DNA of 64,000 nucleotides, from contig NZ_CP108414.1 of assembly GCF_035978755.1 (NCBI RefSeq), forward strand, positions 868,001-932,000, written 5' to 3'. Position numbers and translations under genes: made by a program. Under the pieces are notes generated by a model. That model did not search any database. It was not told the DNA's origin and was given only the letters and a program-made list of their open reading frames with translations. Source of the stretch: Streptomyces sp. NBC_01298. GTDB taxonomy: Bacteria > Actinomycetota > Actinomycetes > Streptomycetales > Streptomycetaceae. This document shows positions 1 to 64,000 of the stretch, piece by piece; positions within the stretch are counted from its first letter, which is position 1; every line of letters starts with the position of its first letter.

Positions 1-225
1 GGCGGCGACAGGGCCGCGAACGCGGCCCTCTACCGGATCGTTCTCTGCCGCCTGCGCTGGGACCAGCGCACCAAGGACTACATGGAACGACGCACCAAAG
101 AAGGCCTCTCCAAGAAGGAGACCATCCGCTGTCTCAAGCGGTTCGTCGCCCGCGAGATCTTCCGCGTCCTGACCGCTACCCATGCCGCAACAGCAACCTC
201 AAGTCACCTCACAACCCCTGCTTGA
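1..225 (+). CDS. IS110-family transposase, C-terminal fragment (cut by window start)
   Basis: Frame 1 is open from the first base to TGA at 223-225 (74 codons). It reads as the end of an IS110/IS116/IS902-type transposase: an arginine/lysine-rich helical tail with the words LYRIVLCRLRW, ERRTKEGLSKKE and CLKRFVAREIF, typical of the C-terminal Transposase_20 region. IS110 elements lack long terminal inverted repeats, so the element end cannot be fixed from sequence; it probably lies shortly after the stop, near 240, because the candidate regulatory box of the stress-protein gene begins at 245. Whether the N-terminal half is intact cannot be seen. Family assignment is by recognition of the tail only. 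Confidence 0.75.
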   Translation, partial: GGDRAANAALYRIVLCRLRWDQRTKDYMERRTKEGLSKKETIRCLKRFVAREIFRVLTATHAATATSSHLTTPA

Positions 226-244
226 CATCCATAAGAGCATCCAA

Positions 245-258
245 GGGCCGGCCGGCTC
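245..258. promoter_or_regulatory. Candidate DosR/OsdR-like inverted repeat upstream of usp
   Basis: GGGCCGGCCGGCTC matches the recurring pattern GGNCCGNNCGGNCC at 13 of 14 positions and is centred about 90 bp before the start of the universal stress gene. It is the weakest member of the set, and it lies directly beside the transposase fragment. Confidence 0.4.
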
Positions 259-341
259 CACAACGGACTCCTCGGCCCTCTCGGCACCCGTGGCCGGGGC
301 GGAGCCTGGAACTCACACGTCAACCGAGGGAGATGGGAACC

Positions 342-1217
342 ATGGCCAACCTTGTGACCGCGGGCCTCGACGGCTCGCGCGAAAGCGTCGCGGCGGCCCG
401 ATGGGCCGCGCACGAAGACCACCTCCGAGGGGTGCCCCTGGCCCTGGTCCACGTCGAGGAGTGGCTGGAACAGCCCCCTCTCGCCGTCGCGACCACCGAG
501 GTCCAGCGCCAGTGGGCCGAGGGACTGTTGCGCGAAGCCTCCGAGGAGATCAAGCGGCTGTATCCGGATCTGGAGATCACCTCCCGCCGGCTGTCGGGGG
601 TCCCGGCCACGGCCCTGGCCCACGCGGCCGCCTCTTCGGACATCCTGGTGCTGGGTTCCCGAGGGCTCGGCGGCATCGCCGGATTCGTCCTCGGGTCCAT
701 CGGCGCCGGCACCATCGCCGCGGTCGATCAGCCGGTCGTCCTCGTGAGAGCGCCGCACGGTGAGGCGGCGCCTGCCGAGGGATCCGGTGCCGACGGCCCG
801 GTCGTGGTGGGAGCGGACATCGGGCGCCCGTGTGACGCGCTCCTCTCCTTCGCCTTCGACGAGGCAGCACGCCGCGGGTGCGCCCTACGGGTGCTCCATG
901 CCTGGGCACCACCGCCGATCATCGGCTACGGCCCCCCTCTCGACCCCGGTGCCCAGGAGGAGATCGGGCAGCGGATCGCGACGGCCGTGGAGGAGCTGAT
1001 CCGCCCCTGGTGCGACAAGTACCCCTCGGTGGCGGTAACTCCCGAGGTGCGCATAGGACAGTCCGCGATCCAGCTCGTGGACGCCTCCAAAGGTGCCGCG
1101 CTGGTCGTCGTCGGCAGGCGGATCCGACGGTCCGCCTACGGCACCCACATCGGCGCGATCGCGCACGCGGTCCTGCACCACGCCACCTCGCCCGTCGCCG
1201 TCATCGCCCACGAGTAG
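342..1217 (+). CDS. Universal stress protein, tandem UspA domains
   Basis: 291 residues with two UspA folds. The first half (about 1-140) carries the nucleotide-binding signature GSRGLGGIAGFVLGSIG followed by DQPVVLV. The second half ends with a poorer loop (VGRRIRRSAYG) and SPVAVI, so ATP binding may be limited to the first domain. Proteins of this type are cytoplasmic and accumulate under stress or hypoxia in actinobacteria. The ATG at 342 is chosen because GAGGGAG lies 9 bp upstream; an in-frame ATG at 333 would overlap that site. The gene converges on the glycoside phosphorylase gene with only 8 bp between stops. A second usp lies at 11519-12427. The client or signal is not visible. Confidence 0.9.
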   Translation: MANLVTAGLDGSRESVAAARWAAHEDHLRGVPLALVHVEEWLEQPPLAVATTEVQRQWAEGLLREASEEIKRLYPDLEITSRRLSGVPATALAHAAASSDILVLGSRGLGGIAGFVLGSIGAGTIAAVDQPVVLVRAPHGEAAPAEGSGADGPVVVGADIGRPCDALLSFAFDEAARRGCALRVLHAWAPPPIIGYGPPLDPGAQEEIGQRIATAVEELIRPWCDKYPSVAVTPEVRIGQSAIQLVDASKGAALVVVGRRIRRSAYGTHIGAIAHAVLHHATSPVAVIAHE

Positions 1218-1225
1218 GAGACGGC

Positions 1226-3625
1226 CTAGTCCACGGGAAGCCGGAACCAATGCTCGTCTCCTGCCGCCACCACGACGGCCTGTTCGCCGGGCAGCATGAG
1301 GGCCAGAGGACCTTGGCGGGATTCCGGCACGGTGATGCCGAACCTGCCGTGGAGCAGTCGGACACGGACACCGCGGTGTCCCCGGTGGCAGAGCGTGAAG
1401 GAGACGGGCTCGATCTCCCGTAGGGGGACGGGATCGATGTACAGGCCTTCGGGGCCGGTCTCCAGGCCCGTGACTCCGCGCTCCGCGAGGTCGAGGGTGC
1501 CGGCCATGGCGCCCAGGTGGATCCCCTCCCCGGTGGTCCCGCCCTGAATGTCCGTGACGTCGCCGAGGAGTGCCTCCTGGCAGTACTTCCAGGCGTCCGG
1601 GTCCTTCTGGCGGGCCAGCACCCAGCCGTGGACGAGGCTGCTGAGCGTCGATCCGTGGCTGGTGCGCGGCAGGTAGTACGAGACGGTCTCCCGCCACACC
1701 GCATCGTCGAGCCGGTAGCCGAGCCGGGCGAACAGGCCGTACAGCTCGGCGGGCCGGAAGAGGTGACCGAGCATGATCACATCGGCCTGTTTCGACGCCT
1801 GGTAGCGGTTGACCGTATCCCCTTCGGCTTCCAGGATCCGGTCGAGCCGGCGCACATCGCCGTACCGGGCGCGGTAGGCCGCCCAGTCCAGCTCGGCCAG
1901 GTCTCCGTATCCTTCGAACTGGCTGATGACTCCCCGGTGGAACGGGACGTGCAGGCGGCGGGACACCTCTTCCCAGTGCTCCAGCGCGCCGCGGTCCAGG
2001 GCGAGTCGCTCGGTCAGTTCCGTCCGTCGAGCGGGGGGCAGTTCGTCGAGCAGTTCGAGCCCCTGCTGGATCACCCAGGCGGCCATCACGTTGGTGTAGG
2101 CGTTGTCGTCGATTCCGGGTTCCGCGGCCGCGGGATAGGCGTCGTGGTACTCGTCCGGGCCCAGCACGCCGCGGATGCGGTAGCGCCCCCGTTCCGCGTC
2201 GTAGACGGCGGCGCCGGCCCAGAAGCGGGCGATCTCGAGCAGGAGTTCCGCGCCGGGGCCGTGCATGAAGCCGGTGTCCCCGGTGGCCCGCCCGTAACGG
2301 CAGACGTTCAGGGCTATGGCGGAGCCGACATGGCGCTGCAGGTGCGAGTGGTCGGGAAGCCAGCGGCCCGAGCGGGGATTGAGGTGCAGGGCCTGACTCT
2401 CCTCCTGTCCCGAACTTCCGCTCTGCCAGGGGAACATCGCTCCGCTCTGTCCTGCCAGCCGGGCAGCGTCGCGGGCGGCCGGCAGCCGTCGGTGGCGGTA
2501 CATGAGCAGGGCCCGCGCCACTTCGGGGAAGTGCAGCGTGATGTAGGGCAGGACGAAGAGTTCGTCCCAGAAGACGTGGCCCCGGTAGGCCTCACCGTGC
2601 AGGCCCCGCGCGGGGACACCCACGTCCAGCTCGGCGGTGTGCGGGGAGAGCGTCTGCAGCACATGGAAGAGATGGAGGCGCAGGATCCGACCGGCCTCCC
2701 CCGACACGGTCAACTCGCCCTGCTCCCAGAGCCGTTCCCAGGCCGAGCGCTGTGCCGTGAGCAGGGCCGGGAATCCGGGTGCCCCCGAAGCGTGTTCGAT
2801 CGCGCGCGGCAGGAGGTCTCCGGCCGGCCTGTCGAGGGAGGTGTGCAGGGCCGCGGTCTTCACCACCGTCGCGGACCGTCCGGGAGCCATGGGCAGTCTG
2901 TACGTCTGCGCCGTCCCGGCCGCGGTGTGGCTCGTCATGACGGGTGCGCGAGGTCGGGTGACCGTCCTGACGGCAAGGCCGATTTCAGTGTGGGAGGAGG
3001 TGGTCCGGCAGGTGATCCACGCGACGCCGTGCGGCGCGAAGCCCGTCCGATGGTCCGTGAGGTGGTGGCCGTCGAGCCCGCCGTAACGCTCCACTCCCGC
3101 ATTGGCCACGTCTCCGTCCAGCCCTGATTCCACTTCGATCAGGCCGCTCCATCCGTACGCGTGGAAGGTGGTCCGCTGGGCCGCGAGGTAGGGGTCTCCC
3201 ATGTGCACGACGCGGACGTGCGTGACGCCGAGGCGGCGGCCGCGGCCGTCCTGGAAGAGCATGTGCCGGGTGAGCGTCCCTCGGCGCAGGTCGAGCACCA
3301 CCTCGTAGTGCAGCATGCCGGGGTCGTCGGGAGTCAGCCAGTCGCCCTGGAGACCGTCGTCGGCGATGCAGCGGTACCGCAGCGACGTCCAGTTGGGCAG
3401 GTTGACCATGTCCTCGTTGTCGACCTGCTGTCCGGCCACGTGCGAGGTGAGCCGGTTGGAGCAGCCGGCGGCGTACGTGGCGGGATAGTGCACGGGGCCC
3501 GCCGGGGTCTCGGGGGCCGCACCGCGCGTGGCGAACCTGCCGTTGCCCAGCGTGCACAGGGCTTCGACGAGTCGCTCCGTTTGGGGGTCGTAGTGGTCGT
3601 ACCCCCAGGTCCACGGGCCCGTCAC
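1226..3625 (-). CDS. Glycoside hydrolase family 65 phosphorylase (trehalose/maltose/kojibiose type)
   Basis: 799 residues, the usual GH65 length. An N-terminal beta-sandwich (about 1-270) precedes the (alpha/alpha)6 catalytic barrel. The general acid is E492 in the motif GPDEYHD, and the phosphate-site motif SKQAD follows, so this should be an inverting phosphorylase rather than a hydrolase. It would split an alpha-glucosyl disaccharide with phosphate to beta-glucose 1-phosphate. The substrate (trehalose, maltose, kojibiose, nigerose) cannot be told by eye. The GTG start at 3623-3625 overlaps the stop of the upstream beta-phosphoglucomutase-like gene by 4 bp, which indicates translational coupling and supplies the enzyme for the product. 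Third gene of the operon led by the HTH protein. Confidence 0.88.
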   Translation of the reverse strand: MTGPWTWGYDHYDPQTERLVEALCTLGNGRFATRGAAPETPAGPVHYPATYAAGCSNRLTSHVAGQQVDNEDMVNLPNWTSLRYRCIADDGLQGDWLTPDDPGMLHYEVVLDLRRGTLTRHMLFQDGRGRRLGVTHVRVVHMGDPYLAAQRTTFHAYGWSGLIEVESGLDGDVANAGVERYGGLDGHHLTDHRTGFAPHGVAWITCRTTSSHTEIGLAVRTVTRPRAPVMTSHTAAGTAQTYRLPMAPGRSATVVKTAALHTSLDRPAGDLLPRAIEHASGAPGFPALLTAQRSAWERLWEQGELTVSGEAGRILRLHLFHVLQTLSPHTAELDVGVPARGLHGEAYRGHVFWDELFVLPYITLHFPEVARALLMYRHRRLPAARDAARLAGQSGAMFPWQSGSSGQEESQALHLNPRSGRWLPDHSHLQRHVGSAIALNVCRYGRATGDTGFMHGPGAELLLEIARFWAGAAVYDAERGRYRIRGVLGPDEYHDAYPAAAEPGIDDNAYTNVMAAWVIQQGLELLDELPPARRTELTERLALDRGALEHWEEVSRRLHVPFHRGVISQFEGYGDLAELDWAAYRARYGDVRRLDRILEAEGDTVNRYQASKQADVIMLGHLFRPAELYGLFARLGYRLDDAVWRETVSYYLPRTSHGSTLSSLVHGWVLARQKDPDAWKYCQEALLGDVTDIQGGTTGEGIHLGAMAGTLDLAERGVTGLETGPEGLYIDPVPLREIEPVSFTLCHRGHRGVRVRLLHGRFGITVPESRQGPLALMLPGEQAVVVAAGDEHWFRLPVD

Positions 3626-4377
3626 GGTCGCGCCCCGCAGACGAGGTCGGCGATCGTGAGGAGTTCGGCGGCGACCAGGTCCGCCCCGCGTTCCCGCAGT
3701 GCCCGTTCCGTGTCGGGGTTCTTCGTCCGGTCGAGGCCGATGACGAGGCCGAAGTTGCCGCGTCTGCCTGCTTCGACACCTGCGAGGGCGTCTTCCACCA
3801 CCGCGCAGCGGGCGGGGTCCGTCCCGAGCCGTACGGCCGCTTCGAGGAACAGGGCGGGGTCCGGCTTGCCGGCGAGCCCCAGGTCGGCAGCGTTCGTACC
3901 GTCCACCACGGCGTCGAAGCGGCCCAGCAGGGAGGCCGATCCGAGAAGCGGCCGGGCATGCCGGGAGGCCGATACGGCGGCACAGCACACGCCGTGCGCC
4001 CGCAACCGGGCGAGCGCCGGAGCGACGTCGGTGAAGGCGTGGACGGCCCCGGACCGCAGTCTGCGTACGAACGCCGTCTCCTTGCGCGCGGCCACCGCCC
4101 AGACCGTGTCGTCGCCCGGTGCGTCGTCGGGGCTGCCGGTCGGCAGCTGGATGCCGCGGGAGTTCAGGAAGGAACTCGCCCCGTCCAGCCGGGGCTTGCC
4201 GTCCACCCACCGACGGTACTCACGGTCCGCGTCGAAGGGAGGCTGCCGCCCGTTCCCGGACGCGGCCCAGGCGTCCAGACAGCTGTCGAAGGCAGCCTTC
4301 CAGGCCGCGGCGTGCAGCCGCGCCGAGTCGAGCAGTACCCCGTCCGTGTCGAACACGACGGCGTGCGGGGCGCTCAC
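3622..4377 (-). CDS. HAD-superfamily hydrolase, beta-phosphoglucomutase-like
   Basis: 251 residues. HAD motif I is VVFDTDGVLLDS with the DxD nucleophile/acid pair near the N terminus; a helical cap (about 15-110), AVSASR (motif II), the lysine in AGKPDP (motif III) and VVEDALAGVEAG (motif IV) follow. The family converts beta-glucose 1-phosphate to glucose 6-phosphate, the step needed after GH65 phosphorolysis, and such pairs are commonly adjacent. The GTG start at 4375-4377 overlaps the stop of the HTH gene by 4 bp, and the stop overlaps the GH65 start by 4 bp. An upstream in-frame extension to 4740 runs inside the HTH gene and is rejected. Confidence 0.88.
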   Translation of the reverse strand: MSAPHAVVFDTDGVLLDSARLHAAAWKAAFDSCLDAWAASGNGRQPPFDADREYRRWVDGKPRLDGASSFLNSRGIQLPTGSPDDAPGDDTVWAVAARKETAFVRRLRSGAVHAFTDVAPALARLRAHGVCCAAVSASRHARPLLGSASLLGRFDAVVDGTNAADLGLAGKPDPALFLEAAVRLGTDPARCAVVEDALAGVEAGRRGNFGLVIGLDRTKNPDTERALRERGADLVAAELLTIADLVCGARP

Positions 4378-5054
4378 CCGGATCCCACACGACGGCCGGT
4401 CATCCTGGTGGGGGTAATGGACATCCAGTGCGTACGGGGTCCGCCGGCCCAGGGCAGCGAGCGGGCGACCGAGAACAGGTGGCTGACCCGCGCCCCGTCC
4501 GTGACACCGGACACCTCGCCGACGGCCATGACGCTCCAGCCCGCTCGCATCACGTCGTCGATGTGGTCCACCTCGAAGGCGACCTCGGTCCCGGACGCCC
4601 CGGCGAGCCGCGAGTCGGCCGCCGTACGGAACGCGATCTCGTCTCCCACGACGACATAGTTGACGGGGAAGACGGCGAGTCCTTCCATGCCGGAGAACCC
4701 GACCCGGCCGATGCCATGGGTGGAGAGCAGGCGGAGGCACTCGGCCTCGCTCAACACTTTCGACTCGGAACCGCGCATCGCGGTCCCCATGCCGGGGGGA
4801 CTGCCGGTCGTTCTCCCGGTCAGCTCGGCAACGGTGGTCCCCAGCCCGTCCGCGAGACCCACGAGCATGCCCATGCTGGGCCCCGCCGCCCGCTCCTCCA
4901 CGTAGGCGATGTACGACGCGGCGGCCCCGCAGCGCTCCCCGAGTTCCTCACGCGTGATTCCCAGCTCTTCGCGGCGGGCGCTCACGCGTCGTCCGAGGTC
5001 ACCACGGGCAGCCGGAGCCTTGATCGGGGACGCATCTGCTGTGGTCTCTCCCAT
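4374..5054 (-). CDS. XRE-type HTH domain fused to pyridoxamine 5'-phosphate oxidase-like domain
   Basis: 226 residues. Residues about 15-80 are a Cro/C1-type helix-turn-helix (LGITREELGERCG, ASYIAYVEERAAGPSM). Residues about 95-220 form a split-barrel flavin-binding domain of the pyridoxamine-phosphate-oxidase-like class (GRVGFSGMEGLAVFPVNY; SVMAVGEVSGVT). The pairing suggests a redox- or flavin-responsive regulator. It is first in a three-gene coupled operon with the sugar phosphorylase module. ATG at 5054 is preferred: AGGG lies 10 bp upstream, while the GTG at 5063 would have almost no spacing. A pair of DosR-like palindromes lies about 100 bp upstream. Flavin or PLP binding is inferred. 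Confidence 0.85.
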   Translation of the reverse strand: MGETTADASPIKAPAARGDLGRRVSARREELGITREELGERCGAAASYIAYVEERAAGPSMGMLVGLADGLGTTVAELTGRTTGSPPGMGTAMRGSESKVLSEAECLRLLSTHGIGRVGFSGMEGLAVFPVNYVVVGDEIAFRTAADSRLAGASGTEVAFEVDHIDDVMRAGWSVMAVGEVSGVTDGARVSHLFSVARSLPWAGGPRTHWMSITPTRMTGRRVGSG

Positions 5055-5149
5055 GATCGTCACACCCTTGTCGTTCGAATCCGGTACGGGAACTTGGCGA
5101 CGCGCTGGGCGTCAACCTCAGGCTGTACCCGCCACCGGTGCTCGGCACA

Positions 5150-5185
5150 GGGCCGGACGGTCCCCTACCGGGGCCTGTCGGGCCC
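5150..5185. promoter_or_regulatory. Paired DosR/OsdR-like inverted repeats upstream of the HTH-HAD-GH65 operon
   Basis: GGGCCGGACGGTCC (5150-5163) fits GGNCCGNNCGGNCC exactly. GGGGCCTGTCGGGCCC (5170-5185) is a second, related inverted repeat one turn away. Both overlap the 3' end of the DUF1003 gene. The same two-box layout, with shared flanking words, recurs at 16009-16045. Confidence 0.55.
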
Positions 5186-5671
5186 ATGCGGCCCTCTCCT
5201 CGGGGTGTGACGGTGGAGGCCGGTTTCCCCTGCCGGGGGAAGGGCTGTCATCTCCGGGGCGGCTTCGATTCCGCCGGCCGCTTCCGGAACCAGTCGGCGG
5301 TGAAGTTCCGTGGTCATCGCGTGGATGGCACGGGTCAGTTCCGTATTGGTCTTGAGTTCCAGCTCCTGCTCGACGAAATCGTGGTCGGCCTTCGCCTGCT
5401 GGAACGCTGTCTGCCGGTTCTGTCCGATCATCACGAACGTCGACAGGAAGATCGCCTCCAGGGAGACGACGAGCGTCAGCATCGGCCAGGGATTCGCCTC
5501 CACGAACAGCATCCAGAGGGCGAAGCCGATCGCGTGGAGATAGACGAAGGGCATGGAGCCGGCGAACTTCGTGATCGCGTCAGCGACGCGCGACTGGACA
5601 CCGGCGGCCTGACTCGTGCGGTGTGCGACGACAACCGGATGGTGCCGCGCCTCGTCCTCGGTCGCGTTCAC
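5165..5671 (-). CDS. DUF1003 membrane protein
   Basis: 168 residues. Two close transmembrane helices fall near residues 35-55 (MPFVYLHAIGFALWMLF) and 62-85 (PMLTLVVSLEAIFLSTFVM), followed by the GQNRQ word and an acidic helical tail, the usual DUF1003 layout. Function is unknown; in actinobacteria such genes often sit with stress and CBS-domain genes, as here. The GTG start at 5669-5671 has GAGGAGG about 7 bp upstream; the longer frame to 5902 runs through the divergent promoter and is rejected. A strong palindrome lies about 175 bp upstream, between this gene and the phosphoketolase. Confidence 0.85.
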   Translation of the reverse strand: MNATEDEARHHPVVVAHRTSQAAGVQSRVADAITKFAGSMPFVYLHAIGFALWMLFVEANPWPMLTLVVSLEAIFLSTFVMIGQNRQTAFQQAKADHDFVEQELELKTNTELTRAIHAMTTELHRRLVPEAAGGIEAAPEMTALPPAGETGLHRHTPRRGPHGPDRPR

Positions 5672-5838
5672 CTGCCTGCCTCCTCGGAACGAGCACCCGT
5701 GACACGGCTCTGTGTCCCGCATCGTCTCCACACCATCGGCCCTTCTCGGCGTACCGCCGGAGTCCGCCGTCGGCCGGGGCGGCGTGACCCGGCAGAGACC
5801 CGGCCGCTCACACTCCCCCCTCCGCCGGTGGCGCAGAA

Positions 5839-5854
5839 GGGGCCGACCGGCCCC
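5839..5854. promoter_or_regulatory. DosR/OsdR-like palindrome between DUF1003 and phosphoketolase genes
   Basis: GGGGCCGACCGGCCCC is a perfect 7-bp inverted repeat around AC, centred about 113 bp before the phosphoketolase start and about 175 bp before the DUF1003 start. It is one of the cleanest copies of the recurring motif. Confidence 0.6.
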
Positions 5855-5959
5855 ATGTGGGGGCCGGTCCTGCCCTTCCCGCCTCCGGCCGCGTAGGAGC
5901 ACGGTTCACGCATCGACTCAACCGGCGCATGGCCCGGCCCACGGTTCGAAGGAGCTCTC

Positions 5960-8323
5960 ATGACCACCACGTACCGGATCCCGGAACTGGACGCGCACTG
6001 GCGCGCCGCGAACTACCTGGCCGTCGGCCAGATCTACCTCATGGACAACCCGCTGCTCGCCGAGCCGCTGCGGCCGGAGCACATCAAGCCGCGGCTGCTC
6101 GGCCACTGGGGCACCGCCCCCGGCCTGAACCTCGTCCACACCCACCTGAACCGGGTGATCAAGGAGCGTTCCCTGCAGGCCCTGTGCGTCTGGGGACCCG
6201 GCCACGGCGGGGCGGCCGTCCTCGCCAACTCCTGGCTGGAGGGCACGTACGGCGAGACCTATCCGGACATCGGCCGGGACGCGGACGGGATGCGCAGGCT
6301 GTTCCGCCAGTTCTCCTTCCCCGGCGGCGTACCGAGTCACGTCGCGCCGGAGACGCCGGGCTCCGTCCACGAGGGCGGTGAGCTCGGCTACTCGCTGGCC
6401 CACGCGTACGGGGCCGCCTTCGACCATCCCGGCCTGCTGGTGGCATGCGTCATCGGCGACGGCGAGGCGGAGACGGGGCCGCTGGCCGCCTCCTGGCACT
6501 CGAACAAGTTCCTGGACCCGGTCCACGACGGCGCCGTCCTGCCGATCCTGCACCTCAACGGATACAAGATCGCCAATCCGACCGTGCTGTCGCGGATACC
6601 GGAGCAGGAGCTGGACGCGCTGCTGCGCGGCTACGGGCACGAGCCCCTCTACGTCTCCGGCAGCGACCCCGCCCTCGTCCACCCGGCCATGGCCGGAGCC
6701 ATGGACCGGGCCCTCGACCGCATCCACGCAATCCAGCGGGAAGCGCGGGCCGCCGGCACGGATCCGGGTGCCGAGCGCGCGCCCTGGCCGATGATCGTCC
6801 TGCGGACCCCCAAGGGCTGGACGGGTCCCGCGGCCGTCGACGGGCAACCCGTCGAGGGCACCTGGCGCGCGCACCAGGTGCCGCTCGCCGGGGTGCGCGA
6901 GAACCCCGAACACCTGAGGCAGTTGGAGAGCTGGATGCGCTCCTACCGGCCGGAGGAGCTCTTCGACGCCGAGGGCCGTCCCGTCTCCTCCGTACGGGCC
7001 TGCGTACCGGAGGGGGAGCGCCGCCTGGGCGCGAGCCCGTACGCCAACGGCGGCCGGCTGCTGCGCTCGCTCCCGCTCCCCGCGCTCGACGCGTGGGCCG
7101 TCCCCGTGGAGAAGCCCGGAAGCACCCTGCACGAGCCGACCCGCGTCCTGGGCCGCTACCTCGCGCAGGTCATGGCGGCCACGGCCGGACGACGAGACTT
7201 CCGGGTCGTCGGACCGGACGAGACCGCGAGCAACCACCTCGACGACCTGTACGACGTCACCGGCAAGGCCTGGCAGGGGCTGACGGAGCCCACGGACCAG
7301 CACCTGTCCCGCGACGGCCGGGTCATGGAGATCCTCTCCGAGCACGTGTGCCAGGGCTGGCTGGAGGGCTACCTCCTCACCGGCCGCCACGGACTGTTCT
7401 CCACGTACGAGGCCTTCGCCCACATCGTCGACTCCATGGTCGGCCAGCACATCAAATGGCTCAAGAACGCCCGCGAGCTGAGCTGGCGCGCGCCCGTCGC
7501 CTCTCTCAACTACCTGCTCACCTCGCACGTCTGGCGCCAGGACAGCAACGGCTTCTCCCACCAGGACCCCGGCTTCGTCGACCACGTCCTCAACAAGAGC
7601 CCCGAGGTCGTACGGGTCTACCTGCCGCCGGACGCCAACACCCTCCTCGCGGTGGCCGATCACGCGCTGCGCAGCCGTGACCAGGTGAACGTGATCGTAG
7701 CGGGCAAGCAGCCCTGCTTCGACTGGCTGCCCATCGAGGAGGCCCGCGCGCACGTGGCGCGCGGCGCCGGAGTCTGGGAGTGGGCCGGTACGGACGACGG
7801 CTCCCACGAGCCGGACGTCGTGCTCGCCTGCGCCGGCGACGTGCCGACCATGGAGGTCCTGGCCGCCTCGGCCCTGCTCCGCGAACACCTCCCGTCGCTG
7901 GCCGTCCGGGTCGTCAACGTCGTCGACATCGCCCGGCTGATGCCCCACGAGGAACACCCGCACGGCATGACCGACACCGAGTACAACGCCCTCTTCACCA
8001 CCGACAGGCCGGTGGTCTTCGCGTACCACGGCTATCCGTGGCTCATCCACCGACTCGCCTACCGCCGGACCGGCCACGCCCAGCTGCACGTCCGCGGCTA
8101 CAAGGAGTCCGGAACCACGACCACCCCCTTCGACATGGTCGTGCGCAACGACCTCGACCGGTACCGGCTCGTCATGGACGTCATCGACCGCGTCCCCGGC
8201 CTCGCCGGCCGCGCGGCGGCCCTGCGCCAGACCATGTGCGACGAGCGGATCCGCCACCACGACTGGATCCGTGCCCACGGAACCGACCTGCCGGAGGTCG
8301 CCGACTGGTCCTGGCCCCACTGA
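5960..8323 (+). CDS. xfp: Phosphoketolase (xylulose 5-P/fructose 6-P)
   Basis: 787 residues, full length for the family. It is a thiamine-diphosphate enzyme that splits xylulose 5-phosphate or fructose 6-phosphate with phosphate to acetyl phosphate plus an aldose phosphate. Visible hallmarks are the N-terminal [12 protein letters not shown], the ThDP/Mg motif beginning [12 protein letters not shown] and ending [11 protein letters not shown], and C-terminal [13 protein letters not shown]. The start has AAGGAG about 6 bp upstream. As an acetyl-phosphate-yielding bypass it suits low-oxygen energy metabolism, consistent with the palindrome upstream and the sensor genes next door. Confidence 0.95.
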
Positions 8324-8362
8324 TCTCCCCGCCCGGGGCGGTACGGGTGGGCCGCCCGGGTC

Positions 8363-8387
8363 GGGAAGGTACCGAACGGCCCTTCCC
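8363..8387. promoter_or_regulatory. Imperfect DosR/OsdR-like palindrome upstream of the cNMP-binding/response regulator genes
   Basis: The core GTACCGAACGGCCC (8369-8382) fits GGNCCGNNCGGNCC at 13 of 14 positions and is bracketed by GGGAAG and CTTCCC. It is centred about 65 bp before the cNMP-binding gene. Confidence 0.45.
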
Positions 8388-8439
8388 GGACGGGCCGACG
8401 GCGGTGGAGGGTGGAAGCGGACCCGAACGGAGAACCGCC

Positions 8440-8925
8440 ATGAGCACCTCTTCCCCCCACCGGCTCACCTCCTCCCCCTTGCGCTTCGACCACGCCCTCT
8501 CCCCGGAGCACCGCGGCAGTCTGCTGGCCCTGGCCCACGAGGCGAACTTCGAGGCCGGCGCGCGACTGTTCAACCAGGGCGGGCACGCCGGCCGGTTCTG
8601 GGTCGTCCGGTCGGGCAGCGTCGGCATGGACGTGCACGTACCCGGCCGGCAGGCCGCCGTGGTCGAGACGGCCGGCCCGGGCGAGCTCGTCGGCTGGTCC
8701 TGGCTGTTCCGTCCCTACACCTGGCACTTCGGCGCCGAGGCCATGACGCCGGTGCGCACCGACGAGTTCGACGCCGCCGCCGTACGGGCGCTGATGGACT
8801 CCGACCCCGCACTCACCTCCGCCATGTGGCAGTGGGTGGGGCAGGTCCTCGCCCACCGGCTCGTCTCCGCCCGGATCCGGCTCCTCGACCTGTACGCACC
8901 CCACGGCAGCGGAAGCCGTATCTGA
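8440..8925 (+). CDS. Cyclic-nucleotide-binding-domain protein without a DNA-binding domain
   Basis: 161 residues containing essentially one Crp/Fnr-type cNMP-binding beta-roll (about 20-140): FEAGARLFNQGGHAGRFWVVRSG, shown here across positions 8549-8617, then GPGELVGWSWLF and a C-helix. No winged HTH follows before the stop, so it cannot act as a normal Crp regulator; ligand sensing with a protein partner is a possibility. The start ATG follows a purine-rich AACGGAGAA. It lies 43 bp before the response regulator and probably shares its transcript. Confidence 0.8.
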   Translation: MSTSSPHRLTSSPLRFDHALSPEHRGSLLALAHEANFEAGARLFNQGGHAGRFWVVRSGSVGMDVHVPGRQAAVVETAGPGELVGWSWLFRPYTWHFGAEAMTPVRTDEFDAAAVRALMDSDPALTSAMWQWVGQVLAHRLVSARIRLLDLYAPHGSGSRI

Positions 8926-8968
8926 GACAATTGTCCCCAGACGTATCCGACCCGAGGGTGTGGCGTGG

Positions 8969-9658
8969 ATGTCCGATGCACCAGTTGCCGCCCCGGCGCC
9001 CATCCGGGTGTTCCTCCTCGACGACCACGAGGTCGTCCGGCGCGGACTGCACGACCTGCTGGACTCCGAGCCGGACATCGAGGTGGTGGGTGAGGCGGCG
9101 ACGGCCGCGCAGGCCCTGGCCCGGGGGCCGGCACTGCGGCCGGACGTCGCGGTCCTCGACGTACGGCTGCCCGACAGCGACGGCATCAGCGTCTGCCGCG
9201 AGCTGCGCTCGCGCATGCCGGATCTCGCCTGCCTCATGCTGACGTCCTTCGACGACGAGGACGCCCTGCTCGACGCCATCATGGCGGGCGCGGCCGGGTA
9301 CGTACTGAAGCAGATCAAGGGCTCGGACCTGGTCGCCGCCATTCGGACGGTGGCGACGGGCCAGTCGATGCTCGACCCCGCGACGACGGCCCGTCTGATG
9401 AGTTCGCTCCGGGACCCGACCGCCGGGAAGCCGCCCGGGGACAAGCGGCTGACGGTGCTCTCCGAGCGCGAGCGAGCCGTGCTCGAACTGATCGGCGAGG
9501 GCCTCACCAACCGTCAGATCGGCAAACGGCTCTTCCTGTCCGAGAAGACGGTCAAGAACCACATCTCACGGCTGCTCGCCAAGCTGGGCGTCGAACGCCG
9601 CGTGCAGGCCGCAGTCATCGCCGCCGAGGTGCGCGAGCACGACGAGACCGGCCGCTGA
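8969..9658 (+). CDS. NarL/FixJ-family response regulator, DosR/OsdR-like
   Basis: 229 residues. The receiver domain (about 12-130) has the acidic pair in LLDDHEVV, the phosphoryl-acceptor D64 in VAVLDVRLPD, a Thr in MLTSFDD and the conserved Lys in GYVLKQIKG. A LuxR-type HTH (about 160-220) contains LSERERAVLELIGEG and EKTVKNHISRLLAKLGV. Length, domain words and the convergent DevS-like kinase gene point to the DosR/DevR group. ATG at 8969 is chosen for GAGGGTG 8 bp upstream; a GTG at 8960 overlaps that site. It is the natural candidate to bind the recurring palindrome, but this is inferred. Confidence 0.92.
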   Translation: MSDAPVAAPAPIRVFLLDDHEVVRRGLHDLLDSEPDIEVVGEAATAAQALARGPALRPDVAVLDVRLPDSDGISVCRELRSRMPDLACLMLTSFDDEDALLDAIMAGAAGYVLKQIKGSDLVAAIRTVATGQSMLDPATTARLMSSLRDPTAGKPPGDKRLTVLSERERAVLELIGEGLTNRQIGKRLFLSEKTVKNHISRLLAKLGVERRVQAAVIAAEVREHDETGR

Positions 9659-9667
9659 GGCTCGAAC

Positions 9668-11434
<1,767 letters not shown>

Positions 11435-11518
11435 CTAGTCCTCCCGCGCCCGGCCTGCGGCCGTCTCGATCGGCATGCGGCGCTGGGGACCCGGGCGATG
11501 CCCTCGGAGCGATGTCGG

Positions 11519-12427
11519 TCATTCCGCGTCGCTCCCTCGCTCCCCGTCGTGCCGTGGAACGAGCTCCACGGGGCAGTGCGCGTGGTGCAGGAGACTGTGC
11601 GTCGTACGTCCCAGGGTGGGCCCGAAGTACCCGGGCGATCGCCGTCCTCCCATGACGAGCAGGTCCGCATGGCGCGATGCCTCGACCAGGACCGAAGCCA
11701 CCGACACGCTCTTCTCCGCGTCGGTGTTCACCGTCAACGCGGGAAACTCCTCGCCCACGCGGTCGGCGACGGACTTCAGAGCGCGGACGTGGCGGCCGGC
11801 GAACTCGTTGACGTCGTCGAGCATGGTGACGACGGTTCCGGCGTGCTGGAGTACGTTCCACACGGTCAGCAGGTGCAGCGTTGCTGTGCGCAGCTCTGCT
11901 TCGCGGGCGGCGCGGCGCGCGCATTCGAGGTCGCACTCGTCGCGAACCGCGGCCAGCACCACGCCGCTCTCGGCGAGGTCCTGGCCGCCGCGCACCACGA
12001 TGACGGGGGTCGTGGCGGCTGCCGCGATCCTCAGACCGACCGAACCCAGCATCAGCGACTCGAAGCCGCCCAGCCCGCGGTGACCGACCACGGTCATGCC
12101 GTACTTCGCCCCCACTCGGTGCAGGCCGGAGACGGGGTCCCGGCGGCTGTACTCCGTGGTGACGTGGAGGGTCGGGAACCGCTCAGAGACCGTGGCGGCC
12201 GTGAGCTCCAACAGGTCACGGCCCTCCACGCGGACGCGTTCGATGATCTCCGCCGACAGGTAGAAGACCCCGTCGGCGGTGTCGGCCGCGTAGAAGAGGT
12301 GAAGGGTGCTGTCGCGGCGGGCTGCCTCGGCGGCGGCCCAGAGCGCCGCTGCCAGCGCGGTGTCTGATCCGTCGACACCGACGACGACCGAACCGGGGTC
12401 CGGACGGTGCTGGGTGGAGCCTTCCAT
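11519..12427 (-). CDS. Universal stress protein, tandem UspA domains
   Basis: 302 residues with two UspA folds. The first carries VGVDGSDTALAA and the ATP-type loop GHRGLGGFESLMLGS. The second has a degenerate MGGRRSPGYFGPTLGR loop and ends CPVELVP. The start has AGGAGG about 6 bp upstream. It is followed on the same strand by the DevS-like kinase gene (135 bp gap), so the two may be cotranscribed. The strongest palindrome in the window lies about 95 bp upstream. It differs clearly from the usp at 342-1217, so it is not a recent duplicate. Confidence 0.9.
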   Translation of the reverse strand: MEGSTQHRPDPGSVVVGVDGSDTALAAALWAAAEAARRDSTLHLFYAADTADGVFYLSAEIIERVRVEGRDLLELTAATVSERFPTLHVTTEYSRRDPVSGLHRVGAKYGMTVVGHRGLGGFESLMLGSVGLRIAAAATTPVIVVRGGQDLAESGVVLAAVRDECDLECARRAAREAELRTATLHLLTVWNVLQHAGTVVTMLDDVNEFAGRHVRALKSVADRVGEEFPALTVNTDAEKSVSVASVLVEASRHADLLVMGGRRSPGYFGPTLGRTTHSLLHHAHCPVELVPRHDGERGSDAE

Positions 12428-12508
12428 GGCTTCCTCCTCTGTCGAACAGCGACGGGGTCGTCTTCACACTGCCACCCCGGCCCGCGCGGGGAATGGGCCG
12501 CAGGGGCC

Positions 12509-12535
12509 GGGCAAGGGACCGAAGGTCCCTTGCCC
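12509..12535. promoter_or_regulatory. Perfect 12-bp inverted repeat around GAA, upstream of usp
   Basis: The left arm GGGCAAGGGACC and its exact complement flank GAA. The core GGGACCGAAGGTCCC resembles the mycobacterial DosR box (GGGAC...GTCCC). It is centred about 95 bp before the minus-strand usp start and about 170 bp before the plus-strand CBS gene. Confidence 0.6.
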
Positions 12536-12590
12536 GGTGCACACCGCCTCATCGGCCCCTCGCCGCCGGGACCGGTCAGTCCTGGCACAG

Positions 12591-12604
12591 GACCCGTTCG
12601 GCCC
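12591..12604. promoter_or_regulatory. DosR/OsdR-like inverted repeat upstream of the CBS-BON gene
   Basis: GACCCGTTCGGCCC fits GGNCCGNNCGGNCC at 13 of 14 positions, centred about 96 bp before the CBS gene start. A looser GGACCGGTCAGTCC lies just upstream (12569-12582). Confidence 0.45.
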
Positions 12605-12693
12605 TCGCACCGCGGGCTGACGCGGCGGATGGTGGCTGGTGAGGGCGCTCCGCACGATGCGCTCACTGGCCGAAGCCGACAGGAGGGCCACAG

Positions 12694-13329
12694 ATGAAGC
12701 ACGCCAAGGTCGGCTTCCTGATGACCGACGAGGTCGTCTCGGTCCTCGGGAGGACTCCGTCCGCGGACGTGGCCGCGCTGCTCGTCGAGCACGACATCGG
12801 CGGCATGCCGGTCCTGGACGCGGACGAGCGCGTCCTCGGGGTCGTTTCACGGACCGATCTGCTCGTCCAAGACCACCTCACCGCTGAAGACTTGATGACC
12901 GCGCCGGCCGTCACGGTCCACGCCGACCAGACCGTCACCGAGGCCGCCCGCCTCATTACCCGACGCGGGGTGACCCGGCTGCCGGTCGTCGACGAGGAGG
13001 ACCGCCTGGTCGGCATCGTGACGCGACGGGACCTGCTCCGCGTGTTTCTGCGCCCGGACCACGAGATACACCGGGTGCTGGTCGAGGACGTGCTGGCGGA
13101 CACGATGGGCATCGGTGCCGATGCCGTGAGCGTGGATGTCGTGGACGGGGTCGTCACCTTGGACGGCCGACTGTCCAAGAGCAGCCAGATTCCCGTCGCG
13201 CTCCGGCTCGCCGGACAGTTGGACGGTGTGGTGGCGGTCATCGACCGGCTCACGGCCCACTCCAACGACACCCACACCCACACCCGCACCGCCCCGCCGG
13301 ACCGCGGCGCCGAAGACGTTCGCCGCTGA
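12694..13329 (+). CDS. CBS-pair and BON domain protein
   Basis: 211 residues. Two CBS motifs (about 8-60 and 68-120; each ends in a GVVSRTDLL / GIVTRRDLL strand-helix) form an adenosyl-nucleotide-binding Bateman module. A BON domain (about 135-195; VSVDVVDGVVTLDGRL) follows, then a His/Thr-rich tail. Such proteins are thought to sense AMP/ATP energy state; the output here is unknown. AGGAGG sits about 8 bp before the ATG. A DosR-like box lies about 96 bp upstream. Confidence 0.88.
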   Translation: MKHAKVGFLMTDEVVSVLGRTPSADVAALLVEHDIGGMPVLDADERVLGVVSRTDLLVQDHLTAEDLMTAPAVTVHADQTVTEAARLITRRGVTRLPVVDEEDRLVGIVTRRDLLRVFLRPDHEIHRVLVEDVLADTMGIGADAVSVDVVDGVVTLDGRLSKSSQIPVALRLAGQLDGVVAVIDRLTAHSNDTHTHTRTAPPDRGAEDVRR

Positions 13330-13339
13330 TGCGGGATGT

Positions 13340-13353
13340 GGACCGTTCGGCCC
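13340..13353. promoter_or_regulatory. DosR/OsdR-like inverted repeat upstream of the SPFH gene
   Basis: GGACCGTTCGGCCC fits GGNCCGNNCGGNCC exactly, centred about 143 bp before the SPFH start and just after the CBS-BON stop. Confidence 0.5.
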
Positions 13354-13489
13354 CTGCCCGCCCCCTGCGCACCGCGCGACCATGGAAGCGAGGCAGGCCC
13401 GCCGCACCCGGTCACACCCGTGCGGCGCCCTGCGGACGGACCCGGGCCATCCCCTCGCTCCGCCACCGCACTTCGTGAGGAGCACCTTC

Positions 13490-14353
13490 ATGGAAGTCCT
13501 GATCTTCGCCCTGATCGCCCTGGCCGTGGTCGCCCTGATAGGGCTGACCATGGCCCTGAAGATCGTCAAGCAGTACGAGCAGGGCGTGCTGTTCCGCTTC
13601 GGCCGGCTCATCGGGACCCGCGCGCCGGGCCTGCGGGTCATCGTGCCGTTCGCGGACGTCCTGCACCGGGTGTCCCTGCGGATCGTCACCATGCCCATCC
13701 AGTCCCAGGGCATCATCACCCGGGACAACGTCAGCGTCGACGTCTCCGCGGTCGCCTACTTCCGCGTCGTCGACGCCGTGAAGTCGGTGATCGCGATCGA
13801 GAACGTGGGCGCGGCCATCAACCAGATCGCCCAGACCACCCTGCGCAAGGTCGTCGGCCAGCACACCCTCGACGAGACCCTCTCGGAAACCGACCGCATC
13901 AACCTCGGCATCCGCGAGATCCTCGACGTCACCACCGCCGAATGGGGCGTTGAGGTCACCCTGGTCGAACTGAAGGACATCCAACTGCCCGACAGCATGA
14001 AGCGCGCGATGGCCCGCCAGGCCGAGGCCGAACGGGAGAAGAGGGCAAAGATCATCAACGCGGAGGGCGAGTCGCTGGCCGCCGCCGCACTCGGCGACGC
14101 CTCCGACACCATGATGGCCCACCCCCTCGCCCTGCAACTGCGCAACCTGCAGAGCCTCGTGGAGATCGGCGTCGACAAGAACACCACCGTGGTCTTCCCC
14201 GCGCCGCTCATGAGCACCATCGGCGAACTCGGCGCCTTCCTCGCCCGCGAATCCGCGGCCGCGACCCTCCAGACGCCGCGCACGGCGGAGATCACCACGC
14301 CGCTCCCCAGTCCGTCCCCGCCGAACGGAGCGCGAGCGGTCAGGACCACCTGA
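13490..14353 (+). CDS. SPFH/band 7 (stomatin-like) membrane protein
   Basis: 287 residues. One N-terminal membrane helix (about 3-24) precedes the band 7 domain: VKQYEQGVLFRFGRL, GLRVIVPFAD, NVSVDVSAVAYFRV. A charged helix (RQAEAEREKRAKIINAEG) and a Ser/Thr/Pro-rich tail follow. Bacterial stomatins scaffold membrane microdomains; the usual NfeD partner is not adjacent. The ATG has GTGAGGAG upstream with good spacing. A strong hairpin terminator follows the stop by 5 bp. Confidence 0.9.
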   Translation: MEVLIFALIALAVVALIGLTMALKIVKQYEQGVLFRFGRLIGTRAPGLRVIVPFADVLHRVSLRIVTMPIQSQGIITRDNVSVDVSAVAYFRVVDAVKSVIAIENVGAAINQIAQTTLRKVVGQHTLDETLSETDRINLGIREILDVTTAEWGVEVTLVELKDIQLPDSMKRAMARQAEAEREKRAKIINAEGESLAAAALGDASDTMMAHPLALQLRNLQSLVEIGVDKNTTVVFPAPLMSTIGELGAFLARESAAATLQTPRTAEITTPLPSPSPPNGARAVRTT

Positions 14354-14358
14354 CCGAA

Positions 14359-14412
14359 AGTCGGCGGCGCCGCCGCGCGGAGGACGTTCTCCGTACGGCG
14401 GCGCCGCCGACT
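14359..14412. terminator. Hairpin terminator with perfect 17-bp stem
   Basis: AGTCGGCGGCGCCGCCG and its exact complement flank a 20-base loop. It lies between convergent genes (SPFH and the flavodoxin remnant), so it can serve both strands. No U-tract, as is usual in Streptomyces. Confidence 0.8.
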
Positions 14413-14431
14413 GCTGTGCTGTGGGGCGCGT

Positions 14432-14577
14432 TCAGTGAGTCGCCGCGAGTTCGGCGCCGATCCCGCGGGCCCAGGCGCGGATCCGTCGTCGCGCAGTGAC
14501 CTGCCGATCTCTTCCGCGATGCCGGCGGTCGCGCCGAGCTTGCTGCCGTAGGCGACCAGTACCCGCTGTGCGCTCAT
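14432..14577 (-). pseudogene. Flavodoxin-like gene remnant with internal deletion
   Basis: ATG at 14575-14577 has AAGGAGG at ideal spacing and opens as a flavodoxin: VLVAYGSKLGATAGIAEEIG, the FMN-phosphate loop region. After about 30 codons the frame loses meaning. The typical C-terminal words of the same family (IRAWARGIGAELAATH) appear in another frame ending at the stop at 14432. Start and end are therefore present while roughly 100 central codons are missing, with a frameshift at the junction. No functional product is expected. Flavodoxins with this N terminus usually accompany oxygen-stress genes, matching the region. Confidence 0.72.
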
Positions 14578-14600
14578 GGGCCCGCCTCCTTCCTGTCTTC

Positions 14601-14696
14601 TCAGTACGGCAGGACGCGCCCCGACGGCGTGCGCAGGTCGAGGGGCGGCGGGCGCTGCGGCCGTGGCCGGGGTGCCGAGATCTGTATCCGAGGCAT
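14601..14696 (-). CDS. Small proline/arginine-rich ORF (31 aa)
   Basis: Too short for routine calling. ATG at 14696 has AGAGGTG about 6 bp upstream. The product starts MPRIQISAPRPRP and ends LRTPSGRVLPY, basic and proline-rich without a membrane segment. It lies 23 bp before the flavodoxin remnant on the same strand and about 100 bp below a strong palindrome, so it looks like the first gene of a small regulated unit. I do not recognise the family. It could be a leader peptide or spurious. Confidence 0.45.
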   Translation of the reverse strand: MPRIQISAPRPRPQRPPPLDLRTPSGRVLPY

Positions 14697-14788
14697 GGTG
14701 GGTCACCTCTTCGGGAGCGAGACCCGCAACAGGCCCGCACTCCAGAATCACCCGGTGGGACACTCGCTTGGCAGGGCCGACGGGGACT

Positions 14789-14816
14789 GGGGTGGGGGCC
14801 GACCGGCCCCCACCCC
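14789..14816. promoter_or_regulatory. Perfect 13-bp inverted repeat (DosR/OsdR-like) upstream of the small ORF/flavodoxin remnant
   Basis: GGGGTGGGGGCCG and its exact complement flank AC. The core GGGCCGACCGGCCC fits the recurring pattern. It is centred about 106 bp before the small ORF and just beyond the 3' end of the alcohol dehydrogenase gene. It might double as a terminator for that gene. Confidence 0.55.
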
Positions 14817-14845
14817 GGCACCGGCGACGTCGCGCACCGGAGCCT

Positions 14846-15934
14846 TCACACCTTCTGGACGCGCGACGGGTTCGATACGGCCAGGTCGTCGTGGCGCGGC
14901 CCGCCCAGCACGACCTTCAGCGCGCCCGTCTCACCGGCACGGGAGAACACCTCGTACGCCTCTTCCATCTGTCCCAGCTCGAAACGATGGGTGATCAGCG
15001 ACGAGGTCGGCAGCCGGCCGGCCGCCAGCATGCGCAGCAGCATCGGCGTGGAGGAGGTGTCCACGAGCCCGGTGGTGATGGTGACGTCCTTGATCCACAG
15101 GTCTTCGAGGTGCAGGGTCGCCGGCTTGCCGTGGACGCCGATGTTCGCGACCCGGCCGCCCGGGCGGACCATGCGGGTGCACATCTCGAAGGTCTCGGGC
15201 ACGCCGACGGCCTCCATGACGACGTCCGCGCCGAGTCCGTCGGTCAGGTCACCCACGAGCATCTCCGGTTCCTCGGCCGCGTTCACGACCGCGTCCGCCC
15301 CCAGCTCGCGCGCCGCCGCCAGCCGGGACGGCGCGAGATCGACGGCGATGACGCGGGCCGGCGAGTACAGCCGTGCCGTGGTGATGGCCGCGAGTCCCAC
15401 GGGGCCGGCGCCGACCACGACGACGGTGTCCCCGGGCCGCACGTTCCCGTTCAGCACCCCCACCTCGTAGGAGGTGGGGAAGATGTCCGCGAGCAGGACG
15501 GCGGCGGCGCTGTCGACCGTGCTCGGCAGCGGGTGCACGGAGAGGTCGGCGAACGGCACGCGGACGTACTCGGCCTGCGTGCCGTCGATGGTGTGCCCGA
15601 GCACCCAGCCGCCGCCCCCGCGGCACTGCCCGTAGCGGCTCTCGCGGCAGAACCGGCACCGGCCGCATGAGGAGATGCAAGAGACCAGGACCCGGTCGCC
15701 GGGGCGCACCGAGCGGACGTCACCTCCGCACTCCACCACCGTGCCCACGGCCTCGTGGCCGAGCACACGGCCTGGATTCACCTCCGGCAGATCACCCTTG
15801 ACGATGTGCAGGTCCGTCCCGCAGATCGTCACGGCGTCGACGCGCACGATCACGTCGGCGGGATCCTTGATCGCCGGATCCGGCACCTCCTGCCACGCGG
15901 TGCTTCCCGGTCCCTGGAAGACGAGTGCCTTCAT
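14846..15934 (-). CDS. Zinc-dependent alcohol dehydrogenase (medium-chain family)
   Basis: 362 residues. Catalytic-zinc residues are the Cys of TICGTDLH, the His-Glu of LGHEAVG and a downstream acidic residue. The structural zinc loop CGRCRFCRESRYGQC is intact. A Rossmann fold begins VVVVGAGPVGLAA and is followed by VIAVD, whose Asp favours NAD over NADP. Substrate is not determinable. It faces away from the CBS gene at 16166 across a paired palindrome, about 80 bp upstream of this start, which makes it a likely member of the redox regulon. Confidence 0.92.
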   Translation of the reverse strand: MKALVFQGPGSTAWQEVPDPAIKDPADVIVRVDAVTICGTDLHIVKGDLPEVNPGRVLGHEAVGTVVECGGDVRSVRPGDRVLVSCISSCGRCRFCRESRYGQCRGGGGWVLGHTIDGTQAEYVRVPFADLSVHPLPSTVDSAAAVLLADIFPTSYEVGVLNGNVRPGDTVVVVGAGPVGLAAITTARLYSPARVIAVDLAPSRLAAARELGADAVVNAAEEPEMLVGDLTDGLGADVVMEAVGVPETFEMCTRMVRPGGRVANIGVHGKPATLHLEDLWIKDVTITTGLVDTSSTPMLLRMLAAGRLPTSSLITHRFELGQMEEAYEVFSRAGETGALKVVLGGPRHDDLAVSNPSRVQKV

Positions 15935-16008
15935 GACGCCACCTCTCCATGTCTCCCGTGCTCCGGCAAGGTCACCTCAGGCTGTCCCCGTCGCCCGGTT
16001 CCCGGACA

Positions 16009-16045
16009 GGGCCGGACGGTCCCGCACCGGGGCCCGACAGGCCCC
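16009..16045. promoter_or_regulatory. Paired DosR/OsdR-like inverted repeats between adh and CBS genes
   Basis: GGGCCGGACGGTCC (16009-16022) and GGGGCCCGACAGGCCCC (16029-16045). Together with flanking words (ACCTCAGGCTGT at 15974, ACAGGGCC) this region copies the layout at 5115-5185 in the same orientation relative to the minus-strand gene, so it probably drives adh. The CBS gene on the other side is about 150 bp away. Confidence 0.55.
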
Positions 16046-16165
16046 TCCGGCCCGTGGCGTGGACGTGTGAGGGTGGATGGCGGGGTCTCCTTCACCGGGG
16101 GACGGTCGCCGATCTCCGGGACGGCCCCGGGAACCCTTCGCCTTCTCATTGAGGACCACCACGCC

Positions 16166-16675
16166 ATGACCTCCAGTCCACGTCTCGTCCGCGACGTGAT
16201 GACGAGAACCGTCGTCAGCGTCACGCCCCTGGCCGGCTCAACCCTGGCCAAGGACCTGATGACGGCTCCCGCCGTCACCGTTGGGCCCGGTGCCACCCTG
16301 TCCCAGGCGGCCCGGCTCATGGCGGAACGGCACATCAAACGGCTACTGGTCGTCGACCCGGACGGCACCCTCCAGGGCATCGTCAGTCGCACCGATCTGC
16401 TCCGGGTGTTCCTGCGCCCGGACAGTGAACTCGTGGACGAGATACGGCGCGAGGTGGTCGGCCGACTGTTCCCGCTCGCACAGCACAGGGTGCGGGTCGA
16501 CGTCCACCACGGCGTGGTCACCCTCTCCGGCGGCATCCTCGACGCATCGCTCATTCCGGTGGCGGCACGTCTCGCACGCGCCGTGGAAGGCGTGGTCGAC
16601 GTCAACTGCGCGCTGACCCCGTCGGTCGCGCGGACGGCCGGGGCACAAACGCTCCGCCTCAGCGGAAACACCTGA
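16166..16675 (+). CDS. CBS-BON protein with shortened first CBS motif
   Basis: 169 residues. It opens like a normal CBS-BON protein (VRDVMTRTVVSVTP), but only about 10 residues later reaches LAKDLMTAPAVTV, the start of the second CBS motif. The first CBS motif is therefore cut from about 50 to about 16 residues. The second CBS (GIVSRTDLLRVFLRP) and the BON domain (VRVDVHHGVVTLSGGI) are complete and resemble those of the 211-residue paralogue at 12694-13329. The frame is kept, so it may be translated, but a normal Bateman pair cannot form within one chain. Start ATG follows TGAGGA. Confidence 0.8.
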   Translation: MTSSPRLVRDVMTRTVVSVTPLAGSTLAKDLMTAPAVTVGPGATLSQAARLMAERHIKRLLVVDPDGTLQGIVSRTDLLRVFLRPDSELVDEIRREVVGRLFPLAQHRVRVDVHHGVVTLSGGILDASLIPVAARLARAVEGVVDVNCALTPSVARTAGAQTLRLSGNT

Positions 16676-16818
16676 TCAGAACCCCTTTCGATCTCCGTAC
16701 CGGAGTAGAATGGAGCTACCGGGAGTACTTCGCGCATCGGATGCAACTCAGGTGTCATTTCCGGCGATCAATACGCTGGGCCGTCGAACTGCGGGCGGCC
16801 CGGGGACAGGTCTCCACC

Positions 16819-17409
16819 ATGACCGTCATCCTGGAACGCACCACGCCTCCCACGCCACTCGCGCCTCCCGCTGACGCGTCTCCTCGCCCCGCTCGCCTCG
16901 TGCTCACGCCGAAGACCATGCTCTCCGGGCAGCTGGACGGCGCCTGGTGGCCCCGCTCTCGTGACCTCTCAGCCGAACTCCCCGCTCTCATCGCCGCCTT
17001 GGCCGAGCCCTGGGGGCGCATCACCCGCGTCACCGTGAACCCCACCCGCTGGCCCCTCATCCCGCACAAGGTCCCCGTCGCCGGACACACCCTGCGCGTG
17101 GGCTGGTTCACCGAACAGGACCCCGACAAGCTGATCCTGCTCTCCTACACCGTCGGCCGCTGGGACCTCCTCGTCGTCCCGCCCCAGACCGCACCCGCTT
17201 CCGCGGCCCGCCTGATGGCTGCCGCCGCCGTCCCCGGCAGCGTCCTGACCTCCCGCGCGCTGATCGCCGCCGAAGCCGTCATCGGCCGGATTCCCGACCT
17301 CCGGAACCGCGAAGACGCCTGGGAGAGCGAAGGCGGGGCGCGCGCGTCCGACATCGGCTCCCTCGCCAGGCTGCCGGTCGGCCCACTGTCCGCCGGCGCC
17401 TGGTGGTGA
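16819..17409 (+). CDS. DUF5994 family protein
   Basis: 196 residues, soluble. The middle has the words DGAWWPRSRDL, ELPALIAAL, TVNPTRWP and YTVGRWDLLVVPP that I associate with DUF5994, an uncharacterised Streptomyces family often near stress genes. ATG at 16819 is preferred because the homologous block begins soon after; an upstream ATG at 16741 adds basic residues without family resemblance, though its ribosome site is no worse. A short inverted repeat, CTCCG-TAC-CGGAG (16693-16705), followed by TAGAAT lies 110 bp upstream and may be its promoter region. It converges on the last mce-operon gene. Confidence 0.75.
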   Translation: MTVILERTTPPTPLAPPADASPRPARLVLTPKTMLSGQLDGAWWPRSRDLSAELPALIAALAEPWGRITRVTVNPTRWPLIPHKVPVAGHTLRVGWFTEQDPDKLILLSYTVGRWDLLVVPPQTAPASAARLMAAAAVPGSVLTSRALIAAEAVIGRIPDLRNREDAWESEGGARASDIGSLARLPVGPLSAGAWW

Positions 17410-17429
17410 GCGCCGCCGTGCCTGGCCGG

Positions 17430-18227
17430 TCAGCGGCCGAAGGTGTCGATCCCCTCCACGAGCCAGTGCCCGTCTCGATCCAACAGGTCCAAGGCGAACA
17501 TCGCTCCCGCGTAGACGCCCTGGTCCTGGGGGCTCCGCCCCTCGGTTCCCGCCGTACTGACGCTGCTCTGGTCCGCGTAGACCAGGACGCGCGCCCGGTC
17601 GCCGTCGATGCGCTCGACGGCACTGTCCGTGAGCGTCGTCGTGATCACTGTCTTCTGCTTCTCCGCCTGGGCGAGGACGTCGTTGAACAGCGCCCGGTGC
17701 TGGGTGACGGCCTTGCCGGTGAGCAAGGTCTTCGCCGCGCTCTCGAAGGCGGCGGGCCGCGCGTGGTCGTAGGAGAAGAGGGAGGCGACGGCACTGGCGG
17801 TCTGGCCCTTGATCTCGCTGGTACGGGCGACGTCGGTGAGCGCCGTGTTGGCCCGTACGGGATCGTCCCGCAGCGCCGCTGCCCGGCTGTGGGCGAATCC
17901 GGCGCCGGAGCCGAGCAGGACGGTGAGGGCGCAGAGGACGAGGAGGGGGGCGAGGCGTTTCCCTCCGCCCCTGCGCGTGCGGTCGGCCGTTCCGGCCCCT
18001 TCGTCCGGCTCGGGTGCCTCCTGCCGCTTCGCGTCGGCGGCCCCGCTCGTCGGCGTCCGCGTCCGCGTCCGCGAGGATGCAGGCCGGTGGCCCACGGGTG
18101 GGCGGGAGGCGCCGGCCAGGGACTCCTGTGAGCCGGTGGCATCGGCCGGGCGCACGGCGGGGACGGTCTGGTCGCCGGCGGCCTGGCGGCGGCGCTGGCG
18201 GTTGATGAGGTGGCGGGTCGTCGACAT
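17430..18227 (-). CDS. Mce-associated membrane protein
   Basis: 265 residues. A long basic, disordered cytoplasmic N terminus (about 1-90) is followed by one membrane helix (LAPLLVLCALTVLLGSGAGF) and an extracytoplasmic domain of the Mce-associated type ending DRDGHWLVEGIDTFGR. Such Mam proteins are thought to stabilise Mce transporter complexes. Last gene of the mce operon, 66 bp after its neighbour, with no visible terminator before the convergent DUF5994 gene 20 bp away. Confidence 0.8.
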   Translation of the reverse strand: MSTTRHLINRQRRRQAAGDQTVPAVRPADATGSQESLAGASRPPVGHRPASSRTRTRTPTSGAADAKRQEAPEPDEGAGTADRTRRGGGKRLAPLLVLCALTVLLGSGAGFAHSRAAALRDDPVRANTALTDVARTSEIKGQTASAVASLFSYDHARPAAFESAAKTLLTGKAVTQHRALFNDVLAQAEKQKTVITTTLTDSAVERIDGDRARVLVYADQSSVSTAGTEGRSPQDQGVYAGAMFALDLLDRDGHWLVEGIDTFGR

Positions 18228-18293
18228 CGTGCCTGTCCTTCTCGGGTGCGGGCGGCTCTCGGATGCGGCTTGCTCTCGCGGTACGGCGGCCGG

Positions 18294-18860
18294 TCAGCCG
18301 GTCGCCGTGCCGCCCACGGGGGCCTGGCCCAGCGCGCTGAGCTTCCAGTCGGTTCCGGTGCGGCTCAGTTCCCCGAGCATGCGGCTGTCCTTCTCGCTGC
18401 TCTTGTCGTCAGCGGCCTTTACGGTGATCCGCAGGGCGACCAGCACCTTGGCCCGCCCCGCGCGGTCGTCCAACTCGGTGACGGCACCGGACAGCACCCG
18501 GGCGGTGGTCACCGTCTTCGCCGCCTTGACCTGTTGCGCGAACTCGACGCGCCCTTTAACGAGTTGGTCGTGCAGGTCGCCGGTCGTGGACGACTCCCAC
18601 AGATCCAGGCCCTGGTCCACCTTGGTGTGGTCGAGGGTGTTGAGGTTCTGCACGGCCTGTTCCGCCGCCGCGAGCGCCCGGTCGCGCTGGACGGCGTACG
18701 CGGCGGACTCGTCGTGGCTCGCCCCGTACCAGTCCTGGGCCGCCCACGCGGCGATACCGCCCGCGACCAGGGTGAGTGCGAGGGCGACGGCCAGGATCGG
18801 CCGGGTGCCCACGAGGGCGCGGACCGCGAGTGTCATGGGGTGTTCCCGTCTCCCGCTCAT
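18294..18860 (-). CDS. Mce-associated membrane protein
   Basis: 188 residues. Membrane helix about 20-42 (ILAVALALTLVAGGIAAWAA) and an outside domain with LNTLDHTKVDQGLDLWESS, the same pattern as the Mam protein at 19529-20071 (LNTLDASTREHAEAGIEAW). An alternative ATG at 18836, preceded by GGGAGACGGG, would trim 8 residues and may be the real start. Separated from the upstream gene stop by 3 bp. Confidence 0.8.
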   Translation of the reverse strand: MSGRREHPMTLAVRALVGTRPILAVALALTLVAGGIAAWAAQDWYGASHDESAAYAVQRDRALAAAEQAVQNLNTLDHTKVDQGLDLWESSTTGDLHDQLVKGRVEFAQQVKAAKTVTTARVLSGAVTELDDRAGRAKVLVALRITVKAADDKSSEKDSRMLGELSRTGTDWKLSALGQAPVGGTATG

Positions 18861-18863
18861 CTC

Positions 18864-19532
18864 TCAGCGGGTCTTGATGTCGACGATCTGCCAACGGTTC
18901 TCTTGGAACTGGGCGGTGACGGTCAGCTGGGCCGCGGCCGAGGTCGTGGCGCCCCCGTCCCGCCTTGAGGTCTGGTCGAGGAGGACCAGGAGGCGCGCGG
19001 TGTCCCCGTCGAGTTCGATCACCCCGGTGCGGACGGCCCTCGTGTTCAGGGTGATCTTCTGGGTCTCCAGGTTGGCGCGGAGCTGGGCGAACAGGTCGCC
19101 GTACTGCCGGGCCGCCTTCCCCCCGAGCACCGTCCGCGCCGATCGCGCGGTGGCGTCGGCGCCGGTGGGGGTGTACGAGAAGATCCTGGCGAGGCCGTCA
19201 CTGACGTCGCCGCTCACCCGTTCGGTGGTCGCGGTGTCGGTGAGGGCGCGGTTCTGGGCGGACGGGGTCGCGCGCAGTCGGTGTGCGCCGTAGAAGAAGG
19301 CGCTGCCGCCCAGGAGCAGGAGGGCTACGGCCGCCGCCACGGCCGCGGGGCGCCACCGGCCGGCCAATCGGGAGCGGGAACCCCGGACGTCCGGTTCGCC
19401 CTCGGAATCGGCATCGGCATCGGCCGCGCCCGCGTCCGTGGCCGTCGGTCCGGAGCCGGCCGTCGTGTCCCGGACGGCCGGCCCCTGCGTCTCCGCGGGC
19501 CCGTTCCTCGTCTTGCGCCGCAACAGCGTCAC
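18864..19532 (-). CDS. Mce-associated membrane protein
   Basis: 222 residues. A charged disordered N terminus rich in Asp/Ala, one membrane helix (PAAVAAAVALLLLGGSAFFYG) and an outside domain ending FQENRWQIVDIKTR. The GTG start at 19530-19532 overlaps the previous stop by 4 bp. Related in pattern to the Mam protein at 17430-18227, so the operon holds two pairs of Mam types. Confidence 0.8.
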   Translation of the reverse strand: MTLLRRKTRNGPAETQGPAVRDTTAGSGPTATDAGAADADADSEGEPDVRGSRSRLAGRWRPAAVAAAVALLLLGGSAFFYGAHRLRATPSAQNRALTDTATTERVSGDVSDGLARIFSYTPTGADATARSARTVLGGKAARQYGDLFAQLRANLETQKITLNTRAVRTGVIELDGDTARLLVLLDQTSRRDGGATTSAAAQLTVTAQFQENRWQIVDIKTR

Positions 19533-20071
19533 GGCGCCTCGCTTCCCGCGCCGGCCGTGGCGGAAGCGGTGGCGCCAGCGCCCGCCACCGGTACGGCGCT
19601 CAGTGCCTTGACCTTCCAGGTGTCGCCGCCCGTACGCTCCAGGACGGCTTCGAGGCGCTTGCGGTCGCTCGTCGCCTTCGAGGTGCCCTGGGGCGTGACG
19701 TCGACGCGGACCGTCGCGATGAGCTTCGCCGTACCCGCCCGGGCGTCCAGCGCGGTCACGGCCGCTTCGGTGACGGTGGCGCGGGCCGAGGCGCCCACCA
19801 CCGGCCGGGTGGCGCCCAGTTCGGTGAGCAGCGGCCCGGTGGAGGCGTGGCGCCACGCCTCGATGCCGGCCTCCGCGTGCTCCCGCGTGGACGCGTCCAG
19901 GGTGTTGAGCACCGTGAGGTGATCGCGGCCCTGGGCGAGGACCTCGTCCCGCGCCCGGCCGAAGGCGAGGGCGTCGTCGGTGCGGGCCTGTGCGTAGGTC
20001 CAGGCACCGGTCCCGCAGAAGGCGAGCGCCACTGCCAGGGCCGCGCCCGCGAGGACGCGCGCTCGCCTCAT
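19529..20071 (-). CDS. Mce-associated membrane protein
   Basis: 180 residues with an N-terminal membrane helix (RVLAGAALAVALAFCGTGAW) and an outside domain with LNTLDASTREHAEAG and GTAKLIATVRVDV, ending in an Ala/Thr-rich tail. First of four Mam genes after mceF. The start overlaps the mceF stop by 4 bp (ATGA). Confidence 0.82.
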   Translation of the reverse strand: MRRARVLAGAALAVALAFCGTGAWTYAQARTDDALAFGRARDEVLAQGRDHLTVLNTLDASTREHAEAGIEAWRHASTGPLLTELGATRPVVGASARATVTEAAVTALDARAGTAKLIATVRVDVTPQGTSKATSDRKRLEAVLERTGGDTWKVKALSAVPVAGAGATASATAGAGSEAP

Positions 20072-21345
20072 CGACCGCTCCCGGCGCCGAGGCCGAGCAG
20101 CCCGGCCAGGTCCGTGGGGCCGCCGGCCTGGCCCGGCAGGGCGAGTGCGCCGGGCAGGGGCTGCGCGGCCGGTGCGGTGGCGGAGCCGGCGCCGCCCGAG
20201 GGCAGGGACCCCGGTGTGGCCGGGGTGGGGACGGGTCCGCCCTTCGGGGCGTTCGCGGAGCCGCGCACGTTCTTACCGGACGAGGCCGGGCTCGTGCAGG
20301 AGGCTGCGGTGTTGAGGGCGGGTGCGGTACCGAGGTCCAGGCCGTTGCGGTAGCGGGTGCCGCCGTAGCCGGAGGTGCAGGGCAGGGGCTTGAAGAAGGT
20401 GACGGCCATGCCGAGGTTCATCCGTCCTCCGTCGACGGTGGTGGCGCCCGCGGAGACGGCCACGGGGAACTTCACGAGCAGTTCCTCCAGGCCGTGCTGC
20501 CGGGTGACGGCGATCTCCGAGGTGGTGAGCAGGTTGGCGAGGACCACGCCGAGGCTGGGGTCGAGGTCGCGCAGGAGGCCGCTGATCTGGGTGGCCGCGT
20601 CCGGCGTGACGGCGAGCAGGCGGCGGACATCGCCGTCGGATCCCTTGAGGGTGGCGGCGAGTTCGCGTGCGCCGGTGGCGAAGTCGATGATGGCCCGGGC
20701 TTCCTCGGCCTGGGTGCGCAGGACGACCTCGCCGTCGTTGATGAGGCGGGTGGTCTCGGGCAGGGAGCGGTCTGCGGCCTGCACGAACGCGCTGCCGCTG
20801 TCGATCAGGGCCTGGAGGTCGTCGCCGTGGCCTTCGAACGCCTTGCCCAGCTCGTCGACGACCGTGCGCAGCGAGTCGAGGGGAACGGACCGGGTGAGGT
20901 CGTTCATGCTGGCCAGGAGGTCGGTGACGGGTGCGGGGACCTCTGTGTCGGCCTGGTCGATGCGGGCCCCCTCCGTGAGGTACGGGCCCTGGTCGCCGCG
21001 GGGCCGCAGGTCGATGTACTGCTCGCCGACGGCGGACAGTCCGGCGACGACGGCCTTGGCGTCGGCGGGGACGCGGGCGGCCGCCTTCTTGATGTGCAGC
21101 CGGGCCACGACTCCGTCGGCGGTGAGGTCGATGGCGCCGACGCGTCCTACGGAGACGCCCCGGTAGGTGACGTCCGAGTGGGGGAACAGGCCGCCGGTCC
21201 GGGAGAGGTGGACGTCGACGGTGTAGTAGTCCGCGACGCCGATGTAGCGGCCGAGGTCGGCGTAGCGGATGCCGAGGAGACCGAGGACGAGGACGGAGAT
21301 GACGAGGAACGCGAGGTTCTTCAGTCGTACGGCGAGGGTGATCAC
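20068..21345 (-). CDS. MceF-type substrate-binding protein
   Basis: 425 residues. N-terminal membrane anchor (LAFLVISVLVLGLLGI), MCE/MlaD domain about 35-115 (VTYRGVSVGRVGAIDL), a long helical stretch, a disulfide-prone CTSGYGGTRY region and a Pro/Gly/Ala tail. Position as sixth mce gene identifies it as F type. MCE proteins assemble into a hexameric tube that carries lipids or sterols across the envelope. GTG start overlaps the mceE stop by 4 bp. Confidence 0.9.
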   Translation of the reverse strand: MITLAVRLKNLAFLVISVLVLGLLGIRYADLGRYIGVADYYTVDVHLSRTGGLFPHSDVTYRGVSVGRVGAIDLTADGVVARLHIKKAAARVPADAKAVVAGLSAVGEQYIDLRPRGDQGPYLTEGARIDQADTEVPAPVTDLLASMNDLTRSVPLDSLRTVVDELGKAFEGHGDDLQALIDSGSAFVQAADRSLPETTRLINDGEVVLRTQAEEARAIIDFATGARELAATLKGSDGDVRRLLAVTPDAATQISGLLRDLDPSLGVVLANLLTTSEIAVTRQHGLEELLVKFPVAVSAGATTVDGGRMNLGMAVTFFKPLPCTSGYGGTRYRNGLDLGTAPALNTAASCTSPASSGKNVRGSANAPKGGPVPTPATPGSLPSGGAGSATAPAAQPLPGALALPGQAGGPTDLAGLLGLGAGSGR

Positions 21346-22607
21346 CGGGTCTTCCCTCCGTCCTGTGCCCCATCGGTGGTGCTCCGCCCGCTCGGGGAGG
21401 ACGAGGCTCCCGGCGGTTCGAAGCTCTGGACGGGCGGCAGCGGCAGCGGTGCGGGCGACTTCGTGGAACCGCGGCCGGACGCGCCCCCGCGGCCGGTGGT
21501 GCCCGGATCGGTGGGAGGGGTGGGGGTCGGCGTCGGGTCGGGCGTGGTCTGCGGGACGAGCGGCGGGATGACCTGTGTGCCCGGTTCGGCGGCGATGTAC
21601 AGGTAGGTGTTGAGGTAGTCGCCCTTGATGCCCCGCATCACCTCGTCGGTGAAGGGGTACGTCAGCAGCGCCTGGAGGGAGTCGGGCAGGTCGGCTCCGG
21701 CGTCGGCGAGTGCTTGCAGGGTCGGCGCCAGTGCCTTGAGGTCAGCGACCATGTCGTCCTTGCCCGCGTTGATGGTGGAGACGGCGACGCCGGACAGCGT
21801 GTCGAGGGCGCGCAGCATGGTCAGGAGCGAACCCCGTTGGTTCTCCAGGGTCTTGAGGCCGGGCGAGAGGCCGGTGATGACCTTCCCCACGTCTTCCTTG
21901 CGCCCGGCCAGGGTGGTGGAGAGCCGGTTGACCCCGTCGAGGGCCTGGGTGATGTCGTCCCGGTGCGCGTCGAGGTCGCTCACCAGCGTGTTGACCCGCT
22001 CCAGCATGGAGCGGACCTCGGGCTCGCGTCCGCCCAGCGCGGCGTTCAGCTCCTTGGTGATGGTCTTCAGCTGGTTGACCCCACCGCCGTTGAGCAGCAG
22101 GGACAGGGCGCCGAAGACCTCCTCGACCTCGGTGTCGCGACTGGTGCGGGCGAGCGGGATCGTACTGCCGTTGGTGAGACGCGCACCGCCCGCGTCCTTG
22201 GCGGGGGCGGTGAGCTCGATGAACTTCTCACCGAGCAGGCTGGACTGCTGGAGGCGGGCGCCCGCGTCGGCGGGCAGCCGGATGTCTCCGTTGATCTTCA
22301 TGGTGACGCGCGCCGTCCAGTCGCCGGTCCCGAGGCGGATCTCGGTGACGCGGCCGACGGCGACGTCGTTGACCTTCACGGCGGACTGCGGGACGAGGCT
22401 GAGGACGTCGGCGAGTTCGGCGGTGACCGTGTACGGGTGGGAGCCGAGGTCCGCGCCGCCGGGCAGCGGCAGGTCCTCGATGCCGTCGAAGCGGGGCAGG
22501 TCGGCGGGGAGCATGGTCACGGTGAGGACCACGACCGCGCCCAGGGCGACGATCCCGGCGATGCCCGCCCCTGCGGCCTTGCCGGTGAGGTGTCCGCGGC
22601 GCTTCAC
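21342..22607 (-). CDS. MceE-type substrate-binding protein
   Basis: 421 residues. Membrane anchor about 12-32 (AGIAGIVALGAVVVLTVTML), MCE domain about 55-130 (VKVNDVAVGRVTEIRL), helical domain and a Pro/Thr/Ser-rich tail. Mycobacterial MceE proteins are usually lipoproteins; no lipobox cysteine follows the helix here, so this one seems anchored by the helix alone. Coupled by 4-bp overlaps to both neighbours. Confidence 0.88.
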   Translation of the reverse strand: MKRRGHLTGKAAGAGIAGIVALGAVVVLTVTMLPADLPRFDGIEDLPLPGGADLGSHPYTVTAELADVLSLVPQSAVKVNDVAVGRVTEIRLGTGDWTARVTMKINGDIRLPADAGARLQQSSLLGEKFIELTAPAKDAGGARLTNGSTIPLARTSRDTEVEEVFGALSLLLNGGGVNQLKTITKELNAALGGREPEVRSMLERVNTLVSDLDAHRDDITQALDGVNRLSTTLAGRKEDVGKVITGLSPGLKTLENQRGSLLTMLRALDTLSGVAVSTINAGKDDMVADLKALAPTLQALADAGADLPDSLQALLTYPFTDEVMRGIKGDYLNTYLYIAAEPGTQVIPPLVPQTTPDPTPTPTPPTDPGTTGRGGASGRGSTKSPAPLPLPPVQSFEPPGASSSPSGRSTTDGAQDGGKTR

Positions 22608-23629
22608 CGGTCCCCCGCCCCGCCGGCGGCCGAGGAGCCGCCCGCCACGGGCAGCGGGAGCAGCGGTCCGCCCACGCTGATCTCGTTGAGGTTGGCCCGG
22701 CCGTCGAGGGTGCGGGTGTCCTTGTTGTACGCGCCCACCACGTTGGACGCCGCGAGCGGGGCCACGTCGAGGGCCTCGGCGAGGGAGGCCCGCTGGTCGA
22801 CGAGGGTCTGGGTCAGGGGGACCAGCCGGTCGACGTTCTGCTTCAGCTCGCCCCGGTTGTTCTGGATGAAGGTCTTGACCTGGGCGAGGGCCTTGCCGAG
22901 TTCGGTGAGGGCGCCCGCGAGGTCGTCCTTGTTGTCGGCGAAGAACGTCACCACGTCGTCGAGGCGTTCCTGGGCGGTACGGACGTCGCCGTCCTTGTCC
23001 TTGAGCATGGTCGTGAACGTCTGGAGCTGGCCGAGCGTGGCGAACAGGTCGTCGCTGCTGCCGTCGAGGGTCTTGGCCGCCTTGCCGAACTCCTGGATGG
23101 ACGTGCCGATCGCCTCACCGTTGCCGCCCAGGTTCTTCGCGCCGGTGTCGATCAGGCCGGCCAGGGCTCCGCCCGCATTGGCGCCGTCGGGGCCGAGGGC
23201 CTTGCCGAGGTCGGTGATCGAGGCGTACAGCTGGTCGATCTCGACGGGGGTCCGGTTGCGGGACGCGGCGAGCCGGGCTCCGTTGGCGAGGGCGGGGCCC
23301 GAGGCGTAGGCCGGCGTGAGTTGGACGTACCGGTCCGCGACGATGCTGGGGGCGACGATGACGGCCCGCGCGTCGGCCGCGACGCGTACGCCGTCGTCGA
23401 CCTGGAGTCGGACGCGTACCCGGGTGCCCTCGGGCTCCACGGACTCGACCTCGCCGACGCGCACCCCGAGGATGCGCAGGTCCGAGCCGGCGTAGATGCC
23501 GACGGCGCGGTCGAAATAGGCCGTGACCCGGGTGCCCTCGGAGCCGAGGGCGCGTACGGCGACGAGGCCGCAGGCCGCGAGCACCACCATGGCGAGCCCG
23601 ATGACGAGGGGTCTTCTGAGTTCGGTCAT
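22604..23629 (-). CDS. MceD-type substrate-binding protein
   Basis: 341 residues. Anchor helix (LVIGLAMVVLAACGLVAV), MCE domain with DLRILGVRVGEVESVEP, then coiled helices (FADNKDDLAGALTELGKAL) and a Gly/Ser tail. An Ala-Ala-Cys within the helix looks slightly like a lipobox, but it lies early and without the usual flanks. ATG at 23629 is chosen for the 4-bp overlap with mceC; the longer frame to 23680 lies inside mceC. Confidence 0.88.
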   Translation of the reverse strand: MTELRRPLVIGLAMVVLAACGLVAVRALGSEGTRVTAYFDRAVGIYAGSDLRILGVRVGEVESVEPEGTRVRVRLQVDDGVRVAADARAVIVAPSIVADRYVQLTPAYASGPALANGARLAASRNRTPVEIDQLYASITDLGKALGPDGANAGGALAGLIDTGAKNLGGNGEAIGTSIQEFGKAAKTLDGSSDDLFATLGQLQTFTTMLKDKDGDVRTAQERLDDVVTFFADNKDDLAGALTELGKALAQVKTFIQNNRGELKQNVDRLVPLTQTLVDQRASLAEALDVAPLAASNVVGAYNKDTRTLDGRANLNEISVGGPLLPLPVAGGSSAAGGAGDR

Positions 23630-24678
23630 CGGGCACCGCTTCCCTTCGCCGCCGCCGACGTCTGCTGCGGCGGCTGGCATCCGGTCTTGGGCTGTGACGC
23701 CTCGGGCAGGTAGTTGCGCGGCACGACTCCGCAGAGGTAGCTGTCGAACCAGTGGCCGTTGCCCAGGGTGTTGCCGACGAGCCGGTAGTACGGGCCGACG
23801 AGGGCGAGGGTCTTGTCGAGCTGGCCGCTGTTCTTCTCCAGGACCTCGGTGACGCGGCTGAGGGCCTTGAGGGTGGGGCCGAGTTGGCGGTCGTTGTCGG
23901 CGACGATGCCGCTGAGCTGCGTGCCCAGCTCACGGCTGCCCTTGAGCAGGGCGCGGATGGCGTCGCGCCGGCCCTTCAACTCGCCGAGCAGTGATCCGCC
24001 GTCCTCGATGAGGGTCTCGAAGCTGGACTTCTTTCCCTCCAGGGTCTTGGTGAACGTCCGGCTCCCCTGAAGGAGTTGGGACAGTTGGGCGTCACGGCTG
24101 GAGACGGACTTGGAGAGTTCGGACAGGCCGGTGGCGGCGCTGCGCACGCTCGGCGGCGAGTTCTTGAAGGTGGCGGAGATCGTCTCGAAGCTTTCGGCGA
24201 GCTTCTTGGTGTCGATGGCGTCGACGGTGCCGCTCAGGTCCTGGAACGCCTGGGTCACGTCGTACGGGGACGTCGTGCGCGTCAACGGGATGCGGCTGCC
24301 CGGATCCTGGCGTTCGGCGCCCAGCGGGTCGAGGGCCAGGTACTTCTCGCCGAGCAGGGTCTTGATGGCGATGGCGGCGGTGGAGCGGTCACCGACCCAG
24401 GCGTCGCCGACCCCGAAGGTCACCTTCACCTTGGGCCCGTCGAGGGCGACCCCGGTGACCGAGCCGACCTTGACGCCGGCGATGCGCACCTCGTCGCCGG
24501 TGGCGAGTCCGGCGGCCTCGGTGAAGTCGGCGCTGTAGGTGGTGCCCGCGCCGGTGAACGGCAGGCGGTCCACGTTGTAGGCGAGGACGGCCAGTAGGGC
24601 GAGCACGACGAATCCGACGACGGCCACCGCGACGGGGTCGCGGTCCTTGACGGGGGTGAACCGGGGCGGGCGGCTCAT
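23626..24678 (-). CDS. MceC-type substrate-binding protein
   Basis: 350 residues. Anchor (VAVAVVGFVVLALLAVLAY), MCE domain (DEVRIAGVKVGSVTGVAL), helical domain and a C-terminal region with paired cysteines (YLCGVVPRNYL, KTGCQPP). ATG at 24678 gives an ATGA overlap with the mceB stop and is preferred to the ATG 9 bp upstream. Confidence 0.9.
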   Translation of the reverse strand: MSRPPRFTPVKDRDPVAVAVVGFVVLALLAVLAYNVDRLPFTGAGTTYSADFTEAAGLATGDEVRIAGVKVGSVTGVALDGPKVKVTFGVGDAWVGDRSTAAIAIKTLLGEKYLALDPLGAERQDPGSRIPLTRTTSPYDVTQAFQDLSGTVDAIDTKKLAESFETISATFKNSPPSVRSAATGLSELSKSVSSRDAQLSQLLQGSRTFTKTLEGKKSSFETLIEDGGSLLGELKGRRDAIRALLKGSRELGTQLSGIVADNDRQLGPTLKALSRVTEVLEKNSGQLDKTLALVGPYYRLVGNTLGNGHWFDSYLCGVVPRNYLPEASQPKTGCQPPQQTSAAAKGSGAR

Positions 24679-25730
24679 CCGCGGCACCTCGATTCGGTCA
24701 CGATGATGCCGGTCGGCGGCTTGGAGCCGTCGGAGGTGCTCACACCGCTCACGCGGGCCTCGCAGAGGTAGAGGTTGAACCAGGACCCGTACGAGGACAG
24801 CCGTGCCAGGGCGGCCATCTTGGCCGGTGTCCTTTCGAGGAAGTCCTCGATCTGCGGCGTGTGGTCGCCGAGGGTGTTCGAGAGGCGGCCCAGTTCGCCG
24901 ATGCTCCGCTTGAGGGGGGCCCGCCCGTCCTGGAGGAGTCCCGCGGTCACGGTGGTGAGGTCACCCATCGCCTGGACGGCCTCGCCGAGCGGCTTGCGGT
25001 CGTCATTGAAGCCCGTGACGAGCTTCTGGAGGGTGACGACGAGATCGCCGAAGGCGGCCTCTCGGGTGTTGAGCGTGTCCAGGACGGTGTTGAGGTTCGT
25101 GACCACCTGGCCGATCACCTGGTCCTTGGCGGCGACGGTCCGGGTGAGCGACCCGATGTGCCGAAGGAGGCTGTCGACGGTGCCGCCCTCGCCCTGGAGG
25201 ACCTGTACGAGCGACTCGGCGAGGTCGTTGACGTCACTCGGCGACAGGCCCTCGAAGAGCGGCTTGAACCCGTTGAACAGCAGCGTCATGTCGAGCGCGG
25301 GCGTCGTGCGGTCCAGCGGGATGGTGGAGCCGGGCGGCAGGACGGAGCCCACGTCGCCGCTGCCCCGGTCGAGGGCGACGTAGCGCTGCCCGACCATGTT
25401 GAGGTACTTCACCGCGGCGGTCGCCGAGACGGGCAGCGTGCGGTCGTCGCGGATGCGGAAGGTGACCTGGGCGGTGCGCCGGTCGACGACGCGGACGTCC
25501 GTCACCTCGCCGACCTTCACGCCCGAGATCCGTACGCTGTCCCCGTCGATGAGCCCGGTGACGTCGGTGAACAGCGCCTTGTACGAGCGCGTACCCGAGT
25601 CCACGCCGGTGTCGGCGATGCTGAGCGCGAGCACGGTCGTGGCGAGGGCCGTGACCAGCACGAAGATCAAGGATTTGACCACCGGGCCGGTCAGGGGGCG
25701 CCGTCGGGTGTGTGCGAGGTCGTCCCTCAC
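24675..25730 (-). CDS. MceB-type substrate-binding protein
   Basis: 351 residues. Anchor about 18-40 (VKSLIFVLVTALATTVLAL), MCE domain (DSVRISGVKVGEVTDVRV), helical tube-forming region, and two C-terminal cysteines (LYLCEARVSG, ESRCRG). GTG start overlaps the mceA stop by 4 bp. Confidence 0.9.
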   Translation of the reverse strand: MRDDLAHTRRRPLTGPVVKSLIFVLVTALATTVLALSIADTGVDSGTRSYKALFTDVTGLIDGDSVRISGVKVGEVTDVRVVDRRTAQVTFRIRDDRTLPVSATAAVKYLNMVGQRYVALDRGSGDVGSVLPPGSTIPLDRTTPALDMTLLFNGFKPLFEGLSPSDVNDLAESLVQVLQGEGGTVDSLLRHIGSLTRTVAAKDQVIGQVVTNLNTVLDTLNTREAAFGDLVVTLQKLVTGFNDDRKPLGEAVQAMGDLTTVTAGLLQDGRAPLKRSIGELGRLSNTLGDHTPQIEDFLERTPAKMAALARLSSYGSWFNLYLCEARVSGVSTSDGSKPPTGIIVTESRCRG

Positions 25731-26980
25731 TTGAGGACCACCTCCGCTCCGCGGTACGCGGGTCCGGCCAGCAGGCTGCTCCAGTCGGGCAGGTCGCCCG
25801 GCGGCTTCTCGGCGGCGGGCGCGAGGAGTTCGTTCAGGATGTCGTTCTCCTGCGCGGAGTTGGCGGGACCGAGGTCCTGGTCGGCCGCCGCCGTGGCCCG
25901 CGCGGCGGGTGCCACGGGGACACCGAGGTAGGGCACGGGGTAGCAGTGCGGACCGCCGCCCGAGGTGTACGAGGGGGTGTCACGGCCGGGTGCGTAGGCC
26001 CCGCGCGAGGGCACGGTGACCACGTTGACGTGCAGCCCGGGCCGGTCGGTGCCCTTGCCGAGGGCCTTGTCCATGGCCGGTACGAATTCGGCGAGGGTGC
26101 GCAGGGTGCAGGGGAACGACGAGGAGTACTCGGCGAGCAGTTCCAGGGTCGGCCTGCCGGTGGCGCTGAGCCTGATGATGTTGTCCTTGTTCTGGCGCAG
26201 GAAGGTGGTGATGTCCTGGGCGGTTCGGGTGGTGGCCCCGAAGGTGGCGGCCAGCTCGCTCTCCTTCTCGGCGAGCGTGCCGCTGGTGGTGGTGAAGTCG
26301 GTGAGGGCCGTGACGATGTCCGGGGCCGCGTCCGCGTACACGTTGCTGACCTTGACGAGTTCCTTCAGGTCCCGGTTGAGCGCGGGCAGTTCGGGGTTGA
26401 ACTTCTTCAGGTGCGCGTCGAGTTGGGCGAGGGTGTCGCCGAGCTTGTCGCCGCGCCCTTCGAGTGCCCGGGAGACGGCGGACAGGGTGGCGGAGAGCTT
26501 TTGCGGCTGGACGGCGGTGAGCATGGGCAGCACGTTGTCCAGGACCTGCTGGAGTTCCACCGCGCTGCTGGAGCGGTCCTCGGGGATGACGGCGCCGGCG
26601 CCGATCGGTTCGGACGAGGGCGACGTCGGCGGTACGAGCGCCACGAACCGTTCGCCGAACAGGGTCGTCGGCAGCATCTGGGCGCGCACGTCGGCGGGAA
26701 CCTCGTGGAGGGTGTCGGGATCCATCGCGAGGGTGAGCCGGGCTCCCGTGCCGGTGGCGGCGATGGAGCGGACCTCGCCGATGACGACGCCGCGCATCTT
26801 CACCTCGGCCCCCGGATGCATCTCGTTGCCGACGCTGCCCGTCTCGATGGTGATCGGGGTGCTGTCGGTGAACTGCTTGTCGTAGACGGCGATCGCCAGC
26901 CAGACCAGGAGGGCGGGGACGAGCAGGAAGACGAGGCCGGCGGTGCGGCGGCGCAGGGTCGTCACGCGGGGACCGCTCAT
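25727..26980 (-). CDS. MceA-type substrate-binding protein
   Basis: 417 residues. Anchor about 15-33 (GLVFLLVPALLVWLAIAVY), MCE domain about 38-115 (AEVKMRGVVIGEVRSI), long helical region, and a cysteine pair (FPCTLRT, GPHCYPVPYLG) typical of MceA/Mce1A C-terminal parts. One bp separates its start from the permease stop. First of six mce genes in A-F order. Confidence 0.92.
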   Translation of the reverse strand: MSGPRVTTLRRRTAGLVFLLVPALLVWLAIAVYDKQFTDSTPITIETGSVGNEMHPGAEVKMRGVVIGEVRSIAATGTGARLTLAMDPDTLHEVPADVRAQMLPTTLFGERFVALVPPTSPSSEPIGAGAVIPEDRSSSAVELQQVLDNVLPMLTAVQPQKLSATLSAVSRALEGRGDKLGDTLAQLDAHLKKFNPELPALNRDLKELVKVSNVYADAAPDIVTALTDFTTTSGTLAEKESELAATFGATTRTAQDITTFLRQNKDNIIRLSATGRPTLELLAEYSSSFPCTLRTLAEFVPAMDKALGKGTDRPGLHVNVVTVPSRGAYAPGRDTPSYTSGGGPHCYPVPYLGVPVAPAARATAAADQDLGPANSAQENDILNELLAPAAEKPPGDLPDWSSLLAGPAYRGAEVVLK

Positions 26981-26981
26981 C

Positions 26982-27788
26982 TCACCCCGCCACCTTCACG
27001 GTCGTGGTCGCGCCCCACAGGGCCAGCGACAGGAAGAAGTCGGTGACGCTGATGAGCACGATCGCGTTGCGCACGGACCGGCCCACCGCGACGCCGACCC
27101 CGGCGGGGCCGCCGGAGGCGCGGAACCCGTAGTAGCAGTGGGCGAGGATCACCATGACGCTGAAGATCAACACCTTGAGGACCGACAGCACGACGTCCGT
27201 CGGGGAGAGGAACAGGTTGAAGTAGTGGTCGTACGTTCCCTGGGACTGGCCGTTGAACAGGACGGTCACGTAACGGGAGGCGAGGTACGACGAGAGGAGG
27301 CCGATCGCGTAGAGCGGGATGATCGCGGCGACGCCCGCGATGATGCGGGTGGTGACCAGGTACGGGATGGAGCGGATGCCCATGCCTTCGAGGGCGTCGA
27401 CCTCCTCGTTGATCCGCATCGCGCCGAGCTGGGCGGTGAAGCCCGCGCCGACGGTCGCGGAGAGGGCGAGCCCGGCGACCAGGGGCGCGATCTCCCGGGT
27501 GTTGAAATACGCGGAGACGAAGCCGGTGAACGCGGCGGTGCCGATCTGGTCGAGGGCCGCGTACCCCTGGAGGCCGACGACGGTGCCGGTGAACAGGGTC
27601 ATCGCGATCATCACGCCGATGGTGCCGCCGATGACACCGAGCCCGCCGGAGCCGAAGGCCACCTCGGCGAGCAGCCGCTGCACCTCCTTGAGGTAGCGGC
27701 GCAGGGTGCGCGGAATCCAGGCCAGTGCCTTGACGTAGAACAGGAACTGGTCGCCGGAGCGGTCGAGCCACAGGAACGGGGAGGCCAT
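26982..27788 (-). CDS. YrbEB/MlaE-type ABC permease
   Basis: 268 residues with about six hydrophobic segments. MlaE-family words are FGSGGLGVIGGTIG, EEVDALEGMGI (the EExDA motif that contacts the ATPase) and RASGGPAGVG. Pairs with YrbEA to form the membrane channel of the Mce importer. Starts 5 bp after the yrbEA stop. Confidence 0.92.
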   Translation of the reverse strand: MASPFLWLDRSGDQFLFYVKALAWIPRTLRRYLKEVQRLLAEVAFGSGGLGVIGGTIGVMIAMTLFTGTVVGLQGYAALDQIGTAAFTGFVSAYFNTREIAPLVAGLALSATVGAGFTAQLGAMRINEEVDALEGMGIRSIPYLVTTRIIAGVAAIIPLYAIGLLSSYLASRYVTVLFNGQSQGTYDHYFNLFLSPTDVVLSVLKVLIFSVMVILAHCYYGFRASGGPAGVGVAVGRSVRNAIVLISVTDFFLSLALWGATTTVKVAG

Positions 27789-27793
27789 CGACC

Positions 27794-28558
27794 TCAGCCT
27801 CCCTTCGGCGGGACGATTTGCAGGTAGATGCCCGTCAGCACCATGTTCACGAAGAACAGCAGCATGAAGGTGATGACGACGGACTGGTTGACGGCGTCGC
27901 CGACCCCCTTGGGGCCGCCGCGCGGGTTGAGGCCGCGGTAGGCGGCGACGATGCCCGCGATGAACCCGAAGATCAGGGCCTTGAATTCACTGATGTACAG
28001 GTCGGGCAGTTGGGCGAGTGCGGAGAAGCTGGACAGGTAGGCGCCCGGGGTGCCGCCCTGGAGGATGACGTTGAAGAAGTAGCCGCCGAGCGTGCCGACC
28101 ACGGACACCAGGCCGTTGAGGAGCACGGCCACGCCCATCGTCGCCAGCACCCTTGGCACGACCAGGCGTTGGACCGGCGAGACCCCCATGACCTCCATCG
28201 CGTCGAGCTCCTCGCGGATCTTGCGGGAGCCGAGGTCGGCGCAGATGGCAGAGCCGCCCGCGCCGGCGATGAGCAGGGCGACGATGAGCGGGCTCGCCTG
28301 CTGTATGACGGCAAGGACGCTGGCGCCTCCGGTGAAGGACTGGGCACCCAACTGCTGGGTGAGCGAGCCGACTTGGAGGGCGATCACCGCGCCGAACGGG
28401 ATGGAGACGAGCGCGGCGGGCAGGATCGTGATGCTGGCGATGAACCAGAACTGTTCGACGAACTCCCGGAACTGGAAGGGCCGTCTGAAGACGGACCGCC
28501 CCACCTCGGCCGCGAGGGCGAAGAGCCGGCCGGTCTGCCGCAGCGCGCCCGTGATCAC
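27794..28558 (-). CDS. YrbEA/MlaE-type ABC permease
   Basis: 254 residues, about five or six membrane helices. The motif REELDAMEVMGVSPVQRLVV is the EExDA element of the family; NPRGGPKGVGDAV closes the C-terminal part. The GTG start at 28556-28558 overlaps the ATPase stop by 4 bp; the longer frame to 29077 lies inside the ATPase gene and is rejected. Confidence 0.92.
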   Translation of the reverse strand: MITGALRQTGRLFALAAEVGRSVFRRPFQFREFVEQFWFIASITILPAALVSIPFGAVIALQVGSLTQQLGAQSFTGGASVLAVIQQASPLIVALLIAGAGGSAICADLGSRKIREELDAMEVMGVSPVQRLVVPRVLATMGVAVLLNGLVSVVGTLGGYFFNVILQGGTPGAYLSSFSALAQLPDLYISEFKALIFGFIAGIVAAYRGLNPRGGPKGVGDAVNQSVVITFMLLFFVNMVLTGIYLQIVPPKGG

Positions 28559-29565
28559 GAGCCGCTCCCGGTGGCCGGAATCCGCAGGGTCGGCGCCTGC
28601 GCCCCGCGCGCGTAGGTGTCCTCGATGGCGGTACGGGCCGCGGGCGGCAGCGTGTCGAGCATGGCGAGGACGCGTTCGCGACGCCTGAGGGCGGCCTGGC
28701 GCGGCGGGAGTCCGGGCGAGGGCTCCAGTTGCGGGACGATGACCCGGGGCGCGGCGGGTACGACGCCGGGCACGGCGGCCTCGGCGGCGAGGGTGGCCGC
28801 GTCCTTCTCCTCGGACATCCCGATGGGCCCTTCGCGCCGCCCCGCGAGGAACTGCGCCACGACCGGTTCGTCGCTGGTGAGCAGCAGTTCCCGCGGGCCG
28901 AAGGTGACGAGGTTGCGCCGGAAGAGCATCCCCATGTTGTCGGGGACGGTCGCGGCGATGTCGAGGTTGTGGGTGACGATGAGCATCGTCGCGTCGATCT
29001 GCGCGTTGAGGTCGATCAGCAACTGCGAGAGGTTGGCGGTGCGGACGGGGTCGAGACCGGAGTCCGGCTCGTCGCACAGCACGATCTGCGGATCGAGCAC
29101 GAGCGCGCGGGCCAGTCCCGCCCGCTTGCGCATGCCGCCGCTGATCTCGCCGGGGAGCTTGCCCTCCGAGCCGAGGAGCCCGACGACGTCGATGCGCTCC
29201 ATGACGATCCGGCGGATCTCCGACTCCTTCTTCCGCGTGTGCTCGCGCAGCGGGAAGGCGATGTTGTCGAAGAGGGACATGGACCCGAAGAGGGCGCCGT
29301 CCTGGAACATGAGACCGAAGAGTTTGCGGGCCTCGTAAATATCGCGCTCGGGGCTGTTCACCATGTCGACGCCGGCCACGAGGACGCGTCCTCTTTCCGG
29401 CTTCAGCAGGCCGATGAGCGACTTGAGGAAGACCGTCTTACCGGTTCCGGAAGGGCCGAGCATGACGCTCACTTCCCCTGCGGGCAACGTCAGGGTCACG
29501 TCCTGCCAGATGTTCTGCTTGCCGAAGGACATGGTCAGACCTTCAACAGCCACTTCGATTCCCAC
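28555..29565 (-). CDS. Mce-transporter ABC ATPase (MceG/Mkl/MlaF-like)
   Basis: 336 residues. Walker A GPSGTGKT, Q-loop FQDGALF, signature SGGMRKRAGLARAL, Walker B IVLCDEPDSGLDP and H-loop VTHNLD are all intact. After the nucleotide-binding domain (about 1-245) there is a C-terminal extension of about 90 residues, as in Mkl/MceG proteins, thought to stabilise the Mce complex. GTG at 29565 follows GGAGGT. First gene of the mce operon; having the ATPase in the operon differs from M. tuberculosis, where mceG is unlinked. Confidence 0.92.
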   Translation of the reverse strand: MGIEVAVEGLTMSFGKQNIWQDVTLTLPAGEVSVMLGPSGTGKTVFLKSLIGLLKPERGRVLVAGVDMVNSPERDIYEARKLFGLMFQDGALFGSMSLFDNIAFPLREHTRKKESEIRRIVMERIDVVGLLGSEGKLPGEISGGMRKRAGLARALVLDPQIVLCDEPDSGLDPVRTANLSQLLIDLNAQIDATMLIVTHNLDIAATVPDNMGMLFRRNLVTFGPRELLLTSDEPVVAQFLAGRREGPIGMSEEKDAATLAAEAAVPGVVPAAPRVIVPQLEPSPGLPPRQAALRRRERVLAMLDTLPPAARTAIEDTYARGAQAPTLRIPATGSGS

Positions 29566-30844
<1,279 letters not shown>

Positions 30845-30851
30845 GACGTGC

Positions 30852-30872
30852 GGGAGTGCCCCCGGCACTCCC
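30852..30872. terminator. Hairpin after the secreted-protein gene
   Basis: GGGAGTGCC-CCC-GGCACTCCC, a perfect 9-bp stem 7 bp after the stop. It may terminate or attenuate before the DUF6801 gene. Confidence 0.55.
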
Positions 30873-31009
30873 CGGGTTCGTACGCCCGACCGGTGGGACC
30901 CGGCCGGGCGTTCGCCGACCCACGACGCCCGCCAGACACGCCGACCCCAGGCACGCCGACCGGCCCCGCCGGCCGTCGTGCCCCGGACGATCCCCGAGCG
31001 GAGCAAGTG

Positions 31010-32647
31010 ATGAGAGGCCACCGTCCCGCCCTGCGGACGCCGCGCGGGCGCGCACGCGGTGCGGCGATCGCCGCCTTCGTGGCGCTCGCCCCCCTGTTCT
31101 CCTCGGCTGCCGCCGCGGTGGGGTCGCAGGAGGTCACCGCGAAGCTGCCCTACGACTGCGCGCTGCCCTCGGGACCGCAACGCGTCGCGGTACGGATCAA
31201 AGCCACCTTCCCCGGCCGGGCCACCACCGGTGAGGCGATCCGCCCCACCGCGGTCACCACGACGGTCGAGCTCCCGGCCCCGGCCGTCGCCGATCTCGCG
31301 GCCCTCGAGGCCACCACGGTGGTGCCCGAGACCAGGCTGTCCCTCGAAGTCGCCCAGCAGGGAGCGAAGGCACAGGCCCTCTGGCGCGGCACCGGCGCCG
31401 CCCGGCCCGTCGCCGTTCCCGCCGAGGGCCCGTTGACCGTCACCACCAGCGGCGAGGCCCCGACCGTGACGGCCGTCGCCGACGGCGACCTCACCCTCAC
31501 GGCCACGGACCTCGGCCTCGACCTCGCCCTCGGTACCGCCGACGGCGCTCCCGCCGTTCCCCCGTCCCTGACCCTGGCCTGCACCCTCGCGAAGGACGCC
31601 GACGGCCACGGCCTACTGGTCACCGTCCCGGTCGGTCCGACCTCCCAGACCCCGGCCCCGAGCGGTTCGCCCTCCCCGTCGGTTCCCACGGCCCCGGCGA
31701 CCGAGCGACCGGAGGACCCCGCGCCATCGACCGGCCCCGGCACTCCGAAGGGGCCGACCGCGCCCGGGGCCCCGGCGGCACCGGCGCCCGGGGACAAGGG
31801 CAAGAGCAAGGGCAAGAGCAAGGCGCCGAAGGTCGGCGATGCCCGCTCCGGCCCGGCGGCCGGCAGGCCGCCCGCGCCGCGCTGCGTCAAGGAGAACCCG
31901 ACCAGCCAGTCGCTCACCGGATACATCACGGGCTACTCCAACGTCACCAAACTGGGCGGCGCTTCACTGATCCCGTTGTCCTGCGTGCAGATCGAACAGG
32001 GGCCCGCGGACTTCGTCCCGTTCCCGGACGGAACCTTCCACATCATCCAGAACTCGGAAGGCAATCTCGACCACCAAGGCCGCAAGCAGACCCCGCCGTT
32101 CACCTCGACCTTCCTGACCTTCGGCTTCACCCCGACGACGGCGACCATGGTGCTGGAGCAGGCGGGGCCGATGAGCGTCGCGGCGGACGTCCTGCTCGAC
32201 TTCAGCACGGGCAACAACTACGCGACCACCTATGTGCGCGTTCCGCTGGTCCTGCGGGTACTGGACGCCAAGGTCAACGGCACGCGCCTGGACGTCGGCC
32301 CCTCCTGCCGCACCGCGGGCCCGCTCAGCTCCCCCGAGCCCGATCCGCGCGCGCACCCCGGCCCGCACCTGGTGATGCTCGGCAAGGGAGTGATCATCTC
32401 CGGCGAGCCGGCCACGGGTTACCAGTTGTCCTCGGGCGGACCCCTGACGGGCGAGGTGACCATCCCCGCGTTCACCGGCTGCGGGGCGGGCGGTGAGGAC
32501 TTGGACCGGCTGCTGACCGCGTCCATCTCCGGCTCCGGCAACTACATCAAGCAGATGCAGGGCCAGACCTGCAGTGTGGCGCAACCGACCGAGGGCGAGT
32601 GCACCGAGGACCGCCAGCCGTACGTGGTCCCGACGCCCGAGCGCTGA
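31010..32647 (+). CDS. Secreted DUF6801 domain protein
   Basis: 545 residues. Signal peptide about 1-36 (AAIAAFVALAPLFSSAAAA). DUF6801-type beta domain about 38-215 (LPYDCALPSGPQRVAVRIKA; PSLTLACTLAKD). A Pro/Ala/Thr linker with the basic repeat KGKSKGKSK joins it to a C-terminal domain (about 285-540) with several cysteines (PRCVKENP, SCVQIEQG, GPSCRTAG, FTGCGAGG, QTCSVAQ). The layout suggests a surface or exported binding protein. ATG at 31010 follows a GGAG site; a GTG 3 bp upstream is possible. Second of three secreted-protein genes beside the mce operon. Confidence 0.78.
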   Translation: MRGHRPALRTPRGRARGAAIAAFVALAPLFSSAAAAVGSQEVTAKLPYDCALPSGPQRVAVRIKATFPGRATTGEAIRPTAVTTTVELPAPAVADLAALEATTVVPETRLSLEVAQQGAKAQALWRGTGAARPVAVPAEGPLTVTTSGEAPTVTAVADGDLTLTATDLGLDLALGTADGAPAVPPSLTLACTLAKDADGHGLLVTVPVGPTSQTPAPSGSPSPSVPTAPATERPEDPAPSTGPGTPKGPTAPGAPAAPAPGDKGKSKGKSKAPKVGDARSGPAAGRPPAPRCVKENPTSQSLTGYITGYSNVTKLGGASLIPLSCVQIEQGPADFVPFPDGTFHIIQNSEGNLDHQGRKQTPPFTSTFLTFGFTPTTATMVLEQAGPMSVAADVLLDFSTGNNYATTYVRVPLVLRVLDAKVNGTRLDVGPSCRTAGPLSSPEPDPRAHPGPHLVMLGKGVIISGEPATGYQLSSGGPLTGEVTIPAFTGCGAGGEDLDRLLTASISGSGNYIKQMQGQTCSVAQPTEGECTEDRQPYVVPTPER

Positions 32648-32676
32648 TCCCCACCCTCGCACCACGCACGTCCCCA

Positions 32677-32748
32677 CCCGTACCGCCGCACCTCCGTACC
32701 GCCGTACCCCCGCACCTCCGTACCCCCGCACCCCCGCACCCCCGTACC
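32677..32748. repeat. Nine tandem copies of an 8-bp unit NCCGYACC
   Basis: Units alternate CCGTACC and CCGCACC with one variable leading base, giving a 72-bp array ending about 40 bp before the next gene's start. It lies in the leader between two secreted-protein genes. Function unknown; the array could vary in copy number. Confidence 0.75.
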
Positions 32749-32786
32749 GCAGACCTGAACGTCCCCCGTCATCGAAAGGCACCTCC

Positions 32787-33731
32787 ATGCCACTCGCCTC
32801 CGCACGCACCCGGCTCGCCACCCTCTCGGCGCTGACCGCGTTCGGCGCGTTCGCCTCCCTCGGTTCGGCGACCGCCGCCACGCCGGCGCTCAACGGAAGC
32901 TGGGGTCCGTTCACCCGCTGCCCCGTCGACTCGCCGACGATGCTCGGGGCGGACGGCCTGGACAAGGCACCCCAGTGCGTCGTCTCCTACTCCACCAGCG
33001 GGTCCATCAAGCTCGGCAAAACGACGGTCCTCACCGGCAACAGCAACCTCCAGATGGGAGTCGTCCAGAACGCCGACGGCACCAGCGTCGTGGTCGCGCC
33101 CGCCTCCGGGGCGATCATCGCCGACTCCGCGACCGTGCCCGGCGGCCTCCTCGGGCTGATGTGTCCGAGCAACATCCCGGGCATCACGGCCATCTGCCAG
33201 CAGCTCTCGGACGCCAAGCTCAACAAGATCACCGCGACCCTGGAATCGGTGGGCACCCCCTCGAACTTCGACCAGATAGCGGGCGTCGTCACCGACCAGA
33301 CGATCGTGAACATCCCCGTCCGCATCCACCTGGAGAACCCGTTCCTGGGCAGCAACTGCTACATCGGCACCAAGACCAACCCGATCGTCCTGCAGCCGAA
33401 GAACCTCAACTACCCCGAGTTCGGGGTGGATCGGTTCAACGGTGACGGCAGCGCGAACGAGGAGGGCGACATGAGCCGCCTCAACCTCCTCGGCTCCACC
33501 CAGTACGACACGTCCTTCGCGGTCCCCGGCGCCAGCGGCTGCGGCCTGGGGATCTTCGGCCTGATCGACGCGGCGGTCAACCTCAAGACCGGCCTGCCGT
33601 CGGCGGCCGGCAAGAACAGCCTGACCCTGAACAACACCCAGACCTACCTGGGCGGGCTCTACGCCCCGGGTACGGTGGCCCCCGACGCGGGCAAGCAGCT
33701 CTCCCTCAACTGGCACTCCGCGGTCAAGTAA
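32787..33731 (+). CDS. Secreted protein of unknown function
   Basis: 314 residues. Signal peptide about 1-31 (LATLSALTAFGAFASLGSATAA). The mature protein has about six cysteines (FTRCPVDSP, PQCVVSYS, LMCPSNIPGITAICQQ, SNCYIGTK, ASGCGLG) and no membrane anchor. It resembles secreted actinobacterial proteins found near DUF6801 genes, but I cannot name it. ATG at 32787 has GAAAGG upstream. Third of three exported proteins; the PucR-type regulator follows after 215 bp. Confidence 0.72.
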   Translation: MPLASARTRLATLSALTAFGAFASLGSATAATPALNGSWGPFTRCPVDSPTMLGADGLDKAPQCVVSYSTSGSIKLGKTTVLTGNSNLQMGVVQNADGTSVVVAPASGAIIADSATVPGGLLGLMCPSNIPGITAICQQLSDAKLNKITATLESVGTPSNFDQIAGVVTDQTIVNIPVRIHLENPFLGSNCYIGTKTNPIVLQPKNLNYPEFGVDRFNGDGSANEEGDMSRLNLLGSTQYDTSFAVPGASGCGLGIFGLIDAAVNLKTGLPSAAGKNSLTLNNTQTYLGGLYAPGTVAPDAGKQLSLNWHSAVK

Positions 33732-33946
33732 CCGCCATCCAGGGCCGATTCCCGGCCGATTACGCCGACCCCGCCTCTTCCTCCGGCGCAACTCGTGCTC
33801 ACGTGGTGTACAGCGCAAGCAACTTGATTTAGCGTCAGCACCACAAAACAGGTATGGACCTGACGGGCCGCGCCCGCTCCCTCCAGTCAGCCAGGGTGCT
33901 GCCACGCCGCTCCCCATCGGGCGCGCAGGAGAGCAAGGGACCGGTC

Positions 33947-35158
33947 ATGCCCTCAATCGCACAGACGCCGGACATCGGCGAACCGCTCGATCCGCTCCCC
34001 AAGGAGTTCGCAGCCTTGATGAGGCCCGAGGTCCCGGGCCTCATCAAGGAGATCAGAGTAGAAGTCCAGCGCGCCTTTCCCGTGTACACCCGGCTCCTCA
34101 ACGGCCCCAACGCGGACGCCATCCGCCAGGGTGTGGAACAGGCGCTGGGCACGTTCGTGGACCGCGTCGCCGACCCCGGCGCGAGCTCGGTCCTGCGCGA
34201 CGAACTCCTGCGCAAGTTCGGCCGGGTGGAGGCCTACGAGGGCCGCGACCTCGAGACCCTCCAGGGGGCCTACCGACTCGGCGCGCGCATCGCGCTCCGC
34301 CGGGCCAAGACCCTCGGCCGCCGGTACAAATTATCCCCCTCCCTCATCCTCGCCTTCGCGGACGCGCTCTTCGCCTACGTAGACGAACTGGAGGCCCTCG
34401 CGCGCGAGGGGTACGCGGAGGTACGGGCGCGTGCGGCCTCCGAGGTGTCGGCGTTACGCAGGCAACTGCTCCACCTCATCCTCGTCGGCTCGCCCCTGCC
34501 GCAGGCGACCATCGCCGAGCTGTGCGAACAGGCGGCGTGGGAACTCCCCACCCAGTGCACCCTGGTGGCCTTACGGGCCCCGGCACCCGACGCCATACGG
34601 ACCTGCCTGGACCGGGACGTCCTCGCGGATCTCGGCATCCCGCATCCGCACCTGCTGATCCCCGGCCCCCTCACCCCCGAGCGTCTGGCGATGCTCGAAT
34701 CCGCCCTCGCGGGCGCCTCGGCCGTCATCGGCCTGACCGTGCCACCGCCGCAGGCCGCCGACTCCATCCGGTGGGCCAGGAAGGTGCTCCAGCTCATCGA
34801 CGACGGGATCGTGCCCAACCGACCGGTCGTGCGCTGCGAGGACCACCTGACAACGTTGTGGCTCCTGTCCGACCCGGCGCTCGTCACCCACATCGCCGCC
34901 CGCGAACTGGCCCCGCTCAGCGGACTCACCGGCTCCCGGCGCGGGCGCCTGGTCGAGACGCTGCGCGTCCACATCTCCACGCGCGCCCCCGCCGATCAGG
35001 TCGGCGAGGTGCTCGGTGTCCACGCGCAGACCGTCCGCTACCGCCTGCGCAACCTGGACGCCCGCCTGGGCGACCGCATCACGGACCCGGACCACCGCTT
35101 CACCCTGGAGGCGGCCCTGCGCTCGCTCCATCTCCAGGGCAACGACTACGCGGAATGA
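33947..35158 (+). CDS. PucR-type transcriptional regulator
   Basis: 403 residues. The C-terminal HTH_30 domain (about 345-400: ADQVGEVLGVHAQTVRYRLRN) is the PucR/CdaR signature. The N-terminal part has a helical RsbR-like or GGDEF-like unit (FVDRVADPGASSVLRDELL, YKLSPSLILAFADALFAYVDELE) and no recognisable small-molecule domain. ATG at 33947 has AAGGGA 6 bp upstream; the ATG at 33854 lacks a ribosome site. A likely regulator of the neighbouring secreted-protein genes or the mce operon, by position only. Confidence 0.85.
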   Translation: MPSIAQTPDIGEPLDPLPKEFAALMRPEVPGLIKEIRVEVQRAFPVYTRLLNGPNADAIRQGVEQALGTFVDRVADPGASSVLRDELLRKFGRVEAYEGRDLETLQGAYRLGARIALRRAKTLGRRYKLSPSLILAFADALFAYVDELEALAREGYAEVRARAASEVSALRRQLLHLILVGSPLPQATIAELCEQAAWELPTQCTLVALRAPAPDAIRTCLDRDVLADLGIPHPHLLIPGPLTPERLAMLESALAGASAVIGLTVPPPQAADSIRWARKVLQLIDDGIVPNRPVVRCEDHLTTLWLLSDPALVTHIAARELAPLSGLTGSRRGRLVETLRVHISTRAPADQVGEVLGVHAQTVRYRLRNLDARLGDRITDPDHRFTLEAALRSLHLQGNDYAE

Positions 35159-35321
35159 CCCGGCACCCCGGCCGCTTCGACCGGACGTCAAACCTTCACG
35201 GGCGTCGCCGGTTCCCGTCCCGATCCACACCCGACGGCATCGGCGCGATCCGGGGAGGACTGCGACCAGGAAGATTCGTTTCCCCCGGCATTGGATCGGA
35301 GCGCGAGCAGTTCTTCTTCGA

Positions 35322-35460
35322 GTGAGCCGGCCGCTCGCCCACGGGGCCCTTGAGGCAGCCTTGACCCCTGCCGGGAGGAGCGTGACCTTCGCGGTAACCG
35401 TCACGAACACCGGCAGCCGTCGCGGCACCGAGGTCGTGCAGATCTACGCCGCCCTGCCCC
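35322..35460 (+). pseudogene. Remnant of a GH3 glycosidase C-terminal Fn3-like domain
   Basis: One frame reads TPAGRSVTFAVTVTNTGSRR then GTEVVQIYAALP without a start of its own and quickly becomes meaningless. The same words, TNTGSRPGTEVVQTYATLP, occur in the Fn3-like domain of the intact GH3 enzyme at 44450-46927. The scrap lies between the PucR gene and the rhamnose regulator. The rest of 35159-35475 holds nothing I can support. Confidence 0.6.
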
Positions 35461-35475
35461 CGCGCGGACACTCGT

Positions 35476-36495
35476 TCAACGTGAGGGCAGAGAGGAACCG
35501 CGCACCACCAGTTCCGGCTGCAGCACGATGTGCCGGTGCTCGTGTGCGGCCCCGGCCTCACCCGTCTCCTCGAGGAGCATCTCGGCCGCCATCATGCCCA
35601 TCGTGACGGCCGGCTGCCGGACGGATGTCAGCGGGACCGCGGCCGCCGCGGCGAATTCGATGTCGTCGTAGCCGACGAGGGCCACGTCGTCGGGGACCCG
35701 CACGCCGGCGGCGTACATGGTCTGGAGGAATCCGAGGGCCAGCAGGTCGTTGGCGCAGAAGACCGCGGTCGGCCGGTCGGACAGGCCCAGGAAGCGGGAT
35801 CCCGCGTCCCGGCCCGCGGCCACGTCGAGGGTTCCGGCCGGCAGCTCCAACAGCGCCGACCGCGCCAGGCCGGCTTCGGTCAGCGCGTTCCATGCCCCGG
35901 TGCGCCGGTCCCTGACCTGGCTGAGCTCCTCGGGCCCGGACACGTAGCCGATGGAACGATGCCCGGCATCGATGAGGTGGCGTACGGCCAGGGTCCCGCC
36001 GACCACGTCGTCGACCGAGACCGAACACTGGTCGGCGCCCTCGGCGACCCGGTCGACGACGATGAAGGCAATGCCGTGCCGCCGGAACGCCTCGAGGTTG
36101 CGGCCACTGGCGTCGGCGGGTGTGAGGAGGACGCCCCGCACCCGCTGCTCCGCGAAGAGCGCGAGGTATTCGGCCTCCTCGGCGGGGCTCTGCCCGCTGT
36201 TGCACACCATGACGCCCAGCCCCGCCCGGCGCGCGGCCCGTTCGGCACCCTTCGCGATGTCGACGAAGAAGGGGTTGGCCATGTCCAGGACGAGCAGCCC
36301 CAGGATCCGGCTGTGGCCGGCGCGTAGCTGGCGCGCGGACTCGCTGCGTACGTAGCCGAGCCGGTCGATCGCGGATTGCACCCGGAGCCTGGTGCTCTCG
36401 GAGACCGAATCCGGTCGGTTGATCACGTTCGAGACCGTTCCCACGGACACCGCGGCAGCGCGGGCGACGTCCTTGATCCCCACCGATGGGGCCAT
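35476..36495 (-). CDS. LacI-family regulator of the rhamnose genes
   Basis: 339 residues. N-terminal HTH (GIKDVARAAAVSVGTVSNVIN) and hinge (SARQLRAGHSRILGLLV), followed by a periplasmic-binding-like effector domain (VSGPEELSQVRDRR, AVFCANDLLALGFLQ, VALVGYDDIEFA). ATG at 36495 has GGAGGT upstream. It is divergent from the rhamnose isomerase gene with two LacI-type operators between them, so it is a repressor candidate for the pathway; a rhamnose-derived inducer is inferred. Confidence 0.88.
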   Translation of the reverse strand: MAPSVGIKDVARAAAVSVGTVSNVINRPDSVSESTRLRVQSAIDRLGYVRSESARQLRAGHSRILGLLVLDMANPFFVDIAKGAERAARRAGLGVMVCNSGQSPAEEAEYLALFAEQRVRGVLLTPADASGRNLEAFRRHGIAFIVVDRVAEGADQCSVSVDDVVGGTLAVRHLIDAGHRSIGYVSGPEELSQVRDRRTGAWNALTEAGLARSALLELPAGTLDVAAGRDAGSRFLGLSDRPTAVFCANDLLALGFLQTMYAAGVRVPDDVALVGYDDIEFAAAAAVPLTSVRQPAVTMGMMAAEMLLEETGEAGAAHEHRHIVLQPELVVRGSSLPSR

Positions 36496-36553
36496 GGGCC
36501 CAGACCTCCAGGCAGTACGGGCTGACAACGACACGGACGTCCAGGTTACTGGA

Positions 36554-36565
36554 TGAATCGTTTTA
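36554..36565. promoter_or_regulatory. LacI-type operator, regulator side
   Basis: TGAATCGTTTTA, a CG-centred 12-mer sharing TGAATCGTTT with the copy at 36663. It is about 60 bp before the regulator start. Confidence 0.55.
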
Positions 36566-36662
36566 ATCGCGCCTCCCGCATCAGCGGAAGGCGGCCGCCG
36601 CTGCGCGAGACAGGGAGGCTTGACAGGTTCCCAGCCAAGCTCTTAGCTTCCGAGCAAGAAAT

Positions 36663-36674
36663 TGAATCGTTTCA
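36663..36674. promoter_or_regulatory. LacI-type operator, rhamnose isomerase side
   Basis: TGAATCGTTTCA is a near-perfect CG-centred palindrome of the LacI/GalR class, 29 bp before the isomerase start, well placed to block transcription or initiation. Confidence 0.65.
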
Positions 36675-36702
36675 TTTCATCTTCATGCCGCAGGAGCGCC
36701 CA

Positions 36703-37863
36703 GTGACCGACCACGCCGCCGTGAAGGCTGCCCTGAAGACCCAGGCCATCGAGACGCCGTCGTGGGCGTACGGCAATTCCGGCACGCGCTTCAAGGTCTT
36801 CTCCCAGCCCGGGGTGCCCCGTACCCCGCAGGAGAAGCTCGACGACGCCGCCAGGGTCCACGAGCTGACCGGGGCCGCGCCGAGCGTCGCCCTGCACATC
36901 ACCTGGGACCGCGTGGACGACTACGGGGCTCTCGCCGCGGACGCGGCCCGGCGCGGACTGCGTCTGGGCGCGATCAACGCGAACGTCTTCCAGGACGACG
37001 ACTACAGGCTGGGCAGCGTCTGTCACCCCGATCCGAAGGTCCGGAAGAAGGCGGTCGGTCACCTCCTGGAGTGCGTGGACATCATGGACGCCACCGGGTC
37101 CAGGGACTTGAAGCTGTGGTTCGCGGACGGCACCAACTACCCCGGCCAGGACGACATCCGCGCACGCCAGGACCGACTGGCCGAGGCCCTCGCCGAGGTC
37201 TACGGCCGGCTGGGCGAGGACCAGCGGATGCTTCTGGAGTACAAGTTCTTCGAGCCCGCCTTCTACGCCACGGACGTACCGGACTGGGGCACCGCCTACG
37301 CGCACTGCCTGAAGCTGGGCGAGCGGGCGAAGGTCGTCGTGGACACCGGGCACCACGCGCCGGGCACCAACATCGAGTTCATCGTCGCCACGCTGCTGCG
37401 CGAAGGGAAGCTCGGCGCCTTCGACTTCAACTCGCGCTTCTACGCCGACGACGACCTGATGGTGGGCGCCGCGGACCCCTTCCAGCTCTTCCGGATCATG
37501 TACGAGGTGATCCGCGGCGGCGGCTTCACTCCGGACGTGGCCTTCATGCTCGACCAGTGCCACAACATCGAGGCGAAGATCCCCGCGATCATCCGCTCGG
37601 TGATGAACGTGCAGGAGGCGACCGCGAAGGCCCTCCTCGTCGACCGGGACGCGCTGGCCGCGGCCCAGCGTTCCGGCGATGTCCTGGCCGCGAACGCGGT
37701 CCTCATGGACGCCTACAACACCGATGTACGGCCCCTGCTCGCCGAGGTCCGGGAAGAGCTGGGCCTGGACGCCGACCCGGTCGGCGCGTACCACCGCTCC
37801 GGCTGGGCGCAGAAGACCGCCGCCGAGCGAGTCGGCGGCGCGCAGGCGGGCTGGGGTGCGTGA
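36703..37863 (+). CDS. rhaI: L-rhamnose isomerase
   Basis: 386 residues. Sugar-isomerase TIM barrel of the RhaI type found in actinobacteria and pseudomonads, not the E. coli RhaA type. Metal-site segments include EYKFFEPAFYATDV, VVDTGHHAPGTNIE and FDFNSRFYADDDLMVG. It converts L-rhamnose to L-rhamnulose. GTG at 36703 follows CAGGAG by 6 bp; an ATG at 36685 is the alternative. First gene of the rha operon, with an operator just upstream. Confidence 0.92.
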   Translation: MTDHAAVKAALKTQAIETPSWAYGNSGTRFKVFSQPGVPRTPQEKLDDAARVHELTGAAPSVALHITWDRVDDYGALAADAARRGLRLGAINANVFQDDDYRLGSVCHPDPKVRKKAVGHLLECVDIMDATGSRDLKLWFADGTNYPGQDDIRARQDRLAEALAEVYGRLGEDQRMLLEYKFFEPAFYATDVPDWGTAYAHCLKLGERAKVVVDTGHHAPGTNIEFIVATLLREGKLGAFDFNSRFYADDDLMVGAADPFQLFRIMYEVIRGGGFTPDVAFMLDQCHNIEAKIPAIIRSVMNVQEATAKALLVDRDALAAAQRSGDVLAANAVLMDAYNTDVRPLLAEVREELGLDADPVGAYHRSGWAQKTAAERVGGAQAGWGA

Positions 37864-37922
37864 GCCCCGCCACCGCCCGTACCCCCACTCCCCCCGTCAC
37901 GGACCTGAGGACACGTAGCGAT

Positions 37923-39962
37923 ATGACTCTGCACCCCGAAGCCGCCGCTCTGCTGGAGCGCTCTCACCAGCTCGGCGCGGACGCGCGCAACACCAACTAC
38001 GCGGGCGGCAACACCTCCGCGAAGGGCACCTCGACCGACCCCGTCACCGGCGGCGACATCGAGCTGATGTGGGTCAAGGGCTCCGGCGGCGACCTCGGCA
38101 CCCTCACGGAGGACGGGCTCGCCGTCCTGCGCCTCGACCGGCTGCGCGCCCTCGTGGACGTCTATCCCGGCGTGGAGCGCGAGGACGAGATGGTGGCCGC
38201 CTTCGACTACTGCCTGCACGGCAAGGGCGGGGCCGCGCCTTCCATCGACACGGCCATGCACGGCCTGGTGGACGCCGCGCACGTCGACCACCTCCACCCG
38301 GATTCGGGGATCGCACTGGCCTGCGCGGCGGACGGTGAGAAGCTGACCGCCGAGTGCTTCGGCGACACGGTGGTGTGGGTGCCCTGGCGGCGCCCCGGAT
38401 TCCAGCTCGGCCTGGACATCGCCGCCGTCAAGGAGGCGAACCCGCAGGCCATCGGCTGTGTCCTCGGCGGCCACGGCATATCGGCCTGGGGCGACTCCAG
38501 CGAGGACTGCCGGCGCAACTCGCTGCACATCATCCGTACCGCCGAGCGGTTCCTCGGCGAGCGTGGCCGGCCGGAGCCGTTCGGTCCGGTCATCAGCGGA
38601 TACGAGCCGCTGCCGGAGGAGAACCGCCGGGCCCGGGCCGCCGCCCTGGCTCCGCACATCCGGGCCATCGCCTCCCAGGACCGGGCGCAGGTAGGGCACT
38701 TCAACGACGGCGAGGCCGTACTCGACTTCGTCGCCCGCGCCGAGCACCCGAGGCTGGCCGCGCTGGGCACCTCCTGCCCCGACCACTTCCTGCGCACCAA
38801 GGTACGGCCCCTGGTCCTCGACCTGCCGCCCACCGCACCCCTTGAAGAGGCGGTCGCCCGCCTGCGGGAACTGCACCTCGCTTACCGCGAGGAGTACACC
38901 GCCTACCACCGGCGCAACGCGACCGCCGACTCCCCCGCCCTGCGCGGTGCGGATCCCGCGATCGTGCTGGTGCCCGGGGTCGGCATGTTCTCCTTCGGCA
39001 AGGACAAGCAGACCGCGCGCGTGGCGGGCGAGTTCTACGTCAACGCGATCAACGTGATGCGCGGCGCGGAGGCCGTCTCCAGCTACCTGCCGATCGACGA
39101 GGCCGAGAAGTTCCGCATCGAGTACTGGGAGCTGGAGGAGGCCAAGCTGCGGCGGATGCCCGCGCCCAAGCCGCTGGCCACCCGTATCGCGCTGGTCACG
39201 GGCGCGGGCAGCGGCATCGGCAGGGCGATCGCCCACCGGCTGGCGGCGGAGGGGGCCTGCGTGGTGGTCGCCGACCTGAACGAGGACAACGCCGCGGCCG
39301 TCGCAGAAGAGCTCGGCGGCTCCGACCGGGCCGTGGCGGTCCGCGTCGACGTCACCTCGGAGGAGCAGATCACCGGCGCGTTCCAGGAGGCTCTGCTCGC
39401 CTTCGGCGGCGTCGATCTCGTCGTCAACAACGCCGGCGTCTCCATCTCCAAGCCGCTCCTGGAGACCACCGCCAAGGACTGGGACCTCCAGCACGACATC
39501 ATGGCCCGCGGCTCCTTCCTCGTCTCCCGAGAGGCCGCGCGGATCATGCGGGACCAGGGCCTGGGCGGCGACATCGTCTACATCGCGTCCAAGAACGCCG
39601 TCTTCGCCGGCCCGAACAACATCGCCTATTCCGCCACCAAGGCCGACCAGGCACACCAGGTCCGCCTGCTCGCCGCCGAGCTCGGGGAACACGGCATCCG
39701 CGTGAACGGGGTCAACCCCGACGGCGTCGTCCGGGGCTCGGGGATCTTCGCCGGCGGCTGGGGAGCCCAGCGCGCGGCCACGTACGGCATCGAGGAGGAG
39801 AAGCTCGGCGAGTTCTACGCCCAGCGCACCCTCCTCAAGCGCGAGGTCCTGCCCGAGCACGTCGCGAACGCGGTGCTCGTGCTCACCAGTGGCGACCTCA
39901 GCCACACCACCGGCCTGCACGTCCCCGTCGACGCCGGCGTCGCCGCCGCGTTCCTGCGATGA
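37923..39962 (+). CDS. rhaD: Bifunctional rhamnulose-1-phosphate aldolase / lactaldehyde dehydrogenase (SDR)
   Basis: 679 residues, a natural fusion. Residues about 1-410 are a class II aldolase with zinc-site [10 protein letters not shown]. Residues about 420-679 are a short-chain dehydrogenase with [16 protein letters not shown] and the catalytic YSATK. The aldolase makes DHAP and L-lactaldehyde, and the dehydrogenase is expected to oxidise lactaldehyde to L-lactate. ATG at 37923 lies 59 bp after the isomerase stop; the very long frame to 36762 crosses rhaI and is rejected. The downstream lutABC genes take up the lactate. Confidence 0.93.
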
Positions 39963-41431
39963 GCACGGAGCCGCAGCCGTTCGCCGCGGTCGACCTCGGC
40001 GCGTCCAGCGGACGCGTCATGGTCGGCCGCGTCGGCCCCGGCACCCTGGAACTGACCGAGGCCCATCGCTTCCCCAACCGGCCGGTGCGCGCCGGTGCCA
40101 CGCTGCACTGGGACATCCTCGGGCTGTACGCGGGCGTCCTCGACGGGCTGCGCGCGGCCGGAGCCACCACCGGTGGACGCCTCGCCTCGGTCGGGATCGA
40201 CAGCTGGGCCGTGGACTACGGGCTGATCGACGACGACGGCGCCCTGCTCGGCAATCCCGTGCACTACCGGGACGCCCGCACCGAGGGAGTGCCTGAAAAG
40301 GTGTGGTCCAAGGCCCCGGCCGAGCGACTGTACGCGCAGACCGGCATTCAGCACGCGCCCTTCAACACGCTGTACCAACTGACGGCCGCCCGGAGCACCG
40401 CGCAGTTGGCCGCCGCTCGGCGGCTCCTGTTGATCCCGGACCTGGTCTCCTACTGGCTGACGGGCCAGGAGGGGACCGAGCTCACCAATGCCTCCACCAC
40501 CCAGCTGCTCGACCCGCGCACGGGAAGCTGGTCGTACGCCGTCGCCGATGCCGCGGACATGGACCTCAGCCTGTTCCCGCCCCTGCGGCATCCCGGCGAT
40601 CCCGCGGGCCTCCTGCTGCCCGAGGTCCTCGACGCCACGGGGGTGGCCGGTCCGGTGCCGGTCACGACGGTCGCTTCGCACGACACCGCGTCGGCCGTCG
40701 TCGCCGTACCCGCGGGGCGTGACGAGCGCTTCGCGTACATCTGCACCGGCACCTGGTCGTTGGTCGGCCTGGAGCTCGACTCGCCCGTCCTGACCGGAGC
40801 AAGCCGCCGCGCGAACTTCACCAACGAACTGGGGATCGACGGGACCGTGCGCTACCTGCGCAACGTCATGGGGCTGTGGCTCCTGCAGGAGTGCATGCGG
40901 GAACGGGAGTGGGAAGGCGCCGGTCTCGTTCCGCTGCTGAAGGCCGCCTCGGAGGTTCCGGGGCTCGTCTCCGTGGTGGACGCCGCCGACCCCGCCTTCC
41001 TTGCCCCCGGCCGGATGCCGCAGCGCATTGCCGAGGCCTGCCGAAGGTCGGGCCAGCCGGTGCCGCGCACACCCGCCGAGACGACGCGGTGCATCCTCGA
41101 CTCCCTGGCACTCGCCCACCGTAAGGCCGTCCAGGACGCACAGCGCCTCGCCGACCGGGAGGTCGACGTCATTCACATCGTGGGCGGCGGAGCACGCAAC
41201 GCCCTGCTGTGCCAGTTGACGGCCGACGCGTGCGGGCTGCCGGTGGTGGCCGGTCCGGCGGAGGCGGCAGCCCTCGGGAACGTGCTCGTACAGGCGCGCG
41301 CCCAGGGACTCGTCGGCGATCGCGCGGCCATGCGGGAGCTGTTGACGCGCTCCCAGCCCCTGACCCGCTACGAACCGGCCGGCGACCGGGCGGCCTGGGC
41401 CGCCGCAGCCGAGCGGATCACCCCTCCCTGA
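39959..41431 (+). CDS. rhaB: L-rhamnulokinase
   Basis: 490 residues, FGGY kinase family. N-terminal phosphate loop VDLGASSGRVMVG, substrate words GIDSWAVDYGLID and ASHDTASAV, and adenosine-site HIVGGGARNALL are intact. It phosphorylates L-rhamnulose at C1. The ATG overlaps the aldolase stop by 4 bp. Order isomerase, aldolase, kinase is not the biochemical order but is common. Confidence 0.93.
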   Translation: MSTEPQPFAAVDLGASSGRVMVGRVGPGTLELTEAHRFPNRPVRAGATLHWDILGLYAGVLDGLRAAGATTGGRLASVGIDSWAVDYGLIDDDGALLGNPVHYRDARTEGVPEKVWSKAPAERLYAQTGIQHAPFNTLYQLTAARSTAQLAAARRLLLIPDLVSYWLTGQEGTELTNASTTQLLDPRTGSWSYAVADAADMDLSLFPPLRHPGDPAGLLLPEVLDATGVAGPVPVTTVASHDTASAVVAVPAGRDERFAYICTGTWSLVGLELDSPVLTGASRRANFTNELGIDGTVRYLRNVMGLWLLQECMREREWEGAGLVPLLKAASEVPGLVSVVDAADPAFLAPGRMPQRIAEACRRSGQPVPRTPAETTRCILDSLALAHRKAVQDAQRLADREVDVIHIVGGGARNALLCQLTADACGLPVVAGPAEAAALGNVLVQARAQGLVGDRAAMRELLTRSQPLTRYEPAGDRAAWAAAAERITPP

Positions 41432-41442
41432 CCGCTGTGGGC

Positions 41443-41471
41443 GGGCGCGGGTCGAAGTGTCCCCCGCGCCC
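41443..41471. terminator. Hairpin between rhaB and lutA
   Basis: GGGCGCGGG and CCCGCGCCC flank an 11-base loop. It lies 11 bp after the rhaB stop and could lower read-through into lutABC rather than stop it. Confidence 0.45.
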
Positions 41472-41505
41472 ACCCGCGGTCCAACCGTCGCTACGAAGGA
41501 GCACC

Positions 41506-42261
41506 ATGCGCGTCGCCCTGTTCCTGACGTGTCTGAACGACACGTTGTACCCCGACACCGGCAAGGCGGTGGTGAAGCTCCTGACCCGGCTGGGCGTCGA
41601 CGTCGACTTCCCCATGGCTCAGACCTGTTGTGGGCAAGCGCACTACAACACCGGCTATCGGCACGAGGCCGAACCGCTCGCCCTGCACTTCGCCGACGTG
41701 TTCACCGGCTACGACGCGATCGTCACACCGTCCGGGTCGTGCGCCGCGATGGTGCGCGAGCTGTACCCGCGGATGGGCGAACGGGCGGAGGCCGAGGGCC
41801 GCGGCGGGACCCTGTCCGCCCACCTGGCCCCCGTGGTGCCCGCGACGTACGAGCTGACGGAGTTCCTCGTGGACGTGCTGGGGGTGACGGACGTCGGCGC
41901 GTACTACCCCCGCACCGTCACCTACCACCCGACCTGCCACGGGCTGCGCAGCCTCGGCCTGGGAGAGCGTCCGTACCAGCTGCTGCGGGCCGTCAAGGGA
42001 CTTGAGCTGGTCGAGCTGCCGGGTGCGGACGAGTGTTGCGGCTTCGGCGGCACCTTCGCGGTGAAGAACGCCGACGTCTCGGCCGCGATGGGTGCCGACA
42101 AGATCCGCAACGCCGAGTCGACGGGCGCGCAGGCGCTCTGCGCGGCGGACAACTCGTGTCTGATGCACCTCGGCGGGACCATGTCCCGGCTGAAGGTGGA
42201 CATGCGACCGGTCCACATAGCGGAGATCCTCGCGAGCACGGAAGAGAGGTCCGCGCGGTGA
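41506..42261 (+). CDS. lutA: L-lactate utilisation protein LutA/LldE
   Basis: 251 residues with two cysteine-rich CCG domains: TCCGQAHYNTG in the first and ECCGFGGTFAVK in the second. With LutB and LutC it oxidises L-lactate to pyruvate in the cytoplasm. GAAGGAG lies 6 bp before the ATG. Starts 74 bp after rhaB; this places lactate oxidation right after the lactate-producing aldolase-dehydrogenase. Confidence 0.93.
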   Translation: MRVALFLTCLNDTLYPDTGKAVVKLLTRLGVDVDFPMAQTCCGQAHYNTGYRHEAEPLALHFADVFTGYDAIVTPSGSCAAMVRELYPRMGERAEAEGRGGTLSAHLAPVVPATYELTEFLVDVLGVTDVGAYYPRTVTYHPTCHGLRSLGLGERPYQLLRAVKGLELVELPGADECCGFGGTFAVKNADVSAAMGADKIRNAESTGAQALCAADNSCLMHLGGTMSRLKVDMRPVHIAEILASTEERSAR

Positions 42262-43736
42262 GCGGAACCTTCCTAGGAATGCCGGCGTTCCCGAAAGCAG
42301 CCCGTGAGGCCGTCGGGGACGAGCGGCTGCGTGCCAACCTCCGGCACGCCACCCACACCATCCGCGACAAACGGGCCCGCGCCGTCGGCGAACTCGAGGA
42401 CTGGGAAGCCCTGCGGGAGGCGGGGAAGCAGATCAAGGACCACACGCTCCGTCACCTCGACCGTTACCTCGTCCAGCTGGAGGAAGCCGTCACGGCCGCC
42501 GGTGGCATCGTCCACTGGGCCTGCGACGCCGCCGAGGCCAACCGGATCGTCGCGGACCTGGTGAAAGCCACCGGCGAGACCGAAGTCGTGAAGGTCAAGT
42601 CGATGGCCACCCAGGAGATCGGCCTCAACGAGGCCTTGGAGGCCGAGGGCATCCGGGCCTACGAGACCGACCTCGCCGAGCTCATCGTCCAGCTGGCCGA
42701 CGACCGGCCCTCTCACATCCTCGTCCCCGCCATCCACCGCAACCGCGGCGAGATCCGCGACATCTTCCACGACACGATGAAGAACTGGGGCCGTCCGGCG
42801 CCGGAGGGCCTCACGGACGAGCCGGCCGAGCTCGCGGAGGCGGCCAGACTGCACCTGCGGGAGAAGTTCCTGCGCGCGAAGGTCGCGATCTCGGGGGCGA
42901 ACTTCATGGTCGCCGAGTCCGGCACCCTCGTGGTCGTCGAGTCGGAGGGCAACGGCCGCATGTGCCTGACGCTGCCCGAGACCCTCATCTCCGTCGTCGG
43001 CGTCGAGAAGGTCGTTCCGACCTGGCGGGACCTGGAGGTCTTCCTCCAGACCCTGCCCCGCTCCTCGACCGCCGAACGCATGAACCCGTACACGAGCACG
43101 TGGACCGGCACCATCGACGGCGACGGGCCGACCGCCTTCCACCTGGTGCTGCTCGACAACGGCCGCACCGACACCCTCGCCGACGAGGTGGGCCGCCAGG
43201 CGCTGCGCTGCATCCGCTGCTCCGCCTGCCTCAACGTCTGCCCGGTGTACGAGAGGGCCGGCGGCCACGCCTACGGCTCCGTCTATCCCGGGCCGATCGG
43301 TGCGATCCTCAGCCCCCAACTGCGCGGCACCACCTCCGAGATCGATGCCTCGCTGCCCTATGCCTCCTCGCTGTGCGGCGCCTGCTACGACGTGTGCCCG
43401 GTCGCCATCGACATCCCCGAGGTCCTGGTCCACCTGCGGGAGCGCGTCGCCCAGGGAGGCCCGGCGGTCACCCGCGGCGAGAAGGTCGTCCTCAGGCCCG
43501 CCCGGGGGCACGCGGCGGAGCGGGCGGCGATGCGCGCGGCCCGCTGGGTGCTGGGCAGCCCGGGCGTCCTGCGCACCGGTCAGCGCTTCGCTGCCCGCAC
43601 CCGGCGCCTCCATCCCCGTACGCTCCCGGGCCCGGGTCGGGCCTGGTCGGCGAGCCGGGATCTTCCCTCGATGCCGGCGGAGCCCTTCCGCGACTGGTGG
43701 CAGCGTACGAACGGTGGAAAGGGAGAGGCGCAGTGA
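42258..43736 (+). CDS. lutB: L-lactate utilisation iron-sulfur protein LutB/LldF
   Basis: 492 residues. LUD domain (about 60-290) followed by two 4Fe-4S clusters: CIRCSACLNVCPVY and CGACYDVCP. The C-terminal tail is basic. GTG start overlaps the lutA stop by 4 bp. Electron acceptor of the complex is not visible. Confidence 0.93.
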   Translation: MSGTFLGMPAFPKAAREAVGDERLRANLRHATHTIRDKRARAVGELEDWEALREAGKQIKDHTLRHLDRYLVQLEEAVTAAGGIVHWACDAAEANRIVADLVKATGETEVVKVKSMATQEIGLNEALEAEGIRAYETDLAELIVQLADDRPSHILVPAIHRNRGEIRDIFHDTMKNWGRPAPEGLTDEPAELAEAARLHLREKFLRAKVAISGANFMVAESGTLVVVESEGNGRMCLTLPETLISVVGVEKVVPTWRDLEVFLQTLPRSSTAERMNPYTSTWTGTIDGDGPTAFHLVLLDNGRTDTLADEVGRQALRCIRCSACLNVCPVYERAGGHAYGSVYPGPIGAILSPQLRGTTSEIDASLPYASSLCGACYDVCPVAIDIPEVLVHLRERVAQGGPAVTRGEKVVLRPARGHAAERAAMRAARWVLGSPGVLRTGQRFAARTRRLHPRTLPGPGRAWSASRDLPSMPAEPFRDWWQRTNGGKGEAQ

Positions 43737-44380
43737 GCAGCAGAGAGATCGTTCTCGGCCGCATCCGGCGGGCGCTGGCCGACGTGCCCGCCGGCGACCA
43801 CGCGTACGCGGATGCCGTCACCCGCGACTATCTGCGCGAACACGGGACGCGCACCCGGGAGGAGACCGCCGCGCTCCTCGCCGAGAACCTGAGCGAGTAC
43901 CGGGCCGTGGTGCACCGCACCGATGCCGACGGTCTGCCGGCCCTGCTCGCCCGGTTGCTCACCGAGCGCGGTGCGACGAGCGTCCTGGTTCCACCGGGGC
44001 TGCCGGCGGACTGGCTCGGGGCGAGCGAGGTGACCCGTGTCCATGATCGGGCCGCGAGCAGCGCCTACGAACTGGAGAAGGCCGACAGCGTCGTCACCGG
44101 ATGCGCCGTGGCCATCGCGGAGACCGGCACCCTGGTCCTGGACGGCTCCCCCGACCAGGGGCGCCGTCGCATCACGCTGATGCCCGACCATCACATCTGC
44201 GTCGTCCACGTCCCGGACCAGCTCGTCTCCTCCCTCCCCCAGGCCCTCGAACGGCTCGATCCGGCCCGGCCGCTCACCTGGATCTCGGGGCCCTCCGCGA
44301 CCAGCGACATCGAGCTGGACCGGGTCGAGGGGGTGCACGGCCCCCGCGCTTTGGAGGTGGTGCTGCTCGGTGGGCGCTGA
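43733..44380 (+). CDS. lutC: L-lactate utilisation protein LutC (LUD domain)
   Basis: 215 residues, LUD/DUF162 family, with GCAVAIAETGTLVLDGS and ISGPSATSDIELDRVEGVHG at the C terminus. GTG start overlaps the lutB stop by 4 bp. Last gene before a strong bidirectional terminator. Confidence 0.92.
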   Translation: MSSREIVLGRIRRALADVPAGDHAYADAVTRDYLREHGTRTREETAALLAENLSEYRAVVHRTDADGLPALLARLLTERGATSVLVPPGLPADWLGASEVTRVHDRAASSAYELEKADSVVTGCAVAIAETGTLVLDGSPDQGRRRITLMPDHHICVVHVPDQLVSSLPQALERLDPARPLTWISGPSATSDIELDRVEGVHGPRALEVVLLGGR

Positions 44381-44387
44381 CGCACAT

Positions 44388-44434
44388 ACCTGTGGACGCC
44401 CCCTCACCCGATGGGTGAGGGGGCGTCCACAGGT
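44388..44434. terminator. Bidirectional terminator with perfect 22-bp stem
   Basis: Arms beginning ACCTGTGGACGCCCCC and complementary throughout flank a GAT loop. It lies between the convergent lutC and GH3 genes, 8 and 15 bp from their stops. Confidence 0.88.
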
Positions 44435-44449
44435 AATCGGGTACGTTCG

Positions 44450-46927
44450 TCAGCCCAGTTGGACGGCCTGCTCTCCGGCGAGGCTCCTCGACGAGCTGCC
44501 CACAGCGAAGCTGTACGTGCCGGGTGTGAGGGCCCAGGTCCCCGAGTCCCACACGGTCAGGTCCTGGTCGGGGACGGTGAAGGCGAGGCGCGTGGACTCC
44601 CCCGCCTTCAAGGTGATCTTGCGGAACGCCACGAGGCGGCGCGGCTCGGCTCGGGCGGCCTCGGGGAGGGTGGCGTACGTCTGGACGACCTCGGTGCCCG
44701 GCCGCGAGCCGGTGTTCGTGAGGGTGACCGAGACGGTGGTGCCCGTCTCGTGCCCGCCGCGCGCGACGGCCAGGGAGCCGTACGTGAAGGACGTGTACGA
44801 GAGGCCGTGGCCGAAGGGGAACAGCGGCTGCTGCCCCTCGGCGTCGTAGGAGCGGTAGCCGACCGCGATTCCCTCGTCGTAGGAGACGGCGCCGCCGGTA
44901 CCGGGGTAGGAGGCGGGCGTGGTACCCGGCCCCTGCGAGGGAGCCGCGGGGAAGGTGACGGGCAGCCGGCCGGCGGGGTCGGTGTCGCCGAAGAGGACCT
45001 GTGCCAGTGCCGTACCCGTGCCCTGGCCGCCGTACCAGGTGTGCAGGACGGCCGCCACGTCGTCGAGCCAGGGCATGGCCACGGGGCCGTCGGTGTTGAG
45101 GACCACGATGGTGCGCGGGTTCGCGGCGGCGACGGCGCGGATCAGCTGGTTCTGGTCACCGGGCAGGTCGAGCTGGTGGTGGTCCATGTCCTCGCCGGCG
45201 ATCCGGTTGACGACGACCACGGCAGCGTCGGCGGCGCGCGCGGTCTCCACGGCGGCCGGGATGAGGGAGTCGGGCTGCCAGCCGAAGGTCAGGCCGCAGG
45301 TGTTGGTGTCCGCGGTGGCGTTGGTGTACTCCAGCTCCACGGTGACCGGGTGGCCCGCGGTCAGCTCGATGGCGCCCTGGAGGGGGTAGTCGTAGGTGCC
45401 GAGGAAGAAGCGGCGGCAGTGTCGGGTGCCGGAGACGACGGTGACGCCGTCGATCGTCAGCTTCGCGGTGCCGGCGGGAAGCAGCGAGAGGCGGTGCAGG
45501 CCATCGGCGGCGGGCGTCAGCGTGCCGGTCCATGTCGCGGACCAGATCTCGGGAAGGCCCTCGTCCGGTGTGACGGCGAAGTCGACCGTCGCGTCGGTCC
45601 TTCTCAGCACGGGGGTGCCGGAGGCGTCGGAACCGGCGTAGTAGGTGCCGTCCAGCCCGGAGGACCCGTCAGCGGTGCGCAGGGAGGTCTGCGGGACGAC
45701 GGCGAGCGGCAGGTCCCCGAGGGTGCCCTGGGCCTGCGTGACGAGAAGGTCCTCCTGGTCGGCGCGGGCGCGGATGGCCTGGAAGGGTGTGGTCCAGGCA
45801 CCGGGGTCGACGTAGGTGGACCCGCTGACGCCGGTGAAGGCATCGGTGTCGGCAGGCCCGATGACGGCGAGGGAGGTCAGCCCGGTCGGCAGGGGCAGGG
45901 CCGCGCGGCGGTTGGTCAGCAGAACGGTGCTTGAGACCGCGGCCTCGACGGCGAGCGCTCGGTGCGATGCCGTACTGACATCGGCGGCCGGTTCCGTCAC
46001 GGGGTGGTCGAAGAGGCCGGTGGCGAAGAGGGTGACGAGGATACGGCGCGCGGCGTCGTCGAGCCGGGTCGCGGGGATCGAGCCGTCCGTCAGGCCGCCG
46101 GCAGGGATCTTCACTCCGACCGGACCGAGGCCCGCGAGGTCCATGCCCGCCCGGACCGCGGCGATCTGGTCGTCACCGGCCCAGAAGTCGGGCACGGTGT
46201 AACCGCACAGTCCGAGGCCGTCCTTGAGGTCCGAGAGCAGTGCGGGGCTCTGCGTCGCGAACGTGCCGTTGATCTTCGGGTAGGCCAGCATGACCGACGT
46301 GTACGGGACCGCCGCCAGGACGTGGCGGAACGGGGCCTGGTAGATCTCGCGCAGGGCCCGCTCGGGGACGTGGGTATCGATGGAGAGCCGTCCGGCCTCT
46401 TGCGTGTAGGCGGCGAAGTGCTTGACGGTCGCGGTCACGTGGCGGCTCTGCATCCCGGCCGTGAGGGCGGCTCCCAAACGCCCCGCGAGCAGCGGGTCTT
46501 CCCCGAGGGTCTCGGCCTGGCGCCCGAAGTGCCAGGTCCGGACGAGGTCGACCGTGGGGCCCAGCAGGTTGTTGAAGCCCTTGGCGCGGCCTTCCTCGCC
46601 GATGGCTTCCCCGATCCGGCCTGCCAGTTCCTCGTCGAAGGTGGCGGCTTGGGCAAGCGGAACGGGGAAGGCGGTCACGTTCTGTTCGCCCCGCAGGCCC
46701 GCGGACGCGTCGACCATCGTCAGGGCCGGGATGCCCAGCTCCTTCAGGGAGGTGAAGTCGGCGCGTACGAGCGACTCCTTCTGGGCGGCGGTCATGCGCG
46801 CGAGCAGAGCACCGGCTCGGTCCTCGGCGGAAGGACGCGAGGTGGTGGAGACCTCGGGTACGGGCTCGGCCGTGTCGGCGGTATCTGTCGTGACCGCTGA
46901 GGCGGAGTCGGGCGTGCGGCTGTTCAT
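44450..46927 (-). CDS. Glycoside hydrolase family 3 with inserted PA14 domain (beta-glucosidase type)
   Basis: 825 residues. GH3 N-terminal barrel with substrate-site VKHFAAY (about 168-174) and nucleophile region VPDFWAGDD (D247). GH3 C-terminal sandwich, split by a PA14-type insert at about 390-540 (LDGTYYAGSDASG, WTGTLTPAADGLHRL), then an Fn3-like domain (about 735-815). No signal peptide, so it acts inside the cell on imported glycosides. Beta-glucosidase is the usual activity of this architecture; beta-xylosidase or another specificity is possible. ATG at 46927 has GGAG 7 bp upstream. Follows the rhamnosidase gene after a hairpin. Confidence 0.88.
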   Translation of the reverse strand: MNSRTPDSASAVTTDTADTAEPVPEVSTTSRPSAEDRAGALLARMTAAQKESLVRADFTSLKELGIPALTMVDASAGLRGEQNVTAFPVPLAQAATFDEELAGRIGEAIGEEGRAKGFNNLLGPTVDLVRTWHFGRQAETLGEDPLLAGRLGAALTAGMQSRHVTATVKHFAAYTQEAGRLSIDTHVPERALREIYQAPFRHVLAAVPYTSVMLAYPKINGTFATQSPALLSDLKDGLGLCGYTVPDFWAGDDQIAAVRAGMDLAGLGPVGVKIPAGGLTDGSIPATRLDDAARRILVTLFATGLFDHPVTEPAADVSTASHRALAVEAAVSSTVLLTNRRAALPLPTGLTSLAVIGPADTDAFTGVSGSTYVDPGAWTTPFQAIRARADQEDLLVTQAQGTLGDLPLAVVPQTSLRTADGSSGLDGTYYAGSDASGTPVLRRTDATVDFAVTPDEGLPEIWSATWTGTLTPAADGLHRLSLLPAGTAKLTIDGVTVVSGTRHCRRFFLGTYDYPLQGAIELTAGHPVTVELEYTNATADTNTCGLTFGWQPDSLIPAAVETARAADAAVVVVNRIAGEDMDHHQLDLPGDQNQLIRAVAAANPRTIVVLNTDGPVAMPWLDDVAAVLHTWYGGQGTGTALAQVLFGDTDPAGRLPVTFPAAPSQGPGTTPASYPGTGGAVSYDEGIAVGYRSYDAEGQQPLFPFGHGLSYTSFTYGSLAVARGGHETGTTVSVTLTNTGSRPGTEVVQTYATLPEAARAEPRRLVAFRKITLKAGESTRLAFTVPDQDLTVWDSGTWALTPGTYSFAVGSSSRSLAGEQAVQLG

Positions 46928-46973
46928 AGCGGGTCTCCGAACCGGATGTGCGGGCCGTCGTGGGCGGTGAAGA

Positions 46974-47007
46974 GGGGCCGGCCGTGTGTCAGGGCACGGC
47001 CGGCCCC
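46974..47007. terminator. Hairpin between rhamnosidase and GH3 genes
   Basis: GGGGCCGGCCGTG and its exact complement flank an 8-base loop, 13-bp perfect stem. The two genes are codirectional, so it may attenuate GH3 expression. Confidence 0.65.
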
Positions 47008-47060
47008 GGCTTGGGTGGGGCCTCTGGCCCCGGGCGGGGACGATCAGGAACGCAACGCCC

Positions 47061-49709
47061 TCATGCCGCCTTCGGACCGGCGACCGCAGTACTGAGCGTG
47101 TGCTCGCCGGGACCCAGACCATGCGGCGGACGGCCGGAAAGTTCCACGGTTCCCGTGCAGCCCGCGGGCACGGTGACCTGCACGGTCATCGTGCCGTCGG
47201 CCTGTTCCCAGAACAGTGCCGCGGTACCGTAGGGGGTCTGATGGCGGGTCCGCGCCCAGGTGATGTCGCCGCCGGGACGCGGGCGGAAGACGAGTGCGCG
47301 CGAGCCGGGTGCGACGGGGACGATGCCGCCGACCACGCGGTGCAGCCAGTCGGCGACGGCTCCCAGGGCGTAGTGGTTGAAGGAGGTCATGCCGCCCGGA
47401 TTGAGGCTGCCGTCGGGGCGCAGGCTGTCCCAGCGCTCCCATATCGTCGTGGCGCCCTGGGTCACGGGGTAGAGCCACGAAGGGCACTCGGTCTGCCGCA
47501 GCAGCCGATAGGCGACGTCGAGATGGCCGGTATCGGTGAGGGCGTCGCAGATCAGCGGCGTTCCCACGAAGCCGGTGGCGATGCGGGCATCGCCGTCGAG
47601 GACGAGTCGGGCCAGCCGGTCACCGGCGGCCGGGCGCTGTGCGGGCGCGAGCAGATCGAAGGCGAGCCCGAGCGCGTAGGCGGTGGGAGTGTCGCTGGTC
47701 ATGCGCCCGGAGGGCAGTACGTACGCGCGCCGGAAGGCGGATACGACGTCGTCGGCGAGCTTCGTGTACCTCTGGGCGTCGGTCGCGTTGCCGAGTTCCG
47801 CCGCGGACCGGGCCAGGTGGCGGGCGGAATGGGCGAAGTACGCGGTGGCGACCAGGTACCGGTCGGTGAGCCCGGCGGCGGGGTCTTCCGGTGGCGCCGC
47901 GGGATCGAGCCAGTCGCCGAGCTGGAAGCCGGTGTCCCACAGGTGACCCGGGCCGGCCAGGCGCTCCTGCAGGTGGACCCAGGCCTTGCCCATGGGGTAG
48001 TGGCGGCGCAGGAGTTGAAGGTCTCCGAAGCGCTGGTAGAGCACCCAGGGGGTGAGGGTGGCGACGTCTCCCCAGGCGGCGCCCGGCTGGATGGGCGTCC
48101 ACATGGGTGCGCCGGGGATGACGGGGACGTACCAGGGCACCGTACCGTCGGGCAGTTGTTCCAGGCGGACGTCGGTGAGCCAGGAGTCGAGCATGCCGGC
48201 GCAGTCGTAGAGGAAACTCGCGGTGGGGGCGAAGACCTGGATGTCGCCGGTCCAGCCGAGGCGTTCGTCTCGCTGGGGGCAGTCGGTGGGGATGTCCACG
48301 AAGTTGCCGCGCATGCTCCACACGACGTTCTCGTGCAGCCGGTTGACCAGCGGGTCGCTGCACTCGAACCAGCCGGTGCGCCGCATGTCGGTGTGGTAGA
48401 CCCGGGCGGTCACCTCATCGGCATTCAATTCGCCTGGCCAGCCCGCGACTTCCGCGTAGCGAAACCCGTGCAGGGTGAAGCGGGGCTCCCATGTGTAGGG
48501 CCCGTCGCCGGACAGGACGAGGGTGTCGGTGGAGACCGCCTCGCGCAGTGGGCGCGTGGCGAGCTCCCCGTCCTGAAGCACTTCGGCGTGGCGCAGGGTG
48601 ATGGTGGTGTCGGCCGGGCCGTCGACGGTGATCCGGAGGCGGCCGACGAGGTTCTGGCCGAAGTCGAGAAGGTAACGACCCTCGCCGGTACGGGTGATGG
48701 CGACCGGGGCGATCTCCTGGGTCCGGCGCACCGGTGGGCCTTCAGGTGCGACCAGGGTGCGAGGGTCTCGCCGCCCGACGCGGACCCGCTTCCAGGAGCC
48801 GGTGTCGGCCGCGGACGGCGTGGACCAGGTGGGGTCGTCGAGTCGGGCGTCGAACGCCTCCCCCTCGTAGAGGCCGCTGGTCAGGATCGGTCCGGGGGCG
48901 GCGCTCCAGGAGGCGTCCGTGGCGATGACGGTGGTGGTGCCGTCGTCGTGGGTGATCTCCAGCTGGGCGATGAGGGACAGGTCGGTCCCGTAGATGTTGC
49001 GGGTGCCGCCGTCGAAGCCGTACCGGCCCCGGTACCAGCCGTCGCCGAGCCAGGCGCCGATGGTGTTGGTGCCCTCGGCGAGGTGATCGGTGACGTCGTA
49101 GGTGCGGTAGCGCAGCCGTTTCGGGTAGACGGTCCAGCCCGGGGCGAGTGCGTCGTCGCCGACGCGGCGGCCGTTGATCTCGGCCTCGTACAGTCCGTGC
49201 GCGGTGACGTAGAGACGGGCCCGGCTGATGGGCCGCTCGACGCGGAAGTCCTTGCGGACGCGTGCCGGGCGCCGCTCGGCGTCGTGGTCCTCCGGCCAGG
49301 CGGCACCGACGGGTACGGCCCGCCAGTCGGCGGGATCGAGCAGGCCAGCCTCGACGGCGGCGGGTTCGCTCCACCGGGACGGCCGGGCCGCGTCGCCGGT
49401 CCAGACCCGGACGCGGACGGCCACGCGCTCGCGTGAAGCAAGGTCTTCGCCGGGCCACGGGACGAGGACCGTCTCGGCGCTGTCGATACGGGCGGTGCGG
49501 TGGCGGTGGCCGCCGCGGTCGAGTTCGAGTTCGTACGCGTCCTGCGGTCCCGTGCCCGCCGGCAGCTCCCACGTCAGGCGCGGTGCGGCGGCGCCGATGC
49601 CGAGGCCGTCCGGCAGGTGCTCGAACGACACCGGACCGGGCTGAGCCGACGCCATGGGAGGCCTTTCCGCGAGCGGGCGGGCGAGGTGGGCGGTGGTGTC
49701 TGCCGTCAT
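47061..49709 (-). CDS. Alpha-L-rhamnosidase, glycoside hydrolase family 78
   Basis: 882 residues. N-terminal beta domains (about 20-430; SRARLYVTAHGLYEAEING, GQNLVGRLRI), (alpha/alpha)6 barrel (about 435-780) with the catalytic-acid motif CPQRDERLGWTGD, and a C-terminal beta domain (about 785-875). It removes terminal alpha-L-rhamnose from plant or microbial glycosides. No signal peptide, so it works on imported substrate. ATG at 49709 overlaps the permease stop by 4 bp; the longer frame to 50516 lies inside the permease. Product rhamnose feeds the rha genes 10 kb away. Confidence 0.92.
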   Translation of the reverse strand: MTADTTAHLARPLAERPPMASAQPGPVSFEHLPDGLGIGAAAPRLTWELPAGTGPQDAYELELDRGGHRHRTARIDSAETVLVPWPGEDLASRERVAVRVRVWTGDAARPSRWSEPAAVEAGLLDPADWRAVPVGAAWPEDHDAERRPARVRKDFRVERPISRARLYVTAHGLYEAEINGRRVGDDALAPGWTVYPKRLRYRTYDVTDHLAEGTNTIGAWLGDGWYRGRYGFDGGTRNIYGTDLSLIAQLEITHDDGTTTVIATDASWSAAPGPILTSGLYEGEAFDARLDDPTWSTPSAADTGSWKRVRVGRRDPRTLVAPEGPPVRRTQEIAPVAITRTGEGRYLLDFGQNLVGRLRITVDGPADTTITLRHAEVLQDGELATRPLREAVSTDTLVLSGDGPYTWEPRFTLHGFRYAEVAGWPGELNADEVTARVYHTDMRRTGWFECSDPLVNRLHENVVWSMRGNFVDIPTDCPQRDERLGWTGDIQVFAPTASFLYDCAGMLDSWLTDVRLEQLPDGTVPWYVPVIPGAPMWTPIQPGAAWGDVATLTPWVLYQRFGDLQLLRRHYPMGKAWVHLQERLAGPGHLWDTGFQLGDWLDPAAPPEDPAAGLTDRYLVATAYFAHSARHLARSAAELGNATDAQRYTKLADDVVSAFRRAYVLPSGRMTSDTPTAYALGLAFDLLAPAQRPAAGDRLARLVLDGDARIATGFVGTPLICDALTDTGHLDVAYRLLRQTECPSWLYPVTQGATTIWERWDSLRPDGSLNPGGMTSFNHYALGAVADWLHRVVGGIVPVAPGSRALVFRPRPGGDITWARTRHQTPYGTAALFWEQADGTMTVQVTVPAGCTGTVELSGRPPHGLGPGEHTLSTAVAGPKAA

Positions 49710-50614
49710 CCCTTCACCGCTCCGCCGGTCAGGCCCTTCATCACCTTCTGGTTGAGGAAGAGGTAGATCGCCAGGGTGCCGAAGACGTTGATGCAGATCG
49801 CCGCGAAGAGCGGACCGTACTGCGTCGCACCGAAGTCGGCCGTGAAGTTGAGCAGGCCGACCTGGACGGTCCGCAGGTCCTGGCTGTTGGTGAAGGTCAG
49901 CGCGATCAGCAGGTCGTTCCAGATGAAGAAGAACTGGACGAGGGCGACGGTGAGGACCGCGTTGCGGACCACGGGCAGGCTGATGGTCCAGAAGGCGCGC
50001 AGGATGCCGGCTCCGTCGATGGTGGCGGCCTCGAACAGCTCCCTGGGCACGGTCTTGTAATAGGTGGCCATCATGAACACCGTGAGCGGCAGTCCGGTGC
50101 CCGTGTAGGTGAGGATCAGCGGCCACAGGGTGCCCGAGAGACCGGTCTGGAAGTAGAGGGTGAACAGGGGCAGGAGGATCATCTGCGGGGGCACCATCAT
50201 GCCCACCAGGAAGACCACCAGGGTCAGGCTCCGCCCCTTCCACACCATGATCTGCAGGGCGAAGCCGGCAGCGGTGCCCAGGAGCAGGATGAGGGCCAGG
50301 GACGGGACGACCGCCATCACGCTGTTCTGGACGTAGAGGCCGATGTTTCCGGTCGTCCACGCCTCCGTGTAGTTCCCCCACTCCCAGGTGGTCGGCAGGC
50401 TCCAGCTCGGGTTGTTCAGGTAGTCGGCGTTGGACTTGACCGAGGTGAGGAACATCCACACGAGCGGATAGGTCTCGACGACCAGGAGCAGGGCGACGAC
50501 GACGCGCATCACCCACGGCCGGGCTCTTCCGCGGCGGCGCGGCGGGCGGCCTGCGGCCGGGAGACCGCGGCGGTGCCCGCGCGGAGTGGACTTCAGGGGT
50601 GTGTCAACGGCCAT
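49706..50614 (-). CDS. Carbohydrate ABC permease (CUT1, MalG-like)
   Basis: 302 residues, six membrane helices. The EAA loop ELFEAATIDGAGILRAFWTISLP is intact. A basic N-terminal stretch (about 1-35) precedes the first helix. Coupled to the GH78 gene by a 4-bp overlap and 3 bp after the other permease. Confidence 0.93.
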   Translation of the reverse strand: MAVDTPLKSTPRGHRRGLPAAGRPPRRRGRARPWVMRVVVALLLVVETYPLVWMFLTSVKSNADYLNNPSWSLPTTWEWGNYTEAWTTGNIGLYVQNSVMAVVPSLALILLLGTAAGFALQIMVWKGRSLTLVVFLVGMMVPPQMILLPLFTLYFQTGLSGTLWPLILTYTGTGLPLTVFMMATYYKTVPRELFEAATIDGAGILRAFWTISLPVVRNAVLTVALVQFFFIWNDLLIALTFTNSQDLRTVQVGLLNFTADFGATQYGPLFAAICINVFGTLAIYLFLNQKVMKGLTGGAVKG

Positions 50615-50617
50615 GGG

Positions 50618-51502
50618 TCAGCCCTTCGTGAGGTCGCGCCGCGTGAGGCGGAAGACGACCAGCGACACCAGCAGGCTCACCACGGTCAGCAGGAGCGCGA
50701 TGGTGCTGCCGTAGCCGTATTCGCCGTAGGTGAAGGACGTCTGGAACATGTACAGGGTCAGTGGGGTCGTGGAGCTGCCCGGGCCGCCGTTGGTGAGGGC
50801 GACGACGGCGTCGAAGATCTTCAGGGTTCCGTTGATGCTGAAGATCAGCGACGACATCAGGACCGGGAAGGACAGCGGCAGCACGATGTGGCGTACGAGT
50901 CGCAGGCCCGAAGCCCCGTCCAGGCGTGCGGACTCCAGCACCTCGTCGGGTATGTCCACGAGGCCGGCGAACAGCAGCACGGCGTAGAAGCCCATGGAAC
51001 GCCAGATCTCCATCACGATCAGCACCCAGAAGGCGGTGCCGCCGCTCGCGAACCAGTCGACCGGTTCCAGTCCGAGGGCGCCCAGGAGGGAGTTGACCGG
51101 TCCGGGCTGCGGGGCGACCTGGAACAGGTTCTGGAAGAGCAGTCCCACGGCGACGGTGGGCAGCACCACGGGGAAGAAGACCAGGGTGCGCACGAGCGCC
51201 GACGCCCGCTTGAGGTGGAAGACGTACAGCAGGGCGAGCAGGTAGCCGGCGAGCACCTGGCCGATCGTGACGACGAAGGAGAACTTGAGGGTGAACCACA
51301 AGGCCTCGTGGACGGCGGGGTCGGTCAACAGGCGCTCGAAGTTGGCCAGTCCGTTGCCGGTGAAGCCGTCGATGGAGTTGCCCTTGGTGAAGGAGTACCC
51401 CAGTGACCACACCATCGGGACCAGCATGATGAGGGAGTAGACGAGCAGGGCGGGGCCCAGGAGGATCAGGATGGCCCTGCGGTCACCGAGTACACGGTGC
51501 AT
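50618..51502 (-). CDS. Carbohydrate ABC permease (CUT1, MalF-like)
   Basis: 294 residues, six membrane helices, EAA loop DEVLESARLDGASGLRLVRHIVLP. Partner of the permease downstream. No ATPase gene is present in the operon; Streptomyces sugar importers commonly share the MsiK ATPase, which is the likely energiser here. Confidence 0.93.
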   Translation of the reverse strand: MHRVLGDRRAILILLGPALLVYSLIMLVPMVWSLGYSFTKGNSIDGFTGNGLANFERLLTDPAVHEALWFTLKFSFVVTIGQVLAGYLLALLYVFHLKRASALVRTLVFFPVVLPTVAVGLLFQNLFQVAPQPGPVNSLLGALGLEPVDWFASGGTAFWVLIVMEIWRSMGFYAVLLFAGLVDIPDEVLESARLDGASGLRLVRHIVLPLSFPVLMSSLIFSINGTLKIFDAVVALTNGGPGSSTTPLTLYMFQTSFTYGEYGYGSTIALLLTVVSLLVSLVVFRLTRRDLTKG

Positions 51503-51627
51503 AGGTGGTGTCCAGTTCGTCGAGGTGGTGGGGCGCGGGCGGCAGGGCTCGGAAGCCCGGGCGATGGCGCCGCGGGACTCCCGAGCCGGTCGGGGCCGCT
51601 CGCCGCCCGGCTTGCCGGCCTACGGGC

Positions 51628-52944
51628 CTACTGGTTCTTCAGGGCGTCCTGGACGGTCTGCATGAACTGCTGGGGGCTCATGCTTCCGTTGACCAGCGAC
51701 GCCGCGTTGGAGGTGCTCACGGTGGTGGCCTTGGTCCCGAACAGCGCCTCGAACCAGAGGACGTTCTGCTTCGAGTCACCGATGGTCTTGCGGATCTGCG
51801 CGGTGACCGCGTTGGCGTCCTGGACGGGCGTGTTCGTCTTGAAGCCCGAGATCGTTCCCGCGTCCTTGAGCGCCGTGCTGCCGTAGTTCTTGGCGATGCA
51901 GGCCACCCAGTCCCCCGTCTTGCCGTCGAAGGACTTCGCGCCCAGGGTGATGCCCAGACCCACGTTGGACGGGTACTGGTCGGCGGAGCCCTTGCCGCCG
52001 GCGACCGTGGGGAACGGCATGAAACCGATGTTCTCGACGCCGACCGTGTTCACCTTCGGGTCGGCGATGTTGGCCAGCGCCCAGCTGCCCATGTAGAACA
52101 TGGCGGCCTTGCCGGAGAGGAACTGGTTCATGGCGACGTCGTAGCTGATGGAGGCGACGCCCTCACCGAAGTACCCCTTCTTGCCGAGGTCGGCGATCTC
52201 CTGGGCGGCCTTCACGTAGGCGGGGTCGGTGAGCTTGGCCTTTCCGCTCCGGATGTCCTGGAGCGCGTCCGGGCCCAGGCTGCGGTAGAGGTAGCCGCTC
52301 AGCACACGGGTCAGCGGCCACCCCTCCTTGCCCGCGGCGGAGAACGGCTGCACGCCGCCGGCCCGCAGCTTCTCCGCGCTCGCGGTGAGCTCGTCCCAGG
52401 TGGTGGGAACGGCCACGCCGCGGTCCTGGAAGAGCTTCTTGTTGTAGAAGATCCCCTCGATGTTGTACTCGTACGGCAGCACGCTGACCTTGCCGTCGTA
52501 CAGCGCCTTGATCGTGGAGACGGCCGCCGGCTGGAGCTGGTCGTACACACCGAGGAGCGACAGCTCTCCTTCCAGGTCCGCGATCTTGCCGGACTTGTCG
52601 AGCTGACCGGTGAGGGCGGGAGAGTTGCCCGCGGCGAACTGGACCGGGAGCGCGTCCTGTCCGGCGAGGAGCTGCAGCTTCTGGTCGAGGCTGCTCTGCG
52701 GCACGTTCTCGACCTTGAGCGGACGCGCCTTGTTCTCCGCGGCGCACGCCTCCTTGGAGAGGGTGGTCAGCACGTTCTTGACGGTGGTGTTCTCCGTTGC
52801 GCTCAGGTAGCTGAACTCCTTGGGCGCGGCCGCGGTGCTGCCGCCGGTGCCCCCGCAGGCGGTGACGAGCAGGGCGACCGAGGCGGTGCCGGCCGTGAAG
52901 GCGGTCCGGCGCGCTCGGCGGGCACGGCGCGGGTTGTTGGACAC
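51628..52944 (-). CDS. Sugar ABC transporter substrate-binding lipoprotein
   Basis: 438 residues. Signal peptide with Arg-rich n-region (RRARRARR) and lipobox LLVTAC, lipid-carrying C30. The mature part is an extracellular-binding-protein family 1 fold (YNIEGIFYNKKLFQDRGV, AMFYMGSWALANI). The GTG start at 52944 has GGGAGA upstream. First gene of the import/glycosidase operon, with a LacI-type operator about 110 bp upstream. Ligand likely a rhamnose-containing glycoside, by context. Confidence 0.92.
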   Translation of the reverse strand: MSNNPRRARRARRTAFTAGTASVALLVTACGGTGGSTAAAPKEFSYLSATENTTVKNVLTTLSKEACAAENKARPLKVENVPQSSLDQKLQLLAGQDALPVQFAAGNSPALTGQLDKSGKIADLEGELSLLGVYDQLQPAAVSTIKALYDGKVSVLPYEYNIEGIFYNKKLFQDRGVAVPTTWDELTASAEKLRAGGVQPFSAAGKEGWPLTRVLSGYLYRSLGPDALQDIRSGKAKLTDPAYVKAAQEIADLGKKGYFGEGVASISYDVAMNQFLSGKAAMFYMGSWALANIADPKVNTVGVENIGFMPFPTVAGGKGSADQYPSNVGLGITLGAKSFDGKTGDWVACIAKNYGSTALKDAGTISGFKTNTPVQDANAVTAQIRKTIGDSKQNVLWFEALFGTKATTVSTSNAASLVNGSMSPQQFMQTVQDALKNQ

Positions 52945-53047
52945 AGAGGTCTCCCTGTCATCGGTACGGAGAGGTGGGTGGTGAGGAGAGAGGAGAGAGG
53001 AGAAAGGCCGTCGGAAGTGGCGACGGGCGGACCCTCGGCGAGAAAGT

Positions 53048-53065
53048 GTGTAGAACGTTCTCCAC
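53048..53065. promoter_or_regulatory. LacI-type operator upstream of the sugar-import operon
   Basis: GTGTAGAACGTTCTCCAC is an 18-bp CG-centred palindrome with one mismatched pair, in the 268-bp space between the binding-protein gene and the divergent LacI gene. Confidence 0.65.
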
Positions 53066-53212
53066 TCGGGTGGCTCAAACACTGCGCCCCTTCCTCGCGA
53101 AGAGTCAAGACACGGATCTGTAACTCCTGCGAAATAAGCCCTTGGCGTTGACGTACTGTGCCGTTAGCGATGTAGACCGTTGCATTGCGAGGCGAGATCG
53201 GAGTGATGGCCC

Positions 53213-54256
53213 ATGGACGCGACGCCGAAGCCCAAGAAGCGGGTGACGATCACCGATGTCGCACGGCACGCCGGCGTGTCCACTGCCGCGGTCTCGAAGG
53301 TCCTGCGCAACGCGTACGGATCGAGTCCGGCGATGCGGGAGAAGGTCCACGCGGCCATGGCCGAGCTGGACTACCGGCCCCACACCGCGGCACGCGGCAT
53401 GAGGGGCCGGACCTACACCGTCGGCGTCCTGCTGGACAACATCCGCAACGCGTTCTTCGCCGACATCCTCGACGGAATCCACGACGAGCTGCAGGACGGC
53501 GCGTACACCGTGATGATCGGCGCGGCGGGGTTCGGCGCCGAGGCCCAGACCCGGACCGTTCGCGCCATGGTGGACCGCCAGATGGACGGCCTCGTCCTCA
53601 TCGCCCCGGGCTGCCCGCGTCCCGAGGTCCTGGCGACGGCCGCGACCACACCGACCGTCGTCATCGGCCATCACGACACAGCGGACGCGCACGACTCGGT
53701 GGTGGACGCCGACGGCATCGGAGCGGGCCTGGTCGTGGACCATCTCACCGAGCTGGGCCACCGGGACATCGCATTGGTCTCCGCGTCCGGGACCAAGGCC
53801 GGCGCCTGGCGGCGGACCCCGGAAGCCGTATTGACCAGCGGTTACCTGGCGGCCATGGACCACCACGGCCTGGGGGCGCACGCCCGTGTCCAGCATGCCG
53901 CCTACTCCGACGAGGGCGGCTTCGAAGCGGGCATGGCCCTGCTGACGGCGCGGCGCCCACCGACCGCCATCATGGCGGGCGCCGACGTCGCGGCGCTCGG
54001 CATCTACCGGGCCGCGCACGAGCTCGGCCTGCGCATCCCGCGGGACCTGTCGCTGGTCGGCTACAACAACACCGCCCTCGCGGCCCTGGCTCCCGTACAG
54101 CTCACCAGCGTCGACCAGGCGGGACACACCATGGGGGCCACCGCGGCACGCATGCTCATCGACCGCGTGGAGGGCCGACGGGACCGGGCCATGCAGACCA
54201 CCATGACGCCGCGCCTGGTGGTGCGCGGCAGCACGACGGCGCCGCGAGCCCGTTAG
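53213..54256 (+). CDS. LacI-family regulator of the glycoside import operon
   Basis: 347 residues. HTH about 10-32 (VTITDVARHAGVSTAAVSKVL) and effector domain (GVLLDNIRNAFFADILDGI, VIGHHDTADAH, GADVAALGIYRAAHELG, LSLVGYNNTALA). ATG at 53213 has GGAGTG upstream. Divergent from the SBP-permease-GH78-GH3 operon with a LacI-type palindrome between, so repression of that operon is likely. It differs in its HTH recognition helix from the rhamnose regulator, matching the different operator. Confidence 0.9.
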   Translation: MDATPKPKKRVTITDVARHAGVSTAAVSKVLRNAYGSSPAMREKVHAAMAELDYRPHTAARGMRGRTYTVGVLLDNIRNAFFADILDGIHDELQDGAYTVMIGAAGFGAEAQTRTVRAMVDRQMDGLVLIAPGCPRPEVLATAATTPTVVIGHHDTADAHDSVVDADGIGAGLVVDHLTELGHRDIALVSASGTKAGAWRRTPEAVLTSGYLAAMDHHGLGAHARVQHAAYSDEGGFEAGMALLTARRPPTAIMAGADVAALGIYRAAHELGLRIPRDLSLVGYNNTALAALAPVQLTSVDQAGHTMGATAARMLIDRVEGRRDRAMQTTMTPRLVVRGSTTAPRAR

Positions 54257-54560
54257 ACCACGGCCGACACCTCCTCGTTGTCCCGCCTGCGGGGAGGACA
54301 GCGCGACGCGCCAGGCAGTGTGTGGGGGCATGGCTGAAGTCCGGAACGCAGGGCCGAGGAAGCGGGAGGGCGAGGTTGGCCCTGGCGCCCGGGCGGCGGG
54401 GGTGTCATCGGCGCGTGCGCTCGATGTACACGACTATGGGCGGTCCGAGATGCTTTGCCCACCCACTGCGTGATTCATGTTCCTGATGCTGATCATCTGT
54501 CGCATGGATGGGTGCCCCTGGACAGGCCCCGTCAGGTCGGCCCGTGTGGCACCCCGCGCT
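54257..54560. other. Gene-free gap between convergent LacI and LysR genes
   Basis: No ORF or RNA that I can support. A weak stem (TCCCGC/GCGGGGA near 54281-54295) may act in termination. Confidence 0.4.
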
Positions 54561-55478
54561 TCAGGCCCCGGGCGCGTCCCCCATGCGTCGGCCGACGCGC
54601 GCGGCCGTCTCGCGCAGCCAGATGTGGGCGGCGTCGTGGGTGTGGACGGGATGCCACCAGAGCGCCTCACGCAGCGGCACCGCCTCGTACGGCGGTTCCA
54701 AGACGCGCACGGCCGTGAACGGCGCGAGGAGCTCGGCCAGACGGGCTTGGACCAGGGCGATCCTGCGGGTGCCGGCCACCAGGAGCGGGAGGAGCTGGAA
54801 GCTGTCGACGGAGACCTCGACCCGGGGCTCGATGCCGAGCATGCCCAGTTGCCGCACCGCGGGAGCGTCGTACGTCCGCCGGTAGGCGACCCATGGCAGA
54901 CGGGCGAGATCCTGGCGGGTGAGGTGCTCTTCGACGCTCGGATGATCGTCCGAGACGATGAAGACCCAGCGGTCGTCGTAGAGATCGGTGGCCGGGAAAT
55001 CACTGATGACCCCGTGCGGCATCAGTACGCCGTCGGTGGCGCTGAGCAGGCTGGCCGTGTCGTCGACGACGGTGACGGGCGTCTGGGTGAAGCGCAGCCG
55101 GATGCCGGGGGCTTCCTCGTGTACGACGCGGGCGAACTCGGCTCCGAAGACGGCGACGGCGTAGTCGGACGCCACCAGACTGAACTCCCGGCTCTCCTTG
55201 GCGGGATCGAAGCTCGCCTGGCTGGAGAAGAGCCGCTCCAGCACGTCGTATGCGGTGGAGGTGCGGTCGAGCAGCACCTGCCCGAGGGCGGTGAGCTCGT
55301 AGTGGCCGCCGACCCGGGCGAGCAGGTCGTCGTCGAAGTGACGGCGCAATCGCCCCAGGGCGGCGCTCATGGCCGGCTGGCTGAGCCCGACGCGCTGCCC
55401 GGCCCGCGTGACGTTGCGCTCCTCCAGCAGGGCGCGCAGAGCCACCACGAGGTTGAGGTCCAGACGGGCCAGATTCAC
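54561..55478 (-). CDS. LysR-family regulator
   Basis: 305 residues. N-terminal HTH (DLNLVVALRALLEERNVTRA, LSQPAMSAALGRLRRHF) with NodD/aromatic-regulator-like wording, and a substrate-binding domain (about 90-295). GTG at 55478 has AAGGGGA upstream. Divergent from the catabolic operon with inverted repeats between, so it is the probable activator responding to an aromatic substrate or intermediate. Confidence 0.9.
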   Translation of the reverse strand: MNLARLDLNLVVALRALLEERNVTRAGQRVGLSQPAMSAALGRLRRHFDDDLLARVGGHYELTALGQVLLDRTSTAYDVLERLFSSQASFDPAKESREFSLVASDYAVAVFGAEFARVVHEEAPGIRLRFTQTPVTVVDDTASLLSATDGVLMPHGVISDFPATDLYDDRWVFIVSDDHPSVEEHLTRQDLARLPWVAYRRTYDAPAVRQLGMLGIEPRVEVSVDSFQLLPLLVAGTRRIALVQARLAELLAPFTAVRVLEPPYEAVPLREALWWHPVHTHDAAHIWLRETAARVGRRMGDAPGA

Positions 55479-55519
55479 GGCATTTCCCCTTGCTGTTCGG
55501 GCGCCGACCGTGGGGTATC

Positions 55520-55545
55520 CATCCGACGGATGACAACCATCCGAA
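55520..55545. promoter_or_regulatory. Candidate LysR binding site: inverted repeat plus half-site
   Basis: CATCCGACGGATG (55520-55532) is a perfect 6-bp inverted repeat, and CATCCGAA (55538-55545) repeats the left arm. Recognition site plus activation half-site is a normal LysR layout. Confidence 0.55.
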
Positions 55546-55605
55546 CAATCGATTTCCCTGATCAAGGTGGCAGGTCCAGATTAGTCCCATCGCAATCAGG
55601 AGGAC

Positions 55606-56601
55606 ATGTCCGTGAAACCTGGATCCCCGTCCGCGCTCTTTGCCGGACCTTTCGCCCTCGCGACGCTTTCCGTCCCGGAGGGGCCCGCCTTCCCCGCCCT
55701 GCTCACCCCGGACGCCCAGGTGCTCGACCTGCGGATCGCCCTGGGCGATGCGCAGGTGACCGCCGTGGGTCTGCTGGAGAACTGGGAGGCCACGCTGCCG
55801 AGGCTGCGGGCCCTGGCCGAAGAGGACCGCACCGATCGCAGGCCCCTTTCGGAGCACCGGGTGCACGCGCCGGTCGAGCCTCGCCAGGTGTTCCAGTCGG
55901 GCGCCAACTACCGGCAGCACGTGATCGACCTGCACGTGGCGCACCGGGCCCCGGATGACGAACGCTCCGAGGAGGAACGGCGCGCGGAGGCTGCAGAGAT
56001 CATGGACCGCCGGGCGGCCGAGGACCTTCCCTACGTCTTCATCGGCCTGCCGAGCTCCCTCACCGGCCCGTACGACGACGTCACCCTCCCCGCCTGGGCC
56101 GAGAAGCCCGACTGGGAACTGGAACTGGCGGCCGTGATCGGCCGTCCCGCCTACCGGGTCTCCGTGGAGGAGGCGATGGAACGCGTCGCCGGCTACACGA
56201 TCGCCAACGATCTGACCGACCGGTCGACCGTCTTCCGCCGGGACATGCCGCAGATCGGCACCGACTGGCTGCGCAGCAAGAACGCGCCGGGCTTCACCCC
56301 TCTCGGGCCCTGGATCGTGCCCGCCGAGTCGATCGCGGACACCGGTGACCTGCGGCTGACGCTGAAGCTCAACGGCGACACCATGCAGGACGAGTCCACC
56401 AAGGACATGATCTTCAGCGTGGCCCGCGTGGTCTCCTACATCTCACAGACCGCCCGGCTCCTCCCCGGCGACCTGGTGCTCACCGGCTCCCCGGCGGGCA
56501 ACGGCATGCACTGGGGCCGGCTGCTGCGCGACGGCGATGTCATGGACGGCGCCATCACGGGCCTCGGCGCGCAGCGCACCCGCTGTATCGCGGAGGCGTG
56601 A
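55606..56601 (+). CDS. Fumarylacetoacetate hydrolase-family protein
   Basis: 331 residues. FAH-fold catalytic domain about 95-325 with metal ligands in the stretch WELELAAVIGR and later TGSPAGNGM. An N-terminal domain (about 1-90) precedes it. Reactions of the family are hydrolysis or decarboxylation of 3-oxo or 2-hydroxy-dienoate acids; the substrate is unknown. AGGAGG ends only 2 bp before the ATG at 55606 but 8 bp before an in-frame GTG at 55612, so the true start may be that GTG. First gene of the catabolic operon. Confidence 0.88.
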   Translation: MSVKPGSPSALFAGPFALATLSVPEGPAFPALLTPDAQVLDLRIALGDAQVTAVGLLENWEATLPRLRALAEEDRTDRRPLSEHRVHAPVEPRQVFQSGANYRQHVIDLHVAHRAPDDERSEEERRAEAAEIMDRRAAEDLPYVFIGLPSSLTGPYDDVTLPAWAEKPDWELELAAVIGRPAYRVSVEEAMERVAGYTIANDLTDRSTVFRRDMPQIGTDWLRSKNAPGFTPLGPWIVPAESIADTGDLRLTLKLNGDTMQDESTKDMIFSVARVVSYISQTARLLPGDLVLTGSPAGNGMHWGRLLRDGDVMDGAITGLGAQRTRCIAEA

Positions 56602-57563
56602 TGAGCCTGGACCGCCGCGACCCCGAGGGTTCGATCGCCCGTACCGCCAAGGCTTGCTCCAACTGGGGCCGCTGGGGCGCGGACGACGTACTCGGCACAC
56701 TGAACTTCCTCGACGAGGCCAAACGCCGTGAAGGCGCCGCACTCGTCCGGCGCGGTGTGAGCTTCTCGCTCTCCCAGCGCTTCGACATCAACGGCCCGCA
56801 GAAGGGCTGGCGTCGGCGCACCAATCCGGTGCACACCATGCTGGACACCGGAACGGACGCGGCCCTCGGCAACCAGGGCCTCCCGCACGGCATCGGCGGC
56901 GCCGACGACGTGATCGCCATGCCGCTGCAGTGCTCGACCCAGTGGGACGGGCTCGGCCACATCTTCGACCACGGCAAGGCGTGGAACGGCCGCCCCGCCG
57001 AGAAGGTCGTCACCTCCGAGGGCGATCTGGTCACCGGCATCGAGCACATGGCTCACCAGATCGCCGGGCGAGGAGTGCTGCTGGACGTGGGCCGCGCCGT
57101 CGGCCAGGACGGTGAACTGCCCGACGGTTTCGCGATCACCGCGGAGCACCTGACGGCCACCGCGGAAGCCCAGGGCGTGGCCGTGGGGCGCGGGGACCTG
57201 GTCCTCGTACGCACCGGGCAGCTCGCCCGGATACGCCGCGACGGCTGGGGCGAGTACGCGGGCGGCCCGGCCCCCGGCCTGTCCTTCACCAGTGCCGGCT
57301 GGCTCCACGGCAGCGAGATCGCGGCGATCGCCACGGACACCTGGGGCTTCGAGGTGCGCCCCAACGAGTTCGAGCACGCCTTCCAGCCCCTGCATCAGGT
57401 GGCCATCCCGCACATCGGTCTGCTGATCGGTGAGATGTGGGACCTCGATTCCCTGGCCGAGGACTGCGCGGCCGACGGCGTGTACGAGTTCTGGCTCACC
57501 GCCGCTCCCCTGCCGATCACCGGTGCGGTCGGGTCCCCGATCAATCCGATAGCCGTCAAGTAG
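56601..57563 (+). CDS. Cyclase-family hydrolase (kynurenine formamidase/isatin hydrolase fold)
   Basis: 320 residues. PF04199-type fold with the metal-site variant STQWDGLGHIFDHGK, in which Gln-Trp-Asp replaces the usual His-x-Asp start but the following His is kept; this variant occurs in a known subgroup. RTGQLAR and HIGLLIGEMWDL are other family words. Likely a Mn/Zn-dependent ring-opening or lactone/amide hydrolase. ATG at 56601 overlaps the preceding stop by one base; a GTG at 56598 is an alternative. Confidence 0.85.
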   Translation: MSLDRRDPEGSIARTAKACSNWGRWGADDVLGTLNFLDEAKRREGAALVRRGVSFSLSQRFDINGPQKGWRRRTNPVHTMLDTGTDAALGNQGLPHGIGGADDVIAMPLQCSTQWDGLGHIFDHGKAWNGRPAEKVVTSEGDLVTGIEHMAHQIAGRGVLLDVGRAVGQDGELPDGFAITAEHLTATAEAQGVAVGRGDLVLVRTGQLARIRRDGWGEYAGGPAPGLSFTSAGWLHGSEIAAIATDTWGFEVRPNEFEHAFQPLHQVAIPHIGLLIGEMWDLDSLAEDCAADGVYEFWLTAAPLPITGAVGSPINPIAVK

Positions 57564-57597
57564 TCCGCCAACTCATCCGAGGAACAAGGGAGTTCCC

Positions 57598-58728
57598 ATG
57601 ACCGAAACCCGCACGGTCCTCGTCGTCGGCGGCGGTGCGGCCGGCAACGCCGTGACGATCCTGCTGCGCCGCGCCGGCTTCTCGGTGGACCTGGTCGAGG
57701 CCAAGGCCGACTGGAACGCCACCGCCGGATCCGGCATCACCCTCCAGGGCAACGCCCTGCGCGTGCTGCGCGAACTGGGTGTCTGGGACCAGGTGAGGAC
57801 GTCCGGCTTCGGCTTCGGTTCCGTCGGCATCACCGCGCCCGACGGAAGCGTCCTGCACGTCCACCGCGATCTACGCACAGGTGGTGACGATCTGCCCGCC
57901 ACGCTCGGCATGCAGCGGCCCGAGCTCCAGCAGATCCTGATCGATGCCGTCCGAGCGGGCGGAACCCGGGTCCGCCTGGGCACCCGGGCCGAGATCCTCG
58001 ACCAGGACGCGGAGGGCGTCTCCGTCCGTTTCACCGACGGTACGGAGGAGCGCTACGACCTGGTGATCGCGGCCGACGGACTCGGTTCCGCCACCCGAGC
58101 GGCCATCGGCGTCACCGCCAAGCCCGAGCCCACCGGCATGGCCATCTGGCGCATCTCCGCGCCGCGCCCCGCCGAGGTGACCCGCACCGATCTCGCCTAC
58201 GGCGGACCGGCGTACATCTCCGGCTACTGCCCCACCGGCGACACGACCCTGTACGCGTACGTCGTCGAGGCGAACCGGGACCGGGCATCCATCCCGCCGG
58301 AGTCGTACGCCGACGAGATGCGCAGACTGGCCTCCGCCTACGGCGGCTTCTGGCCGCAGATAGCCGAGAACATCACGGACCCCGGACAAGTCAACTACAC
58401 CTGGTTCGACCAGATGCTGGTCGAGGGCTCGTGGCACCGCGGCCGGGTCGTCCTCATCGGCGACGCCGCCCACTGCTGCCCGCCCACCCTCGCGCAGGGT
58501 GCCGCGCTGTCCCTCGAAGACGCGTGGGTGCTCGCGCAGATGCTGGCCGGCGCCGACGACTGGGACGACGCTCTGCTCCAGGCGTTCTACGAGCGGCGGA
58601 TCGCCCGCGTCCGCCCCGTCGTGGAGGCGTCCGTACAGATCGGGCAGTGGCAGCTCGACGGGGTGCGCGACGCGGACGTGCCGGGCCTGATGGGCCGCAC
58701 CATGACGATGCTGCGGGAGCTGCCGTGA
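57598..58728 (+). CDS. FAD-dependent aromatic monooxygenase
   Basis: 376 residues, class A flavoprotein hydroxylase of the p-hydroxybenzoate hydroxylase type. FAD motifs: VLVVGGGAAGNA at the N terminus, DLVIAADGLGS (DG motif) and LIGDAAHCCPPTLAQG (GD motif). It would hydroxylate an aromatic ring using NAD(P)H and O2, preparing it for cleavage by the extradiol-type enzyme downstream. The ATG follows AAGGGAG. Confidence 0.9.
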   Translation: MTETRTVLVVGGGAAGNAVTILLRRAGFSVDLVEAKADWNATAGSGITLQGNALRVLRELGVWDQVRTSGFGFGSVGITAPDGSVLHVHRDLRTGGDDLPATLGMQRPELQQILIDAVRAGGTRVRLGTRAEILDQDAEGVSVRFTDGTEERYDLVIAADGLGSATRAAIGVTAKPEPTGMAIWRISAPRPAEVTRTDLAYGGPAYISGYCPTGDTTLYAYVVEANRDRASIPPESYADEMRRLASAYGGFWPQIAENITDPGQVNYTWFDQMLVEGSWHRGRVVLIGDAAHCCPPTLAQGAALSLEDAWVLAQMLAGADDWDDALLQAFYERRIARVRPVVEASVQIGQWQLDGVRDADVPGLMGRTMTMLRELP

Positions 58729-59756
58729 GCCGCGTGCCCAGGCCGGAGCCGCTGACCGCGCCCACGATCGACGTGCACGCCCATGTGCTGCTGCCGGAGG
58801 TCGAAGCCCTCGTGGCCGGCCTGCCGGGACTGGCGGAGGCAAGGGCCCTCGATGCCCTGCGCAACGGCTCCGAGACGCTCGCGGTCAGCGGGCCCATGGT
58901 CCGCGACCGCATCCCCCGGCTGACCGACCCCGCCGTACGGCTCGCCGCCATGGACGCGCAGGGCGTGGACGTGCAGTTGGTCAGTCCGTCCCCCTCCCAC
59001 TATCACTACTGGGCGGACGAGGACACGGCCGAGAAGGTGTACCGGCTCGCCAACGAGGCAACCGCGACCCACTGCGCGGCCGCACCCGACCGGCTGCGCG
59101 GACTCGGGCTCGTCCCCCTCCAGCACCCGGAACAGGCGGCACAAGCCCTCGACCACGCCGTGGAACACGGACTGGCCGGTGTGGAGATCTCCAGCCACGC
59201 ACCGGGCCGCGACCTGTCCGACCCGGCGTACGAGCCCCTCTGGGCGCGGGCCGCGGAAACGGGCGCGATCGTCTTCCTGCACCCCTTCGGCTGCACGCTC
59301 GACGAGCGCCTGGACCGGTGGTACCTGTCCAACACCGTCGGCCAGCCCACCGAGAACGCCGTCGCGCTCTCCCACCTCATCTTCTCCGGCGTACTGGACC
59401 GCCACCCCGGCCTGAAGCTGATCGCGGCCCACGGCGGCGGCTACCTGCCCACCCACATCGGACGCTCCGACCACGCCTGGTCGGCCCGCTCCGACGCGCG
59501 CTCCGGCTGCCTGCACCCGCCCAGCAGCTACCTCAGGCGGATCTACTTCGACTCGTTGGTCCATGACCCCGACGTCCTGCGGGAGTTGGTCCGGGTCGTC
59601 GGGTCCGAACGGGTCCTGCTCGGATCCGACTTCCCCTTCGACATGGGCACCGAAGACCCGGTCGCCGCCCTCAGGGCCGCGCGCCTGCCCGAGACCGCAT
59701 TCGACGCCGTCCGCGGCGGCAACGCGGCCACCCTGCTGAACCTCGCCCTCGTCTGA
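58725..59756 (+). CDS. Amidohydrolase 2 (ACMSD-like decarboxylase/hydrolase)
   Basis: 343 residues. TIM-barrel metal enzyme with TIDVHAHVL at the start, FLHPFG, IAAHGGGYLPTHIGR and LGSDFPFD. This is the PF04909 pattern shared by aminocarboxymuconate-semialdehyde decarboxylase, gamma-resorcylate decarboxylase and OH-DDVA decarboxylase, so decarboxylation of an aromatic or muconic acid is as likely as hydrolysis. GTG start overlaps the monooxygenase stop by 4 bp. Confidence 0.88.
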   Translation: MSRVPRPEPLTAPTIDVHAHVLLPEVEALVAGLPGLAEARALDALRNGSETLAVSGPMVRDRIPRLTDPAVRLAAMDAQGVDVQLVSPSPSHYHYWADEDTAEKVYRLANEATATHCAAAPDRLRGLGLVPLQHPEQAAQALDHAVEHGLAGVEISSHAPGRDLSDPAYEPLWARAAETGAIVFLHPFGCTLDERLDRWYLSNTVGQPTENAVALSHLIFSGVLDRHPGLKLIAAHGGGYLPTHIGRSDHAWSARSDARSGCLHPPSSYLRRIYFDSLVHDPDVLRELVRVVGSERVLLGSDFPFDMGTEDPVAALRAARLPETAFDAVRGGNAATLLNLALV

Positions 59757-59769
59757 GGAGGTACCCACC

Positions 59770-60708
59770 ATGAACGCACGTCTGCTCACCCACCTGCGGC
59801 ACGTCGACCTGGCCGTGCCGGACTACGAAAAGCAGCTCGACTTCTACGCCGGCGTCTGGGGCCTGACCAAGGTCGCCGAGGATTCCGGCGTCTCCTTCCT
59901 GGCCGCCGAGGGCTCCCCGGAGCAGTACGTGGTGCGGCTGCGCAAGGCCGAGGAGAAGCGGCTCGACCTCGTCTCCTACGGCGCCGCCGCACCCGCCGAC
60001 GTGGACACCCTCGCCGAGCGGCTCCTGGCCGGAGGCGTCCAGCTGATCTCGCGGCCCGGAATCGTGGACACGCCCGGCGGCGGCTACGGCTTCCGCTTCT
60101 TCGACGTCGACGGGCGCACCATCGAGGTCTCCGCCGACGTCGCGGTGCGGCAGCACCGCAAGATCGAGGAGAAGGAGGCCATCCCGGTCAAGCTCTCCCA
60201 CGTCGTCCTGAACTCCCCCGACCTCGATCGCACCCGCGCGTGGTACGAGCGCCACCTCGGCTTCCGTCTCTCCGACACCCTCAGCTCGCCCCACATGGGC
60301 GAGGTCATGCACTTCATGCGGATCAGCAACCAGCACCATTCCATGGCGCTGGCCAAGGGCCCGCACACCTCCCTGCACCACATCTCCTTCGAGATGCGGG
60401 GCATCGACGAGTACATGCGCGGCTCCGGCCGCGTGATCAGGGCGGGCCACCACAAGATCTGGGGCCCCGGCCGCCACATGGCCGGCGACAACACCTTCAC
60501 GTACTTCCTCGACCCGCACGGCAACACCGTCGAGTACACGACGGAGCTGGAGCTGCTCGACGAGGACAGCTGGCATCCGCACGTCTACGACTTCTCCGAC
60601 CCGGACGTGCCCGACCAGTGGGGCACCGCCAACGCCATGAACGAGATCGTCGCCAAGGAGTCGTTCAACGACCCCGACCGCGGTGTCTTCGTGGCCCCGC
60701 CGGTCTGA
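59770..60708 (+). CDS. Type I extradiol (VOC-fold) dioxygenase
   Basis: 312 residues, two VOC modules (about 8-130 and 143-260). In the second, candidate iron ligands are H in LSHVVLN, H in LHHISFE and E in GNTVEYT, with HHKIWGPGRH and FLDPHG as typical catechol 2,3-dioxygenase words. Expected to cleave a dihydroxylated ring meta to the hydroxyls. GAGGAGG lies upstream of the ATG. Followed by 199 bp before the next gene. Confidence 0.9.
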   Translation: MNARLLTHLRHVDLAVPDYEKQLDFYAGVWGLTKVAEDSGVSFLAAEGSPEQYVVRLRKAEEKRLDLVSYGAAAPADVDTLAERLLAGGVQLISRPGIVDTPGGGYGFRFFDVDGRTIEVSADVAVRQHRKIEEKEAIPVKLSHVVLNSPDLDRTRAWYERHLGFRLSDTLSSPHMGEVMHFMRISNQHHSMALAKGPHTSLHHISFEMRGIDEYMRGSGRVIRAGHHKIWGPGRHMAGDNTFTYFLDPHGNTVEYTTELELLDEDSWHPHVYDFSDPDVPDQWGTANAMNEIVAKESFNDPDRGVFVAPPV

Positions 60709-60907
60709 TCCTCCCACCCGGCTCCGGGGATGCGGCGGCCCTGTCAGCTGCCCTGACACACAGTTCCGCGTCCCCGGACCCCGACGCCGGCGAACCCTCC
60801 CCGGCCCCCGCCCGCGAACCCGTGCGAGCCCTCACCGCGGCTCCCGCACCGACATCGGCCGAAGCAGCCGTACCCCACTGGCCGACCACTCCTACCGGGA
60901 GCCGCAC

Positions 60908-61879
60908 ATGCGCTTCGCCTCCTACGAGCACCACCATCACCGCCACGTCGGCGTCGTGGAAGCGGACGGCACGCTCTTCCCCCTGGCCGGCGTCTCCTCG
61001 CTCACCACCCTGCTGGAGCAGACCGGCGGTCTCCCCGGGCTCCTCGACGCCGGCGCGGCCGCACGCGACGTACCGCCCGGCCCGCACGTCTCCCAGGTGC
61101 GCCTGCTGCCTCCCGTGCAGCCCACGGCCGTACGGGACTTCGTCACCTTCGAGGAGCACGTCGAGGGGGTCCGGCGTGCCGTGGAGGGGAGGGCCGGTGT
61201 GCCTGAGCAGTGGTACGCCGCCCCGACCTTCTACTTCACCAACCCGCACGCGATCTACGGGCCGCTCGACGGGATCCCCGTGCCGCCGGGCGCGGCCGTG
61301 CTCGACTTCGAACTCGAAGTGGCCGCCGTCATCGGCCGCGAGGGCCGCGACCTCACACCTGAGCAGGCCCGCGAGCACATCGTCGGCTACACCGTCTTCA
61401 ACGACTGGTCCGCCCGCGATCTCCAGTCGGCCGAGATGAAGATCGGCCTCGGCCCGTGCAAGGGCAAGGACACCGCCACCACCCTGGGCCCCTACCTGGT
61501 CACCGCCGACGAGCTGGAGCAGCACCGGGACGCCGAGGGCTTCCTGCGCCTGGCGCTGAGAGCCGAGATCAACGGCGTGACCGTCGGCGAGGACCTGCTG
61601 TCCAACATGAGCTGGACCTTCGAGGAGATGACCGCCTACGCCTCGCGCGGCACGGTCGTACGCCCTGGCGACGTCCTCGGCTCGGGCACCTGCGGCAACG
61701 GCGGCTGCCTCGCCGAACTCTGGGGCCTGCGCGGCGCGCAGACCCCGCCACCGCTGGTGCCCGGCGACACCGTCACCCTCACGGTCGAGGGCATCGGTTC
61801 GCTCACCAACACCATCGTTCCCGGGACCGAGCCCGTACCCCTGCCCGCGGGCCGCCGGCGCAATCGGGAGCGGCCGTGA
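60908..61879 (+). CDS. Fumarylacetoacetate hydrolase-family protein
   Basis: 323 residues. Typical FAH C-terminal fold: VTFEEHVEGVR, metal ligands in DFELEVAAVIGREGRD, FNDWSARDLQ, LSNMSWTFEEMTAYASRG and GSGTCGNGG. It resembles fumarylacetoacetases more than the first FAH protein does, so the two should act on different steps. ATG at 60908 has GGGAG 6 bp upstream. Confidence 0.9.
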   Translation: MRFASYEHHHHRHVGVVEADGTLFPLAGVSSLTTLLEQTGGLPGLLDAGAAARDVPPGPHVSQVRLLPPVQPTAVRDFVTFEEHVEGVRRAVEGRAGVPEQWYAAPTFYFTNPHAIYGPLDGIPVPPGAAVLDFELEVAAVIGREGRDLTPEQAREHIVGYTVFNDWSARDLQSAEMKIGLGPCKGKDTATTLGPYLVTADELEQHRDAEGFLRLALRAEINGVTVGEDLLSNMSWTFEEMTAYASRGTVVRPGDVLGSGTCGNGGCLAELWGLRGAQTPPPLVPGDTVTLTVEGIGSLTNTIVPGTEPVPLPAGRRRNRERP

Positions 61880-62631
61880 CCACTGCGGCGCCCCAGAGAC
61901 TGCGGGGCAAGGTCGTGGTGGTCACGGGCGCCGCTCGCGGCCAGGGTGCGGCCGAGGCAGAAGCGCTGACCCGCGAGGGCGCCCACGTCATCGCCACCGA
62001 CGTGGTCACCGGCAGCGGCTGCCGACACCTCGACGTCAGCAGCGAGGAGGACTGGGCGGGCCTCGCCGCCGAACTGCGCGAGACCTACGGCCAGGTGCAC
62101 GGCCTGGTCAACAACGCCGGCATCACCTGGCGCGCCCGCCTCGGCGAGGTACGCGCCGAGGACATGGCCCGCGTCCACGCGGTCAACGTCACCGGGCCGC
62201 TCCTCGGAATCCAGCACCTCGCGCCGCTCATGCCTCCCGGGGCCTCCATCGTCAACGTCGGCTCGTCGGCGGCCGTCACCGCGCACTACCCGGTGGCCTA
62301 CACGACCAGCAAATGGGCGCTGCGCGGTCTGTCGAAGACCGCCGCCCTCGAACTCGGCCCGCGCGGCATTCGCGTCAACACGATCCACCCCGGATACATC
62401 GAAACCGAGATGACCGCGTCCGCGGCCCCGGCCTTCCGCGAGGCCAACATCCGCGAAACCCCGCTGGGACGCACCGGCACCGTCGGCGAGATAGCACCAC
62501 TGGTCGTCTTCCTGCTCTCCGACGACTCGTCGTTCATCAGCGGCGCCGAGATCCCGGTCGACGGCGGTCTCACCGCTCACGGCGGCGTCAAGTCCGTCTC
62601 GGACGCCTTGCGCCCGGGGGGTGGGGCGTGA
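61876..62631 (+). CDS. Short-chain dehydrogenase/reductase
   Basis: 251 residues, classical SDR. TGAARGQGAAEA is the cofactor loop, TDVV supports NAD, NNAGITW, catalytic Ser in VGSSAAV and YTTSK follow, and HPGYIETEM is the C-terminal loop. GTG start overlaps the FAH stop by 4 bp. Substrate unknown; it may oxidise an alcohol intermediate of the pathway. Confidence 0.9.
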   Translation: MTTAAPQRLRGKVVVVTGAARGQGAAEAEALTREGAHVIATDVVTGSGCRHLDVSSEEDWAGLAAELRETYGQVHGLVNNAGITWRARLGEVRAEDMARVHAVNVTGPLLGIQHLAPLMPPGASIVNVGSSAAVTAHYPVAYTTSKWALRGLSKTAALELGPRGIRVNTIHPGYIETEMTASAAPAFREANIRETPLGRTGTVGEIAPLVVFLLSDDSSFISGAEIPVDGGLTAHGGVKSVSDALRPGGGA

Positions 62632-62705
62632 TGCGCGTGGAAGGCAAGGTCGCCCTGATATCGGACGGCGCCTGGTCCTTCCTCCTGCCCGGTGTCGCCT
62701 CATGA
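62631..62705 (+). pseudogene. N-terminal scrap of a second SDR
   Basis: 24 codons starting at an ATG that overlaps the SDR stop: MRVEGKVALISDGAW then SFLLPGVAS. MxVEGKVALI(S/T)GGA is the opening of many SDRs, but here the glycine loop is altered and the frame stops at once. It looks like a truncated duplicate; it could still be translated as a short peptide. Confidence 0.55.
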
Positions 62706-62719
62706 AAGGAGCACACACG

Positions 62720-63475
62720 ATGGACAAAGTCATGGGCAGCGCCGCCGAGGCGGTGGCCGACATCCAGCCGGGCGCCTCACTGGCCGTGGGCGGTTTCGGT
62801 CTCAGCGGTGTACCCGAGGTCCTGATCCGCGCCCTTCTCGACCAGGGCGCGGACGGCCTGCGGGTCGTCTCCAACAACTGCGGGGTCGACGGACGCGGGC
62901 TCGGAGTCCTGCTGTCCGTCGGACGCATCGCGCGCGTCACCGGCTCCTACGTCGGCGAGAACAAGGAATTCGCCCGGCAGTACCTCGCCGGCGAGCTGGA
63001 AGTGGAACTCGTCCCACAGGGAACGCTCGCCGAACGCCTGCGTGCCGGCGGCGCCGGCATCCCCGCCTTCTACACCCCGGCCGGCGTGGGCACCCAGGTC
63101 GCCTCCGGCGGACTGCCCTGGCGCTACGCTCCCGACGGCTCGGTCTCCGTCGCGTCGCCTGCCAAGGAGACCCGGGAGTTCGCCGGGCGCCGGCACGTCC
63201 TGGAGCACGGCATCACCACCGACTACGCCCTCGTACGGGCCTGGCGGGGCGACCGGCACGGAAACCTCGTCTTCCGTAAGTCCGCGGCCAATTTCAACCC
63301 CCTCGCCGCCATGGCCGGCCGCATCACGATCGCCGAGGTCGAAGAGCTCGTCGAACCGGGCGATCTGAGCCCCGACGCGGTGCACCTCCCCGGCATCTAC
63401 GTCCGCAGGGTCGTGGAACTCACCCCGCCGCAGGCGGCGGACAAGCCCATCGAGAAGAGGACGGTCCGTCCCTGA
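62720..63475 (+). CDS. 3-oxoacid CoA-transferase, subunit A
   Basis: 251 residues. Subunit-A words [29 protein letters not shown] and the GENKEF motif are present. Transfers CoA between succinyl-CoA and a 3-oxo acid such as 3-oxoadipate or acetoacetate. ATG at 62720 has AAAGGAG 8 bp upstream and is preferred to the ATG at 62702. Confidence 0.92.
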
Positions 63476-64000
63476 TGCCCTGGACCCGCAACCAGATGGC
63501 CTCCCGGGCCGCCGCCGAACTCGTCGACGGCTCCTACGTCAACCTCGGCATCGGTCTGCCCACCCTCATCCCAGGGCTGCTCCCACCCGGCGTCCACGTG
63601 GTCCTCCACTCCGAGAACGGCATCCTCGGCACGGGCCCCTACCCCGTCGCGGACGAGGTCGACCCCGACCTGATCAACGCCGGAAAGGAGACCGTCACCG
63701 TGCTGCCCGGCGCCTCGTTCTTCGACTCCGCCCTGTCCTTCGGCATGATCCGCGGCGGTCACATCGACACGGCGGTCCTGGGCGCGATGCAGGTGTCGCA
63801 GTACGGGGACCTCGCGAACTGGATGATCCCCGGCAAGATGGTCAAGGGCATGGGTGGCGCCATGGACCTCGTTCACGGCGCCGGCCGCGTCATCGTCCTC
63901 ATGGAGCACACCGCCAAGGACGGCAGCCCCAAGATCGTCGAAGACTGCTCCCTGCCCCTCACGGGCGAGCGGTGCGTTCACCGCATCATCACCGACCTCG
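63475..64000 (+). CDS. 3-oxoacid CoA-transferase, subunit B (cut by window end)
   Basis: 175 codons visible, open at the window end; about 40 residues are missing if of normal length. The catalytic glutamate is in the SENGILGTG motif, with [13 protein letters not shown] before it and GGAMDLVHG after it. ATG at 63475 shares one base with the subunit A stop. The end product is an acyl-CoA ready for thiolysis, which suggests the pathway ends in central metabolism. Confidence 0.92.

Follow-up and report, generated by a model that had tools for sequence, protein, structure and literature searches.

The OsdKR regulon of Streptomyces coelicolor and S. lividans, comprising SCO0167-SCO0219, is the closest described system in the genus. 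The sections of PMC5069765 and PMC6302529 on which we draw describe a 16-bp box, a DevR-type regulator with a DevS/DosT-like kinase, and usp, CBS-annotated, Crp-like, ADH and PNPOx genes near the regulator, while most of the listed boxes lie about 50-150 bp from the starts. EMSA and promoter data on the motif are available from S. coelicolor; the sites in Table 1 of PMC5069765, as far as the sections used tell, are author predictions confirmed in part by EMSA. In Mycobacterium tuberculosis, the DevR/DosR regulon has about 48-50 target genes in the excerpts used here, and DevR binds cooperatively to a strong primary site and an adjacent weak secondary site (PMC3029386, in part). By our own reading of the tgs1 P+S probe in the same source, the two sites are about 22 bp apart from centre to centre. 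In Mycobacterium massiliense, the phosphoketolase gene of a usp-xfp-devR-kinase locus directly adjoins devR and the gene of a sensor kinase, with ADH and usp genes in the vicinity (PMC4263727, Table 2). The portion of that paper considered here treats the locus as a conserved one of the massiliense cluster rather than as a regulon of DevR, and does not mention boxes; an xfp/DevR neighbourhood outside Streptomyces is therefore already in print as a gene table.

In Streptomyces sp. NBC_01298, we analyzed a stretch of 64,000 nucleotides (the window), whose positions 1-16675 carry a close relative of the OsdR/DevR systems of S. coelicolor and the tuberculosis bacterium, a kind of regulon that is already known. 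We are confident that it represents the core of an OsdR (DevR/DosR-type) regulon, and the DosR/OsdR-like interpretation of the original prediction is thus supported. It shares with the M. tuberculosis regulon the families of the regulator and the kinase. The centre of the mycobacterial box is A/T-rich, unlike that of the boxes found here, and we know of no phosphoketolase among the M. tuberculosis DevR/DosR targets.

Features of the island at positions 1-16675 of the window (partner, second box nearby with its score in brackets)
Feature	Coordinates	Strand	Remarks
Box	244..259	.	score 11.6; single; 90 bp ahead of usp1 start
usp1, universal stress protein with two domains	342..1217	+	Pfam PF00582
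GH65 glycoside phosphorylase/hydrolase (candidate)	1226..3625	-	PF03632/PF03636
HAD protein, beta-phosphoglucomutase-like	3622..4377	-	
HTH + pyridoxamine-phosphate-oxidase-like domain	4374..5063	-	PF13560, PF12900
Box	5149..5164	.	score 13.8; partner 5170-5185 (9.5), 21 bp spacing
DUF1003 protein, divergent to xfp	5165..5671	-	PF06210
Box between DUF1003 and xfp	5839..5854	.	score 15.8; partner 5860-5875 (8.1), 21 bp spacing
xfp, xylulose-5-P/fructose-6-P phosphoketolase	5960..8323	+	
Box	8368..8383	.	score 12.2; 65 bp ahead of cNMP gene
cNMP-binding protein, head of presumed osdR unit	8440..8925	+	PF00027
osdR-type response regulator, REC + LuxR HTH	8960..9658	+	best PDB match DevR 3c3w
osdK-type sensor kinase, two GAF + HisKA_3 + HATPase	9668..11422	-	PDB matches, domains
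usp2, universal stress protein with two domains, upstream of osdK	11519..12427	-	PF00582
Box-like palindrome, doubtful	12515..12530	.	score 11.2; within perfect inverted repeat 12507-12537
Box between usp2 and CBS-BON 1	12590..12605	.	score 11.3; partner 12568-12583 (7.9), 22 bp spacing
CBS-BON protein 1	12694..13329	+	
Box	13339..13354	.	score 12.4; single; 143 bp ahead of SPFH gene
SPFH/band-7 protein	13490..14353	+	PF01145
OsdR-like box, doubtful	14795..14810	.	score 15.8; partner 14773-14788 (9.8)
Alcohol dehydrogenase, zinc-type (adh)	14846..15934	-	PF08240/PF00107
Box between adh and CBS-BON 2	16008..16023	.	score 13.8; partner 16030-16045 (9.5)
CBS-BON protein 2	16166..16675	+	

The boxes were scored with a matrix from the 25 distinct S. 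coelicolor OsdR sites of Table 1 in PMC5069765. At scores of at least 11, nine positions were found in 1-16675 (those of the table) against 0.83 expected from a 400-kb control of the same genome (Poisson 2.5e-7), and they are, within a few bases, the nine inverted repeats from which the regulon had been predicted. The promoters therefore carry boxes of the type known from OsdR/DevR regulons, the motif being identical to the OsdR consensus AGGGCCGATCGGCCCT given in the part of PMC5069765 used. Exact GGNCCGNNCGGNCC matches are found at 5150, 5840, 13340, 14796 and 16009 and nowhere else in the window, and two further strong boxes (C1:865195 and C1:865269) lie 2.7-2.8 kb ahead of it. All nine boxes are intergenic according to our own simple codon-score gene caller, which gives approximate starts. 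With starts of our own choice, the box centre is 65-144 bp from the start codon in 8 of 9 cases, much as in the lists from S. coelicolor and S. lividans and in agreement with the 65-145 bp originally given for most sites; the exception is the 14795 box, about 226 bp from a flavodoxin-like remnant.

By itself, the degenerate pattern showed no enrichment: 493 matches were found across the genome versus 446 for a reversed-pattern control, and 313 matches with up to 2 mismatches in the window versus 310 expected. The loose IUPAC motif was discarded as genome-wide evidence since its counts are no higher than those of the controls. Overall enrichment was also absent for the tandem IUPAC pattern with up to 3 mismatches (159/135 versus 156/158); with up to 2 mismatches, 6 of the 37 distinct places among the matches listed fall within the 865-884 kb island, where 0.07 were expected.

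These loose counts would also suit a different reading, in which the boxes, instead of being operators, terminate transcription or are GC-rich repeats that arose by chance. Right behind adh, some 30 bp beyond its stop, lies an inverted repeat (14789-14816) whose 13-nt arms are perfect; it possibly represents either an OsdR box or the adh terminator. The site originally placed at 12509 belongs to a longer perfect palindrome (12507-12537) that forms a perfect hairpin with 14-nt arms and has one extra base between the half-sites. Due to this odd spacing and the position behind adh, respectively, we regard two of the nine sites as doubtful. The remaining ones, however, are located between divergent genes or directly ahead of a gene and fit the operator matrix, and paired sites recur at a fixed helical spacing in two locus sets. 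Three terminator-like matches with a T tail occur in 1-17000, none of them at a box, although Streptomyces terminators may lack such a tail. Terminators or chance repeats are thus a highly improbable explanation for the boxes as a whole. No sigma-70 promoters were found at the boxes.

The operator reading is strengthened by the arrangement of the boxes. At 7 of 11 strong sites, a second box (score of at least 7) lies 21-22 bp away. The 16008 box has a third match close by (16039-16054, score 9.6), and the neighbour of the 8368 box is weak (8349-8362, one mismatch to the IUPAC pattern, matrix score below 7). Among the 170 sites with scores of at least 12 in a set of 40 osdK loci, taken from 32 other genomes, 155 are intergenic, although only 18.6% of the bases are, while the control from the own genome had 9 such sites in 400 kb, 2 of them intergenic. 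Another 78 named osdK loci contain 301 sites, 268 of them intergenic; they derive from the best 80 of 567 relatives, among which S. coelicolor is not found, after leaving out L269 and L275, which overlap with the first set. Pairing at 20-23 bp was observed for 79 of 153 sites in the first set and 122 of 268 in the named set, compared with 6-15 and 5-30 in the other 4-bp windows. Over all 118 osdK loci, 200 of the 420 distinct sites between genes are paired in this way. A 10.5-bp period is present at offsets of 26-109 and exceeds that obtained with 25 column-permuted matrices. No literature on box spacing in Streptomyces was found among the matches listed, which include PMC5069765, PMC6302529, PMC7018068, PMC12161575 and PMC2947987, each seen as the parts available; the words tandem, spacing, phosphoketolase and trehalose are absent from the main text of PMC5069765. 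The box pairing and the helical period go beyond what this literature, in those parts, describes. In GC-rich DNA, where chance palindromes abound and the plain motif says little, phased paired boxes would offer a simple way of recognizing OsdR targets by their architecture and of setting them apart from such palindromes.

As anticipated in the original prediction, the set includes its own two-component pair. The osdR product has DevR (3c3w) as its best PDB match (E 5.5e-75, 254.9 bits; next 145), and its residues D67, K196, K199 and N200 align as identical with D54, K179, K182 and N183 of DevR. We take D67 to be the phospho-Asp and the other three to be base-contact positions. From this similarity, the regulator is predicted to be of the DevR type within the NarL family. 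The best PDB matches of the kinase are 2vzw, 2y8h, 2y79, 4ynr and 2w3d, DevS-type heme-GAF domains, with E-values of 6.9e-53 for 2vzw and 2.6e-44 for DevS 2w3d, and both HisKA_3 and HATPase are present. The PDB label of 2vzw is only "probable histidine kinase"; we assume it to be DosT. The GAF domain conserves the heme-ligand His and the Tyr of LYLT. The kinase is thus a candidate cognate partner with a heme GAF domain of the DosT/DevS type.

The regulator unit has its own box, the one at 8368 ahead of cNMP-osdR; the cNMP-binding protein itself has no HTH family match in Pfam. No box with a score of at least 7 was found by the matrix scan directly ahead of osdK, so that its box control is assumed to pass through the usp2 promoter region alone, by read-through. 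The two genes are convergent in this genome, whereas osdR-osdK is a single operon in S. coelicolor according to the part of PMC5069765 used. Among the relatives, convergence was observed for 14 of 15 osdK calls with at least 62% identity in the first locus set and for 12 of 18 at 63% or more in the named set, an arrangement that likewise goes beyond what the sources used here describe. In the first set, 43 kinase calls were obtained from 39 of the 40 loci, since the caller missed the kinase of L158; in L150, a single gene was split and accounts for two of the calls.

The genome encodes a further DevR-like regulator (65% identity) at C1:4586742, which could use the same boxes and is tentatively regarded as SCO3818-like. 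Its existence leaves room for a wiring that differs from a simple osdK-osdR loop, with the boxes read chiefly by another NarL-type regulator such as this paralogue, or by both. Such wiring would fit the islands of several relatives, which encode two or three kinases of the OsdK type each, and also the report of SCO3818 as a second OsdK partner in S. coelicolor (PMC5069765, in the part used). On the other hand, the boxes cluster around osdR while the 3.6-kb locus of the paralogue has only one weak site (9.4), and in S. coelicolor the motif is bound by OsdR itself (same source and part), making this alternative rather improbable.

The gene content likewise agrees with the expectation of an OsdR-like regulon, as its stress-protein, CBS-annotated, Crp-like, ADH and PNPOx genes are also found in the S. 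coelicolor/S. lividans set, in the parts of those sources used. As in OsdR/DevR regulons, usp genes are members: all five two-domain usp genes at 863-881 kb are in box-led units. By contrast, the upstream gaps of the 9 usp genes located elsewhere in the genome contain no box of at least 10, which led us to reject the boxes as a generic usp promoter element. Sites do occur at three of these outside loci, ahead of the preceding gene (L063, 10.1), within the neighbouring upstream gene (L082, 10.7) and beyond the 3' end (L060, 9.9 and 11.8). Where the S. coelicolor island has nitrate reductase, nitroreductase and PPDK, in the sections consulted, this one has xfp, GH65-HAD, DUF1003 and SPFH genes. 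No Pfam match to nitrate reductase or nitroreductase was found in 21 proteins scanned from about -4.7 to 17.4 kb, and the only nar gamma gene of the genome is at C1:3331871 (3.33 Mb).

These additional genes had been proposed as extensions of the regulon. A box precedes xfp in 5 of 5 nearest relatives and is found upstream of it in 10 of 57 clade-1 relatives (65 of 79 rows were used, the other 14 being fragments and relatives at 36-39% identity). The GH65 operon has a box in one close relative (L143), DUF1003 merely shares the xfp promoter region, and SPFH membership is based on a single box in this genome. Pyruvate formate-lyase (pfl) has a box upstream in 9 of 22 loci of relatives, after leaving out 5 of 27 rows as fragments (L240-L244, one of them from G011, which also has a whole copy). 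In the own genome, pfl has only a weak site (9.5 at -84) and the acetate kinase locus no site of at least 9. Of the genes that accompany xfp and pfl in their loci, 11 of 77 have boxes of at least 12, compared with 7 of 321 genes in the own-genome background. Neighbouring genes were abandoned as a neutral control because they share box-rich regions with xfp and pfl, and pnp and gyrB upstreams were added for this reason (0 of 60 with a box; 30 loci each, from 61 genomes). Since the neighbour rate is near that of xfp, the xfp signal may in part be that of the neighbourhood, and the claim for xfp is weaker than that for pfl. No phosphoketolase was found as an OsdR target in the literature among the matches listed, and the xfp and pfl boxes go beyond what these sources, seen in part, describe.

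The regulon could also be real and serve development and redox stress more than low oxygen, its extra metabolic genes having been captured by position and not by selection. The boxes at neighbouring genes point in this direction, as does the lack of an xfp box of at least 10 in 40 of 57 clade-1 relatives, which shows that xfp boxes are not genus-wide. In S. coelicolor, osdR has effects on many stress genes as well as on sporulation, and according to the authors the signal remains to be confirmed (PMC5069765, in the part used). Against this reading, some genomes, G038 and G005 among them, have boxes ahead of xfp genes located far from osdK, and boxes stand ahead of pfl, an oxygen-sensitive enzyme. 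We consider this reading possible but unlikely. Pyruvate formate-lyase is a glycyl-radical enzyme that is destroyed by oxygen.

The computation shows the sites, how they fit the published matrix, that they lie between genes and how they are paired and phased, as well as the families of the two-component proteins; from this, we infer how sensing, phosphorylation, binding, activation and read-through might follow one another. The heme-GAF kinase would sense the loss of oxygen (or NO/CO) and phosphorylate OsdR, and OsdR~P dimers would bind the 16-bp boxes, mostly 65-145 bp ahead of starts. The strong box would load first, and at many promoters cooperative binding on the same face of the DNA would fill the weaker box two helical turns off (20-23 bp). 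Activation from the boxes would extend to the usp, CBS-BON, ADH, SPFH, GH65-HAD and phosphoketolase genes and, through two box-led units (cNMP-osdR and, by read-through, usp2-osdK), to the regulators themselves.

More speculatively, and with little probability in our view, OsdR may drive a fermentative, ATP-saving programme, with phosphoketolase yielding acetyl phosphate and pfl contributing in some species. Acetyl phosphate, an OsdR donor in vitro, would sustain OsdR activity once the sensor signal has faded, and a helically phased cooperative array, instead of lone dimers, would make the switch sharp and self-locking. Phosphoketolase and, in relatives, pyruvate formate-lyase behind dormancy boxes point to a hypoxia-switched fermentation, which, if true, would be a fermentative programme in a genus regarded as aerobic. 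Little is understood of how Streptomyces, which require air for growth, survive in soil that is waterlogged or in the airless cores of pellets.

In a second phosphoketolase clade with few sequences, 0 of 7 genes have a box within 300 bp and one has a 12.7 site at -370. The GH65 product, a candidate glycoside phosphorylase or hydrolase by similarity, has a GH65 trehalose-6-phosphate hydrolase as its best structure match, followed by kojibiose phosphorylase. Its gene presumably belongs to an HTH-HAD-GH65 operon with the HTH gene first, as suggested by the gene overlaps.

Nine inverted repeats had been proposed as the mark of a DosR/OsdR-like regulon, and all of them are present in positions 1-16675. 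The plain motif fails as such a mark, being found 313 times in the window with up to 2 mismatches against 310 expected, and 493 times exactly in the 9.7-Mb genome against 446 for the reversed pattern. A plain pattern match carries little meaning in such GC-rich DNA, and an independent matrix is the proper test. A symmetric matrix was built from 25 distinct sites in the table of predicted S. coelicolor OsdR sites (consensus AGGGCCGATCGGCCCT), several confirmed by EMSA (Urem et al. 2016, PMC5069765), and applied to 124 kb in and around the window and, as control, to 400 kb of the same genome in 20 stretches. The sites (16-bp boxes) scoring at least 11 in 1-16675 are exactly the predicted nine, all intergenic by our gene calls, against 0.83 expected from the control (Poisson 2.5e-7). 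Further strong sites at 865195 and 865269 of contig NZ_CP108414.1 (C1; scores 14.4 and 17.3) lie shortly upstream of the window (C1:868001-932000), flanked by one usp-usp and one CBS-BON-usp pair. Two boxes are doubtful, both being longer perfect inverted repeats: 12507-12537, with one additional base between half-sites, and 14789-14816, directly beyond the adh stop, which could be a terminator. The promoter with the box upstream of usp1 borders on an insertion element, the gene of an IS110-type transposase ending about 20 bp short of that box.

The regulator osdR has D67, K196, K199 and N200 aligned with D54, K179, K182 and N183 of DevR (3c3w), residues that we take to be functional there. 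The first GAF domain of the kinase osdK best matches the DevS heme domains and 2vzw, labelled only "probable histidine kinase" in the match table and presumably DosT; it keeps the His that precedes PPMR and the LYLT Tyr, assumed here to be the heme ligand and the ligand-discriminating residue. With nine matrix sites, a DevR-type regulator and a DevS-like heme-GAF kinase, the original prediction of a regulon including its own two-component pair was right, and the sequence points to an OsdR regulon of a kind already known. What is added are the convergent regulator pair, helically phased box pairs, and a link to phosphoketolase (xfp) and pyruvate formate-lyase (pfl).

Among the best 80 of 567 relatives, the nearest kinases are from S. 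sp. NBC_00249, S. xanthophaeus, S. goshikiensis, S. sp. NBC_01214 and S. avidinii. In some species (loci L144, L145, L150) there is more than one OsdK-type kinase per island, and some kinases are split. The genome has a second DevR-like regulator, 65% identical to osdR. A PNPOx-like gene comes after it, and the stretch between the two holds a weak box (9.4). OsdK of S. coelicolor is reported to have a second partner in the orphan SCO3818 (PMC5069765).

Forty 20-kb loci from 32 other Streptomyces genomes, picked by kinase and not by motif, contain 170 sites scoring at least 12, of which 155 are intergenic, though intergenic DNA makes up 18.6% of bases; the own-genome control gave 9 such sites, 2 intergenic. 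A box of at least 11 leads 188 genes, against 524 without, and in 144 of the 188 the strongest box is 60-200 bp before the start.

Features of the region and genome, and gene families led by a box in the 40 loci
Feature	Position	Description	Members with box
osdR	8960-9658	Response regulator; best match M. tuberculosis DevR (3c3w), 254.9 bits; next chain 145	18/33
osdK	9668-11422	Kinase; two GAF domains, HisKA_3, HATPase	6/41
usp			39/63
PNPOx			16/22
CBS-BON			12/33
cNMP			8/12
xfp			7/13
adh			7/11
Nitroreductase			6/13
STAS, two families			5/5 and 3/4
GAPDH			4/4
Pyruvate formate-lyase			3/3
IS110-type transposase gene	C1:867146-868225 (window -854 to 225)		
Second regulator	C1:4586742-4587374 (locus L055)		
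Second phosphoketolase	C1:8235268-8237577		
48-residue reading	14434-14577 (-)		
Four small genes	17430-20071 (-)		

In S. coelicolor, osdR-osdK form one operon (PMC5069765), whereas here the two genes converge. The former sits behind the box-led cNMP-binding gene and the latter behind a usp with boxes in its promoter region, which suggests read-through into both. Taking a gap below 600 bp as adjacency, osdR and the kinase gene converge in 14 of 15 cases where the kinase has at least 62% identity, and in 1 of 28 at lower identity (43 kinase calls from 39 of the 40 loci, the L158 kinase being missed by the gene caller). In 78 named loci the counts are 12/18 at 63% or more and 9/60 below, with the S. 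coelicolor order in 8 of these 60. The pair therefore falls within a branch in which convergence prevails.

Boxes often occur in pairs. In the island, a second box scoring at least 7 accompanies 7 of the 11 strong sites at a distance of 21-22 bp. For 79 of 153 intergenic strong sites of the first set (the 40 loci), a partner of at least 4 is found at 20-23 bp (eleven other 4-bp windows, 6-15), and for 122 of 268 in the second set, the 78 named loci (fourteen other windows, 5-30); of 420 distinct sites in the pooled sets, 200 have such a partner. Pooled offsets of 26-109 show a 10.5-bp period, 0 of 2000 permutations being as strong, although these disregard the correlation of neighbouring offsets and related loci are non-independent. 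For this reason 25 column-permuted matrices were also scanned over the same loci. Summed over offsets 20-23, the true matrix gives 222 and the permuted ones 16-60, apart from one (141) that presumably came close to reproducing the motif itself; for periodicity the values are 0.129 and at most 0.062. The natural reading would be dimers on the same helix face binding cooperatively. Similarly, M. tuberculosis DevR binds a strong site and a neighbouring weak one cooperatively, and the published tgs1 probe has sites about 22 bp apart, centre to centre, by our count (PMC3029386). The pairing principle is thus known; for its regularity across Streptomyces, no description was found in the literature searched.

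Among the proposed extensions of the regulon, phosphoketolase is supported by boxes in its nearest relatives, while the DUF1003 and SPFH genes are candidates by position. A strong paired box lies 113 bp upstream of xfp, and its five nearest relatives (at least 84% identity) all have a box of at least 11.9 at a similar position, 4 of 5 with a partner of at least 4. Among 57 relatives of this clade, a box of at least 12 lies within 300 bp in 10, while 40 lack any of at least 10. No such boxes were found upstream of pnp and gyrB in the same genomes (0/60); the background in this genome is 7/321 genes. A less neutral control, the genes that accompany xfp and pfl in their loci, gave 11/77; boxes abound throughout such neighbourhoods, so xfp does not stand out on its own. 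In Mycobacterium massiliense, xfp adjoins devR and usp genes (PMC4263727). A second phosphoketolase of this genome, 54% identical, has no box of at least 9 in 400 bp upstream.

Pyruvate formate-lyase matches, some only fragments, were found in 24 of 61 Streptomyces genomes. The copy in one of them (G006), the only one checked for residues, aligns full length with the E. coli enzyme, including the cysteine pair and glycyl loop. A box of at least 12 lies within 300 bp in 9 of 22 loci; the genome's own pfl has a weak site only (9.5). Among L182:16135-18402 and other copies, several are behind a strong OsdR-type box, one a 20.5 match at -123. The matches form two identity groups, with some copies broken. 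In S. lividans, PPDK, a putative pyruvate formate-lyase and Gap3 have already been reported to be expressed along with OsdR. Acetyl phosphate could yield ATP, since the genome has an acetate kinase (C1:3048549), a locus with no box of at least 9. The GH65 and beta-phosphoglucomutase-like genes could be a phosphorolytic, ATP-saving pair, a role made uncertain by the best structural match of GH65 being a hydrolase.

The 48-residue reading has no Pfam match and is probably a remnant, which we take to resemble a flavodoxin start. Directly after the island come four small minus-strand genes in a row, with 181-266 codons each.
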